The position numbers and the translations under genes were made by a program. Under the pieces are notes generated by a model, which worked only from the letters and a program-made list of their open reading frames with translations, was not told the origin of the DNA and made no database searches. From Tetracentron sinense (Eukaryota > Streptophyta > Magnoliopsida > Trochodendrales > Trochodendraceae), in NCBI GenBank assembly GCA_015143295.1, contig CM026554.1, forward strand, positions 49,970,627 to 50,034,626: a stretch of DNA of 64,000 nt, in the 5' to 3' direction. Below, piece by piece: positions 1-64,000 of this stretch (position 1 is the first letter of the stretch; every line of letters begins with the position of its first letter).

Positions 1-2223
1 GAGAGTTGTCACTTATTTATTTTTAAGGATAGGTCCCGAGATTGAATTTAAGGGTAATGGTCTCGATTAGATTTAAGGTAATCAATTTTATTAAGTCCTG
101 GGGAAGGTGTTCTGTTCCCTAAGACCCTCATTTTGCAATAGTTACCTATTTCCTAAATTTAAGCCAAATTAAAACCAATATTAATAAAAATGCCTAAGTA
201 TTTAAAATATGCTAATACAAGAAAAAGAAAAAGCTAGCACGGTTGAACTCGGATAGGGTTGCATACGGACTTACAAAATGAGATCAGACCGAGCGTAATT
301 CTAGTCCATGGGCCCATGCCAAGGTTAGGGGGTGTGTGTGTGCATAAGGGTGACTTAGGGGCTAGCCCGGGGGCTAGGGTTGATAGACCAGAAAGGTCAA
401 ATGCACAAATGTTAAGTCTAACCACGGTTAGAGGAGATTTAACCATGATTAGGTGAGCTAACCAAAGCTAAGAAGGTCCTACAAGTCTCTTTTTGGTCTT
501 TTTGTATTTTTTATATTTTTTGGGAATATTTGAATATTTTTACTATTTTGATATTTTATTTGAATGTTTTTGGTATTTTGATTATATTTGAATGTTTTTG
601 ATATTTTGAGATTTTATCATGTTTTTTTGGATTTTCGTATAGGTGGAGTTTTGACAAACTTAACTAAAGTCAAATTTAAGCCAAAAGAATTTCAAGGAGA
701 GGTTAGGTTAAAAGATTGTATTTAAGATAGAAAGATGGATATTTGTATTATAAATAGTAGATGGTTTGTTGCCAACACCTATTTTATTAGATTGATGTTG
801 ATGATAAATCAAATACAATTGCCTTAACATGAGACATTTTAGACAACATCCTCTTTTAAGTCCTTAAACCGTCTTTTACTCATTCAAAATAAAACTTGAA
901 GAATAAGAAGAAAAGAAAAGAAGAGACAAGTAGAGAAATTGAAAACTCATTCTCTTCCTTTTAAGATGGTTCATTTATATCATTATAAATGATGTAATGC
1001 CGCTCTAATGAATGTTAGAGAGATGATGAGCTTTTACAAACAATTCTAGAAAGAAGTCTAGAATCCCAAAAAAAAAAAAAAAAGGTATAACTTTAGCTAT
1101 CACTCTCTGTGGACCTACCCATATCTACACTTGTGGGTACATAAAAAAGAAAAAATATGTATATGAAAATGATAAGAAAAAAAGAACATCTTCTTACTTA
1201 TGATATGGGGTCCCTCTACACCATTAGATTGGTGTAGAGAGACCCAACTATGCTTGAGAAATGAGAAACCAAGAAGAGAGAACTAAATAAAAATAAGATA
1301 AAAAAAGAAGAAAAGATGATGAAAGGAGTGCCTAGTCCTCCAAGAATTCTTCTTCAATGCTCTAAGAGGTAGAGTTTTGTTTAGAGTTCACAAAAGAGGA
1401 GAGTTGGTGAAGAACTCTAAGTTTTTAGTCTTAGAATTCTTTCCAAACTCTAAATCTTAGTTTCTTTTCACTTCTTCAAACTCAAGAGAAACACAAGTAG
1501 GTGGGAACTTTCTAGGGGTCAAGAGGGATGAATCTAAGGGGTTAAGGAAGTGGTATTTATAGGAAAACTAAGAAATTATGTTGTGTCTTTTATATGATGG
1601 ATAAAAGGAGTTAGTGGATAAAGAGTTGAGTGTTGTAAGGTGAGTTGATAGGTTTAATGTTGTAAGGAGTGTAAGAGAGTTAAGGAATTGAGTGTTGTAA
1701 AGGGTATAAAAGAGTTGTAAGAAGTGTAAGAGAGTTGATGAGTTGAGTGAACTATGAGTTATCTGAGCATAAGTTGTATGATATAGGTTAGGTGAATATG
1801 AATATGTGGACTAGATCTTATGGATCATGGGTTATTAATAGATGAGTCATGGATTATGGTTATTAGACTTTGACTATAACATTTGGGCTTGGGCTATGAT
1901 AGATAAGCTTTGGCTTAGGCAATTTTGTAATTGGGTAATTGGGCTTGACTACTTGGGTTTTGGGTAATGAAATTTGGTAATTGGACTTGATTGGGTTATT
2001 TGGGTACAAGTTTGGCCAAATGAGCTTGGGCTTTGGGTGAACATTGGAGCCTTTGAAGAAGTTGAAAGAGGGATAGGGGGTGCAAAAATGGAGTGCTTAC
2101 AACTACCCCTCTTTGTCGAAGGGTGAGGGCAAGCGAACGACAAAGACTGAAGTCACTACCATTTTGCACCAAAAACCTGTGAAACTTTGAAAAGTACAAG
2201 AAATGAGAATGAGCTAATCTAAT
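1..2223. other. AT-rich, repeat-like DNA with no gene
   Basis: No open frame here looks like a protein. The stretch is AT-rich with long A and T runs. Near 1,880-2,050 short TTGGGCTTG-like words recur, and a polypurine-like and pyrimidine-rich patch lies near 2,100-2,130. This texture is often seen in LTR or other retroelement debris, but I found no matching second copy or target duplication in the window, so I do not classify it. Confidence 0.4.
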
Positions 2224-2557
2224 TGGAGCATTGATTTATGTGTACACACCTTGATAAGCACAAAAAGGGGTGTGTGACGCCTTCCAATTGGAGCTGGCGG
2301 TCTCCTCACCGGCACCAGCTAGAGAAAATCCTAAGCCATTCACGTAGAATTTTAATTTTTTTGTCTGAGTATTAGGAGCTATTACCACCACCTATATACG
2401 ATTTTAATTTGTAGTGGAGTAATGGGACTACCCTCACTTAATTTTGTATTGAGATTAACTATGAACAAGAGCTCCAATTAAATAGCAACCAGAGCAATGC
2501 ATAAAAGGCAACAGATTTTCCCTAGCAGATGACCGAGTATTGCAATTGGGCATAGGG

Positions 2558-2888
2558 TGGATCCAGGAATTTTCTTGGGGGGGCGAAGTATATGTATCAA
2601 AAAAATTAATTAATGACTTTCAGGTATGTGGTTTTAGGGTTCAGGGCAATGGGTCTATCATAGCCATAAAATTCATTAATCTAAAGTTTATTTAAAGTAC
2701 AACAATAAAGAGTAAATAATTACAATTAGGACTGAATTCTTTAAAATTACAACATATCCTTATAAAAGGCTTGTTTACTATTAACAAAAATATTTAAAGG
2801 ACTTAAAAACTAAATATTATATAATTAAATTATAAATTCAAAAATTTAAGGGCTACTAAATAAATAGAAGAAGTTAAAAGAAAAACAT
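2558..2888. repeat. Short insert with hAT-like left end (block A)
   Basis: Relative to related repeat copies at 19.67 kb and 33.95 kb, about 330 bases are inserted between GGGCATA and GAAAGGT. The left end reads GGTGGATCCAGGAATTTTC, resembling the GGGGCGGAGCCAGG end of the hAT element at 26,952. No clear right inverted repeat is visible, so class and exact end are uncertain. The same insert is at 20,733-21,075. Confidence 0.4.
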
Positions 2889-3281
2889 AGAAAGGTGCTT
2901 TACTAAGGAGGTGATAGCATGCATCTCGCACATTTCGTTGGGTGGTACATGCTCACCTCCCTGCCTATCATGTGTTCTCTTTAATATCTATTAACTATGT
3001 TTAAAATTCATTTACTTATAGGTTTAAATAATCTAAATATTAAAAAAAATATTAACCTTGGTTATGATTCACTCATCCATGTGATTAATTTTTTAAAAAT
3101 ATTTTTTTTCTAAAAACGAAGTTTAAATTATTTACCCAAAGGGTGAGTGAATCTTAATCACAATTACTTGATAATAAAGTAGACACAAGACAAGCTGGGG
3201 AGGGATGCACATACCACACAATTGAAAGTGTGAGATGTATGCATATTATTACCTCTTTAATTAGTAAAACACCTTTGCACG

Positions 3282-6200
3282 TGGTGTGCTCAAATTAAAT
3301 TAACCCGAACGCACACTTTCTATTGTAAAATAGCGCAAAACGGCGTCGATCCACAAAAACTTGTTAAATGGGTACTAAGATTAATTTGGAATTTTTTAAT
3401 AGATTTAATAAAAACTGATTAAAAATATTTAAGCTAAGATGATAATTAAAAATAAAATAAAACTAATCGAATAAATAAGAAAATAAGAAATTTTTTGTTA
3501 AAGTAGAATGAAAATATGGGATCTGGATTTCACCAAAAATATAATAAGATTAATCCTATAATTAATTTCTAAAGTCTCAAATTGAACACAATCCAATAAG
3601 CAAGCAAATGCTTTGGATCGGAAGATAGGTTTATGAAAACTTTAATTAAAATCCAGATTTAATATTTTCGTAACAATATAATTTTTGAGTATTTAAAAAC
3701 TAAAATAAAGATAAATCTTACCGGGTTCTTGGTTTCTTCATTCGTCCCTTATCACGTGTTAGCCGAGCATTGTAGCATTCAAGATAAAACCGATGAAATA
3801 AATCATTCTCCTATTCATTGATGTTTAATCAACTTTTTTACACCACTCCATCTTCCACTTTTACTAAAATAGAAAAATAAAATAATAGAAAGAGTCTCTT
3901 GAGTGAGAGAAAGAACTAGAGACTAAAAAAAGTATATCCTTTTATATCACTGAATCTCCAATTAAATCAGTCAAAAGAGTAAGGAAGATGAGTTAAAAGA
4001 CGTGGGAGACAGAGCAAAAACTGTTTTTAACCCTTATTTCTTCTCCTCCATGCATAAGCCTCTATTTGACCGAATATTTTGACCCCTTAAACGTCCAAAC
4101 TAGGAGATTCTCGTGAAATCCAATTTTGTTCTTCTTTGATTCTTCTTTCCAATGCCTCAAGTCTTGCATTAATCCTATCTCTCAATTAAATGTTATGATT
4201 AAATTAGTGATTCATGGTCAGATTATGAGGGAATCTGGGAAATCTTCTTTTTTTGGGGTTTGTTGCTAAATAATGATACCCATGAAATTTACTTGTTTTT
4301 ATTGTAGATTTGGTTACCAAATATCAACAACCCTATCATCTCCTTGATTTAATCCAATTAGATGAGTGGGCCTTGTATAGCTTTTCTCTTTGATAGGCTT
4401 TTAACTTTAAATTTTTTCAATTTGGGCTCAAATCAATTAAACTCCTTCTAACTCCTACATAAAATTAAAAAAGTTATAATTAGAACAATTAAGACAAAAT
4501 AAAAAACTAGCAAATGTAAATAAAGAAGCAATTATTAACATAATGACATGTATATCAATTACCCCCAAACCTACAATTTGCTAGTCCTTAAGCAAAACTA
4601 ACTCACTTTCGTAGGTATTGCGATTGCACTTAGCATGTGCAACAAGCCGTTGAACCCCTAGGTTATCTCTAGTGGACGAGTGTTGTCTCGTGAGAGGGGG
4701 GGGGGGGGTTTGCAGAGAATTTACCCATAAAATTCAAAAGTTTGCTACATATTTATCAAGATCTTATTTCAACATTTTCCAAGCACTAGTTTATTTGTGA
4801 TTTTCAGTCAATTGTTCTAAAAATTATGAACAAAGTCCAAATCACTAACTCTCCCTTAAAAAAATTCTAAAACATATTGAACCTTGAGTGCAAGTGATTG
4901 TCTAACCAGTGACTTCGAGGTTCGGTCTCCTAAAGCAGGGTTAAACTCCTAAAATTTTCATGAATGATGAGATTGACCTAGAACCTAACTCTAAGCATCA
5001 TGTTTGAGTTAACGAGAATTGTGGATATTCACCTTAATACCTCTAAGGGGTTTTATCTGTGATATTCTAGCTTACTCGCATTTTCACAGTGGCGACTTTC
5101 ATACTATTTTCAAGTGTTAGGTTAGCGCAAGAGCGTAGCAACACATGAGCCACCGGGGAGCATACTCGAGGACACGTCAGCACTACCCGTTTGCTTTCTT
5201 TGCTCAAATTATACATTTTATGCCTTTGTATTTGTCTTTTCTTTTCATCACTTTTTTTTTGAAACACGAATATGAGAATATGTAGCCCTTTCTGGTGTGC
5301 CCAGTCTAATTCATTGATTGCTTTCCAAAATATAGATATAACCTAGTTTTGTTTTTCTTCTTTCCCAGCCAACCAAATGAACAAAGAAGTCATATTTCAT
5401 TAGGTCTAGTCTTTTTAAGACACTCTAGGCAACATGAAGGGTCAATACTCACTCTATTTGACCTAAACTCTAGATAACTAGTCAGATGTGTAGTGAAATT
5501 TTCAAGGTGCATCTGTTTTAAGATCCGCTAAAGAAGAGATACTGAAAAGGATTCATGTTCTCAACACATAGCAGTTGTGATTGATTTATGATTTTTCACC
5601 AAGTACCTTTAACTATGAATTATGATCCTAGGTCGAATTTGTTTGATACTGCTGTTGCATGAATTGTTGTTGTAGCTTCATCATGTCAGTCATCCTATTT
5701 TCTAGGTTGAATGTCTGTTGAGGTATTAGAGGAGAATAGTTAGTCATGGGATTCGACACTAAACTTGTATAGTTGTTAGACTGTTGAGGTGATGTGTAAG
5801 TTGGCTGGGACTCTAGGGCATGATTGTTATGAGGAGACTGGGGAATTCCTTGCTTTGGTAATTCCTCTGGAAACAGGGCGGACCACCCTGAGATTTGATA
5901 GGTTCATTCTATCTGTATAAGAAATTTGGATGAAACCTATTGTCAAGGTGATATGTCTGACTGAATGAATTCGGTGTGGGTTTCCTGTAGGTGTTATACT
6001 TGTTTATGGCATTGCTTGCTCTGCCTTCATAGCTATCAAGTTTGGGTAATTTTCCACCATGAGTTCAGAACTATCACATAGTAAGCACATTGCAGTTGGT
6101 TCAGTCAGACTCTTCAAAGAGTCGTGGTGATATTGGGGGTTCTCGTTTGCCGAAACTGTGAAGACAACAAATTTTTTTATCAAATTGTTTACCCCATTGA

Positions 6201-9200
6201 CCAGATTAGATGACCTTCTTTAGATCAGGGTCTGTCTTTCGCTCATATGATCCTTGACTTCTAGATCCTATCTCCTCTCTCTCATATTAATCCTTGTTAC
6301 TCCTCCAATTATGGAAATTCTCTGCTAAGTCTACCAAGAAATCGTACGCTTGGGTTGGAGTCTGTCTCATGATTTTGCCTTGGTGCATGGACTCTATCAA
6401 GGTACACTGAACAGTTGTTAGTCCTCTGTAGAAACAATGGACTAATTGAGTTTTGTCAATCCCGTGGTGCGGACATTTGACAAGAAAATCATGGAATCTT
6501 TCCCATGTTTAAGGAAATTCCTCCTCTACTTTACCCCAAAAATTTCTAATCGCATCCTTAATTTTCTCAGTTTTGGCGATTGAGTAGAATTTGGCCATGA
6601 ACTTTTTGGTCATCCCATGTTGAGATGGAATTTTGAGGAATAGAATTCAATCACGCAACGACATGATCTTCTAGGAATAGGGGAAATAACCACAACTTGA
6701 CACTCTCATTGTCAGGTTTTAGTTCCTAAATGTCTGACAAATTGTCAGAAACTTGTTTAAATGAATATAAGGTTGCTTACTCTCAAAACCATGGAATTTA
6801 GGTAACATGTTGATAGTTGCAAGCCTGATTTCAAATTTATTTGCTGCCATTTCCGGCAAGACTATATGTCGGTGGTGTAGCAGAGACAAGAACAAAAAAC
6901 TCATTTAGAGTCTTTTCTGAAGGATTTGTCATTTCAAAGAAAAAGGAAAAATCTTCAATATATGTGATGGGAGTACTTTTGACTTCTACTTTGATTAAAC
7001 GACTTCTCACACGTACCCAAGTGCACATAAACCGGGGCATCGACTTCTAAGAAAAACCCTAATCTAATCTAATCCTGATGATGCACACATAAGCAAGCAT
7101 GATCTAATTGAAACACGATAACAACTTTATTTTTTCCTAATTAACTAGATGGCTCCTAACTGGTTTGAAGAGTGCACCTAAACCTCCAACTCGATCTTAT
7201 GAAACTAAGTCGACTAGGTAAGTCCCCAAGTTGAGTGGTGGGATTACAATGCACTAGGCAAGAATCCTGCTTAAAAACCAGTTTTCCTAGAATAGAGACT
7301 GTCACACTTTAAAGGGACATGGCTTTTCTTGTCATTGAGTTTGGTTAAAGAACGTAATTGACTCAACTTTTGATGCGTCTTCATCCTAATGAACTCTAAG
7401 GTCGTAGGACCAATGTCTAATCAATTTTATTTCAGATTGATTGGTTGTGTGCTAAAGTGAGTTGTGCTTAAACCTATGGGTAAGAATCCGATGATTAAAT
7501 CCGGTTCTTATCTTGTCGTGTGTTTTGAAGTACCCTTACTAAAAACAGTGCTCCAATTAAATTGGTGTCAAACATGCAAGTACTCTAATTTAAAGATATT
7601 AAACAATCTCCGCTTACAAGTAAAATATCCACGGTTAAGGATTAAAATACGTACCTCCCACTTTAGATGAGGGAAGATTCAATTGAGTCGACCCGAGCCA
7701 CTAACACCAAACTTGGTGTTCGAACCCGAGGTGTAGAGAGAGTATAATCCAACTCTCCTCTTTCTTTGCTCTATCTATTACAATTTGGGCATTCCCAAAT
7801 GATTTGGAAAGTCCTACTACAATGGTCTAAAAAAAATACATTAAAAAAAAAAAACTAATCATTTTTTTTTCTTCAAATCCTCCTTTGGTTCCTTATCTTT
7901 TTAGATCTCCTTCTCCAATTTTTTGCAATAAGAATTAAAACTCAAAGTAATATATAAAAATGAGAATAAAAAGAAAAAAAATGAATGAAAAAAAAAGTCT
8001 AAAAAAAAAAAACTAAAGTAAAATAAAAAAAATTATTCTAAACCTAAATTGAAAATTACATAAATAAAAATTTCTAATTTTTTTTTTCAAATAGATAGAA
8101 ATAAACCTAACCTAAAAGAAAATCAAACCCAAAAATAAATTCCAGATTTTTTTAGAACATTTTTTAAAAATTAGACCTTGACAATGGCGCCAAAATTTGG
8201 GGTGCTCAAATTAAATTAACCTGAACGCACACTTTCTATTGTAAGATAGCGACAAAACGGGATCGATCCACAGAGACTTGTTAAATGAGTTTTAAAATTT
8301 ATTTGAAATTTCTTAATAAATTTAATAAATACTGATTTAAAATGTTTTATGCTAAGATGATAATTAAAAATAAAATAAAACTAATGGAACAAATAGGAAA
8401 AGAAGAAATCTTTTGTTAAAGTAGAATGAAAATATGGGATCCAGATTTCACCAAAAATATAATAAGATTAATCCTATAATTAATTTCTAGAGTCTCCAAT
8501 TGAACACGATCCAATAAGTAAGCAAATGCTTTGGATCAGAAGATAGGTCTTATGAAAATAGTAATTAAAATCCAAATTTAATATTTTCGTAACAATATAA
8601 TTTTTGAGTATTTAAAAACTAAAATAAAGATAAATCTTATCGGGTTCTTAGTTTCCTCATTTCGTCTTTTATCACGAGTTAGCTGAGCATTGTAGCATTC
8701 AAGATAAGACCGATGAAATAAATCATTCTCATATTCATTGATGTTTAATTGACTTTTTTTACACCACTCATTTTTCAACTTTTACAAAATAGAAAAATAA
8801 AATAATAGAAAGAGTCTCTTGGGTGAGAGAAAGAACTAGAGACTAAAAAAAATATATCCTTTTGTATCACTCATTCTCCAATCAAATCAGTCAAAAGAGT
8901 AAGAAAGATGAGAGAAAAGACGAAGGGAGAAAGAGCAAAAACTGTTTTTAACCCTTATTTCTTCTCCTCCATGCATAAGCCTCTACTTGACCGAATATTT
9001 TGACCCCTTGAACGTTCAAATTAGGAGATTCTCGTGAAACCAATTTTGTTTCCCTTTGAGTCTTCTTTCTAATGCCTCAAATCTTGCCTTAATCTTATCT
9101 CTCAATCAAAAGTTATGATCAAATTAGTGAGTCATGATCAGATTAGGTGAGAATCTAGGAAATCTTCCTTTTTTGGGGATTTGTTGCTCAATAACAATAC

Positions 9201-9479
9201 CCATGAAACTTACTTGCTTTTCTTGTAGATTTGGTTATCAAATATCAACAACCCTATTTTCTCATTGATTTAATCCAATTAGATGAGTGGGCCTTGTATA
9301 GCTTTTCTCTTTGATGGGCAAAATAACTTTAACTTTTTTCAATTTGGCCTCAAATAAGTTAAATTCCCTCAAATTCCTACATAAAAGTAAAAAATTTATA
9401 ATTAGAATAACTAAGACAAAATAAAAAACTAATAAATGTAAATAAAGAGACAATTATTAACATAATGATATGCATATGA
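3282..9479 (-). mobile_element. Ty3/gypsy-type LTR retrotransposon, broken (block A)
   Basis: LTRs are at 3,282-4,557 (3' LTR) and 8,198-9,479 (5' LTR), about 1.28 kb each, in minus-strand sense. They are flanked by a 5-base target duplication GCACG at 3,277-3,281 and 9,480-9,484. Next to the 5' LTR is a TTTTGGCGCC primer-binding-site-like motif, and before the 3' LTR a G-rich purine tract, both typical of plant gypsy elements. Internal sequence shows gag-like similarity (about 6.4-6.7 kb) and no recognisable polymerase. The element is broken in many places. The two LTRs differ at about 8 bases per 100 over a 120-base stretch compared by eye, suggesting an age of some millions of years. It sits in the right arm of a fold-back repeat. 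Confidence 0.85.
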
Positions 9480-9760
9480 GCACGCGTTGGCTGAAGAGAT
9501 TATGCCTGAGTGTGATACTCAAGCATCTAACATAGAACATAGAAAATCCATTGCCCCAAAAAAAATTGTCTTGGGAAGTGATAGTTTGGGAATTTTGAAT
9601 ACAAAGAAGGGTATTTTTAAACAATAATTTTTTTTCATAAATACTCCTTCCGAAGGCATTTTTTGGTTTGCTCCTTTGACTGCTCAACTGTTGTTCATAG
9701 TTAATCACTTATACAATCAATCGGAGCTCTTGTTTATAGTTAATCTCTTATTCTTATTAT

Positions 9761-11466
9761 TATTATTATTATTATTAGTTTTTTTGTAGAACCACCTCTT
9801 TTAGTGTACTCTACCTATTTTAGGTTACGAGGAGTGCTGCCAAGTAGATTTTAAATTTTTTCTAAATTCTCACTTTGGGTGCAACACACATGGCTGTTAA
9901 CCATTTCACAATGGAAAAAAGGTGCTACCCATGTCACAAGGGAAAAACAATCAGCGGAAGAAGTGTTGACCACACTCAAAAAGCCCTCTTTTACTCTTGT
10001 TAAGAAATTCACTCGTAAGGTTAAAACTCTTTTACTTTATTTTTTCTAAAAACGAAGGTTAGATTTATAAATCTTAGGAATGAATGAATCTTAACCACAA
10101 TTAATATGAGTTAAAATGGACACATGGGTCCTGTAGAGCATGGGCTAGACGGTTTTGGTCTGGCGAACGCCAAACCAAATTCCATTCCATTTTAATCTCA
10201 ACGGATTGCTGAGATAACAAGAAAAAGTAGCCATGAGTCGCATTCACAACTAGAGCTTGAAAATTTGCTTCTAGGGCTAGCATTTCTCTTCAAGGTTTAT
10301 ATAGATAAGGGAAAACTACCTAAATGACCCTAAGGACTATCCCCAATACATAAATGACTTTTGATAATTCAACTTAACTTTTATAACCCCCACATGTGAA
10401 AACAGTTACATGTGTGAAAATTCTATTATCTTTGGACCCATATGCCCCTAAACTTTGAGTTAAAAACCAAGTTCCGGAACCACAATCATGATCAGTGTCT
10501 CTCCCTCTCTTAGAGGCATATATGTCTCTCTCTCTCTCCCTCTACTATTCTCTGAAGTTCTCTCATCTTATTCCCTTACATGGGTCCTTTCTTGCACGTG
10601 CACCATATGTGTCCATTTAAAGGGCCTCCGTATTCAATTTCATGGATGGTGATTCAAAGTAGTAAATTAAAGTTTAATTTGGGGGTGATTTTTTTTGGAG
10701 TAATGGGAAATTGGTAGTAAATTAAAGTTTAATTTGGGGGTGATTTTTTTGGAGTAATGGGAGATTGGTAGGGGAAGCAAGGGAGATGCAATGCACCATA
10801 TGTGTCCAATCTACTCAATTGCAGTAGTTGTCCAACACGTTTAAAAGTAGCTTTTGACTGCACCAACCCCACCCCAAAACTAATAATAAAACCTAGATTA
10901 AAAGGATAGACAACAATCAAAGTAATATGATTTCAAGGAAATATTTCAACTTGACTCACCATACTTTCTTTGCTTTCAACCGGAAACAAAGAATCCCTTC
11001 GCTTAATCGGCCTAGGTATGAAAAGAGTTCCAACCGTTACATGAATATCACCAACATCTCATTACACTGATCGATCGGCCCCTAAAGGGGTCCTATTCGT
11101 AAATGACTTCGCTTCTTGCCTTTCCGTATGTTGTTTATCACATTTAACCCGTCTCACCTCCCTTGCCTTGTACAAGATTTTGTGGTGGGTTCGTTCTTGA
11201 TCATGATTTTAGTTGGGGACCTTTGGTTTTTGACTCAAAGGTTAGGGGCATATGAGTCCAAATAAAATAGAATCCAACACAAGCGGATGTTTTCACATGT
11301 GGGGTTATAAAAGTTAAGTTAAATTGCCAATGGTTATTTATGTAGTCCAGATAGACCTAGGGTCATTTAGGTAATTTTCTTTATAGATAAGGTTTCTGGC
11401 CCGTCGAACCACTATCAAAAAAAAAAAAAAAAACGATTGGTCTACCCATTTTGCCCATTGGGGGTC
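9761..11466. other. Upstream region of the first inhibitor gene
   Basis: Shared with 25,560-26,943 plus 31,133-31,345. It holds an (ATT)n run near 9,750-9,775 and a duplicated 60-base piece at 10,660-10,780. A minus-strand open frame at 10,101-10,283 ends in a WRSPDQNRLAHAL-like word, reminiscent of the tail of a retroelement RNase H domain. The same frame is open in block B at 25,896-26,078. That similarity is weak and I do not call a gene. Long-range promoter elements of the inhibitor gene may lie here. Confidence 0.4.
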
Positions 11467-11473
11467 TATAAAA
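11467..11473 (+). promoter_or_regulatory. TATA box of inhibitor gene 1
   Basis: TATAAAA, 90 bases before the ATG at 11,563, in the context GGGGTCTATAAAACGATCGC. The distance leaves room for a 5' UTR of about 60 bases, which contains a GA-repeat (11,531-11,555). The same box and spacing occur before inhibitor gene 3. Copies 2 and 4 lack it. Confidence 0.7.
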
Positions 11474-11562
11474 CGATCGCCTTCGCCAGATGAGTCTTCA
11501 CAAGATCCACCGTAAAAGGAGTAACACTACTAGAGAGAGAGAGAGAAAGAGAGTAGGGAACA

Positions 11563-12004
11563 ATGGCTGTGAAAGTGGCGATAATGAGTGTGACAATGTT
11601 GCTTTTGGTAGCTGTGGTTGCAAGAGTCGATGCTCGCTTCGACTTTTCTCCCATTCTCAACTCCATGCTTCAACAAACTGATAATTCTGGTATCAATCTC
11701 TACCACCTCTAGAGAGAGAAATTTTCAACCAAACATGAATATTAATATTGTTATTTAATATATATTTCTCTCATGTTTTGTTTTTGCAGTGAAGAAGGAT
11801 GTTGATTGTTGTGAAATTTGCATCTGTGCCATATCAGAACCTCCTCAATGCCGATGTACGGATACTAGGTCATATTGCTTTACATCCTGCAAAAACTGCT
11901 TGTGCACCAAATCAATTCCTCCTCAATGCTTTTGCGCCGACATCGCCGAGACCTGCCCCATTAAATCTTGCTCGGAGAAAGACGAGGGTCATAAAATAAT
12001 CTAG
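11563..12004 (+). CDS. Bowman-Birk serine protease inhibitor, copy 1 (intact)
   Basis: Two exons, 11,563-11,689 and 11,790-12,004, with a 100-base GT-AG intron in phase 1; together 113 residues. Residues 1-24 are a signal peptide (MAVKVAIMSVTMLLLVAVVA, then RVDA), so the protein should be secreted. A short propeptide follows, then a Bowman-Birk domain at about 49-103 with the full set of 14 cysteines. The two canonical loops are CAISEPPQC (P1 Ile57, P1' Ser58) and CTKSIPPQC (P1 Lys83, P1' Ser84). Known family behaviour predicts Lys to bind trypsin-like proteases; Ile at loop 1 would favour elastase- or chymotrypsin-like ones. The loop order is the reverse of soybean BBI, where Lys comes first. 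The TATA box is at 11,467; AATAAA signals are at 12,172 and 12,192. The exon join rests on splice consensus and on continuity into the CC motif. Confidence 0.93.
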
Positions 12005-12204
12005 TAGGCCTCAGTAGCAGCAGTACCATGTGTGCTTTAAGTCTCTAAAAAATCACACACATGTTTGTGTCTCTGTAATGGGATATTAGCAACTATCTTA
12101 AGCTGTGGTTCCTCTGTACCTACTAGGTTTTTTTCTCAAGTACTGTGTTGCTTTAGCTGTCGCTGAAGCTAAATAAATAAGACTCTGTTGGAATAAATCT
12201 ATAT

Positions 12205-14340
12205 TATGGGTTCAAAGCATCTACCTGGGTGTCAACTCCAGATTTTGGTTCACAAAACCTTATGGTAATCGTTTGGATCTTTTCAAAACTCACAAAATTG
12301 CAAACCAAAGTCGGGCGCATTGAAACACATTATTTGTAGTCTTAATGAGCCATCTAATTATACTGCTTAATTAAACTCGAGAGTCCTTGCTTAATTAAGC
12401 AGCTTAATGATACTTATGTGGTAAGCCACTTCTAATCAACGTGTACAAAAACTATACAGTTGTATTGCTTTTTCAAGTGAGAATCTTTTGTCGAGATGCG
12501 TACGAAGATTTTCTATGGAGCCAAATCCTCTACGGTAACCGGATTTGCCAAATCCGGTTTTCACCCTTTGAGGTTAACACGTATCCCTTTTGACACCCCT
12601 TAACTCTGATTAAGATTTACCCATCCATTCTTGGTTTTTTTTTAAAAAATATTAATTTTTTTTGAAAATATTTTAATAATAAAAGAACTTGAAAACAGTT
12701 TTTTAATTTTATAAAAGGAACTAATATTTAAAAAAAAAACTAAGAATGACTAGTTGAACCCTAGGGGTAGGTAATTCTTACCACTTTAAAGAGGTGTCAA
12801 AAGGGACGTGGAGACCTCAAGGTGATAACCGGATTTGTGTACCGGATAGGCTTCTTTTTTTTTTTTTTTTTTATAGAATCTGAAAATTAAAATGAACACG
12901 TGACTAGAAAAGGGATAAGACACTCTACGAGGCAACCCGGGATTATTTCATTTAAAACATGGCTACAGATATGGATACCTGTCGCGCGATATGGATACCT
13001 GTCGCGCGCTATCTCCTTTGATAAATAATTCTAGGAGTTATTAACCAGTTACGTACAATTATTATTTTTTGTCAGTATTAGAAATTAAGACCACCACGTA
13101 CCATTTTAATTTATATGAGAGTATTATAAATTATGACCACCACGGCACCACCTACCATTTTAATTTAGGAAAATAGTTAACATACCTTTGATATTTGTAA
13201 GCATCCTAATTTTGCATCCTTTTAGTTTCGTTTTACACCTCTAAAATCCCTCTTTTCAAGTTCTTCGATTCCAAAAAACGCCGTTCAGGTAAAAAATGAT
13301 CAAAATGCCCTTAAGGTGAAAAATGATCTAGATACCCTTGGAAAAGTGCTAAAAAGTTGTCATTTTGTCCAAAATGATTTTATAAATTTTTTGATGAATT
13401 TTGGCTATTTTTAGGATTAAATTAGACTTAAAACGGTAGAAAATTATCAAAGTGCCTCTAGAGTGTAAAATGATTAAAATGCCTTAAAAAGTGTTGAAAA
13501 ATTTATGTTTTATCTAAAATATTTTTCTGGATTTTATTAGTTCAATTTTGACTATTTTTGGGCTTCAAACGGACTAAAATGGCTTTTCGACGAATCGGAG
13601 TGCGACATGTGGCAAATAAAAAAATAAAAAAATGATTTTGTTGACCCCTTAAATAGGGGCGCTGCTTCAAACAGTGCCCCCTTTGGGGCCTGCTCTCTTT
13701 TAGTGTGTCGGCAAGCTTATTTTGCATAACTCGGCTAGGGGCGCTGCTTCAAATAGATGTGGATACATGTTGCTATCTCTTTAGATAAATAATTCTAACT
13801 CAAGGACTTATGAGTCAGTTACATACAATTTTAATTTTTTTGTCGGTATTAGAAATTAGGGTCACCATGTACCATTTTAATTTATGCGAGAGTATTAGAA
13901 ATTAGGACCACCACGTACCATTTTAATTTATGCGAGAGTATTAGAAAGTATATGGGATATTCATTTGCATTTTAATTTAGGAAAATTGTTAATGTGCCTG
14001 GGATATTCATTTGCAAACCTAAGTTGGGTTGTACTTGCATACCTTCCTAACTTGTCATGTGTTCTTTTTAACATCTATTAAGGAGGACTACATGTTTGTT
14101 TCTCGGTTTTCCATTTCCCTATTCAAAATGAACAATTGTCTTTTCCACAAGGTGCTGCGAGGAGTGGCATCTCGTCCTACCTTTTTGCAAGTGTTATTTT
14201 TAAGAATCAGATTCTTTTGCCAGCATCACCGTGTCTACTTCTCACATCAACCATATATTTTATATACAAAGCCACATATAGCTCGACACCATGCCTAATG
14301 GTAACACATTTAAGGATAAAATTCGTAAAATGAATAAGTC
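12205..14340. other. Inhibitor copy 1 3' flank and shared repeat spacer
   Basis: No gene. Contains a fold-back repeat (about 12,553-12,845), a tandem copy of a 20-base unit GATATGGATACCTGTCGCGC at 12,971-13,010, several ACCACCACGTACCATTTTAA repeats (13,080-13,930) and a segment at 14,110-14,300 that recurs at 16,665, 34,110 and 39,930. Most of it is parallel to 32,330-34,400. Confidence 0.6.
12553..12845. repeat. Fold-back MITE-like repeat
   Basis: Inverted arms: AAATCCGGTTTTCACC, GAGGT, CACGT and CCCTTTTGACACC on the left return as reverse complements at 12,790-12,845. The middle is AT-rich. The same family occurs at 15,590, 43,666 and 46,807. No clear target duplication was found. Confidence 0.6.
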
Positions 14341-14620
14341 TTGTGAAGACGAGTAAATCTTCGTAGTTTTGACAATAGATGAGAGATCGGTATTCAAATT
14401 GAGTACGAGCCCGTGTTCTTCAGGACAATGGATTCGTTATCCTGAAAACGAATGTAGTAGTTGTATTCTTTGGCAATAGTTATTTTATCTGTATTCATAT
14501 ACACAACGAATCCATGCTTAAGTCAATAACGAGACCGACTCACAGAACAAAATAATCAGGAGGTGATCATTTTACTCTATTGTTAGGTGAAAAAAATTGT
14601 CTTGACATTTAATGCATTTA

Positions 14621-15043
14621 ATGATGAATGTGACAATGTTGCTTTTGGTAGCTGTGGTCGCAAGAGTCGATGCTCACTAAGACCTTTCTCCCATTCTCAA
14701 CTCCATGCTTCAACAAACTGATAAATTTGGTATCAATCTCTACCACCTCTAGAGAGAGAAATTTTCAACAAAACATGAATATTAATATTGTTATTTCTAT
14801 ATATTTCTCTCATGTTTTGTTTTTGCAGTGAAGAAGGATGTTGATTGTTGTGAAATTTGCATCTGTGCCTTAATATATCCTCCTGCATGCCGATGTACGG
14901 ATACAAGGTCATATTGCTTTCCATCCTGCAAAAACTGCTTGTGCACCAAATCAAATCCTCCTCAATGCTTTTGCGCCGACATCGCCGAGACCTGCCCCAT
15001 TAAATCTTGCTCGGAGAAAGACGAGGGTCATAAAATAATCTAG
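14621..15043 (+). pseudogene. Bowman-Birk inhibitor, copy 2 (broken)
   Basis: Exons match copy 1: 14,621-14,729 and 14,829-15,043, with the splice sites conserved and a 99-base intron. The first part of exon 1, the 5' UTR and the TATA box of copy 1 are absent; homology begins at the internal ATG-ATG-AAT codons. An in-frame TAA at 14,678-14,680 (codon 20, where copy 1 has TTC) ends translation right after the signal peptide. Exon 2 is still fully open with 14 cysteines. Its loops are CALIYPPAC and CTKSNPPQC, so loop 1 has the unusual P1-P1' pair Leu-Ile instead of the canonical P1' Ser. Likely a 5'-truncated tandem duplicate that lost its promoter. Confidence 0.85.
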
Positions 15044-15589
15044 TAGGCCTCAGTAGCAGCAGTACCATGTGTGCTTTAAGTCTCTAAATAATCACACACA
15101 TGTTTGTTTCTCTGTAATGGGATATTAGCAACTATCTTAAGCTGTGGTTCCTCTGTACGTACTAGGTTTTTTTCTCAAGTACTGTGTTGCTTTAGCTGTC
15201 GCTGAAGCTAAATAAATAAGACTCTGTTGGAATAAATCTATATTATGGGTTCAAAGCATCTACCTGGGTGTCAACTCCAGATTTTGGTTCACAAAACCTT
15301 ATGGTAATCGTTTGGATCTTTTCAAAGCTCACAAAATTGCAAACCAAAGTCAGGCGCATTGAAACACATTATTTGTAGTCTTAATGAGCGATCTAATTAT
15401 ACTGCTTAATTAAACTCGAGAGTCCTTGCTTACTTAAGCAGCTTAGTGATACTTATGTGCTAAGCCACTTCTAATCAACACGTGCACAAAAGCTATACTG
15501 TTGTATTGCTTTTTGAAGTTTGAATCTTTATAGAGATGCGTACGAAGATTTTTCTATGAAGCCAAATCCTCTATGGTAACCGGATTTGC

Positions 15590-15905
15590 CAAATCCGGTT
15601 ATCACCCTTTGAGTTTAACACGTGTCCCTTTTGACATCCTTTAACTGTGATTAAGATTCACCCATCCGTTCTTTGTTTTTATTAAAAAAATATTAATTCT
15701 TTTTTTAAAATATTTTAATATTAAAAAAACCTAAAAAACAGTTTTTTAATTTTAAAAAAAGAATTAATATTTTTTAAAAAATACTAAGAATGAGTTGTTG
15801 AACCCTAGGGGTAAGTGATTCTTAACTACAGTTAAAAGATGTCAAAAGAGACGTGCCGACATCAAGGGGTGATAACCGGATTTGTGTACAGGATATGGCT
15901 TCTTT
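15590..15905. repeat. Fold-back MITE-like repeat
   Basis: Arms with AAATCCGGTTATCACCC, CACGTGTCCCTTTTGACATC on the left and their inverted partners at 15,838-15,890 (GATGTCAAAAGAGACGTG, GGTGATAACCGGATTTG). Same family and same position relative to the inhibitor gene as 12,553-12,845, so it was carried along by the tandem duplication. Confidence 0.6.
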
Positions 15906-16272
15906 TTCTGTAGAATCTGAAAATTAAAATCAACATGTGACTAGAAAAGGGATAAGACACTCTACGAGGCACCCCCAGATTATTTCATTTAAAACATGGC
16001 TAGAGATGTGGATACCTGTCGCTATCTCCTTAGATAAATAATTCTAACCAAAGGAGTTATGAGCCAGTTACGTACAATTTTAATTTTTTTTTATCCATAT
16101 GAGAAATTAGGACCACCACGTACCATTTTAATTTATATGACAGTATTAAAAATTATGACCACCACCTACTAATTTAATTTAGGAAAATATGGGAAAATAG
16201 TTAACGTACCTTAGATATTCATTTGCTTTTTAATTTAGGAAAATAGTTAATTTACTTGAGATATTCATTTGC

Positions 16273-16380
16273 AAACCAAAGATTGGACTTTATTCGTCCA
16301 GACCTCCTCTTAAATTCTTATCCCAATTTGTGAGTATTTAAGAGGGGGGCATAGACCAATAAAATCTAGCTTTAAGTTTG
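16273..16380. repeat. Short palindromic element
   Basis: About 105 bases folding back on itself: ATTGGACTTTATTCGTCC and CTCTTAAAT on the left pair with ATTTAAGAGG and GACCAATAAAATC on the right. A cleaner copy is at 33,694-33,800. Possibly a minimal MITE; class unknown. Confidence 0.6.
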
Positions 16381-16429
16381 CAAATATATTTCCGTATCAC
16401 TATCACTATCACTGTCACTGGGACCACCA

Positions 16430-17171
16430 TCAATTATTTATTGAGATTAACTATGAATAAGGTTCCGGTTGAATAATTAATTGGAGCAACTCAAAAAAGG
16501 CAATTCAAAAGTGCAATCGATTTTCTCCGGCAAATGCTTGAGTATCGTATCTGGCATAATCTCATCTCGCACATTTTGTTGGGTTGTACTTGCACACCTT
16601 CCCAACTTGTCATGTGTTCTCTTTAACATCTATTAAGGAGGACAACATGTTTATTTCTCAATTTTCCCTTCCCTATTCAAAAAGAACAATTGTCTTTTCC
16701 ACATGGTGCCGCGAGGAGTGGCATCTCGTCCTATCCTTTTGCAAGTGTTATTTTTAAGAATAAGATCCTTTTGCTAGCATCACCGTGTCTACTTCTCACG
16801 TCAACCACGTATCTTTATACACGAAGCCATATATAGCTCGACACCTCGCCTAATGGTTTGAACTAGAAAAAGATATCATCGTCTCATAAAAATACATTTA
16901 AAATTTTGAAGTTGACAATGCCCTCAACAGCACCGACTAAAGGGGATCCCAATTAGCTCATTTTAATTTTATTATAGTTAATATTTTTAATTATAAATTT
17001 AAAAAAAAATTGAGCTTAAGGGTTAATGTATCTTAGCTATAAATAGTTAAAGAAAATTGAAAATGATCACGTGACTAGAAAAGGGATAAGACACCCTTTA
17101 CTAGGCAACCCAAGGTGGGGATTATTTCGCTTAAAACATCCCTATAGATATTGATACCTGTCGCTGCCTCC
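16430..17171. other. Fold-back arm fragments between elements
   Basis: No gene. Holds a partial left arm of the long fold-back family (16,440-16,640) and a copy of the 14,110-14,300 repeat at 16,665-16,870, with a CCATATATAGCTCGAC word. A further copy of the GGGATAAGACAC repeat follows at 17,080-17,170. Confidence 0.5.
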
Positions 17172-17174
17172 TTA

Positions 17175-17432
17175 GGTGGCATTTGTTAACACTAGTTTAA
17201 AAATAAGTGCATATTTGAAAATTTTGCTTAGTTAGATTTTAGTTAAGTTGAAGGTTAATTACATGTCTACTTTTAGGGATTTTAGGGGTAAAAACCTTTA
17301 CTTTTTAAATAAGCATAATTTTCAGATAATCACTTCTTTGTAGACTAGTGTTAACAAACGCCACCTAAATTCCAACTAAGCATTATTTTCAAATAAACAC
17401 TTTTTTTTAGACTAGGGTTAACAAACACCACC
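17175..17432. mobile_element. Tourist-like (PIF/Harbinger) MITE
   Basis: 258 bases flanked by a TTA duplication (17,172-17,174 and 17,433-17,435), the target size used by PIF/Harbinger elements. Termini are GGTGGCATTTGTTAAC on the left and, inverted, GGTGGTGTTTGTTAAC on the right. The parallel sequence at 16,020 and 13,010 reads CTCCTTAGATAAATAA without the insert. A second, internal copy of the right end lies at about 17,343-17,370. Confidence 0.75.
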
Positions 17433-17444
17433 TTAGATAAATAA

Positions 17445-18300
17445 TCGTACAGCATTACAAAAGATCCCAACATTTGTTTCCTAGTCTGGATTTTACTTTG
17501 GCGCCCTAGTAGGTGGTCTTCTTTCTCATGACTTATATTCGCCTTGTGGTATTGTTACCTTAACCCAAAACAAAGACGAGGGGTCACACCCAGGAAGGTT
17601 TGGGTAGTATAATTTTACTCTAAATATTTGATTTTTATTTGGTGACCTCCTGATTGGTTTGGCCTTTTCTAAACTGACTACTATGTCCCCGTGTCCCTTT
17701 TAACACATTCTTAATCATGGTTAAACTTAATTAAATTAAAATTAATATTTTTAGTTTTTTTCTAAAACCTTGATTAAATTTCTTAACCCTAAAGTGTGAG
17801 TACATCACAGTTGATGGGTGGTAAAAAGAGGGCATGAGCCACTGCTATCCTGGGGTCAGCTTCTATGTCGGGGTCCGTTTTCTATTTCCCTATAATAAAA
17901 TACACTCATGACTTAGGATAATCTCTGGTTATAGTCATAGACATCCTCTCCTCCTATGGAAATGTTATGATAACATGCGTCCCATAACTTCTCTATTCTT
18001 AAAATTCCGAACTTATGGAGTCTAAGAAAGGAGGTTAAAGGGTTAAAAATATTTAAAATACTAAGTCATTTGGACACGTGTCATTATGGCAGTTCAGCAA
18101 GAGAAAATGTCTCTGGTTATAGCTAAAGACGATCCTAAGTACGACATACTAAAACACCTTTTATTATTTATTAACTTTGGTTAAAATAATTTAATTATAT
18201 GGTTAAATTCGTTAATCTTAAGAGCCTCTGAATGGAGGACGAAAAAAGCCATAAGTTGCATCGCTGCTTCTTATCAAAACCCATCTATATATCTTGTACT
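17445..18300. repeat. Duplicated 0.85 kb segment, copy 1
   Basis: Parallel to 44,056-44,945: both begin GTAC-GCATTACAAAAGATCCC, share the fold-back piece with CCCCGTGTCCCTTTTAACAC, and end near GCCTCTGAATGG and TCTTATCAAAACCCATCT. The right-hand part looks like a promoter or 5' UTR remnant, but no coding sequence follows. Confidence 0.6.
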
Positions 18301-19060
18301 TTTGTGACTTTTTTTTTTGGGGTGAAGGTAATAACACCACAAGGCAAAGCTATAGTCATGAGAAAGGAGACTACACACTCAAGCGCACACACACAAACAC
18401 AACCACACACACCCTCACACACCCTCAAATGAGTTAGGTTTGGGATCACCTCGAAGTTGATGTAGGAGAGGAGTCCGCTAGTACCCAATCAGAAGGCACC
18501 TCGCAACTCCTTCACACTGACCAGATTTATGTGTACATGCCTTGAACATGCAAAAGGGGTGTATGACATCTTCCAGTTGGTGCTTAGTGCTGGCGGCCTC
18601 CTCGCCAGCACCAACCGGAGAAAATCCTAACTCAAGGAGGTCACGTATAATTTTAATTTATTTATCTTTTTTTTTTTTTTTTTGAGATATACATTTAGGC
18701 CGCAACACCGATTAGGTGTTAGTATCTGTTCAATTTATTTGTCGGTATTAGAAATCATGAGTCAGGACCACCACATACCACTTTAATTTATATGAGAGTA
18801 TTAGAAATTAGGACCACCACGTACCACTTTAATTTATATGAGAGCATTAGAATAGGACCACCACCTATTATTTTAATTTGAGGAATGCTACCCCTAATAT
18901 CAGTCAACCTATACTTTCACCCTTAACCAACCACTTGTTCACTCTTTGGTCAAAAAATGCTTTAATCACTATAAAGTAGACAAGTGATTGGTTGTGGGTG
19001 AGAGAACGGATTGATTGAGAGTATGCCTAGCACTCCTCTTTTAATTTATATGTGAGTATT
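18301..19060. other. Repeat spacer without gene
   Basis: Contains a CA-rich patch (18,378-18,420), a repeat shared with 20,325-20,510 (GGTTTGGGATCA to CACCAACCGGAGAAAATCC) and three copies of the GGACCACCAC-TACCA-TTTTAATTT unit. No plausible gene. Confidence 0.5.
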
Positions 19061-19065
19061 GGGAC

Positions 19066-19560
19066 TGTGAGTTTTTGGCTCGAATTGGACAGGGGGATCG
19101 ATCATCCAAAAGGGGGATCGATCGTCCAAGCAATGTTTTGTTCCGGAAAATTCCTTAAATCAGTTTCAGAGAGTTTTTAGCTTTGGGAAATTTCTATTTG
19201 GATAGAGTTTCGTTTCCTCTTGTGTTTAGGGTCTCTTTTGAGTTATAAAAGAGAGGCTTGGGGTTAGGGTTTGTAAGAAGTCAAGTAAGATTGTCATAGC
19301 TAGGGTTTAGATTAAGAGAACAAGAAGATTTTTGTGAGAGAGAGCATTGTGGGCTTTCCAAATGGGATTTGATATTCGTTGTGGGTTCTTCTCTTTTGTA
19401 TTCTTCTCTTTGATTAGTGAAACTTATTGGTGTGCTGTGACCGTGGACGTAGGCATTTAGGCCGAACCACGTTAATCTTGCTTTGTGGTGTGTATTTCTT
19501 ATTAGCTATAATTATTTTCTCATTGTCATTTATTCTATCCTAAGGGGTTTCCGCAGAACA
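19066..19560 (+). mobile_element. Solo LTR, Ty1/copia type
   Basis: A 495-base LTR beginning TGTGAG and ending AGAACA, between GGGAC duplications at 19,061-19,065 and 19,561-19,565. The interior has a GTTATAAAAGAG promoter-like word and the GCCGTGGACGTAGGC-like motif (here CCGTGGACGTAGGCATTTAG), a hallmark of many plant copia LTRs. No internal region or second LTR, so a recombination remnant. Confidence 0.85.
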
Positions 19561-19565
19561 GGGAC

Positions 19566-20404
19566 CACCATCAATTATTTATTGAGATTAACTATGAACA
19601 AGAGCTCATTGACTAGTTAACTGGAGCAACTCAAAAAAGGCGACGGATTTTCACTAGGAAATGCTTGAGTATCGGACTCGAGCATAATCTATAATCTCAT
19701 CATTCGAAAGGTATTTTATTAAGGAGGTTATAGCATGCATCTCGCACAATTTGTTGGGTGGTACATGCACACCTTCACAACTTGTCATGTGTCACCATCC
19801 AAAAAAAAACTTGTCATGTGTTCTTTTAACATCTATTAACTAACTTTGGTTAAGATTCATTTACTCATAGATTTAAATAATCTAATCTTAGTTTTTAGTA
19901 AAAAAAATAATCTTGATTATATATGATTGAATTTCAATTCAATTCCAAAGGGAAGTGATTTTAAACTCTTAATAATACCTATTATTGAGAGCTGGACCAA
20001 TTGATTGAATATCAAATGGTGTCAAGCATTAAATGGGGCCACCATTTAAATCATGTGTGCCTTGGCACCATTGGATTTTCAATCTAATGGTCCAACTCAC
20101 CTATTATCGAGATTTCATAATATAATTTTATTTCAAAATTAATAAAAATTTTGCCATTTCAAACCTTGCATCATAAAGGAGCGTTTGTTGGTTCATAAAA
20201 ATATAAATTTTGTACTTATGTCAGATTCATATAGAAGAAAGCTTAGTACCAAAAATAAATTTGTAGATGAAGCCAAATTATTTAGGTTGTAATACCAAAA
20301 AAAAAAAAAAATTACTTAGGTTTGGGATCATCTCCAGTTGGTGTATGGAGAGGAGTCTGCCAGCACCTAGTCGAAGGCACTACACACCTTCTTAACACCG
20401 ACCA
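19566..20404. other. Spacer between the solo copia LTR and block B
   Basis: No gene. Holds a partial fold-back left arm (19,575-19,790) and AT-rich sequence, then the GGTTTGGGATCA repeat that precedes block B. Confidence 0.5.
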
Positions 20405-20732
20405 AGCATTGATTTATTTGTATACACCTTGATAAACACGAAAAGGGGTGTGCGGCACCTTCCAATTTGAGCTGGCGGTCTCCTCACCGGCACCAGCTAG
20501 AGAAAATCCTAAGCTAGTCACGTACAATTTTAATTTTTTTGTTTGAGTATTACGAGTTATTACCACCACCTATATACGATTTTAATTTGTAGTGAAGTAA
20601 TGGGACTACCCTCACTTAATTCTTTTATTGAGATTAACTATGAACAAGAGCTCCAATGAAACAACAACCAGAACAATGCAAAAAAGGCAACGGGTTTTCT
20701 CTAGCAGATGGCCAAGTATCGCAATCGGGCAT

Positions 20733-21075
20733 AGGGGTGGATCCAGGAATTTTCTTGGGGGGTCGAAGTATATGTATCAAGAAAATTAATGACTTTGAGG
20801 TATGTGGCTTTAGGGTTCGGGGTAATGGGTCTATTGTAGCCATAAAGTTCATTAATCTAAAGTTTATTTAAAGTACAACAATAAAGAGTAAATAATTGCA
20901 ATTAGGACTGAATTCTTTAAAATTATAACATATTCTTATAAAAGGCTTGTTTACGATTTAAAAAAATATTTAAAGGACTTAATGGTAAAAAAAAACTAAA
21001 TATTATATAATTAAATTATAAATTCAAAAATTTAAGGGCTGCTAAATAAATAGAAGAAGTTAAAAGAAAAACATA
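20733..21075. repeat. Short insert with hAT-like left end (block B)
   Basis: Block B counterpart of the insert at 2,558-2,888, with left end AGGGGTGGATCCAGG. It sits at the same place in the fold-back left arm, so it was present before the block duplication. Confidence 0.4.
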
Positions 21076-21468
21076 GAAAGGTGCTTTACTAAGGAGGTGA
21101 TAGCATGCATCTCACACGTTTCGTTGGGTGGTACATGCACACCTCCCTGCCTGTCATGTGTTCTCTTTAATATCTATTAACTATGGTTAAAATTCATTTG
21201 CTCTTAGACTTAAAAAATCAATATATTTTAAAAAAATTTTAACCTTGGTTATGATTCACTCATCCATGTGGTTAATTTTTTTAAAATATGTTTTTTCTAA
21301 AAACTAAGTTTAAATTATTTACCCAAAGGGTGAGTGAATCTTAATCACAATTACTTGATAATAAAGAGGACACATGACGAGCTGGGGAGGTGTGCACGTA
21401 CCACACAATGGAATGTGTGAGATGTATGCATGTTATCACCTCTTTAATTATTAAAACACCTTTGCACG

Positions 21469-24400
21469 TGGTGTGCTCATGTTAAATTAACCCGAATGCA
21501 CACTTTCTATTGTAAGATAGATGCAAAACGGGGCCAATCCACAGAAACTTGTTAAATGGGTACTAAGATTAATTTGGAATTTCTTAATAGATTTAATAAA
21601 AACCGATTTAAAATTTTTATGCTAAGATGATAGAACATGATTGTTTTGAGGGGACTGGGGAATTCCTTGCTTTTGGTAATTCCTTTGGAAACAGGGCGGA
21701 CCACCCTGAAATTGGATAGGTTCATTCTATCATTATGGGAAATTTGGATGAAACCTATTGTTAAGGTGATATGTCTAACTGAATGAATTCGGTGTGGATT
21801 TCCTAAAAGTGTTATACCCGTTTATGGCATTGGCTTGCTCTGCCTTGATAGTTGGCAAGTTTGGGGAATTTTCCACAATGAGTTCAGAACTATCACATAG
21901 TAGCCACATTGCAGTTGGTTCAGTCAAACTCCTCAAAGAGTTGTGGTCATATTGGGGGTTCTTGTTTGCCGAGATTGTCAAGACATCAAATTTTTTTGTC
22001 AAATTGTTTACCCCATTGACTAGATTAGACATGACCTTCTTTAGATCTGGATCTGTCTTCCATTCATATGATCCTTGACTTCAAGATCCTATCTCTTCTC
22101 TCTCATATTCATCCCTGTTACTCCTCCAATTTTGGAAATTCTCTGCTAAGTCTACCAAGAAATCATATGCTTGGGTTGGAGTCTGTCTTATGATTTTGCC
22201 TTGGTGCATAGAATCTATCAAGGTATACTGACCAGTTGTTAGTCCTCTGTAGAAACAATGGACTAATTGAGTTTTTTCAATCCCGTGGTGCGGACATTTG
22301 ACAAAAAAAATGGAATCTTTTCCATGTTTGAGAAAATTCCTCCTCTACTTTACCCCTAAAATTTCTAACTACATCCTTAATTTTCTCAGTTTTGACGATT
22401 GGGTAGAATTTGGCCATGAACTTTTTGGACATTTCATCCCATGTTGTGATGTAATTTGGAGGAAGTGAATTCAATCACGCAGTGGCATGATCTTCTGGGA
22501 ATAGGGGAAATAACCACAACTTGACACTCACGTTGTCCACGTTTTGGTTCCTAAATGTCTGACAAATTGTCAAAAACTTGATTAAATGAATATAAGGTTG
22601 TTTACTCTCAAAACCATGAAATTTGGGTAACATGTTGATAGTTGCAAGCCTGATTTCAATTTATTTGCTGCCACTTCCGGCAAAACTATGCATGTCGGTG
22701 GTTTAGTAGAGACAGGAGCAAAAAACTCATTCAGAGTCCTTTCTAAAGGATTTGTCATTTAAGAGAAAATAGAAAAATCCTCAATATATGTGATGGGAGT
22801 AGTTTTGAGTTCTACTTTGATTAAACAACTTCTCACATGTACCCAAGTGCACTTAAATCGGGGCATCGACTTTTAAGAAAAATCCTAATATAATCTAATC
22901 TAATCCTGATGATGCGCACACAACCAAGCACGGTCTAATTGAAACACACCAACAACCTATTTTTTTCCTAATTAACTAGACTGCTCCTAACTGGTTTGGA
23001 GAGTACACCTAAACCTCTAACTCGATCTTATGAAACAAAGTCGACGAGGTAAGCCCCAGGTTGAGTGGTGGGTTCACAATGCACTAGGCAAGAATCCCGC
23101 TTAAAAACCAGTTCTCCTAGAACGGAGACTATCATACTTTAAAGGGACAGGGCTTCCTAGTCATCGAGTTTGGTTAAAGAATGCAATTGACTCAACTTTT
23201 GATGCGACTTCATCCTAATGAGCTCGAAGGTCCCAAGGCCAATGTCTAATCAAATTTATTTCAGATTGATTGGTTGTGTGCTAAAGTGGGTTGTACTTAA
23301 ACCTATGGGTAAGAATCCGGTGATTAAATCCGGTTCTTATCTTGTCATGTATTTTGAAGTGCCCTCACTAAAAACGGTGCTCCAATTAAATTGGTGTCAA
23401 ATATGCAAGCACTCTAATTTAAAAACATCAAACAATCCCCGATAACAAGTAAAATATTCACGGTTAAGGATTAAAATACGTACCTCCCACTCTAGGTGGG
23501 GGAAGATCCAATTGAGTCGACCCGAGCCACCAAGACCAAACTTGGTATACGAACCCGAGGTGCAGAGAGAGTATAATCCAACCCTCCTCCTTCCTTACTC
23601 TATTTATTACAATTTGGGCCTTCCCAAATGATTTGAAAAGTCCTACAACAATGGTCTAAAAAAAAAATACATAAATAAATAAAAAAACTATTCATTTTTT
23701 TTTCTCCGAATCCTCCTTTGGTTCCTTATCTTTTTAGATCTCCTTCTCTAATTTTCTGCAATAAGAATGAAAACTCAAAGTAATATAAAAAATGAGAATA
23801 AAAAGACAAAAAAAATGAATGAAAATAAAAATCTAAAAAAAATAAACTAAAGTAAAACAAAAAAATTAATCTAAACCTAAACTGAAAATTACAAAAATAA
23901 AAATTTCTATATTTTTTTTTTCAAATAGATAGAAATAAACCTAACCTAAAAGAAAATCAAACCCAAAAATAAATTCTAGATTTTTTTAGAACATTTTTTA
24001 AAAATTAGTCCCCGGCAATAGCGCCAAAATTTGGTATACTCAAATTAAATTAATCAAACGCACATTTTCTATTGTAAGATAGCGGCAAAACGGGATCGAT
24101 CCATAGAGACTTGCTAAATGAGTACTAAGATTAATTTGAAATTTCTTAATAAATTTAATAAAATCGATTTAAAATTTTTATGCTAAGATGATAATTAAAA
24201 ATAAAATAAAACTAATGGAACAAATAAGAAAAGAAGAAATCTTTTGTTAAAGTAGGATGAAAATATGGGATCCGGATTTCACCAAAAAATATAATAAGAT
24301 TAATCTTATAATTAATTTCTAAAGTCTTCAATTGAACACGATCCAATAAGCAAGCAAATGCTTTGGATCAGAAGATATGTCTTATGAAAATTTTAATTAA

Positions 24401-25293
24401 AATCCTGATTTAATATTTTCGTAACAATATAATTTTTGAGTATTTAAAAATTAAAATAAGGATAAATCTTATCTGGTTCTTAGTTTCCTCCTTTGCCCCT
24501 TATCACGCGTTAGCCGAGCATTGTAGCATTCAAGATAAGACCAATGAAATAAATCATTCTACTATTCATTGATGTTTAATCGACTTTTTTTACACTACTC
24601 TCTCTTCCACTTTTACAAAATAGAAAAATAAAAAAATAGAAAGAGTCTCTTAGGTGAGAGAAAGAAATAGAGACCAAAAAAAGTAAATCCTTTTATATCA
24701 CTCAATTTTCCAATCAAATCAGTCAAAAGAGTAAGGAAGATGAGAGAAAAGACGAAGGGAGGGAAAGCAAAAACCGTTTTTAACCCTTATTTCTTCTCCT
24801 CCATGCATAAGCCTCGACCCCTTAAACGTCCAAATTAGGAAATTCTCGTGAAATCCAATTTTGTTTCCCTTTGAGTCTTCTTTCCAATGCCTTAAATATT
24901 GCCTTAATCTTATCTCTCAATGAAAAGTTATGATCAAATTAGTGAGTCATGGTCAAATTAGGTGAGAATCTGGGAAATCTTCCTTTTTTGGGGATTTGCT
25001 GCTCAATAACAATACCCACGAAACTTACTTGCTTTTCTTGTAAATTTGGTTATCAAATATCAGCTACCCTATTTTCTCCTTGATTTAATTCAATTAGATG
25101 AGTGAGCCTTGAATAGATTTTCTCTCTGATGGGCTTTTTAGCTTTAAATTTTTCAATTTGGTCTCAAATATGTTAAATGCCTTCTAACTCCTACATAAAA
25201 GTAAAAAGATTATAATTAGAATAATTAAGACAAAATAAAAAACTACTAAATGTAAATAAAAAGGCAATTATTAACATAATGATATGCATATGT
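21469..25293 (-). mobile_element. Ty3/gypsy-type LTR retrotransposon, broken (block B)
   Basis: Block B copy of the element at 3,282-9,479, with the same GCACG target duplication (21,464-21,468 and 25,294-25,298). The 5' LTR is at 24,032-25,293 in minus-strand sense, followed by a TTTTGGCGC primer-site-like motif and a CCGGGGA stretch. A gag-like fragment with the typical TTWDEMSKKFMAKFYP word lies on the minus strand at 22,277-22,474. It is about 3.8 kb, shorter than the block A copy, and clearly broken. The shared insertion site shows it was copied with the block rather than inserted independently. Confidence 0.85.
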
Positions 25294-25560
25294 GCACGTG
25301 TTGGTTAAAGAGTCTGTGCCTGGTGTGATACTCAAGCATCTAACATAGAAAATCCATTGCCCCCAAAAAAATGTCTTGGGAAGTGATAGTTTGGGAATTT
25401 TGTATACAAAGAAAGATATTTTTTAACATTAAATTTTTTTCATAAATATTCCTTCCCAAGGCATTTTTTGGTTTGCTCCTTTGACTGCTCAACTGCTGTT
25501 CATAGTTAATCACTTATGCAATCAACCGGAGCTCTTGTTCATAGTTAATCTCTTATTTAT

Positions 25561-26943
25561 TTATTTATTTTTATTTTTTTTTGTAGAACAACCTTTTTAA
25601 TGTACTCTACCTATTTTAGGTTACGAGGAGTGCTGCCAAGTAGATTTTAAAATTTTCTAAACTCTCACTTTGTGTGCAACACACATGGCTGCTAACCATT
25701 TCACAATGGAAAAAAGGTGCTACCCATGTCACAAGGGAAAAAAAATCAGGGGAAGAAGTGTTGACCACACTCAAAAAGCCCTCTTTTACTCTTGTTAAGA
25801 AATTCACTCATAAGGTTAAAACTCTTTTACTTTAATTTTTTTAAAAATGAAGGTTAGATTTATAAATCTTAGGAATGAATGAATCTTAACCACAATTAAT
25901 ATGAGTTAAAATGGACACATGGGTCCTGTAGAGCATGGGCTAGACAATTTTGGTCTGGTGAGCGCCAAACCAAATTCCATTCCATTTTAATCTCAACGGA
26001 TTGCTGAGATAACAAGAAAAAGTAGCTACGAATCGCATTCACAACTAGAGCTTGAAAATTTGCTTTTGAGGCTAGCATTTCTCTTCAGGGTTTATATAGA
26101 TAAGGGAAAACTACCTAAATGACCCTAAGGTCTATCCCCAATACATAAATGAGCTTTGACAATTTAACGTAACTCTTATAACCCCCACATGTGAAAACAG
26201 TTACATGTGTGAGAATTCTATTATCTTTGTCTGGAACCACAATGATGATCAGTGTCTCCCTCTCATAGAGGCATATATGTCTCTCTCTCTCCCTCTACTA
26301 TCTTCCGAAGTTCTCTCATCTTATTCCCTTACAGGGATCCTTTTTTTAACGTGCACCATATGTGTCCATTTAAAGGGCTTCTGTATCCCATTTCATGTAT
26401 GGTGATTCTCGGTAGTAAAAGTTTAATTTGGGGGTGATTTTTTTGGAGTAATGGGAGATTGGTGGGGAAGCAAGGGAGATGCAATGCACCATATGTGTCC
26501 AATCTACTCGTTGCAGTAGTTGTCCAACACGTTTAAAAGTAGCTTTTGACTACACCATCCTCACCCCAAAACTAATAATAGAACCCAGATTAAAAGGATA
26601 GACAACAATCAAATGGTAATATGATTTCAAGGAAATATTTCAACTTGACTCACCATAATTACTTTGCTTTCAACGGAAACAAAGAATCCCTTCGCTCAAT
26701 CGGCCTAGGAATGAAAAGAGTTCCAGCCGTCACATGAATCTCACCGACATCTCATTACACTGATCGATCGGCCCCTAAAGGGGTCTTATTCGTAAAAGAT
26801 TTCGATTCTTGCCTTTCCATATGTTGTTTACCCCGATTAATCCCTATCTCACCTCCCCTGCCTTGTACAAGACTGTGTGGTGGGTTCGTTCTTGATCATG
26901 ATTTTGGTTGGGGACATTTGGTTTTTAATTCAATGGTTAGGGG
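25561..26943. other. Upstream region of inhibitor copy 3, left of the hAT insertion
   Basis: Parallel to about 9,761-11,255. No gene. The minus-strand frame at 25,896-26,078 is the block B counterpart of the weak RNase H-like frame at 10,101-10,283. The sequence resumes after the hAT element at 31,133. Confidence 0.5.
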
Positions 26944-26951
26944 CATATGAG

Positions 26952-29900
26952 CAGGGGCGGAGCCAGGTGGGGGCACGTGCCCCCACTCCACTTTTGCAAA
27001 AAATAAAATAAAACTCTAGTTTTAGTTTAAATTAAAGGGCTGATAGCCCATGACAGCAGGGGTGAAGCTTGGCCGAGCACCTATGGAATTTTTTTTTGTT
27101 AACTCAATACAAGTTGTAAGTTGAAGGGAAAAACCAAAAACGAAAAAGAAAGAAAGATTTGGGGGTTAGGGCATGAGACTGAAGTCTCAGCCAAACCCCT
27201 CTTCAATCTTCCTCAACCTCTAATCCACACCTCCGGCTCCGGCCACCTCACGACCAACTTCGAATACTCAGGTTGGTCTCTCTCTCTCGAGTCTCCACCC
27301 TCTTTCTCTCTCTCTCTCTCTCTCTCCAACTCTCTCTCTCTATATTGGAGTTGGACTGTTGCAGTGTTGCCGTTTGGAGTCTTGGACTCTTGATAATCTT
27401 TGGTAGGAATTTGCTAGCCCTAGTTGCAAGTCTTCCACATATGCAACTTGGTGGCCACAGGCCCACAAATGTCAAACTTTTTCTGTTTTCTAATTTTTTT
27501 ATGAGTTAAGATATGACTAATCTTGCGTCTGTGGAACTTTTGGAGCAAATGCGATTGGGAATAGCACTCCTCTCTTTGGTAATTTGTATAAATTATAATG
27601 AAAAACTGACAGTATTGCATTAATGGTGTATTTGGATTTTGGAGAATTGGGGCAGAAAACTTGACAGATTTTTCTTGGGATTTTGGAATCAATTTTTTTT
27701 TTGTGGGATTGCAGGCTTGCAGCTGAGGCCTGAGATTGTAGTTTGTATTTTGTAGATAAAGATTCAGGATTCTCCTATTGGGTTGAGAGTTACCGTTGCC
27801 GATTTGAGACTTGAGACTCAGTTCTTCTCCAGTGTGCTATTTTGCTTCTCTGATCTAATCTTGAGGTGAGAGAGTTAATTTTTTTTGTCTTTTATCTTGC
27901 AACCTTTTGGATTATTTCATGTAATCAATATTCATGTCAGTATAATTTTAGGCTTATTTGGCCATTTGGGTGAATAATCATTAATGGTAAATAATGATAA
28001 TTGTCTAATTGATTTGATTATTTGAATCTGTTTTTTTTTTTTTTTTTAAATATGTTGGGTGTTTTTATAGTTTTGTAAAGCTGATAACTTAACTGATTAG
28101 TAAATCATGAAAGATAATTGATTTGATTTGATTATTTGTATCATTGTATGCTTATTTTTTAAAAAAAAATGTTTTGAGTGTTTTTGTAGCCATGACTTGG
28201 TTGATCTGCATAATTAGTTTCTATAATTCTATTTGTGATTATTTCTATCAAAACTTATTGTCATTTATATTTTCATGTAATTGTGTTGCATTTTTCTTAC
28301 CAATACTTCATGTTCAATTATTCGTATCATATGTATATTCACGTTAAGTGACTTAGTGAGTAATAATAATTATATTCTTTACACACAACTATTGTAGGAA
28401 ATAAGAATTAGAAAATATGTAACTATATACAATGATGAATTTATATGATGGACAAAATGTGTAATTTGGTGGTGCACCCCTATATAATGGATGACATGCT
28501 CTAGATTATATATAAATATTACTAAAATTGATTTAATTTTTATTGAATCAATTTAATTTTTGTACCAATTATGGACAAGTTTTTCAAAAGAAAATCAATG
28601 ACCGACCTATCGTCGCCTATCATTAAAAAAGATTGTCGTGATCAAGTGTAACCTACCTCTTTGTCAAGTCATCTAGAGGTTAACTTGACAAATCTTTCTG
28701 CAGATCCCGGGTTACGAATTCAAATTTCAAATGACCATCCTAATGAACAGGATGAAATCCGAAGAGCATATTTGTAAAGGGGTCCTTGCTAGCCTCGTAA
28801 TCACAATTTTCCTAGAACAAAATTTGGAAAAAAGTTACGACGGTTTAATCCTACATGGTTTAATGAATATGGTAGCTGGTTGGAGTACAGTATAATAAAA
28901 GATGTTGCGTTTTGTCTATGCGGTTATCTTTTTAGGCTTGATAATTATAGAGAGCAAGCGGGTTCCAATTCTTTTGTAATTGAGGGATTTACTAATTGGA
29001 AAAAGAAGGAAATATTTGAAATTCATGTTGGAGGTCCCAGTAGTGTTCACAACCAAGCTTATAGAGCTTGTAAAGATTTATTAAATCAAAAGCAGCACAT
29101 CTAGACAGTTTTTTTGAAACAATCAGACCAAGTGCGAAGGAAATACCCAGTCCGTTTGAATGCATCAATTGATTGCATTCGGTTCATTTTACAACGAGGA
29201 TTGACTTTTCGTGGACATGATGAATCTGAGGACTCGAAGGACAAAGGAAACTTTCTTGAACTGTTGCAATTTCTTGCCAATCACAATGAAAGTATTAAAA
29301 ACGTCGAGTTGCAACATGCTCCTGAAAATCTCAAATTGATTGCGCCCGATATTCAGAAAGACATTGTGAATGTGGCTGCCACTGAAACCACTAATGTTAT
29401 CATCAATGAGGTTGGAGATTCCCTATTTTCTATTTTGATTAATGAATCTCATGATATATCTATCAAGGAACAAATGGTTGTTGTTTTATGTTATGTGAAC
29501 TAGCGGGGATCTGTGACCGAACTTTTTTTATGCATCGTACATGTTACTGAAACTACAGCTGTATCACTCAAAGCGGCGGTCGATGAAACATTCTCCAAGC
29601 ATGAATTGAGTATAACGAGATTACGTGAGCAAGGTTATGATGGGGCTAGTAATATGCAAGGTGAATTCAACAACCTTAAAACGTTCATCATGAAAGAAAA
29701 TGAATATGCGTTTTATGTTCATTGTTTCGCACATCAACTTCAAGTGGCACTTATTGCTGTTGCAAAGAAACAAAATCGAGTTAGTTTGTTCTTCACCTTG
29801 GTTTTCAATGTGGTGAATGTTGTTGGAACCTCATGCAAATGCCGTGACATTCTTCGAGAGAAACAAGTTGATAAAGTTATTGAAGCGCTTAGTAGTGGTG

Positions 29901-31124
29901 AGCTATCAAGTGGGCAGAGCTTAAATCAGGAGACTAGCCTAAAAGGGGCTGGCGATACCCGTTGGGGCTTGCACTATGATACATTGATAAGCTTGAATGT
30001 CATGTTTTCTGCTATGATTGACATACTTGAGATTGTTGATAAAGATGGTTCAAGAGGCGAACAAAGAATTGAAGTGAATGCCTTATTAGATTGGACACAA
30101 TCTTTTGAGTTTGCATTTTTCCTACATTTGATGAAAAATATTTTGAGAATTACAAATGAATTATCAAAGGCATTGCAGCGAAAAGAACAAGATATTGTGA
30201 ATGTCATGGCCCTGGTATGAGTATCCAAGCAAAGACTGCAAATGATGATAGATAATGAGTAAGGTTCTCTCCTCACTGAAGTTTCTTTATTTTGTGTCAA
30301 ACAGAATATCGTCATTCCTAACATGGATGATAAGTTTGTAGCCCCTGGGTGATTATGACGCAATGCTGAAGATATTACAAACTTGCATCGTTACCGTGCT
30401 GAATTTTTTTATACTATAATTGATATGCAACTTCAAGAACTCAATGATCGTTTTAATGAGGCGAACATTGAATTACTTCTTTGCATGGCATGCTTGGATC
30501 CAAATGATTCATTTTACGCATTCGACAAGCAAAAATTGATTCCTCTTGCTGAATTTTATCTAGTCAAATTTTCAGCAATAGATCTCATAGCACTGGACAA
30601 TTAGCTTAAGACTTACATTATGGATATGCGCTCTAACAGTGAATTTTCAGATTTGAAATGAATTAGCGACTTTGCTGAGAAGATAGTCAAAATGAGAAAA
30701 AACATATTATATCCACTAATTTACTTGTTGGTGACACTCGTGCTAATCCTACCAGTGGCCACTGCCACAATTGAGAGAGCATTTTCTGCTATGAAAATTA
30801 TAAAGAACCGTCTACGCAATCGAATGGGAGATGAATGGATGACTGATTGTTTGGTTGTATATATCGAGAAAGACATATTTGATTGCATCGAGAATGAGGC
30901 GATCATTCAACAGTTCCAAAATATGAAAACCCGTCGAGGACAATTGTAAAAATATTTTTTTTTGTATTAAGAAAAAATTTTTGGGTGTAAACAATGTAAT
31001 TAATGTATTTATGTTACTTTTCTGTTATTTGCATTTAGTAAAAAGTGTGGTAAATTAGTTATTGGCAATATTGATCGAGCATCGTGTGCCCCCACTACAA
31101 GAAAATTCTGGCTCCCCACCCCTC
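26952..31124 (+). mobile_element. hAT DNA transposon, nearly full length
   Basis: 4,173 bases flanked by a perfect 8-base duplication CATATGAG (26,944-26,951 and 31,125-31,132), the hAT target size. Block A at 11,248 shows the unoccupied site GGGGCATATGAGTCCAAAT. Terminal inverted repeats are imperfect: CAGGGGCGGAGCCAG on the left, GAGGGGTGGGGAGCCAG inverted on the right. A GGGGGCACGTGCCCCC palindrome lies just inside the left end. A long AT- and CT-rich leader (27-28.5 kb) precedes the transposase reading frame at 28,571-30,949. It inserted only in block B, so after the duplication. Confidence 0.93.
28571..30949 (+). pseudogene. hAT transposase (TTF-type/ZMYM1-like), broken by stops only
   Basis: One uninterrupted frame of 793 codons starting MDKFFKRKSM runs to a terminal stop after KTRRGQL. 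Order of parts: basic N-terminus; TTF-type zinc-finger region with FTNWKKKEIFEIHVGG (about 29.0 kb); DUF4371-like and RNase H-fold catalytic region with GYDGASNMQGEFN and HCFAHQLQVAL (29.6-29.75 kb) and DTRWG (29.95 kb); C-terminal hAT dimerisation motif ATIERAFSAMKIIKNRLRNR (30.75-30.82 kb). By eye there are about eleven in-frame stops (near 28.65, two near 28.78, 29.10, 29.50, 30.22, 30.26, two near 30.35, 30.60 and 30.66 kb) and no net frameshift. It therefore encodes no functional transposase. Decay by base substitution alone fits a fairly young, methylated copy. Confidence 0.92.
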
Positions 31125-31345
31125 CATATGAGTCCAAATAAAAAATAATTCAACACGCGGTTGTTTTCAAATGTGGGGGTTATAAAAGTTAAGTTAAATT
31201 GCAAAAGGTTATTCATGTGGTCTTGATAGACATTAGGGTCATTTAGGTAATTTTCTTTATAGATAAGATATTTGGCCCGTTGGACCACCACAAAAAAAAA
31301 AACGAAGGAAAACAATTGGTCTACCCATTTTGCCCATTGGAGGTC

Positions 31346-31352
31346 TATAAAA
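31346..31352 (+). promoter_or_regulatory. TATA box of inhibitor gene 3
   Basis: TATAAAA in the context GGAGGTCTATAAAACGATCG, 98 bases before the ATG at 31,450, as in copy 1 apart from a longer GA-repeat in the leader (31,415-31,441). The hAT element ends only about 220 bases upstream, so distal promoter sequences present in copy 1 are displaced by 4.2 kb here. Confidence 0.7.
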
Positions 31353-31449
31353 CGATCGCCTTCGCCAGATGAGTCTTCACAAGGTCCACCGTAAAAGGAG
31401 AGTAACACTACTAAAGAGAGAGAGAGAGAGAGAGAGAGAGTAGGGAAGA

Positions 31450-31891
31450 ATGGCTGTGAAAGTGGCGATGATGAGTGTGACAATGTTGCTTTTGGTAGCT
31501 GTGGTTGCAAGAGTCGATGCTCGCTTCGACTTTTCTCCCATTCTCAACTCCATGCTTCAACAAACTGATAATTCTGGTATCAATCTCTACCACCTCTAGA
31601 GAGAGAAATTTTCAACCAAACATGAATATTAATATTGTTATTTAATATATATTTCTCTCATGTTTTGTTTTTGCAGTGAAGAAGGATGTTGATTGTTGTG
31701 AAATTTGCATCTGTGCCATATCAGAACCTCCTCAATGCCGATGTACGGATACTAGGTCATATTGCTTTACATCCTGCAAAAACTGCTTGTGCACCAAATC
31801 AATTCCTCCTCAATGCTTTTGCGCCGACATCGCCGAGACCTGCCCTATTAAATCTTGCTCGGAGAAAGACGAGGGTCATAAAATAATCTAG
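31450..31891 (+). CDS. Bowman-Birk serine protease inhibitor, copy 3 (intact)
   Basis: Exons 31,450-31,576 and 31,677-31,891 with a 100-base phase-1 GT-AG intron give 113 residues. By eye it differs from copy 1 only at residue 7 (Met for Ile, inside the signal peptide), so the mature inhibitor is predicted to be identical: 14 cysteines, loop 1 CAISEPPQC with P1 Ile57, loop 2 CTKSIPPQC with P1 Lys83. Expected role: secreted or vacuolar defence or storage inhibitor that binds two serine proteases at once. The core promoter is conserved. AATAAA signals are at 32,059 and 32,079. Near identity with copy 1 reflects a recent block duplication or gene conversion. Confidence 0.93.
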
Positions 31892-32107
31892 TAGGCCTCA
31901 GTAGCAGCAGTACCATGTGTGCTTTAAGTCTCTAAATAATCACACACATGTTCGTTTCTCTGTAATGGGATATTAGCAACTATCTTAAGCTGTGGTTCCT
32001 CTGTACCTACTAGGTTTTTTTCTCAAGTACTGTGTTGCTCTAGCTGTCGCTGAAGCTAAATAAATAAGACTCTGTTGGAATAAATCTATATTATGGGTTC
32101 AAAGCAT

Positions 32108-32323
32108 GACAAAAGATTACCTCTGGTGGCTGCCCGAGCTAAGCGCTCGGCATCTACAAAGCATAGGACACGTGGCCATTTTAAAGGGAAAAGCTGTGTG
32201 GCAAAAATCAAAATGATGAGGACAGGTGAAATGACTTCTGTCTACTAACATCTGCCACATGCCCAATGTTTTGTGGATGCCCGAGCGCTTACCTCGGGCA
32301 GCCACCAAAGGTAATCTTTTGCC
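32108..32323. mobile_element. Mutator-like MITE in the copy 3 3' flank
   Basis: 216 bases flanked by a perfect 9-base duplication TCAAAGCAT (32,099-32,107 and 32,324-32,332), the Mutator target size. Inverted ends of about 50 bases begin GACAAAAGATTACCTCTGG on the left and GGCAAAAGATTACCTTTGG on the right (inverted). Copies 1, 2 and 4 show the unoccupied site, so it arrived after the block duplication. It contains no gene. Confidence 0.9.
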
Positions 32324-32332
32324 TCAAAGCAT

Positions 32333-34400
32333 CTACCTAGGTGTCAACTCCAGATTTTGGTTCACAAAACCTTATGGTAATCGTTTGGATCTTTTCAAAA
32401 CTCACAAAATTGCAAACCAAAGTCAGGCGCATTGAAACACATTATTTGTAGCCTTAATGAGCGATCTAATTATACTGCTTAATTAAACTCGAGTCCTTGC
32501 TTAATTAAGCAGTTTAATGATACTTATGTACTAAGCTACTTCTAATCAACACGTGTACAAAAACTATACAGTTGTATTGCTTTTTCAAGTTTGAATCTTT
32601 TGTAGAGACGTGTACGAAGATTTTTCTATGAAGCCAAATCCTCTACGGTAACCGGATTAGCTAAATCCGGTTTTCACCCTTTGAGGTTAACACGTATTCC
32701 TTTTGACAGCCCTCAATTTACCCATCCATTCCTGGTTTTTTTAAAAAAATATTATTTTTTTTTTGAAAATATTTTAATAATAAAAAAACCTGAAAACAGT
32801 TTTTTAATTTTATAAAAAGAACTAATATTTTTAAAAAAAACTAAGAATGACTAGTTAACGTACCTCGGATATTTGTAAGCATCCCAATTTTGTGTCCCTT
32901 TAGCATCTTTTTATACCTCTAAAACCCCTTTTTTCACGTTCTTCGATTCAGAAAAACGCCTCTTAGGTAAAAAATGATCAAAATATCCCTAGGGTGAAAA
33001 ATGACCCAGATATCTTTGGAAAAGTGCTAAAAAGTTGTCATTTTGTCCAAAATGATTTTACAAATTTTTTGATGAATTTTGACTATTTTTAGGATTAAAT
33101 TGGACTTAAAACGATAAAAATTGATCAAAATACTTCTGGAGTGTAAAATGATCAAAATACCTTAAAAAGTGCTGAAAAATTCATGTTTTATCTAAAATAT
33201 TTTTCTGGATTTTATCAGTTCAATTTTAACTATTTGCGAGCTACAAACTGGCTAAAATGGCTTTTCGACGAATCGGAGCGCGACATGTGACAAATAAAAA
33301 AATAAAAAAATGATTTTTTTGGTCCCTTAAATAGGGGCATTGCTTCAAACAGTGCCCCCTTTGGAGCTTGTTCTCTTTTGGGGTGTCGGCAAGCTTATTT
33401 TACGTAACTGGGCTAGGGGCGCTACTTCAAATAGATGTGGATACTTGTTGCTATCTCTTTAGATAAATAATTCTAACTCAAGGAGTTATGAACCAGTTAC
33501 GTACAATTTTAATTTTTTTGTCAGTATTAGAAATTAGGGCCACCACGTACCATTTTAATTTATGCGAGAGTATTAGAAATTAGGACCACCACGTACCATT
33601 TTAATTTATGCAAGAGTATTAGAAAGTATCTGGGATATTCATTTGCGTTTTAATTTAGGAAAATTGTTAATGTACCTGGGACATTCTTTTGCAAACCTAA
33701 GGCTGGACTTTATTGGTCCAGACCCCCCTCTTAAATACTTACCCCACTTGGTGAGTATTTAAGAAGGGGGTATAGACCAATAAAGTCCAGCTTTAGGTTT
33801 GTAAATATATTTCCGTATGCCTATCATTGGGAGCACTATCAATTATTTATTGAGATTAACTATGAACAAGGGTTCCGGTTGAATAGTTAACTAGAACAAC
33901 TCAAAAAAGGCAACCGATTTTCTCTGGCAAATGCTTGAGTATCGTACCCGGGCATAATCTCATCGAAAGGTACATTATTAAAGAGGTAATAGCATGCATC
34001 TCACACATTTTGTTGGGTTGTACTTGCACACCTTCCTAACTTGTCATGTGTTCTCTTTAACATCTATTAAGGAGGATTACATGAGGATTACATGTTTGTT
34101 TCTCGGTTTTCCATTTCCCTATTCAAAATGAACAATTGTCTTTTCCACAGAGTGCTGTGAGGAGTGGCATCTCGTCCTACCTTTTTGCAAGTGTTATTTT
34201 TAAGAATCAGATCGTTTTGCCAGCATCACCGTTTCTACTTCTCAAGTCAACCACATATCTTTATACACGAAGCCACATATAGCTCGACACCATGCCTAAT
34301 GGTTTGAAATAGAAAAAGATACAATCATCTTTTAAAAACACATTTAAGGATAAAATTCGTAAAAGGAATAAGTGTTGTGAAGACGAGCAAACCTTCGTTG
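32333..34400. other. Inhibitor copy 3 3' flank and shared spacer
   Basis: Parallel to 12,215-14,340 but lacking the stretch from about 12,755 to 13,165. Both edges of the missing part carry TAGTT, so a microhomology deletion is likely. Holds the ACCACCACGTACCATTTTAA repeats and part of a fold-back arm (33,840-34,040). No gene. Confidence 0.6.
33694..33800. repeat. Near-perfect 107-base palindrome
   Basis: AAACCTAAGGCTGGACTTTA on the left is the inverse of TAAAGTCCAGCTTTAGGTTT on the right. The inner arms (GGGGGTCTGGACC type, CTTAAATACTTACC) also pair, leaving almost no loop. The related copy at 16,273 is less perfect. It is a compact MITE or foldback element, or a hairpin-forming site. Confidence 0.7.
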
Positions 34401-34654
34401 TTATGACAACGGATGTGAGATCCGTATTCAAATTGAGTACGAGCCCGTGCTCTTCAGGACAACAGATTCGTTATCCTGAAGACGAATGTAATAGCCGTAT
34501 TCTTTGGTAACAGTTATTCTATCCGTATTCACATACACAACGAACCTGTGCTTAAGTCAATAACGACACCGACTCGCAGAACAAAATAATCAGGAGACGA
34601 TCATTTTACTCTGTTGTTAGATGAAAAACACTGTTTTAGCATTTAATGCAATTA

Positions 34655-35076
34655 ATGATGAGTGTGACAATGTTGCTTTTGGTAGCTGTGGTCGCAAGAG
34701 TCGATGCTAGCTTCTACTTTTCTCCCATTCTCAACTCCATACTTCAACAAACTGATAATTCTGGTAGCAATCTCTACCAGCTCTAGAGAGAGAAATTTTC
34801 AACAAAACATGAATATTAATATTGTTATTTCTATATATTTCTCTCATGTTTTGTTTTTGCAGTGAAAAGGATGTTGATTGTTGTGAACTTTGCATCTGTG
34901 CCTTATCATATCCTCCTGCATGCCGATGTACGGATAATAGGCCATATTGCTTTACATCCTGCAAAAACTGCTTGTGCACCAAATCAATTCCTCCTCAATG
35001 CGTTTGCAGCGACATCGCCGAGACCTGCCCCATTAAATATTGCTTGGAGAAAGACGAGGGTCATAAAATAATCTAG
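34655..35076 (+). pseudogene. Bowman-Birk inhibitor, copy 4 (frameshifted at the exon junction)
   Basis: Exon 1 is 34,655-34,763, starting ATG-ATG-AGT like copy 2 and lacking the first codons and promoter of copies 1 and 3. Exon 2 is 34,863-35,076. Exon 1 is open (MMSVTMLLLVAVVARVDA, then SFYFSP). Exon 2 is one base shorter than in the other copies: GTGAAAAGGATG where copy 1 has GTGAAGAAGGATG. With the conserved GT and AG sites the inhibitor frame is therefore lost after residue 36 and another open frame is entered. In its own frame exon 2 still encodes 14 cysteines with loops CALSYPPAC (P1 Leu, P1' Ser) and CTKSIPPQC. Either a recent pseudogene or a gene with altered splicing. Confidence 0.8.
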
Positions 35077-35590
35077 TAGGCCTCAGTAGCAGCAGTACCA
35101 TGTGTGCTTTAAGTCTCTAAATAATCAAACACATGTTTGTTTCTCTGTAATGGGATATTAGCAACTATCTTAAGTGTGGTTCCTTTGTACGTACTAGGTT
35201 ATTTTCTCAAGAACTGTGTTGCTTTAGCTCTCGCTGAAGCTTAATAAATAAGACTCTGTTGGAATAAATCTATATTATGGGTTGAAGGCATCTACCTGGG
35301 TGTCAACTCCAGATTTTGGTTCACAAAACCTTATGGTAATCGTTTGGATCTTTTCAAAACTCACAAAATTGCAAACCAAAGTCTGGCGCATTGAAACACA
35401 TTATTTGTAGTCTTAATGAGCGATCTAATTATACTACTTAATTAAACTTGAGAGTCCTTGCTTAATTAAGCAATGATACTTATGTGCTAAGCCACTTCTA
35501 ATCAACACGTGCACAAAAACCTAATGCAGTTGTATTGCTTTTTTAAGTTTGAATCTTTTGTAGACTCCTACGAGAAGATTTTTCTATAGA

Positions 35591-36350
35591 ATCTAAGAGA
35601 ATGCCACGTAACTTTGGTTAAGAATATCTATTAAGTAAATATAAGGCAAACTTATTTCTCCCCTTCTCCTTTCGTCACGTAGGATTATAATATTCTCATC
35701 TTATGACACATGTCACACTGATCACATTTGTTCTTCTCATTCTCAAACCACACACCTCTCCCCGTCTCTTTTCTCTATCCTCAAACAACACAACTCTTGT
35801 GAAGAGTTATCTCAAACGTATAGATTAGTATTAATGAGGAGAATTATTATTTTGTTAGAAGTGTAGTTTGATTAAAATTGAAAAGTCTTTATAATCACAA
35901 AAGCCTCTCACTTAGCGCTTCTCTTTAAGAATAGATTTTTTCTTTTTCTGTAAAGAGATCAGAAGATAAGAGACCCCACTCTCCCTTCTATTGGTTCCAT
36001 CTTACCTTATGTTAATCATCTTCTATTGCTGAGTTGTTAAGGATTTGCCACAATTCTCTATTCTCTTCCTTATTTTACATTGCCTATTCAAAGAAGGTAT
36101 TTTTTTTTTTTTTATTGTAGTAATTAAATTTCTGTAGTGGCTGTATTATCTTCATTTGGTATTTCTCTATGGATATTTTTCTCTGTTTTTCGGTTATTAA
36201 TTTCTTATTTTAGGTTTACGATTAAAAAACAAAGGTATCTTTAATCGGGATTTTATGTTGTTGATTTGTATAACTCTGAATATATTGAGAGTTGTTTTTT
36301 ATTACGTTTGTGTTTCTTCTTACAATCTGTGAAAAAGATGGTCACCATCC
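35591..36350. other. Spacer without gene
   Basis: AT- and CT-rich sequence after the end of block B similarity. I see no protein-like frame and no match to other parts of the window. Confidence 0.4.
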
Positions 36351-36351
36351 A

Positions 36352-36465
36352 CCAGGTTGGTTCGGTGGTCCAAGGGTGTGACGTCATGGCATTACGGAAC
36401 TACAGAGAGTACGAACCCCAATAGTTTCGCCTCCTCAAGGAGGAGCTAGCTTTACAAAAAAAAAA
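36352..36465 (+). mobile_element. Possible tRNA-derived SINE
   Basis: A GGTTGGTTCGGTGG box-A-like start, a TACGAACCCC box-B-like word about 55 bases later and a 10-base A tail fit a short SINE of about 110 bases. No convincing target duplication was found. It lies directly before a UGT gene relic. Confidence 0.4.
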
Positions 36466-36474
36466 CCAGTCATT

Positions 36475-36795
36475 TCGGTTGGTCTACTTCCTCCGGTCTG
36501 GTTTAGCCGGGGATGACTCGGAGCAAGTCAAAGGACGTAAGGTGGTTTGTATGGCTTTGGTGCCACAAGTGAGGATATTGGTGCACCCATCGGTTGAGGT
36601 CTTCTTGACTCATTGTGGTTGGAGTTCGGTCATTGAGGCACTTGCGTTTGGGTGGCTCCCTTGTTCTGTTGCCATTACATGTAGACCAAGGGTTAATTTG
36701 TAGGGGACTTGAAGAGAATAAGATCGGGTATAAAAGATCTGATGCATCAAGAAGATGTTTTAACCCAAAGACACTAGATCATGCAAGTATAGATT
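36475..36795 (+). pseudogene. UDP-glycosyltransferase fragment (PSPG box)
   Basis: The frame starting near 36,479 contains VPQVRILVHPSVEVFLTHCG followed by WSSVIEALAFG, the plant secondary-product glycosyltransferase (PSPG) signature that binds the UDP-sugar. After about 36,650 the match continues in the next frame (SLVLLPLHVDQGLICRGLEE, then NKIGYK), so there is a frameshift. The many Val/Ile and WSSVIEAL words resemble the rhamnosyltransferase-like subgroup. Only about 100 residues of an expected 450-480 are present: no N-terminal acceptor domain, no start, no C-terminal tail. A decayed gene relic, probably from a transposed or duplicated UGT. Confidence 0.8.
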
Positions 36796-37922
36796 AGACT
36801 TTTAAATTGTTTTGCAATTTTTTATGACATTATATGTTTTGGATAATTGTCTACTATTAGACATGATGCATTATACCTAAATAGAATAAATTGATCATAT
36901 TCTAAAATTAATAAATCCACTATCACTTTGATACTATGTTTTTTTTTTTCTTTTTTTTCCCCCAATTTTAAATTTCAGAAACAGAATGAATTTACATGCA
37001 ATTCAAAGCGGCAACGTACGATTGTGGCTATTCACATACGGATTGGGTTGCTCGGTTACAACAAACACAACGACATTTTCAAATATCATTTTGAGAGAGT
37101 GGAGAAACAAGATATACGAACAGTAAATAAATATTTTATTTTCTCATTATAATTCTTTTATAATTAATTATTTATTATCAAATATTTTCAAATTCTACCA
37201 TTTGAATCTAATTCAGCTTCTACTTTTTCACAGTATCGCGTTGGCTTACAAGTGAAACACATTTTTAAAAAATGGTCATGCATAGCTAAGAATCGGTAAG
37301 ATCACTAATTTTAGCATACTTTAAATTTTAATGTGTCATGTTTAACAAATTATCTTTGCACATTAAACTTCATGAAAAAATTGGATTTAAAAAAAAAAAA
37401 TTGAAACAAGTATTTTTCTAACTTTTAGGTCAATACAAATTGATGAATTTATTTATGTATTCAAATATTGATACATTAGCCTATTAACGATTCAACATAA
37501 TTATACTATATTTCCAACAATCTTACAAACAAAGAAAACTACGCGATCACAAAATAGATATACAAAATATAGAAAGACGTATTGGGTCAAGGAGTAGCAG
37601 CTAAAAAAATTTCAAGGTATTACAATTGATTACTTATTTGTACATTCAAATTATTGCGACATCACAAATAGTAATAATTTCTTTCTTCTTATCTTATTTT
37701 TTCAGATTTAATGCAGCTATGAAGAATACTTGCAACATTCTGTTATTTGTCACAATATCATTCATAATTAATTGACATAATTATTATTATATATTCCCAA
37801 CATATCTGTAATTGTTTTATTTTTTGTATATGTGGTTTCACTTTTATTAATTATATTTACCTTCTACCTACACAGAGTGTTTATACTTTTTTTTTTAATG
37901 ATTTTATCAATGTTACTGTTTG
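36796..37922. other. Very AT-rich spacer
   Basis: No gene or recognisable transposon. Several short frames are open only by chance in AT-rich sequence. Confidence 0.4.
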
Positions 37923-38421
37923 CTAGTTTATATATATAGCAAAGTCCATGTGCGAAGCATGGAAGTAAAAAAAATATGAAAAGAGAATAACTAAAAAATA
38001 TCAGTTGAGATAAACATAAGAGGATTATTGTAAAATATTGGGAGGAGTCATGTCCTTTGAGAGAGAAAAAAAAAATATGAGATACGTGACAGAAAATTTA
38101 GGAAGAGATAATTTGAGGTTTTTTAGGATCAAACAGAAAATAAGGAGACTTGATAGATGGGGATATAGAGAAAAGTTGGGGGAGAATCACATCTTTACAC
38201 ACCCTTATCCTTGTGAGAAAATAGAAGACTACAATCCCCTAAAATCACTCAAGTGGTTTTTAATTTAAGAGGGAGACGTGTATAAGAAAAATAGTTAACG
38301 GTTGAGATTAAAGAATGGTATCACGTGACATCCTTAAAACATAACTCATAGGATTCATGTGATTGAAAATTAAAGAACAAAGAAAGGGAGTTAGGTGTCA
38401 CTTATTTCTTTATATTATAAA
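37923..38421 (-). mobile_element. Non-autonomous Helitron-like element 1
   Basis: Read on the minus strand, the 3' end has a hairpin (TCCATG-cttcgca-CATGGA) followed by an AT-rich stretch and a terminal CTAG. The 5' side begins near TATAATATAAAGAAATAAG. Internal words GGTTGAGATT, TCACGTGACATC and GTTAGGTG are shared with the neighbouring element at 38,426. No helicase gene. The 5' end is approximate. Confidence 0.55.
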
Positions 38422-38425
38422 TATA

Positions 38426-38876
38426 CTAGTAGAGACCCCATTCGATGCACGGGTATGAATAAAATAAAAATCTCTACATCTCTCTCTATCCCTCTTATCA
38501 CAATCTCCTAAAATTTTTCTTTACAATCTCTCTCTATCCTTCTTATCTCTCTCTTTATCCCTTATCATAATCCCCTAAAATCTCTCTTTACATTCTCTCT
38601 TTCTCTTATCACAATCCCCTAATATCTTTTTAATAATTTTTGAATTGTCAAGAAAATGTATGTATCCCCTAAAATTTCACCAATAGTTTTTGAATTGAGA
38701 GGGAAACATATGTGAGAGAAAGAGTTAACGGTTGAGATTTTAAAAAGGGTGTCACGTGACATCTTTAAAATAGAATTCATAAGATTCCTAGGATTAAAGA
38801 TTAGAGAGCAAAGAGAGGGGTTAGGTGAAACTTATTTGTTGGAGGTTAGGTGACACTTATTTCTTTATATTATAGA
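38426..38876 (-). mobile_element. Non-autonomous Helitron-like element 2
   Basis: The minus strand starts TCTATAATATAAAGAAATAA and ends ACCCGTGCATCG-AATGGGGT, then CTCTACTAG followed by T. TC start, 3' hairpin, CTAG end and insertion next to an A/T pair are the Helitron rules. About 450 bases, no coding capacity. Same family and orientation as the element at 37,923 and abutting it. Confidence 0.6.
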
Positions 38877-40903
38877 TAGATATAATTTTAAAAAAAAATT
38901 TAAATCCTGGGGGTTACTATTTTTTAATATTTTATTTGAGAACCAAGGTTATATGGTTATAGGTGAACCACTGGTTCTTAACCACAGTTAATGACTTATG
39001 GGTGTAGGTTTGTAATTTTTGATCTACTCAATAATCACAAAATTCTAAGGCAAAGTTAGGTAAATTGGCGCCCCTAAAGGCCTCTAGGGTCAGGAAATGA
39101 TTTGATAAATGAGTCTCCTATCTACAGCATACCAAATCAGGATGAAAACTTTTGGTGTTTTTTTTTTTTTTTTTGTAGAAAGGTTATCATGTAACACACA
39201 TACGCTTGTAACTATGCCAATTGAGTTAGTTCCAATTTTGATTTGCTAGCTACTTGACTTTAATTTGAAATATAGATCCTACTCTGGAGACACATACACT
39301 TCTGCGAAGTTCACTTCCCAACCGAAAAGTTTTCGTTCTTCAGCAGCATTTGGTAACATTTAAGAAGGCATAATTTAAGGTCAAACATGTAAGTTTGTTT
39401 GGGAACACAAGATTATTTGTATTCTTAATGAGCGAGCTAATTGCTTAATTAATCTTACGTGCTAAGCTATTTCTAACCAACATGCACCAAAACCTTCTTC
39501 CTTTTTTCTGCTTTTTCAAGCTCGGATCTTTTGTAGAGACCCCACAGATTTTTTATAAAATCAATGAGATTGCGCTGCACAGTTTATCTACTCCCAAATA
39601 TAAACGGTGAGGATTTGAGAGTACTCTCATAATAATCATGAGAGAGAAACACCTTTCTTAGTGTTATTCAAAAGAGTCCTGAGAAGCGGACCCTCGGTCC
39701 GCTCCTAAGCTCATTCAAGTGTCCCGTGTCCTTCTTAACTCTTGTTTAATTATGATTAAGTTTAATTTAATTAAAATAAGTATTTTGTTTTTTCTAAAAA
39801 TCATAGTTAAATTACTTAACTCTAGAGAGTTAACCATAGTTGATGAATGGTAAAATAAGGGCCTGGACCAATGAGGTCACTGGGTCAGCTTAGAAGTTGA
39901 CCCTGGTCCGTTTTCCATTTCCCTAATCAAAAAGAACAATTGCCCTTTCCGCATGGTGCCGCAAGGAGTGGCATTCGTCCTACCTTTTTGCAAGTGTTAT
40001 TTTTAAGACTCGTTCCTTTTACCAGCTTTACTGTGTCTACTCCTCACGCCACCCACCTATCTTTATGCATGAAGCCCAATATAGCTCGACACTGCGCTCA
40101 ATGGTTTGAAATAGAAAATTATCACCGTTTGTTGAAAAAACCTTTAATATTTTGAAGGTTGTGTCCTCACCAGCACCAACGGAAGAGAATCCCAATTAGC
40201 TTATTTTAATAATAGTTATAGTTAATATTTTTAATTATCAATTTTTTTGAAAAAAAAATTAAATCAATCTCAGGAATCCAATGGATTCTATTTTAAGGAT
40301 GCTACGTGGCAATTTTTTTTTGGACTTTGCTACTAAGACCGCATTAGGGCCGAGACCTCGCGCATGTGCGCGAGATTTCAGATGGGGCCCACCAACTTCC
40401 CAACTTTATCTAATGGATGTGTTTATTCCGTATACACTATTTGCTACGTTTACTTCATCTCTAGATCTCTTTCCGTTTTTGCTTCTTCATTACTGAATGT
40501 GACTTCTTTTATGTTTCAATTTCAGGTAACACATCCATTATGAACGTAGATGAAGGGCAACATAACACTGCGGGTGCATCAGTTCAAGCGAACAGGGAGC
40601 ATATGGCTTTTCAGAATACTCCCAAGCCATTGAAACCCTTTCTACACTGGTAGCCCTCAACCATTTCTATGTTTTATTTCAAGGTTCTTAGTTCCAAAAT
40701 ATAGGCCTACAAATTTGTATCTCAAAATCATCTTTTTTTTATTCCGGGATTGAAGTCATCTATTGTTAGTTTTTTATCTGAAAAACCCAGTTAAGTTAAA
40801 CTTCTCAGGATGTAGTGTTCTACTCTTTCTCTTTATAGTATAGATCTGGAATGCTCCGTGTTTGAGGGTGGGTTAGACTCTCTATCCCTAAGATTAATTA
40901 ATC
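38877..40903. other. Spacer with decayed copies of cluster repeats
   Basis: No gene. 39,400-39,560 resembles the 3' flank of the inhibitor genes (see separate entry). 39,715-39,860 is a fold-back piece. 39,930-40,120 matches the repeat at 14,110, 16,665 and 34,110. 40,340-40,375 has a GC-rich CTCGCGCATGTGCGCGAG hairpin. 40,500-40,650 may be an unrecognised gene fragment. Confidence 0.4.
39400..39560 (+). repeat. Relic of inhibitor-gene 3' flank (fifth copy)
   Basis: ATTATTTGTATTCTTAATGA, then GCTTAATTAATCTTACGTGCTAAGC, TTTCTAACCAAC, TTTTTCAAGC and ATCTTTTGTAGAGACC follow the same order as the sequence 330-500 bases downstream of the inhibitor stop codons (e.g. 12,330-12,500, 35,400-35,570). 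No inhibitor exon is present upstream. It marks an older, mostly lost member of the tandem array. Confidence 0.6.
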
Positions 40904-41179
40904 TTAACTGAAAGGGAAAAATCTCGTACATGCCACACGTCTGTAGCTGCTTTGCTGGTACAAGAATGATAGCAAAACTCCACCTGTGAATGAGTCTGAG
41001 GGGGCGGGTGTGCACCCTGAAATAAGCTCCGATGATAAAGTCAGTATAAGGCACAAACACATGAACATATGAACATAATAGTATAGAGATACTTATCTTG
41101 AGGTCACTAGGTATATGCGCTTGAGGACGAGCTCTGGTGTTATGCTCTGGAGATTGTAACTCAGGAGGCACAAAGAATA

Positions 41180-41510
41180 TGGCTCAGACAACGTAGCTCT
41201 GACAACATAGCTCGGATAAGGCACAGACAACGTAGCTCTGACAATGTAGCTCGAATAAGGAATAGACAACGTAGCTCTGACAACGTAGCTCGGATAAGGC
41301 ACAGACAACGTAGCTCTAACAACGTAGCTCGGACAAGGCACAGACAACGTAGCTCTAACAACGTAACCCTGACAACGTAGCTCGGACAAGACATAGACAA
41401 CGTAGCTCTGACAACGTAACCCTGACAACGTAGCTCGGACAAGGCACAAACAACGTAACCCTGACAACGTAGCTCTGACAACATAACTCAGACAACGTAT
41501 ACGTTGTGCA
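41180..41510. repeat. Minisatellite 1 inside the solo LTR
   Basis: Imperfect tandem repeats of GACAACGTAGCTCTGACAAC type with GGACAAGGCACA spacers, higher-order period about 36-54 bases. Open in several frames on both strands because of the repeat, not because of coding. Confidence 0.85.
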
Positions 41511-41514
41511 ACTC

Positions 41515-41735
41515 ACAACGGACAACGAGCTTAGCACTATTCATAACAGACAACGCGACAACGGATTCGGCACTATTCACAGCAGACAACGCGACAACGG
41601 ATTTGGTACTATTCACATCAGACAACGCGACAACGGATTTGACACTATTCACAGCAGACAACGCAACAACGGATTTAGCACTATTCACAGCAGATAACGC
41701 GACAACGGATTTGGCACTATTCACATCGTCAGGCA
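41515..41735. repeat. Minisatellite 2 inside the solo LTR
   Basis: About six copies of a roughly 36-base unit containing CACTATTCACAGCAGACAAC and GCGACAACGGATTTGG. Adjacent to but distinct from array 1. Confidence 0.85.
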
Positions 41736-42260
41736 CAAGTTCAAGTATGATTGTACTCAACAGATGATCAATTACAAGGTCATGCAAGTGGCAATGTGAC
41801 CGTTCAGGGAGAGCATCTGACGGACATGGCCTATTTGAGAGAATCCGGTGGCCATAATAGATTGTGAGGCCATAAAGAGCATCAAGTAGTCGGATAACAC
41901 CAAAAGAAGATGGGAGAATCAGGTGAGTGGCCGCCTGCATAGCCCTTCGGGGTAGGGGTGTGAATGACTCAAGCTTCCAAGATCTCTATCTTCTTCTTCT
42001 TCTTCTGCCCTTTATTTCCTCTCTTGCCTTCCACACAATGCTTCTCTTCTTCTGGAGATATATACTTATTTATAGGTATTTGGAGTCATCATGACTTGTG
42101 TAGTTATGATGAGGTCACCTGTCAAACAACACTCAAGAGAGCCAGCACATAGCCCAAGTGGGCTTATGTCGGCTAAATTGTTAGAATTTGTTAGCATGAG
42201 AAATTCCTATTTTACCCCTTCTTTTTACTCCTTTTTGCGAATTTTATCCCTTACATTAAC

Positions 42261-43232
42261 CATAGTTGAAAGAAATCTGCAAATCTTAAATGGTACGTAT
42301 CCATGGAGAACATATCCATGGAGAAGACGATGAACGTGTTGAAGGTGGGTTAGATTAAACAATCCAAATCCATATCCATTTCCTAAAACCAAATCCCCAT
42401 TTAGTTCCCTTCAATGGTACGAATGGGTTAGTAAATCTAAACCATAATTAATAGAGTTAACCGATTCCATTCAATGGTAAGTCTAGACTTCTTCTAAAAC
42501 TCTAAGGGTTAAACTATTTAATCCTAAGAATTAGTTAATCTTAACCATGGTTAACTTGAATGTTTGTGAATTTTAATAATAATTAATAGAGTTAACCGGT
42601 TTCCGAGTGGTGGTGAGTGGTGGTGGTTTCAAAACCCTAAGGATTAGTTATTCTCAACCATAGTTAATAGCCTTCTTCTAACTTTGTAACAGCTATGGAT
42701 TAGTTAATCTTAACCATGGCTAAAATAGTTAACTTGAAGGGTTTGCGATTTTTAACCACTGTTAGATAAAATTTTAGCTAATAGTGATAAGCATGGTTAC
42801 TCAATCTAATCGATGTTCTTATTTGACCACTTATTAAGCACAAGACTAGCAAAGACAGTATGCGATGCATGATAATAATTAAAAATATCTAAATTAAATA
42901 ATATTATTGGAAATGATACAAGTCACATAGTGCGTGAACTCTAAGAGAGTTCACGCAAGCTAAAATCAAGGACATCATTTGGGAATTGATAAAAGGAGCA
43001 AAAGGTATATTAGGAAATATTATCTATAATTGATTTTATGAAAATAGCATACATGTTTTAATTAATTACATAACTGTTATCCCGTGTGCATCGCATGTCT
43101 TTGCTTAGTATAGTAAAACTAGAAAAGGGATAAGACACTCTCTACGAGGCAACCCAAGGAAGGGATTATTCAGTTAAAAAATGCCTACAGATGTGGATAC
43201 CTATCGTTATCTCCTTAGATAAATAAGTGTAC
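42261..43232. other. Spacer with repeat pieces
   Basis: Several ACCATGGTTAA/TTAACCATAG words recur between 42,330 and 42,760. 42,845-43,115 is a fold-back element. 43,115-43,215 matches the repeat at 12,900 and 17,080. No gene. Confidence 0.5.
42845..43115. repeat. Fold-back element with Helitron-like ends
   Basis: AGCAAAGACAGTATGCGATGC on the left is echoed inverted by TGCATCGCATGTCTTTGCTT on the right, about 270 bases apart. The CGATGCA core is common in plant Helitron hairpins, but having it at both ends is unusual. Class uncertain. Confidence 0.5.
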
Positions 43233-44055
43233 CCCAAAATTTTTGTAATACCTTTTTATATTGTGGTATGAAATAACGGCCCCTCAAAAGTTTTAAGGTT
43301 TTTAGCGGTGTTGTTAGAACCGACCGGATCGGCTGGTCAAACCTTTGGAACCGGAAACCAGCCCTCCTATCGGTCCCAAAACCCTCAAAATCGGGACATT
43401 TTAAGAACCGGCCAGAACCAATCATAACTGATCAAAATCGATCAGAACCAGTGGTAGAACCAGCCGGAACCAGTCACAGGAAAAAATTAGGAAAAAAATT
43501 GATTTTTTTTTACAAAGAGTACACGGTCGAACCGGTGGAACCAGCCACTCTACCGGTCCCATGCCTGGTCTTGTTGTGACAACACTGGTTATTAGTACAC
43601 TTGCTCCCCCAAATTTTGTCTTATAATATATAGTGGCCCCCCAATGGAGTCCGGTTATGCCTTTTAGGTCACCACATGTCCCTATTGATGCCCCTTAACT
43701 ATGGTTAAAATTCACTCTCTTAGGTTCACCTACTTATTATTGGTTTTTAGAAAAAAAAAAAATTATATTCTTTTTAAGGATTTAGTGAATTTTAACTAGG
43801 TTTTGAAAAAATTTTGATATTTTTTTTCAAAATATCAAGGATAGGTGGGTAAATCTTAACCACAGTTAAGGGATATTAATAGGGACACATGGTGACCTCA
43901 AAGACATTACAGGGAAAAAAATTCTCATAATAAAAAGTTACCCGAATTTTTTTTCTCAGGAGCTATGCCCTCAAGTTCCATACCCTCAAATCTATTAATT
44001 TTTTTTATACATGTATTTCGGCTCCCCCAATGAAAAATTCCTTGCTCCGCCCCTG
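43233..44055 (-). mobile_element. hAT-like non-autonomous element with nested MITE
   Basis: The right end CTTGCTCCGCCCCTG is the inverse of a CAGGGGCGGAGCAAG hAT end. The unoccupied counterpart at 17,440 reads GATAAATAATCGTACAGC, while here about 820 bases separate ATAAGTGTAC from ATTGTACGGC, suggesting a diverged 7-8 base duplication. The left end is not clearly conserved. A GAACCGG-rich patch lies at 43,318-43,460. A fold-back MITE is nested at 43,666-43,898. Confidence 0.55.
43666..43898. repeat. Fold-back MITE-like repeat, nested
   Basis: AGGTCACCACATGTCCCTAT at the left returns inverted as AGGGACACATGGTGACCT at the right. Inner arms with TTAACTATGGTTAAAATTCAC also pair. Same family as 12,553 and 46,807. 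Confidence 0.7.
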
Positions 44056-44945
44056 ATTGTACGGCATTACAAAAGATCCCAAACCTTTGTTTCTTAGTAC
44101 GGATTTACTTTGGGGCCCGAGTAAAATAAAGAGTCCTAAGACGAGGAATTACAGTGTCCTCTTCTAAACTAATTACAGTGTCCCCGTGTCCCTTTTAACA
44201 CATTTTTAATGATGGTTAAGCTTAATTAAATTAAAATTAATATTTTTGTTTTTTTATTTTTCTAAAAACTATGGTTAAATTGCTTAACCCTAAGGGGTGA
44301 GTGAATCCTAACCACAGTTGATAGGTGGTAAAAAGAGGGTGTGGGCCAATGAGATATTAGGGTCAGCTTCGAAGCTGCAGTCCGTTTTCTATTTCCCTAT
44401 AATAAAATACACTCATGACTTAGGATCATCTCTTGTTATAGTCATAGACATCCTCTCCCGTCGAAAATGCCATGATAACATGTCCCATAACTTCTATACT
44501 CTTAAAATTTGGAAGTAATGGAGTCTAAGAAAGGAGGTTAAAGGGTTAAAAATATTTAAAATACTAAGTTATTTGGACATGTGTCATTATAGCGTAAGAG
44601 AAAATGTCTCTGGCTATAGCTAGAGAAATATTCAAACACCTTTATTATTCAATAACTTTGTTTAAAAAAATCTATTTATGAGGTTAAATTCTTTAACCTT
44701 AACCCTATGTTTGGTTGCTGAGAAAATAAGTAAAAATATGAAAAAGAAAAGAAAAGTTGACAAAACACAATTAAAAATTATATTAGAAAATCAAAATTTT
44801 CTTTTCTTTTGCCATATTTTTACTTATTTTCTTGGCAACCAAACATAGCATAAGAGCCTCTGAATGGCAGACGGAAAAAACGGCCCCACCCTTTTTTATC
44901 TTGCCCCGCCCTTTCTTATCAAAACCCATCTCTATATCTTGTATT
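44056..44945. repeat. Duplicated 0.85 kb segment, copy 2
   Basis: Counterpart of 17,445-18,300. It carries a Tourist-like MITE (44,703-44,850) that copy 1 lacks. Just beyond, at 44,940-45,000, CTCTCTCATTC-type leader sequence runs into an ATG (44,991) but the frame is soon lost, so this may be the 5' stump of a gene. Confidence 0.6.
44703..44850. mobile_element. Tourist-like MITE
   Basis: 148 bases flanked by TAA (44,700-44,702 and 44,851-44,853). The ends CCCTATGTTTGGTTGC and, inverted, TGCTATGTTTGGTTGC extend into arms with AAAATAAGTAAAAATATG. The unoccupied site is seen at about 18,218 (AATCTTAAGAGCCTC). Confidence 0.75.
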
Positions 44946-44999
44946 AACTCTCTCATTCATTTACCCAAAAACAGTCTCTCTCATTCTACCATGACATTA

Positions 45000-45990
45000 G
45001 CTTTGTGGGGGCAACGGATTTCCTCTGGCTGATGCCCGAATATGATCCTAACACGGTATACAGTTGAAGTTGAAACTATATCCATCCGTACAATAGATTT
45101 CCTCTAGTGGATACTTAGAATATTACAATGGTATAGTATTACACTGGGTGGGTATAACTTCTTCAGCCGACGTGTAAATGTGGTCCACTATGGAGGTGAA
45201 TAGGTGATAAGAGCATGCATCTCGCACGTTTATATTTGAACTTGACTATTTTCGTCCGTACAATGGAGTTCAACGGGCAGATATTTAAATATTACACTGG
45301 TATTGTCATTGAATTCAATCAGATATTTGACACGCAACCATTGGAGGTGAGCCACCGTTTATGCTCTCGTCCAGTGGTGGTGTGCCACATATGTGATTGA
45401 ATTCTATCTTGATTGAATATGATTGGAATTTTGAAATGTGGTTTTCTACGGAGGTAAATAGGTGATAGCATGCACCTCACACGTTTATACACGGTAGAAG
45501 TTGACACTATATCCATCCGTACAAGCATGCATCTCGCACGGTGAATTGGGTAGTATGCACACACCTCCCCAATTTGACATGTATTCTCTTTAACGCTTGT
45601 TAATTGTGATTAAGCTTCACTCAACCTTATGGTTAAATAATCTAACCTTAGTTTCAAAAATAAATATTTTTAAAATATTAACATTGGTACTAATTCACTC
45701 ACTAATGTGGTTAAAACATTTTTTTAATATTTTTTTTTAAAACTAAGGTTAAGTTATTTAATCCTAAAGGTGAATAAATCTTAACTGTAGTTAATAAATG
45801 TCAAAGAGAACCCGTGATGAGTTAGGGAAGTATGCATGTACCGCCCAACAGAACACACGAGATGTATGTTATTAGCTCCTCAGTGAAACCACTTTGCACA
45901 CGTTGGTTGAAGAGGATATGCGAGTGTAACACTCAGATCTATGCGAGAGCAACACTCAGATCAGGTAGACGAAATCCGTTCCCAGCTTTG
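45000..45990. repeat. Long fold-back element without the LTR insertion
   Basis: The left arm (GCAACGGATTTCCTCTGGC, then GCATGCATCTCGCAC near 45,215 and 45,525) pairs with the right arm (GAGATGTATGTTATTAGC, CACTTTGCACACGTTGG, then GAAATCCGTTCCC) up to about 45,990. Where blocks A and B carry the LTR element, this copy reads straight through (TTTGCACACGTTGGTTGAAG), giving an unoccupied reference site. Around 45,060-45,500 the ACTATATCCATCCGTACAA word is repeated three times. Confidence 0.55.
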
Positions 45991-46806
45991 GGTCTACACC
46001 AACTGTACTGACGGAGAGTGTTAGCTGCGTATCTAGTTTGGATTATATTCAATCACCATTGAACTTGATTTCAATCGCACCGACAAGTGACTCTTTTAAC
46101 TATGCCCGTGACCCGTACGTAGGCTTTCACAATCCAATCCAGATTTTAAGAAAAAAAAATTAACCCTAAAAATTAAAACTTCTTAACTAAAATTAAAAGG
46201 GATGCATGGTGTCACAGTTGACACGTCATACCTATCATACCTATCGTTATCATGTTCTTGGCGAGGTAGGCAGGATTGTCAATGGCAGCTTCTACACATC
46301 ATCCTGACTTGTGGAGATAAAAAGGAGAGGAGTTTTTGACTTCTCCTCACTTAGGTAGAGAACTCTCTCTCTTCTTTTTTTTTTTCTTTTTTTTTTATTT
46401 TTTATTTTTTATTTTTTTGACTTCTCTCCATTTAGATAGATTTTTTATTTTTTATTTATTTATTTGTTCATGACCAATGCTAGGTCTGGCATCTGTGTTA
46501 ACAGGGCCCTGGCTGCATTCTTTTGTTGGTCTTAACAGGACATTCAGCAGTTTAGCTACAGACCATAGCTTAACAGTGAAGCATTCCCAAAGGCTACCTG
46601 AAGAAGATGGTCCAAAAATCAATGGTTGGTTAGATCATCTAATCACATTGATTGTCGGTGTTACATTCCAATTATCTGTCGCTATCTCATCTCATCTTAC
46701 ATGAACTATAAACTGCCTAGAAAGTAGTCCCAAAATTAGGAAAATCAACCAAGACTAATTTACTTGAAGACTCGTAATCATCTCAGGTTGTTATGCCACT
46801 GATGTT
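45991..46806. other. Spacer without gene
   Basis: T-rich tracts at 46,375-46,460 and a short open frame (46,477-46,704) with no recognisable motif. No gene called. Confidence 0.4.
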
Positions 46807-47021
46807 GCCACGTATCCCTTTTGACACCCCCTTAATTGCGGTTAAGATTTACCCACCCCTAGGGTTCTCCTACCTATCTTTGGTTTTTAGAAAAAATGAA
46901 CCCTATGAGCTAGTGAATTTTAATCGGGGTTAAATTTTCTTTTTTAATTTTTTTCTAAAAACCCAAGGATAGGTGGGTGAATCTTATCCACAGTGAAGTG
47001 GTGTCAAAAGGGACACGTGGC
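46807..47021. repeat. Fold-back MITE, best preserved of its family
   Basis: 215 bases. GCCACGTATCCCTTTTGACA on the left and, inverted, GCCACGTGTCCCTTTTGACA on the right. The arms continue for about 90 bases with GGTTAAGATTTACCCACC and TTGGTTTTTAGAAAAAA, leaving a very short loop. No clear target duplication. Relatives occur at 12,553, 15,590 and 43,666, and shorter ones at 17,690, 39,715 and 44,175. Confidence 0.75.
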
Positions 47022-47526
47022 AGGTTTAGTGGCATAAGCAGACTCCCCCAGTCCGGTTACAACTGGAGAGAATCACGAGTCTTAATTTGAAATACTTTCA
47101 CTTTTCTTTCCGGTTCCCAATCATCTCTACTTCTGTGGTGGTTCTTGCACCTGGCTGTTTGGTTACTACTTTATTGCCTTCATATGTTGTGAAAAAAAAA
47201 ACATCCATCATTGCATCATAATCAAAGAACTCTCAAGGACAAAAACCTATAATGAAGGCCTAGAACCGTAAGCAAGATGTATATTTGAAATCATTATCTT
47301 GTGCTTGTGATTGTAGTATGAACAATTATATATGTATAGGAAACTCTCCTTTTCTCACCAATCCGCAAACAAGAACCTGTTGCTTGGAGCATTGCAAAGC
47401 CCTTTGATAGATTACCTTCGAATGCACATGTTAAACTCTACCCCTGACAAGGCATATTTTTGCGTCGGAGCTCCGATCCTAAGTTAATCTCTATTATCAA
47501 CTATTTCCACGTAGTCTGCTTACTTT
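47022..47526. other. Spacer without gene
   Basis: I see no gene, repeat end or transposon signature here. Confidence 0.4.
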
Positions 47527-47716
47527 TTGTTTTGTTTTGGTAAAGGGAGGGTGTCCCGAAGCCTTCGAGCCAAGGACTAGTCCCTTCATGTATCCGCACC
47601 GACTCACTCAGAATTTTTCTTATTGATACCGGGATAAGTCGAGGAGTGGGAGTTGAACACACAACCACCGAGGGAGCAAACCCAAGACGCTAGCCAACTG
47701 CACCAACCCCTGATGG
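47527..47716 (-). mobile_element. tRNA-derived SINE
   Basis: On the minus strand it begins CAGGGGTTGGTGCAGTTGGC with a box A (GTTGGTGCAGTTGGCTAGCG), then a box-B-like GTTCAACTCCC about 50 bases later, then GGACTAGTCCTTGGCTCGAAG and CACCCTCC, and an A-rich tail (AAAACAAAACAAAAAG). About 190 bases. Copies of the same family are at 56,783 and 63,577. Confidence 0.75.
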
Positions 47717-48440
47717 GTTAGTCTGCCTACTTCTCTTAGCATTGTGTCCTTCAAGTTTACCGGTTTACAGGAGGGGAAGACAGCCTACTTCTCTTCGAAT
47801 TGAATACACGCTTTGAGTTTGATGATTCGGGTAAGTATCTACCCAAGTCCACTAGTTACATCCTCTGAGCCAGAAAAGATTTTCAATCAAGGCTTCATTT
47901 TTCTATGCTATTGAAGATGAATTTTAAGAAAAAAAAAAGAAAAGGGAACATTAAAAATCATACGTAATAGAGAAATTTTTGTCATTACCTAAGTGTGATA
48001 GTGTGTGTTAGTGTTCCCTTACCTACTAAACAAATAATAATAATAATAATAAAGAATATATAAAGAGGATATTTTTGTCTTTTATGAACAATTATCGATA
48101 TTTGGAATACATGGCAAAGAGAAGTATTTTTGTCATTTAGAAGATATAAATAGAGATATCCATATTTATCATTTTAGAAGATACATGTGATTTAAAAAGG
48201 AGGTTTTGCATAGAGCAATAGTTCGCTCCACTGGCGTGATGTATATCTGCCCCCATATTCAAGAATCTAATTCCACTTGCAAATATATTCATCTTTTTTC
48301 CATGGAGATCTTAAATTAAACAACGACAATCAATTGGGAAGGTAATGTATGAAGGCCAGAGCAAGGGTGATGTATATCTCATTTTGAGCCTTTGGGCCGC
48401 CCCTTGGGCTCCCTAGGCACCCAAGGGCCTTGCCCATCCT
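47717..48440. other. Spacer without gene
   Basis: An (AAT)n run at 48,030-48,050. Nothing else recognised. Confidence 0.4.
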
Positions 48441-48441
48441 C

Positions 48442-48725
48442 TTACTAACACACACAGGAAGAGGAGAGATGAGAGATAAGCTCCTTTGCATCAGACTCTA
48501 AAATCATCCGATCCCATCCATGAGAGGCTGCCAATTGCAATCCTAGACGGATTGCTTCCGCTTCAGCTCTACAGGCAGTTCCTCCTTCCAGTGCTTTCCA
48601 GCAAGCATTCATCACATGACCTTCATGATTCCTTACAATAGCCGCAGCATCCGCTGCTTTGAGGTTCAAGAGAGCCGCCCCATCCACATTGATCTTGAGC
48701 CAACCTGGGTCAGGAGGCATCCATG
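48442..48725 (-). pseudogene. LINE-type RNase H domain fragment (RVT_3)
   Basis: The minus-strand frame reads PPDPGWLKINVDGAALLNLK, then AADAAAIVRNHEGHV, CRAEAEAIRLGLQLAASHGW and MILESDAKELISHL. This is the RNase H-like domain found at the C-terminus of plant L1-type LINEs and in stand-alone 'putative ribonuclease H' proteins: DGA is the first catalytic Asp region, EAEA the Glu, and SDAKEL the second Asp. About 90 residues are left, with no reverse transcriptase upstream and a stop after SSSCVC before the domain end. Upstream sequence to 48,893 is open in another frame but unrecognised. A LINE relic is most likely; a decayed host RNase H-like gene is possible. Confidence 0.75.
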
Positions 48726-49799
48726 GATGTCTAAATAAATCCCAAATCGCGGGTCTCCATTACTATTATTTGTGACTCCTTCCTCAGAGATGAAGTTTGT
48801 GCACTTGATGGGAACTCGTCGGCTTCCATAAACACAAAAGCTGTAATTTTTCTTTTCTAACATGATGGGATCACTATTAGGTGAACCACTCATTCTAACA
48901 GAAAGTTCTCAGGTTATAATTCTAGTCACCTCCTCCCTACAATAATCTAGTCGAAGGACTCAAGGACACACTAGAGACTTCTCCAACATCTGAAATCTGC
49001 AATTCACAGAAAATTGTTGGGAACTAATGATAGGCTCTTCTTACAAAGATTTTGGATTTGCTAATAATGACCAAATTATATCTAGCTTTGTTTCCACTTT
49101 TCAAGTCATTCTAGATACAATTTATTAATATTGGATCTTTTGTTATTTAAATCGTATATCCCGTCACTTGTAGTGATTTATCATTCAATCAAATGACTAA
49201 AGAATGATCCACTGATATTAATCCAATCATAATCTATGTTACTTTGTACATAAACAAAGTGTAATGGATAAAATTCGTAAAAGGCAAGGGGTAAAGTGGG
49301 AAACCCTCACTAATTCAAAGCAAGCGACATAGCCTACTTGGGCTATGTGCTGGCTCTTGTGAGCTTACTTATCTGTTTGATGACATCATCATGACCACAA
49401 GTCATGATGACTTGCTCCTTGCCTATAAATAAGCAAGGTCAAACAAAGAAGAGGGGGAGAATGATGCGTGAAGGCAAGGGAGAGAGAAAAGGAAACCAGA
49501 AGAAGAAGAAGAGGAAGAAGGATTGGGGGGTTTGGGCCGTACCCCAACCCCGAAGGGCTATACAAATGATGACAGTCACCCACCTTATTCTCTCTGCTTC
49601 ATCTAATGCACTTCATGATCTCACGATCGATCATGGTCATTTGATGCTCTCTAGCTCGGATTGACCGTATCCTCCTAATGTTCTCCATGATAGGTATTCT
49701 TACACCCAGATACTTTCACGTTTATCTATTCAATAATATCTCGATGTCACTCAAACGCCTGAGCATGTATGACTGAGCACGTCCACGAAGCTACGCCCT

Positions 49800-50180
49800 C
49801 ATGTCCTCCCGTCCTCCAAAGCTGCATCTTCATAGCTACGTCCTTATCCTCAAAGCTATATCCCCGTCCTCAAAGCTACGTCATCGTCCTCAAAGCTATG
49901 TCCTCGTCCACAAAGCTACATCCTCAAAGCTATGTCCTCGTCCACAAAGCTACGTCCTTAAAACTATGTCCTCAAAGCTACGTCCTCCAAAGCCATGTCC
50001 TCCAAAGTCACGTCCTCAGAAGTTATGTCCTCCAAGGCTACGTCCTCCCAAGCTACGTCCTTAGAATCTACATCCTCCAAAGCCACGTCCTCAAAAGCCA
50101 CGTCCTCAAAAGCTACATCCTCTAAGGCTACGTCCTCCCAAGCTACGTCTTTAGAATCTACGTCCTCCAAAGCTTTGTCC
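49800..50180. repeat. Minisatellite in the 5' LTR
   Basis: Tandem 12- to 18-base units such as AAAGCTACGTCCTC, TATGTCCTCGTCCAC and GCCACGTCCTCC. The same array occurs at the same place in the 3' LTR (51,820-52,165). Open frames here are products of the repeat. Confidence 0.85.
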
Positions 50181-50629
50181 TTCTGAGCTACAACCTTATG
50201 AGCATGTACCCATCATGCTCTGCCAAGCACGTACATGTCCTCGACTGAGCACTTACCTGTCCTTGACTGAGCATGTACCCATCACTCCATGCCGAGTACA
50301 GACCCGTCCTTCGACATCCAACTAACCACTGTCAACCAATCGACGGTTACACATTAAGAGCAAAGACCCTACCTTAAACACTCCTCAAACTCTCTCTTTT
50401 CAGTTTATCATCTTCTTCTATTACTGACTTGTGCTTCGGAGTGTCTTGACAGGGCAAAAGGCCTCTCCTCAACAGACGCCGGACTCATCTTCCACCTTCA
50501 TCCTTCAACCAATCAAGCAGACCAGTAGATCATTAGATTGGCAGCACGTGGAGTTTCCCGGAAATTCCCATCACAAAATTGGCGCCGTCTATGGGAACAC
50601 ATCGACTCCCAAAGGTTCAAGTCACCACC

Positions 50630-51190
50630 AATGCTTCGTCCTCAGAGCACTTGTGGGCAAGAATGACTTTACAGCCAATGTTTCATCCTCAAAGCACTTG
50701 TCGCCAGGAATGACTCTACCACCAATGTTTCATCCTCAAAGCACTTGCCCCCATTGTGAGCAAGAACAGATCTACCACCAATGCTTTGTCCTCAAAGCAC
50801 TTGCACTCGTTGTGGGCAAGAATGGCTCTACCATCAATGCTTCGTCCTCAAAGCACTTGCGCCCGTTGTGTGCTTCATCCTCAGAACACTTGTGCCCATG
50901 CTGGGCAAGAATGGCTCTACTACCAATGCTTCATCCTCAAAGCACTTGCGCCCGTTGTGGGCAAGAATGGCTCTACCACCAATGCTTTGTCCTCAGAGCA
51001 CTTGCACCCGTTTTAGGCAAGAACGGATCTACCACCAATGCTTTGTCCTCAGAACACCTACGCCTGTTGTGGGCAAGAATGGTTTTACTACCAATGTTAC
51101 ATCCTCATAACACTTGCACTTATCGTGGGCAAGAATGACCTCACTACAAATGTTTCATCCTCAAGGCACTTGCACCTGTTACGGGCATGT
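50630..51190. repeat. Tandem repeat filling the internal region
   Basis: About nine imperfect copies of a roughly 60-base unit with ACCAATGCTTCATCCTCA, AAGCACTTGCGCCC and GTGGGCAAGAATGGCTCT. The array occupies most of the interior between primer site and polypurine tract. No frame is conserved between the units as a protein would require. Confidence 0.85.
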
Positions 51191-51819
51191 AATGAAACCT
51201 ACCAATTCACCTAGCATGCTTTTTTACTCATAGTGTATTCTCCACACCTTGAAAGAAGTCTAGGCACCAAGAAGGGGCTAATGTAATGGGTAAAATACGT
51301 AAATGACAAGGGCCAAAGTAGGAAACTCCCACTAATTCAAAGCAACTGACATAGACCACTTGAACTATGTGCTGGCTCTTGTGAGTTGGCTTATATGTTT
51401 GATGATATCATCTTGACCACACAAGTCATGATGCTTGCTCTTTGCCTATAAATAAGCAAGATCAAACAAAGAAGAAGGGGAGGATGATGCGTGAAGGCAA
51501 GGGAGAGAGAAAAGGAAACCAGAAGAAGAAGAAGAGGAAGAAGGACTGGGGGCCTGGGTCGTACCCCAACCCCAAAGGGCTATACAAATGATGACAGCCA
51601 CCCACCTGATTCCCTCTGCTTCATCTGATGCTCTCCATGGCCCCATAATCGATCACAATCATCTGATACTCTCTCGGATTTACCGTGTCCGCCTGATGTT
51701 CTCCACGATAAGTATTCCTACACCCAGATACTTTCATGTTTATCTATTCGATGATATGTCGATGTCACTCAAACGCCTGAGCACGTATGACTGCGTACGT
51801 ATTGAATGAGCACGTCCAT

Positions 51820-52165
51820 CAAAGCTACGTCCTCCCGTCCTCCAAAGCTACGTCTGCAAAGCTACATCCTCGTCCACAAAGCTACGTCCTCGTCCTCAAA
51901 GCTACGTCCTCAAAGCTATGTCCTCGTCCACAAAACTACGTCCTTAAAGCTATGTCCTCGTCCACAAAGCTACATCCTCAAAGCTACGTCATCGTCCTCA
52001 AAGCTACATCCTTAAAGCTATGTCCTCAAAGCTATGTCTTCAAAGTTACGTCCTCCAAAGCTTCTTCCTCAAAGCTACGTCCTCCAAAGTCACGTCCTCC
52101 AAAGCCACATCCTCAGAAGCTACGTCCTCCCAAGCTACGTCCTCAGAATCTACATCCTCCAAAGC
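51820..52165. repeat. Minisatellite in the 3' LTR
   Basis: Counterpart of the array at 49,800-50,180, with units of AAAGCTACGTCCTC type, differing in copy order. Confidence 0.85.
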
Positions 52166-52393
52166 ATTGGATTGGCGATGCATGGAGCTTCCCAAAAATT
52201 CCCATCATACAAAGCATTCAAAATTCGTCCCAAGGATTTTTTTTTTTAATGCATTTCTTGACATACTAATACTAATATGCTTTTTTTTTTTTTTGTGGCT
52301 AATTAGTAAGCATTGATGCTTAAAACATACATTTTGTGTCTCTTTGCATCTATAGATGTGGTTGGTGGTTGTATGATTGTACATACAATCCAT

Positions 52394-52632
52394 AAGCTCC
52401 GTTCTTTTGGTCGAACTTTTACACTTTTAAACTTTTAACGTATAGAACTTTCATTGTTTTATGCCCAAGGGTGGAACCTTGAAAATCCAAAATTTTTGTT
52501 GGAACTTGAAAGTTCCATATATGTAGAACTTTTGCACTCTATGGAATAATATAGTTCTAAACATTAAGTAAATTTACACATTAAACTATTAAAGTTGTAG
52601 ACTTTAAAAGTTCCACCTAAAGAACGGACTCT
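52394..52632. repeat. Fold-back MITE (hAT-like ends)
   Basis: CTCCGTTCTTTTGGTCGAAC on the left is mirrored by GTTCCACCTAAAGAACGGA on the right, with AACTTTTAAA/TTTAAAAGTT inner arms. No coding capacity. Exact ends and target duplication unresolved. Confidence 0.6.
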
Positions 52633-52865
52633 AAAGGACTTCATTCAGTGGGTCACCAGTTCTGCTGATCCATGTGTCTTAACTAGTTTACCAATATAGG
52701 TATAAAACTAAGATGGATAGAACTGGTATAGTCAGTGACCAGAGTAGATGTATAGTCATTGACCAGAGTAGAAGTCTGAGAATCAGGTCGCCGCCGAATA
52801 TGCGGCAACAGCATGTAGGATGTAAGAGAACTTCTGCTATATACCTACCTAACTGGAGTTCGGAT

Positions 52866-52997
52866 GGGCAACAGCGCTTGCTGTTGCGCTGTTGCCCATA
52901 TGTGTCTTGCAAAATGGGCCCCATATCCATCATTTGGTGATCCCCATGTGAATAGTAAGTGGCCCCCATTTTATAAGACACATATGGGCAACAGCGC
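52866..52997. repeat. Compact inverted-repeat element near the PHL8-like gene
   Basis: GCGCTGTTGCCCATATGTGT at 52,886 is inverted at 52,978-52,997 (ACACATATGGGCAACAGCGC). A third copy of GGGCAACAGCGC sits at 52,866, making an extra small hairpin at the left edge. Confidence 0.65.
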
Positions 52998-53320
52998 TCT
53001 AACTGGTTCACTTAAGTAAAATTAAGGAGTTTAATTGGAGTTAATAGGTAATGTTATTTTAGTTGACCATCTATCAGCAAATATAACCTGAACAAGATGC
53101 AGTTCAAATGAGAGAGAGAGAATCCACGTGTTATCTCCTTACACTTCCATTCTCTCACATATAGTCTATCCTCACAAAACACACTATGGTATTGCCTTCT
53201 TTAGATATGGATATGCTTTCAAAAGTTCATGGGGTTCATAAACATAATAACATACATATTTTATAAACAAACGATCAGTCTCTGATAACTGGTCTATAGC
53301 TCAAACTCAGCTGCAAAAAA

Positions 53321-53324
53321 TAAT

Positions 53325-53363
<39 letters not shown>
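53321..53363. repeat. (AT)n(AG)n microsatellite
   Basis: A TATATATATATATA run followed by an AGAGAGAGAGAGAG run, 30-70 bases past the stop codon of the PHL8-like gene, so probably inside its 3' UTR. Confidence 0.85.
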
Positions 53364-53391
53364 GTCTTAGGCACCAAAATGTTTTGAAGAC

Positions 53392-54949
53392 TCAGTCGAA
53401 TGGATCTGGTCCACTGCAATTCAAGTCCAGTTCTTGATGGCCTGAGTCGATCTCACTCTGATGCTGGCTGTTTAGATCAAGATTCTCTGATGATCCAAAC
53501 TTTCTCAACTGGTTACCAGATTTCTCTTTGTGAGTTAACGATCTTTTAGTCGATGGTTGCTCAACACAGTTCACATCAGAAAGGCTGATCCCACTTCTCT
53601 TCCGTCTGCCATCTTGATTGTTTGAGTTAGTCTTGCATGGATAGCCTCCATTTTGATTGATCACAAATACAACAGAAGTTCTGCTACACTCATGGGTGTC
53701 TCCACTCTCTAGCTTTGGTTGCTTCTCATCATTTCTTCCAGAACTTTCAGAGGATGTTAAAGAGCTTTCTATGGAAGAATCGCTGCGGCCTCTCATTGAT
53801 CTCTTCCCTACTTTTAGTTCTAAGGATCCTATTTCTGTTAATCCCGAGATTGAAGAACTCGGACATCTGGTGTTCACCATGGAGACAAACTGGGAGAGTT
53901 CAGCTTTCGCAGCTTCGAGTCCCTCAGAAGAAGAATTATTTCTGGCTAGTGTTTCCTGTGCTTGCTTTAGTACCGAGTGCAAATACTTCCCTTGTGCTTC
54001 AATTCGCAGCTGCAAATGTTTCTGCACCTAAAGAAGAGAAATTGTGTTTGATGGTCTTCTATCTGTCTTAACTAAAACAATCAAAGATATAGAATGAGTT
54101 ATATCTTTGGGTACTACCTCAATCTGTTCATGAAGTTTCTTCTGCACTTCCATTTGCATTTGTAAAGCCTGAGTAATCTGCAAGTTTCTGACAACCACAA
54201 TCCTTAATCAGTAGAAGCCTTTTTTTATTAACATTTCCTGCCTAATTAATCGAACAGAAGAAAAGAAGTAATCTCCAGCTCTTACTCATTATTCTGTGTT
54301 TGAGTTTCATCAATGACTTCTTCACTCATAAGGCAGCCTCTAATCTGACTCTCTCTGTAATTTGCCTCTGCCAAATCTGTAATAAAACCTCATCAACAAA
54401 CAAATGAATAAAATGTCAAAAGATTTCCCAAGTTCTTAATCTGAACCAGTAAACTCACCTTCTTGCTTATTGTCACTGCAGGTTTCTGAGAGTGGATCCT
54501 TCCCAACCCTATATTTCTGCAATAAAGAAACACCAATATACTGCCGATAAATAAAATCACAAATATATTAATAATTATGTCTCTTTATGTTCTTCCAGTA
54601 TCAGCGAGAGAAAAAACAGGATTCATCGGAAATAGAGAATGCCTGTAGATGACTCTTTAGATGGTACAAAGTAAGTCCAGGAACACCCATCACTCTCATC
54701 AGTGTCTTTGGTGTTGCCTCTGTCCAAATAAAAACAACAAAATGATTAAAACTTGATGGAGTACGTAATTGGAGATTTTAAAAATATGAACTACATCATA
54801 GAGCTTATATACGTACTGTCTGCCCCTCCAAGCAAAGTAATTGCCTCGATGAATCGTTGATGAAGTTCCTGAGTCCATTTTAGCCTGGGCTTTGCTTCGG
54901 CGGACAGAACCAAACCCATATCTTGGTTATGCATTCTCTGCAGATCCAT
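53392..54949 (-). CDS. PHL8: MYB-CC (GARP) transcription factor, PHL8-like
   Basis: Six exons on the minus strand: 54,949-54,817; 54,719-54,643; 54,516-54,459; 54,376-54,286; 54,187-54,118; 54,027-53,392 (TGA). All phases agree, giving 354 residues from the ATG at 54,949. Residues 20-73 form the GARP/MYB-like DNA-binding domain (KPRLKWTQELHQRF to PGLTLYHLKSHLQKYR). Residues 121-165 form the coiled coil with the MYB-CC motif LHEQIE (138-143) and QLRIEAQGKYL, used for dimerisation. The tail is Ser/Asn-rich with SSIESSLTSSES and CVEQPSTKR words that point to PHL8 among the PHR1-like proteins. Such proteins bind P1BS-type sites and act in phosphate-starvation responses; PHL8 itself is little studied. 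Intron 2 has a GC donor (CAG|GCATTC), the others GT-AG. It looks intact. A candidate TATA word is near 55,050. Confidence 0.9.
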
Positions 54950-55043
54950 TTCAGTTTTGAGAATCAGTGACACTTGGAAAGCTGAAACATAAAGATGGAT
55001 TTTGATTGTTACAGCTCTGCTTCAATTTGTGGCAGATGTTGTT

Positions 55044-55055
55044 CTCTTTATAATT
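55044..55055 (-). promoter_or_regulatory. Possible TATA box of the PHL8-like gene
   Basis: On the minus strand, AAATTATAAAGAG lies about 100 bases before the ATG at 54,949. GA- and CT-rich sequence extends further upstream (55,190-55,350), as in many plant core promoters. A longer 5' UTR with an intron cannot be excluded. Confidence 0.35.
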
Positions 55056-56767
55056 TGAGGTTCATGTCCTGTCTTCGGTTCTCACTTCAAATCCGGAAAC
55101 ATAAAGTGAGGTTCTGTTGGAGAATATATGCAATCAGCTATAGCTCTACCTTTCTCCCATCCCCACTGCACATCATCTTTTTTACTTTTTTTTTTATTTC
55201 TTCTTTGACTTGAGAGAGGAGAGAATCTTTGATACAGCAAAAACAGAGAAAGCAACACAGTTCAATTGAGTCTCAAAAGGAGAGAAAAGAGGAAAAGTGT
55301 ATGCATTGTTTTTTCTCTCTCTTTTCCCACTTCTCTCTCCTTTCTTTGCTTGATTCTCTGCTTCATTAGGGAGCCCCACCATGATGAATAATGGGTGCCA
55401 CTTTTCTAACACTATGAGAAGCTTTAAAATTTTAATGGGACTGCTTTATATGATTTTTCTTTCAAGTGACTTAAAAAGAAAAGAAAAAAAAATTAAAATG
55501 AATGTCTCTTCTTTTTCTTAGGAGGGTGAGGAGTGGTTGGCAGATTCCTATTGTTTTTTGTAGGAATGGGGAATCAAAGAATCTAGTCTTAGATTTTAAG
55601 ACAGAAACTTACCCTACATGATATACAAGAATGAAGTCAGTCCAATTCATTAAAAATATAAAGAATATTTCACACGAAATCATTCACCTTATTATTTTCC
55701 CCCTCTCTTCTCTCTCTGGAAATTCAACCAGAAAGGCTCGTATTTCTGTAAAATTATATAAATACAAGGAGAGCTCACAGGCCTTGGGTTTTATAAGTGG
55801 TTGGTATGGACTCACATTCAGTGGGGCCTTAAGTGAGAGAATTGTGTGAAAAATCGACCTGATTGAAAGATTATCCCATTTCATCTATCACATTCTCTTG
55901 TGTGCTCTGAAATATGAACAGTCAAGAAGAAAGTTGTTTAGATTGGATGTTATAATCATGGAATCAAGTTAATTTTTGGCCCAAGTGTTATCCATCAAAT
56001 GGAGGATCCCAAATTTTCATAATCTCATGCTTATGACACACAATTTAGCTAAAGTCGTAACTTTTAATAGAACAGATTCATAGAACAGGATTGGTTAAGC
56101 AAGCATGATGGTTAGTAAGTGAGTAAGGTACGGAAAGATTTTTGAACCTAACTCAGTACCACTCAGTTGTATATTTCGCACAAATATTTATACTCAAGCA
56201 TGGAATTTAACTTATAAATTTAGAATTTAAGAAAAACAAGAGATTCTTGTTAAAACCTATCCTTCCATGTCTTCCTAAAGCCATCTTATCATAAAGGAGA
56301 TCTTGATATAGAAAACAAACCCCTGATCTAATTTCAGAGAACATCTGCTTTCATTATTAAGACAATGCATTTGAAGATATGAGCTACGAAGCTTAATAAG
56401 AAAAAATCGTGCCCACTAGTAACTCGTGGACCAGCAGGGCCTATTATTAGATTTAATCCTGCCCTGTTTCCCCTGCACTTGTGCTAAGAGAAACCCATTT
56501 TTGGAGAAAGAATCTAGGCATCATGAAAAAGTCCATAGTGTCTAAAAGTAACTGTATATTTTCATTTTTGGGAACTGCAGATTAGCATCTTAACTTTAGA
56601 AATTATTGTACTGAATATATGGCTGTAGATAGATTGGATGAACAGGATTTGGGCTACCTATCCCAAGTAGTTATTTGATGAGACCATACCATCCCATCTA
56701 TCAAGAAGACTACGATGGACAGTGATAGAAACTACTAAACTGAAAATGAATCCGCAGACATGGTTGC
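55056..56767. other. Intergenic region upstream of the PHL8-like gene
   Basis: No gene. Pyrimidine-rich patches at 55,300-55,350 and 55,695-55,720. The promoter of the PHL8-like gene should lie in the first few hundred bases. Confidence 0.5.
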
Positions 56768-56782
56768 AATAAAGAGTACTGT

Positions 56783-56889
56783 TGGCGTCCAGAGGGAAAA
56801 TTCCAAGTGGAAGTGGGTTGGTGCAGACACCTGAAGGGACTAGTCCTTACCTCGAAGAATTTGGAACACCCTCTGTTACCAAATAAAAA
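56783..56889 (+). mobile_element. SINE with 15-base target duplication
   Basis: GGACTAGTCCTTACCTCGAAG, ACACCCTCTGTTACC and an A-rich tail match the 3' half of the SINEs at 47,527 and 63,577. The copy is shortened relative to those. It is flanked by AATAAAGAGTACTGT on both sides (56,768-56,782 and 56,890-56,904), typical of LINE-driven insertion. Confidence 0.85.
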
Positions 56890-56929
56890 AATAAAGAGTA
56901 CTGTCTGAAACGAACTACAGACTAACTGC

Positions 56930-57035
56930 CCCTCTCTCTCTCTCTCCCTCCCTCCCTCCCTCCCTCTCTCTCTCTCTCTCTCCCTCTCCTTCTCCCTCTC
57001 CCTCTCCCTCTCCCTCTCACACACACACACACACA
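56930..57035. repeat. (CT)n/(CCCT)n/(CA)n microsatellite
   Basis: CTCTCTCTCTCC and CCCTCCCTCCCT tracts followed by a CACACACACACA run. An open frame across it on the minus strand (Arg-Glu repeats) is only low-complexity translation. Confidence 0.9.
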
Positions 57036-57453
57036 AAAACACACTCATACCCATAAACAGGCACGCGCACATTGTGAAAGTGACGAAAAGGTCCACAGTT
57101 TCAGGATGTACACTTCCTTCTAACATGAAAGCTATCAATATTTCTGCATAAAATTTCAAAACCAGCAAAAAAAAGTCAAAACAAGAAATATATTCCAAAG
57201 TGGGTTTTCACTTTTAATCTGTAATCCAGATCTTATCTGAAGAAAAGAAAGGAACACAACAATGGGGAACATCGAATCATAAAAGTTGATTAGATGAAAT
57301 CTATCATCATATTTCTTGGGTTGTGGTTTTGAGTATGATCACTAGAATCAGGCCTCAATGATTGATCTCCAAAGTGCTGCCATCTTAGTGCCATACATTC
57401 AGTTGGTCTGCTACATTGAGGAGCAACTTTAAAGGATTCAAAGGTGAAAAAGA

Positions 57454-60400
57454 TCAGATATTGAGTATTATTAAAGTAAGTTTCAGAAAGATCAAGTTCC
57501 ATTTAACTAATGACGAACCTAAAGGATATTAGCATTAGACTGAGAATATGATGAAGGATGTGTGTTCATTGTACAAGTATATACTGAATTTTTTTTGGGT
57601 TCAAGTATCGGCTGATCAGTGTATTGTTTTCCTCTCTTTTTTCGTTCACCCTCATTAGTAAGCTGATATTACAAGTCATTCAGGTAAATTAGGACATGCA
57701 TTCAATGGGACCAATTCAGTAAATCTCCTAAGCAACTACTTGTCTACAGCATTTTTAATTGGGAATGGATAGCCAGGAAAAAAGAGTGAGCTTCCAGAAA
57801 AAATTCCAAAAATCAAGTGGTTACTAGCATCATCCAGTCAGGTTCATTTTTCACCTAAAACAACAGGATGGGGACCCAATAAATGGTGGGTCCAGTCCTC
57901 CAGCATGGAGCATAGGTCCTTCCAATTCTCCCCTCCTGATGCAAATTCTACCTTCTTGTCTAATTATGCATTATGAAATTGGGAACGAGTGATCTTGGCC
58001 AACTGCCATGTGGGTTTGTTATCCCTACGGATAAATGGTAGCTCATATTTCAAACCAATATAGAGGAATCTGATTATTGGCAATGTTGTAGATGTCTATG
58101 GCCCAGATAATTAAAAACTAGAGGAGAGTAAATGACGTACCTTTCTCTTTAAACAGCTGCTGTACTTTCTGCTGCTTTCTCGCTTTAATATATTCCAAAA
58201 CAAGCAAAGGAGATTCTGGGATGATGCTGAACAACCCCTGGTACTTTTAGGTTAGTAGCAGAAGGTCCGGGGAATCAAAAGTCACATAAGTGATAGACTG
58301 AATCGAAAGTCATTAGCAAAGGTCCCCATCAATTATTATTCTCCAAAGGGCCCATAAGAGGATATCTTATAAATTCAAAAGCATGTAAAGATGATGAGAA
58401 GAATATGGCCTCAGGAATCAGGAAAAGACCAACAAAAAGGAACTAGTCAGCAACCCACCAAAATAGTTCAAATATATCATTGCAATTTCGTGGATGGCTT
58501 ACAGCCATCAGCTGAAAAATGATGTGAGCATTATGTCACTCAAAATAATAGCTGTCTATTTATTTACATATATGTATGTTTTCGTGTATGTGTGCGCGCA
58601 TGCGTTTTGTGGGAGAAATGTATTATTAGGGCCACTAGGAAACACCACCATCAAAAAACAGTGACATTTTTTTCTCCATCAAAGGGAAGACAAAAAAACC
58701 AGTAGTGACAACTACCCATCAGTGTGATGCTCAACCATATTTGGGATCATATAATTGGGATGATGTCCCCCCCTAAGACACTCACCCACTAGGGCTTATC
58801 AGTTGGATGGTCCGGAACAATGAGCATAAGCAACACGTGGCAGTAACAAGAATCACTAATGAAGTATGGACCTTTACTTACCTCCTGTATAGACTAGAGC
58901 ATACCCAAAATCAGACTCACTAGATGATCTACTTTTTCCAACCGAGAAGTATGTATTTGGAAAGAAAAGAGAAAGGCTTACAGTTGGGAAAGAAACTCAA
59001 GATCCAGAGTTTAGAAGTGTCAACATGAGGCTATGGTTCGTACAAAAGGCTGCAAATTAATCTGACAGTGCAAACCTATGAGTAGAAAGGCCATGTTTAT
59101 ATGAGGTTGTAATTATCTTCAGTGTGACGCCCCGAACCCGCGTCTAAGGAATCAAGTTCCGAGACGCGTGCCCGTTCGGCATAACCACGCATGCGGAAGA
59201 CTTTACCCGCGAAAATGCGGGAATCTTCAACTTTTCTTATGAGCTTACATAAGCAATAACAATTGGTCGTCACAATAACTCATCATAAGCAAATGTGTTA
59301 CCTCACTAGCTACAGTAGTCTTTACTTTTGGCGCCAAACCTGTACCGATATACCTCCAGACTCTAAAGTGTAACTCCTTGTCAATCGGTAACCGCTTCAG
59401 AATCTGAAGACATAAAATGAGATGTGAGCCATAGAGCCCAGCAAAATCCACAGCCCATCTAAACTATTTTCCACATAATAACATTCATCAATAATGATAT
59501 TGTAGTACAATACGATTCTCATATTATACTAATATGCAGAATAATAATATCGTAATTCGTGACCCGAGGTCACTCAGGGCTATTTCACTCTATTCGAGGT
59601 TCTCAACCTCCAAGTTGTCAAATTCATCCAGTGATTGTCCACGACACCAGGTTACCGTTTCAGATAACCACTCACGCTTTATCCTTGAGTCCATAGACTC
59701 GATCAACTGTGTCTTCGCCCGTGTACAACCTCTATCCATGAGTCCACAGACTCAATTATCAACCAATCGAGACTTTTCTCGATTATAACCAATTATTGGG
59801 TATCTCGACCCAATTGATCCTTAAATCATCATATTCTACACATAACCCGGGTCTTCACCCGATAACTGCAAGGAACAATACTTCTAACACATCATACTCT
59901 GTCAGGAACACCTCTGACATTTCACTCTCTCTCAGGAACCACACCTCTTACACTTACTTTATATTTTCCCTCTATGGGAATACCGACACACACACAACCA
60001 CATTTGTCAGGAAACACATCTGATCGCCAGGATACACATCTGATTGCCAGGATACACATCTGATCAGCCAGGATACACATCTGATAGCCAGGAAACCCAT
60101 CCAACCTGTCAGGAAAATGAAACTCATCTGACAAGCGAGGGACGCACCTCTGACTAACAGGAAACACCTGATCATCAGGAAACACCTGTCTATCAGGTAC
60201 ACATCTAACATATCACTCTGTCAGGCATAATACCTCTGACATGACACCCTTGTCAGGAAACACATCTGATTACCAGGAACACATCTGACCTGCCAGGAAT
60301 AACACATCTGACATGCCAGGAACACCCATCTAATAACCAGGAAACACCTCTGACATCAAATCCTGTCAGGCACAACACCTCTGACATATTACTTTCTATT

Positions 60401-62443
60401 TTTTTCCTCTGTGGGAACACCAACACACACAACCACATTTGTCAGGGAACACATCTGATCACCAAGATACACATCTAATTGTCAGGATACACATCTGATC
60501 AGCCAGGATACACATCTGATAGCTAGGAAACCCATTCAACCTGTCAGGAAAATGAAACTCATCTGACAAGTCAGGGACGCACCTCTGACTAACAGGAAAC
60601 ACCTGACCATCAGGAAACACCTGTCTATCAGGTACACATCTGACATATCACTCTGTCAGGCATAACACCTCTGGCATGACACCCTTGTCAGGAAACACTT
60701 CTGATTACCAGGAACACATCTGACCTGTCGGGAAAAACACATCTGACATGCCAGGAACACCCATCTAATAACCAGGAAACACCTCTGACATCAAATCCTG
60801 TCAGGCACAACACCTCTGACATCAAATCCTATCAGGCAAAACACATTTGACATTAACCTCTGTCAGAAACAACACCTCTGACATCAAATCCTGTCAGGCA
60901 CAACACCTCTGACATCAAATCCTGTCAGGCACAACACCTCTGACAGCTACCATCATATATCATCACAACCTCTGTTGGGTGCATACCTACCGACACAGGC
61001 CAATGCCCCCTCAAGGTAACATCATTGAGTTCATAAACTCAATACATCACTGGGTCTATAGACCCCAATCCAACCTTGAGCTCATAGTCCAATGTCGTCC
61101 TAACTCTCCCGACTATCAATCACGGAGGAACCCGGGCTCATAATAGATACCGCCTCTCCGGACCTAGCCAAAGAGGGACCACAGACAATATTTCACGTAG
61201 GTTAGGTTTTCTAACCATAGGAAATCCCCAATTATTCAGGCCCTGCTTGAATAAGGTCTCACGCCCGTGGACCAAGTCCTAGGGTATACCGTTCTGGTGT
61301 GGAACGTTACCCAGCCGATGGACCATTCCATCACCTTACCATGTCCCAACAACATCACATCATACACAAAGGTTGTCCCGAGGTAGGACTTTTACTAGGC
61401 CAATGGACCCTATCATTGCCTTTAAAACATCACATCATATCAAATTCGTTCAGATAGGAAACTTAACCAGGCCAATGGACCTACCATTGCCTTAAAACAA
61501 ACATCACATCATACAAGAGTAGTTCTGATAGGGAACTTAACCAGGCCAATGGACCCTACCATTGCCTTACAATGTCAAAATCACATCACACATATAGAAG
61601 CCCAGTCAGGCGCTCATAACTTCCGGCAATCGATTGCACTTCCCCTGCGATTTATCGCAAATCACACTGAGCCTAAATTCCGAGCTAGAAACAGCCCGAA
61701 ACCGAGGGCTCCGTCCCTCTGCTCCATTTTCACTCCCATCCATCTCATCCATACATCATTCATAAGATCTCCGACCTTTTTCCATCCACACATATCACCA
61801 AACTATTCCACATAAATAAAGTAGCTTCAATAAGGGAAAAGAGAAGAGATGGAGAAGGATTTTACTTCTTTCGCGCTTTTCGAGACGTCTAGGGGCAAAA
61901 CGGACACTGCCAACACGTTCGGGAAAAAGATCATCGCCCAAGGTGAAGCTCCTCGCCTTCAAACTTGATTTTCCACAAATTTAACAATACTTAACTAATC
62001 AACCTCAGTTAAGGGTCCATAAACGTATAATTTTATTCTATTAAAATTCCGGGTCGTTACATTCAGGTTCGTAATATATTATATTATTCAAAGACTTAAT
62101 TATTTATATGTTATACATAGTAGTTTTAATGTATATATGGCCTATCTTGATGGTAGATTTGATTGATTTCTTCAGTAAGACAGTGGATAATACACTTACC
62201 TCATTTGGTGATTTCCAAGGCCCATCAGTCTTACTCACCTGTATGAGACTCGGCATGTTTGTCCAGGACCTAACAAGTTATTGAGAGAGAATAGGGACAA
62301 AATTTATGACAGAAATATTCCTCAAACCGTAAAGGCGAGACTTACTATCTCCTGTTAAAGTGGTACATCCAAATTTGATGCCTCTTAGTCGACCAAACTC
62401 AAACTCAGAACAAAGCCATGCCTTAGTTGCATGATGAGGGGAT
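57454..62443 (-). CDS. Probable multi-exon gene, unidentified (partial model)
   Basis: I do not recognise the product. Three short minus-strand segments look like exons with strong splice sites. Exon a is 62,443-62,346 (acceptor TTCTTACAG, donor GTAAGTC), encoding KAWLCSEFEFGRLRGIKFG. Exon b is 62,269-62,239 (donor GTGAGTAAG). Exon c is 58,226-58,141 (donor GTACGTC), encoding IIPESPLLVLEYIKARKQQK then VQQLFKEK. Phases agree across a-b-c. An alternative uses a longer exon b (62,269-62,200, SWTNMPSLIQVSKTDGPWK) spliced to 58,237, keeping exon c in the same frame. A possible last exon is 57,518-57,454. Upstream exons, the start codon and the ends are not resolved and may lie beyond 64,000. The b-c intron contains the 2.9 kb solo LTR. 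Confidence 0.35.
59880..60960. repeat. CAGGAAACACATCTGA minisatellite in the solo LTR
   Basis: Dozens of 15- to 25-base units such as GCCAGGATACACATCTGAT, TGTCAGGAAACACATCTGAT and CAGGCACAACACCTCTGACA. A higher-order unit of about 430 bases is repeated (60,000-60,420 and 60,440-60,830). Confidence 0.9.
61340..61575. repeat. Three-copy tandem repeat in the solo LTR
   Basis: Roughly 75-base unit with AACATCACATCATA, GGTAGGACTT/GATAGGGAACTTAACC and AGGCCAATGGACC repeated three times. Confidence 0.8.
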
Positions 62444-63570
62444 CTGTAAGAAGCAATAGTTCTCAAGAAAATTAGACCAGGCCTCACCATAATAATATGA
62501 ATTGAAGTGTTATCTAACAATATGTATAAGATAATCTGTTTATAGATTATTACATTGATCAGATAATCTGTTTATAGATTACATTTATCATGTGTAAGAT
62601 TCTCGGAACTCTGACTAGAAATGATGATGTAAAACGATTCTCCAAACTTTGATAAGAAATGAATCATCTCCTTTGTAGGGAAGAAACTGTCAAGAATATC
62701 AAATCCATAATGCTAGAAAACTTCGACTGAACACTACAATTTGTTACAAGTGGATTGGCAATTGCCACTACTCAGGCTAAGAAAAATAGGCTCATTCTGA
62801 CACTGGATCTGAACAACTAAATTTGGCAAGATACATCTCAATGGCAAGGGCTCAATAAACTGATTCTAACTTGGGAAACTTGTTTTGTCCACCTCAACTT
62901 TTAAGAATATATAAAATTTATTTTTTTAATCTGATTTAGAACTAGTTGATTGAGCCAAATCCATAACACTAAAAGAAAATGACCACGACTCCCACCTTGC
63001 TTATGTAAATAAAGCAATCCACAGAGAATCGTCAAACTAAAGAATAAATCCATCATAAATAATATCAATTTCAACCTACAGAAAGAGCACCAGTCTTCTG
63101 GACCGGATTTTCAATATCCATAAACTCACATCTTAAATCTTAAATATCCAGTGGCCCAAGTTATAACATTTTCATCTTGTTAGGTTCAATCTTTGACTAC
63201 CCAGATAGAGCATACAATATCACTTAAGGAGCCCTTTGAAACAAGAAGTTCTGAACTATCAAAAGGACAAAGCATCAAATTTATATCAACAGAAATTTAA
63301 ATATGAGAAGTGTTTTTGTTATATGTTGCACAAAATACAAGGAGGGCACAAGGTGCAAATAAGAGCATCACAACTATCAGACTACAGTAGAAGTTTACAA
63401 AAATTGAGCAGTGCAATCCTCCAAAAGTGCACCACCCTAGTGAATCTTGAGCTATAAAGGAGGCAATAGCTGTTAAGAAGAAATTTTAGTGAACAGGGGA
63501 AGAAAAGGATTCACCAATGCACAGCATCATGCTAAGTATAGCACTGTATCTAATTAGGCTTCAGCTTTAT
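62444..63570. other. Presumed intron or upstream part of the unidentified gene
   Basis: A 35-base direct repeat (GATAATCTGTTTATAGATTA) at about 62,530 and 62,562. On the minus strand a short frame near 63,060-63,110 (MDIENPVQKTGALSVG) could be an exon, but its splice sites are weak and I leave it uncalled. Confidence 0.35.
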
Positions 63571-63576
63571 CGGTCA

Positions 63577-63732
63577 TTTTTTTTTTGGGTAACGGAGGGT
63601 GTCCCAATCCCAAACCCTTCGAGGCAAGGACTAGTCCTTTTGGATGTCTGCATCGATCCACTCTGAATTTTATCTACGGACATCAGGGTAAGTCCAGGGA
63701 CGCTAGCCAACTGCACCAACCCCTGGTGGGTA
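63577..63732 (-). mobile_element. tRNA-derived SINE, copy 3
   Basis: The minus strand begins CCAGGGGTTGGTGCAGTTGG with the GCTAGCGTCCCTGGAC continuation, has AAAAGGACTAGTCCTTGCC, CTCGAAGGGTTTGGG and GGGACACCCTCCGTTACCC, and ends in an A tail (T run at 63,577-63,586 on the plus strand). Same family as 47,527 and 56,783. Confidence 0.75.
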
Positions 63733-64000
63733 ATGATGAATCTTCAGTTTTCATGAGTGAAAGTAAAAAGACTTTAATTTGTGTTTTGAGAGGGTTTGTT
63801 AGTCTAATATAAAAAGAGAAATGCAAAACCAACTTTCCCTTCATGTAAAAAGAATAAGGCATGGTTCATGTATTGCAAGTCTTTCACTTCCATCAACTCC
63901 GTTATGTTCGATAATTATCTTATCTGTATAATTAACACTTCATGATAACACACACTCTAACAGAAAATTTTGCTCTTGCTGGGCTAGTATGGGAAAACGG
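63733..64000. other. Window end, no gene seen
   Basis: AT-rich sequence with no recognisable exon or repeat end. Confidence 0.4.

Follow-up and report, generated by a model that had tools for sequence, protein, structure and literature searches.

Diversity of the first reactive loop among tandem and dispersed Bowman-Birk inhibitor genes of one plant genome

Four copies of a Bowman-Birk inhibitor (BBI) gene are found in the analyzed window, i.e., the whole 64,000-nt stretch C4:49970627-50034626, and they differ most at the first of their two reactive loops. The question raised by this locus is whether such differences were produced by selection for altered protease specificity, as proposed in the initial annotation, or by loss of constraint, gene decay or exchange among copies.

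Family membership and anatomy of the copies

The four window copies are real Bowman-Birk inhibitor exons. All four exon 2 regions score above the PF00228 cut-off (38.9-53.3 bits vs. 20.4), each with two matched stretches, and exon 2 carries the cysteine count of the family (PF00228, MEROPS I12), that is, 14 Cys codons, none of which is replaced in the eight close paralogs assigned below to clade A. Residues 4-54 of copy 4 align without gaps with the solved inhibitor 1mvz (MSTI). Nine-residue Cys-to-Cys loops with Ser at P1' and Pro at P3' are present in copies 1, 3, and 4, whereas loop 1 of copy 2 deviates in having Ile at P1'. An AlphaFold2 model built from 7 sequences has a mean pLDDT of 49.1.

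Two protein searches with different family members agreed on 16 BBI places across the 1.16-Gb plant genome, more than were obtained with PF00228 only (13 matches at E ≤ 0.001). Four of these places are in the window, copy 0 (L013) is located 2.8 kb to the left of it, three more are on C4 up to ~53 kb to the left, and eight are on C3, C14, C21, and C23. Half of the places (8/16) constitute clade A, which includes copies 0-4, L014 and L016 on C14, and L015 on C3; these are 95-99% identical to one query formed by exon 1 plus the intron, copies 2 and 4 being compared over the retained part.

All window copies are on the forward strand. Copy 1 consists of exon 1 (11563..11689; ATG at 11563, donor GT at 11690), encoding the signal peptide and the start of the propeptide, and exon 2 (11790..12004), an open frame that follows the acceptor CAG at 11787-11789 and contains an intact two-loop BBI domain (PF00228 E = 1.8e-13, two stretches). 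This structure matches that of copy 3 (exon 1, 31450..31576; intact exon 2, 31677..31891) and of copies on other contigs. The start codon, splice sites, signal-peptide exon, and two-loop exon 2 are all present in copies 1 and 3, "intact" being judged here by sequence alone. Their second exons differ by one silent base and encode the same protein, while a single signal-peptide residue distinguishes the precursors. The presence of four independent loops in the window is thereby ruled out.

Copies 2 and 4 are devoid of the native promoter and start, and a high-copy repeat occupies that place. At copy 2, this repeat lies at 14360..14615, in the position expected for the promoter and initial codons; at least 40 matches were scored among 1271 first-look candidates, copies 2 and 4 themselves accounting for two of these matches and the others, with 82-86% identity, being spread over many contigs. 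In addition to the truncation, each copy carries a further lesion. The exon 1 remnant of copy 2 (14621..14729), delimited by alignments and followed by an open exon 2 (14829..15043), contains an in-frame stop (TAA, 14678-14680). Copy 4 retains an exon 1 remnant (34655..34763) truncated at the 5' end as in copy 2, and a one-base deletion near the start of its exon 2 (34863..35076) shifts the frame after canonical splicing. All cysteines are kept in both second exons. Copy 2 is apparently a dead gene, although a new promoter making use of the retained internal Met codons is conceivable.

Copies 1 and 2 belong to a segmental unit at 2227..16901 whose duplicate, at ~20405-35591, contains copies 3 and 4 (self-BLAST blocks, most of them 88-93% identical). 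Since the two pairs represent two halves of a duplication, the 5' truncation shared by copies 2 and 4 either predates the duplication or was copied by conversion.

Sequence variation in the two reactive loops

Loop 1 reads CAISEPPQC in copies 1 (11825..11851) and 3 (31712-31738), with Ile-Ser at P1-P1', CALIYPPAC in copy 2 (14864-14890), and CALSYPPAC in copy 4 (34897-34923), exactly as first annotated. Loop 2 is CTKSIPPQC in copies 1 (11903..11929), 3 (31790-31816), and 4 (34975-35001) and CTKSNPPQC in copy 2 (14942-14968), so that the Lys-Ser pair reported for all copies is indeed found in 4/4. The description of this loop as fixed goes too far, since P2' is Asn instead of Ile in copy 2, and loop 2 changes outside the window, where the close paralogs L015 (C3) and L016 (C14) have CNLSNPPQC. 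In addition to CAISEPPQC of copies 1 and 3, intact close loop 1 types are represented outside the window by CALSFPPQC (copy 0), CALSWPPQC (L014), and CAYSFPAQC (L015 and L016). As far as intactness can be read from the DNA, the window thus contains one intact loop 1 type, the further intact types lying outside it. The divergence within the window is that between this single type and two broken copies, and the proposal that the copies were diversified by selection before two of them broke is not supported in that form.

Across the genome, 15 first and 15 second loops are readable, loop 1 of L022 and loop 2 of L024 being unreadable; a spurious loop-like match in L023 (CSDICNPSC) was excluded from the counts. 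The P1 residue of loop 1 is Leu in seven cases, Tyr in three, Ile in two, and Ser, Lys, and Arg in one each. In loop 2, P1 is Lys (7), Arg (3), Leu (3), Asp (1), or Ile (1), i.e., Lys or Arg in 10/15, by which family-wide invariance of loop 2 is ruled out. Ser occupies P1' in 29 of the 30 readable loops, the sole exception being Ile in copy 2, and the P3' proline is present in all clade A loops. The loop 1 changes sit at P1, P2', P4', and P5', copy 2 being the only one changed at P1' as well; the broken copies alone have the P1' Ile or the PPA ending.

The replacement at P1' of copy 2 was initially placed before the breakage of that copy. The 5' truncation is common to copies 2 and 4 and is most simply older than their split; hence the change from Ser to Ile most simply arose after the native promoter and start had been lost. 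Its interpretation as an adaptive innovation is rejected, since it is found in a truncated copy and in only 1/30 readable loops. For a pea mutant with Phe instead of Ser at P1', loss of chymotrypsin binding was predicted and TI1 peaks without chymotrypsin-inhibitory activity were reported, whereas a Cys mutant showed a stronger effect on overall activity (PMC4534040, in the part of the paper available to us). By analogy, a bulky P1' residue would mean loss rather than retargeting, and Ile in copy 2 most likely reflects or causes functional loss of that loop.

Substitution rates, homogenization, and candidate explanations

Loop 1 is the peak of nucleotide diversity in these genes. In the eight clade A copies, 12/21 nucleotides of loop 1 are variable, compared with 4/21 in loop 2, 21/170 in the rest of exon 2, and 39/298 in non-coding sequence (intron, 4/100; 3' part, 35/198), the difference between loop 1 and the non-coding sites being significant when sites are treated as independent (Fisher p = 8e-6). 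Under the same treatment, the window copies alone show 7/21 in loop 1 vs. 15/298 in the intron plus 3' part (p = 1.7e-4). A sliding scan over 595 windows of 21 nt placed loop 1 at the top in all three sets analyzed, with π of 0.236 vs. 0.122 for the best window elsewhere (7 sequences), 0.222 vs. 0.144 (4 intact distinct sequences), and 0.206 vs. 0.143 (4 window copies). L016, whose exon 2 is identical to that of L015, was omitted from these sets and from the likelihood runs below, and copies 2 and 4 from the intact sets. In pairwise comparisons, loop 1 exceeded the intron-to-3' sequence at p < 0.05 for six of the ten pairs tested and not for the other four.

Partitioned codon models fitted by maximum likelihood (nucleotide-frequency codon model with kappa, fixed topologies) gave dN/dS above 1 for loop 1 in all seven runs on close paralogs (LRT, p < 0.014). 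The estimates are 4.1-5.1 for the intact copies under three topologies (p = 0.007-0.013 vs. 1; p = 0.007-0.008 vs. the rest), 6.4-9.7 when the broken copies are included (p = 5e-6 to 9e-5 vs. 1), and 11.7 for the window copies (p = 7e-4). For loop 2, values in clade A are 1.3-2.5 and not different from the rest, and those for Cys codons are 0; exon 2 outside the loops and cysteines does not differ from 1 in six of the seven runs, with 2.7 (p = 0.04) in one. The view that loop 1 had diversified among the copies stands with regard to this excess of change, but with three versions in the window, not four. Identical rates for the two loops and the silent sites, which the initial annotation would have counted against itself, were not found, though the difference between the loops is not significant with intact copies only (p = 0.13), in contrast to p = 0.006-0.018 with the broken ones. 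At the family depth, the run covered 8/16 places (copies 2, 3, and 4, L016, L018, L022, L023, and L024 were left out) and 68 codon columns, each held by at least 6 of the 8 places. There, loop 2 has a dN/dS of 0.44, below both the rest (p = 3e-4) and loop 1 (p = 0.006), while the value for loop 1, 1.34, neither significantly exceeds 1 (p = 0.34) nor differs from that of the rest. Loop 2 is thus slower than the rest family-wide, but not fixed.

Several loop 1 codons differ at two or three adjacent bases. When a multi-base codon change is counted as one event, the excess of loop 1 over other non-Cys codons has p = 0.028 for the eight copies, 0.043 for the window, and 0.13 for the intact copies. 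The replacement-to-silent ratios, 8:1 in loop 1 and 29:5 in exon 2, are not above the neutral expectation. Flank divergence in clade A is between 0.069 and 0.115 in 14/15 pairs, the fifteenth (L015-L016) having 0.003. Compared with the flanks, loop 1 is in excess at p = 0.05 (intact) and 0.006 (six distinct copies), and not significantly so once multi-base changes are collapsed (0.21 and 0.12, respectively); in this test, the inputs were set by hand (substitutions, 8 and 13; events, 6 and 9; divergences, 0.095 and 0.09), the substitution counts not exceeding the minimum that the alignment requires. Tests that assume a single tree are too optimistic in the presence of mosaicism, and this applies to the dN/dS tests above, since 30 of 55 informative-site pairs in these genes are incompatible with one tree. 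These observations suggest that selection is weaker than the raw numbers indicate. Positive selection is most likely the cause of the loop 1 diversity, being favored, albeit unproven.

The same results could be produced by relaxed constraint combined with clustered mutation. Loop 1 would then drift at a rate equal to or slightly higher than the local neutral one, next to a conserved or homogenized exon 1 and intron, and dN/dS would be inflated by a small number of multi-base mutations in a T/A-rich stretch. The weakness of the collapsed-event tests, the marginal excess over flanks in intact copies, the dN/dS near 1 of exon 2 outside loop 1 in most runs, and the resemblance of loop 1 to the rest at the family depth all agree with such drift. 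Nonetheless, not a single Cys codon is replaced in the eight copies, and the changes are limited to P1, P2', P4', and P5', with P1' affected in copy 2 only; moreover, the retention of Ser at P1' in 29/30 loops and of Pro at P3' in all clade A loops implies that loop 1 is not unconstrained. We consider this explanation rather doubtful.

Pseudogene decay is an improbable source of the pattern. According to this explanation, the differences in the window are mostly due to an early death of copies 2 and 4 followed by drift of their loops, which would fit the loss of promoter and start common to both, the stop in copy 2, the frameshift in copy 4, and the confinement of the P1' Ile and the PPA ending to these copies. 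However, the loop 1 peak and the dN/dS above 1 persist when both are removed, and every cysteine is kept in their second exons.

Copies 1 and 3 differ at 6/700 positions in the tract 11610..12310, a probable gene-conversion tract whose upstream edge may begin near 11460. Just upstream, divergence is 10-14% in the four 50-base bins of 11260-11460; downstream, it is 2-10% in the next 200 bases of the 50-base profile, and the overall flank mismatch is 0.080. The identity of the two exon 2 proteins is probably due to gene conversion. L015 and L016, located on C3 and C14, respectively, have the same exon 2 and a flank difference of 0.003, and this near-identical pair might be an assembly duplicate. 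Copies 1 and 2 differ at only 8/482 positions from the intron to the 3' end outside loop 1, but at 7/21 positions within it (p = 4e-7), the strongest contrast of the ten pairs tested. The simplest account is that the gene bodies are homogenized while loop 1 escapes homogenization or is selected to differ; constraint on the gene bodies could be the source of part of the same picture. A literature search combining Bowman-Birk and gene conversion matched only the pea paper (PMC4534040).

Short conversion tracts from distant family members might also have imported ready-made loops, the diversity being shuffled rather than newly mutated, and both the incompatible site pairs (30/55) and a 20-base stretch of the copy 1 and 3 loop 1 (TATCAGAACCTCCTCAATGC) that is identical in L017 and L018 on C14 agree with this unlikely scenario, but SEPPQ could be ancestral, and the 16 places offer no outside donor for the P2' Trp (only in L014), Leu-Ile (only in copy 2), or YPPA (only in copies 2 and 4).

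The explanation that we regard as fairly probable is a tandem and dispersed family of double-headed BBIs with a fast specificity site in loop 1, a constrained loop 2, gene conversion, and favored changes of specificity. The family would comprise secreted, double-headed Bowman-Birk serine-protease inhibitors, of which the intact copies are presumed functional. Leu, Ile, and Tyr at P1 direct inhibition to chymotrypsin- or elastase-like enzymes, and Lys and Arg to trypsin. The predicted targets of the rapidly changing loop 1, with mostly Leu, Tyr, or Ile at P1, would be chymotrypsin- or elastase-like enzymes, and those of loop 2, under stronger constraint, trypsin-like enzymes. Ectopic gene conversion would make the gene bodies alike, whereas replacements of the P1 and P2' residues of loop 1 would build up and persist, the most probable reason being an advantage of altered specificity toward digestive or pathogen proteases. 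The outcome in the window would be one surviving type (copies 1 and 3, homogenized) next to two broken copies related to it (2 and 4), which have a single repeat-associated 5' truncation in common. More tentatively, and with the odds against it, conversion may keep the gene body near-uniform on C3, C4, and C14 while selection protects or promotes differences in a seven-codon loop 1 cassette, one head being renewed and the other serving as a slower trypsin anchor.

Comparison with known inhibitors and loop order

Hypervariable reactive loops are already known from serpins, potato type II inhibitors, and Vigna BBIs, and the comparisons below refer to the parts of the cited publications available to us. 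In 42 Vigna taxa, the first-loop P1 was reported to be under positive selection, the authors cautioning about drift (PMC12894363). BBI1 and BBI2 of Vigna are likewise double-headed inhibitors with reported positive selection at the first-domain P1; however, that residue is commonly Arg or Lys there (in some species Ala, His, or Glu) and is mostly hydrophobic here, where P2' varies most and does so among paralogs of one genome (PMC12894363). The potato type II inhibitors of Solanaceae combine positive selection at the reactive-site P1 with purifying selection on the cysteine scaffold, and duplication and concerted evolution have been discussed for them as well, although they belong to another inhibitor family (PMC2259423). 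A diverse reactive center, with conversion followed by selection as the proposed cause, is described in the review by Ohta (PMC3966226, citing Hill and Hastie, 1987; Ohta, 1994), which deals with protease inhibitors in general and uses a serpin example, BBIs being unnamed in the part available. In pea, too, the BBI genes TI1 and TI2 are closely linked and show diagnostic differences in residues P2', P1, and P5', but these are two legume genes studied by means of induced mutants (PMC4534040). The wheat BBI family resembles the present one in its tandem expansion and in one branch reported as the exception to Ka/Ks below one, and differs in being a monocot-type family whose second (chymotrypsin) loop is non-functional (PMC7995804). 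What appears to be added here is the occurrence of the phenomenon in a BBI family whose first loop is mostly non-basic and in which P2' contributes markedly.

If the preferred reading, i.e., selection on loop 1 amid converted gene bodies, holds, these genes would form a compact natural experiment, with very similar backbones differing most at loop 1, and the slower trypsin-type loop of each protein would provide its internal control. Such a set could be used to test whether one inhibitor head tracks changing herbivore or pathogen proteases. The window also calls for caution, since raw counts of tandem copies overstate diversity when some copies are homogenized and others are pseudogenes.

The order of the loops, hydrophobic first and Lys second, was initially described as reversed relative to soybean BBI. 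The reversal holds (in 5j4s, the Lys loop comes first), but a non-basic loop 1 followed by a basic loop 2 is found in 9/14 two-loop members of this genome, and the order is thus a trait of the family rather than of the window copies. In 6lh6, the PDB entry best matched by copy 4, the CALSYPP loop comes second.

BBI loci outside the window

Between the two Bowman-Birk inhibitor (BBI) segments on contigs C3 (L015/L064, C3:32917629-32927628) and C14 (L016/L066, C14:24832518-24842517) of the same genome, a divergence of 0.3% was observed over 6.6 kb of compared flanks. Either the segment was copied from one contig to the other very recently, or one of the two is an artefact of the assembly. Another family member, L019, is located on the contig of the window (C4:49917027-49917197); its P1 residue is Ser in loop 1 and Asp in loop 2 (CTDSDPPQC), and its C-terminus is altered. 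L019 may represent either an inhibitor of unusual specificity or a decaying gene.

An insertion and interrupted DUF4371 frames around copy 3

The 3' flank of copy 3, an apparently intact BBI gene, contains an insertion of approximately 216 bp (window 32108-32323) with inverted ends GACAAAAGATTACC ... GGTAATCTTTTGCC, flanked at each side by the 9-base direct repeat TCAAAGCAT. No counterpart was found at the same place in the other aligned copies of clade A (the close BBI paralogues), and the insertion's structure resembles that of a small MITE-type element. Between copies 2 and 3, two adjacent frames (window 29114-30220) match successive parts of DUF4371 (PF14291), with a stop interrupting them; this domain is presumably linked to hAT-type transposases.

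Repetitive arrays and a MYB-CC-like frame

Long repetitive frames arise from arrays at window positions 49260-52270 and 41093-41940. The array near 50.6-51.2 kb of the window has a spacing of approximately 56 bp, and other arrays are present as well. A minus-strand frame (window 53392-54027) matching the MYB-CC LHEQLE motif (PF14379, E = 1.7e-8) may belong to a gene for a MYB-CC transcription factor.
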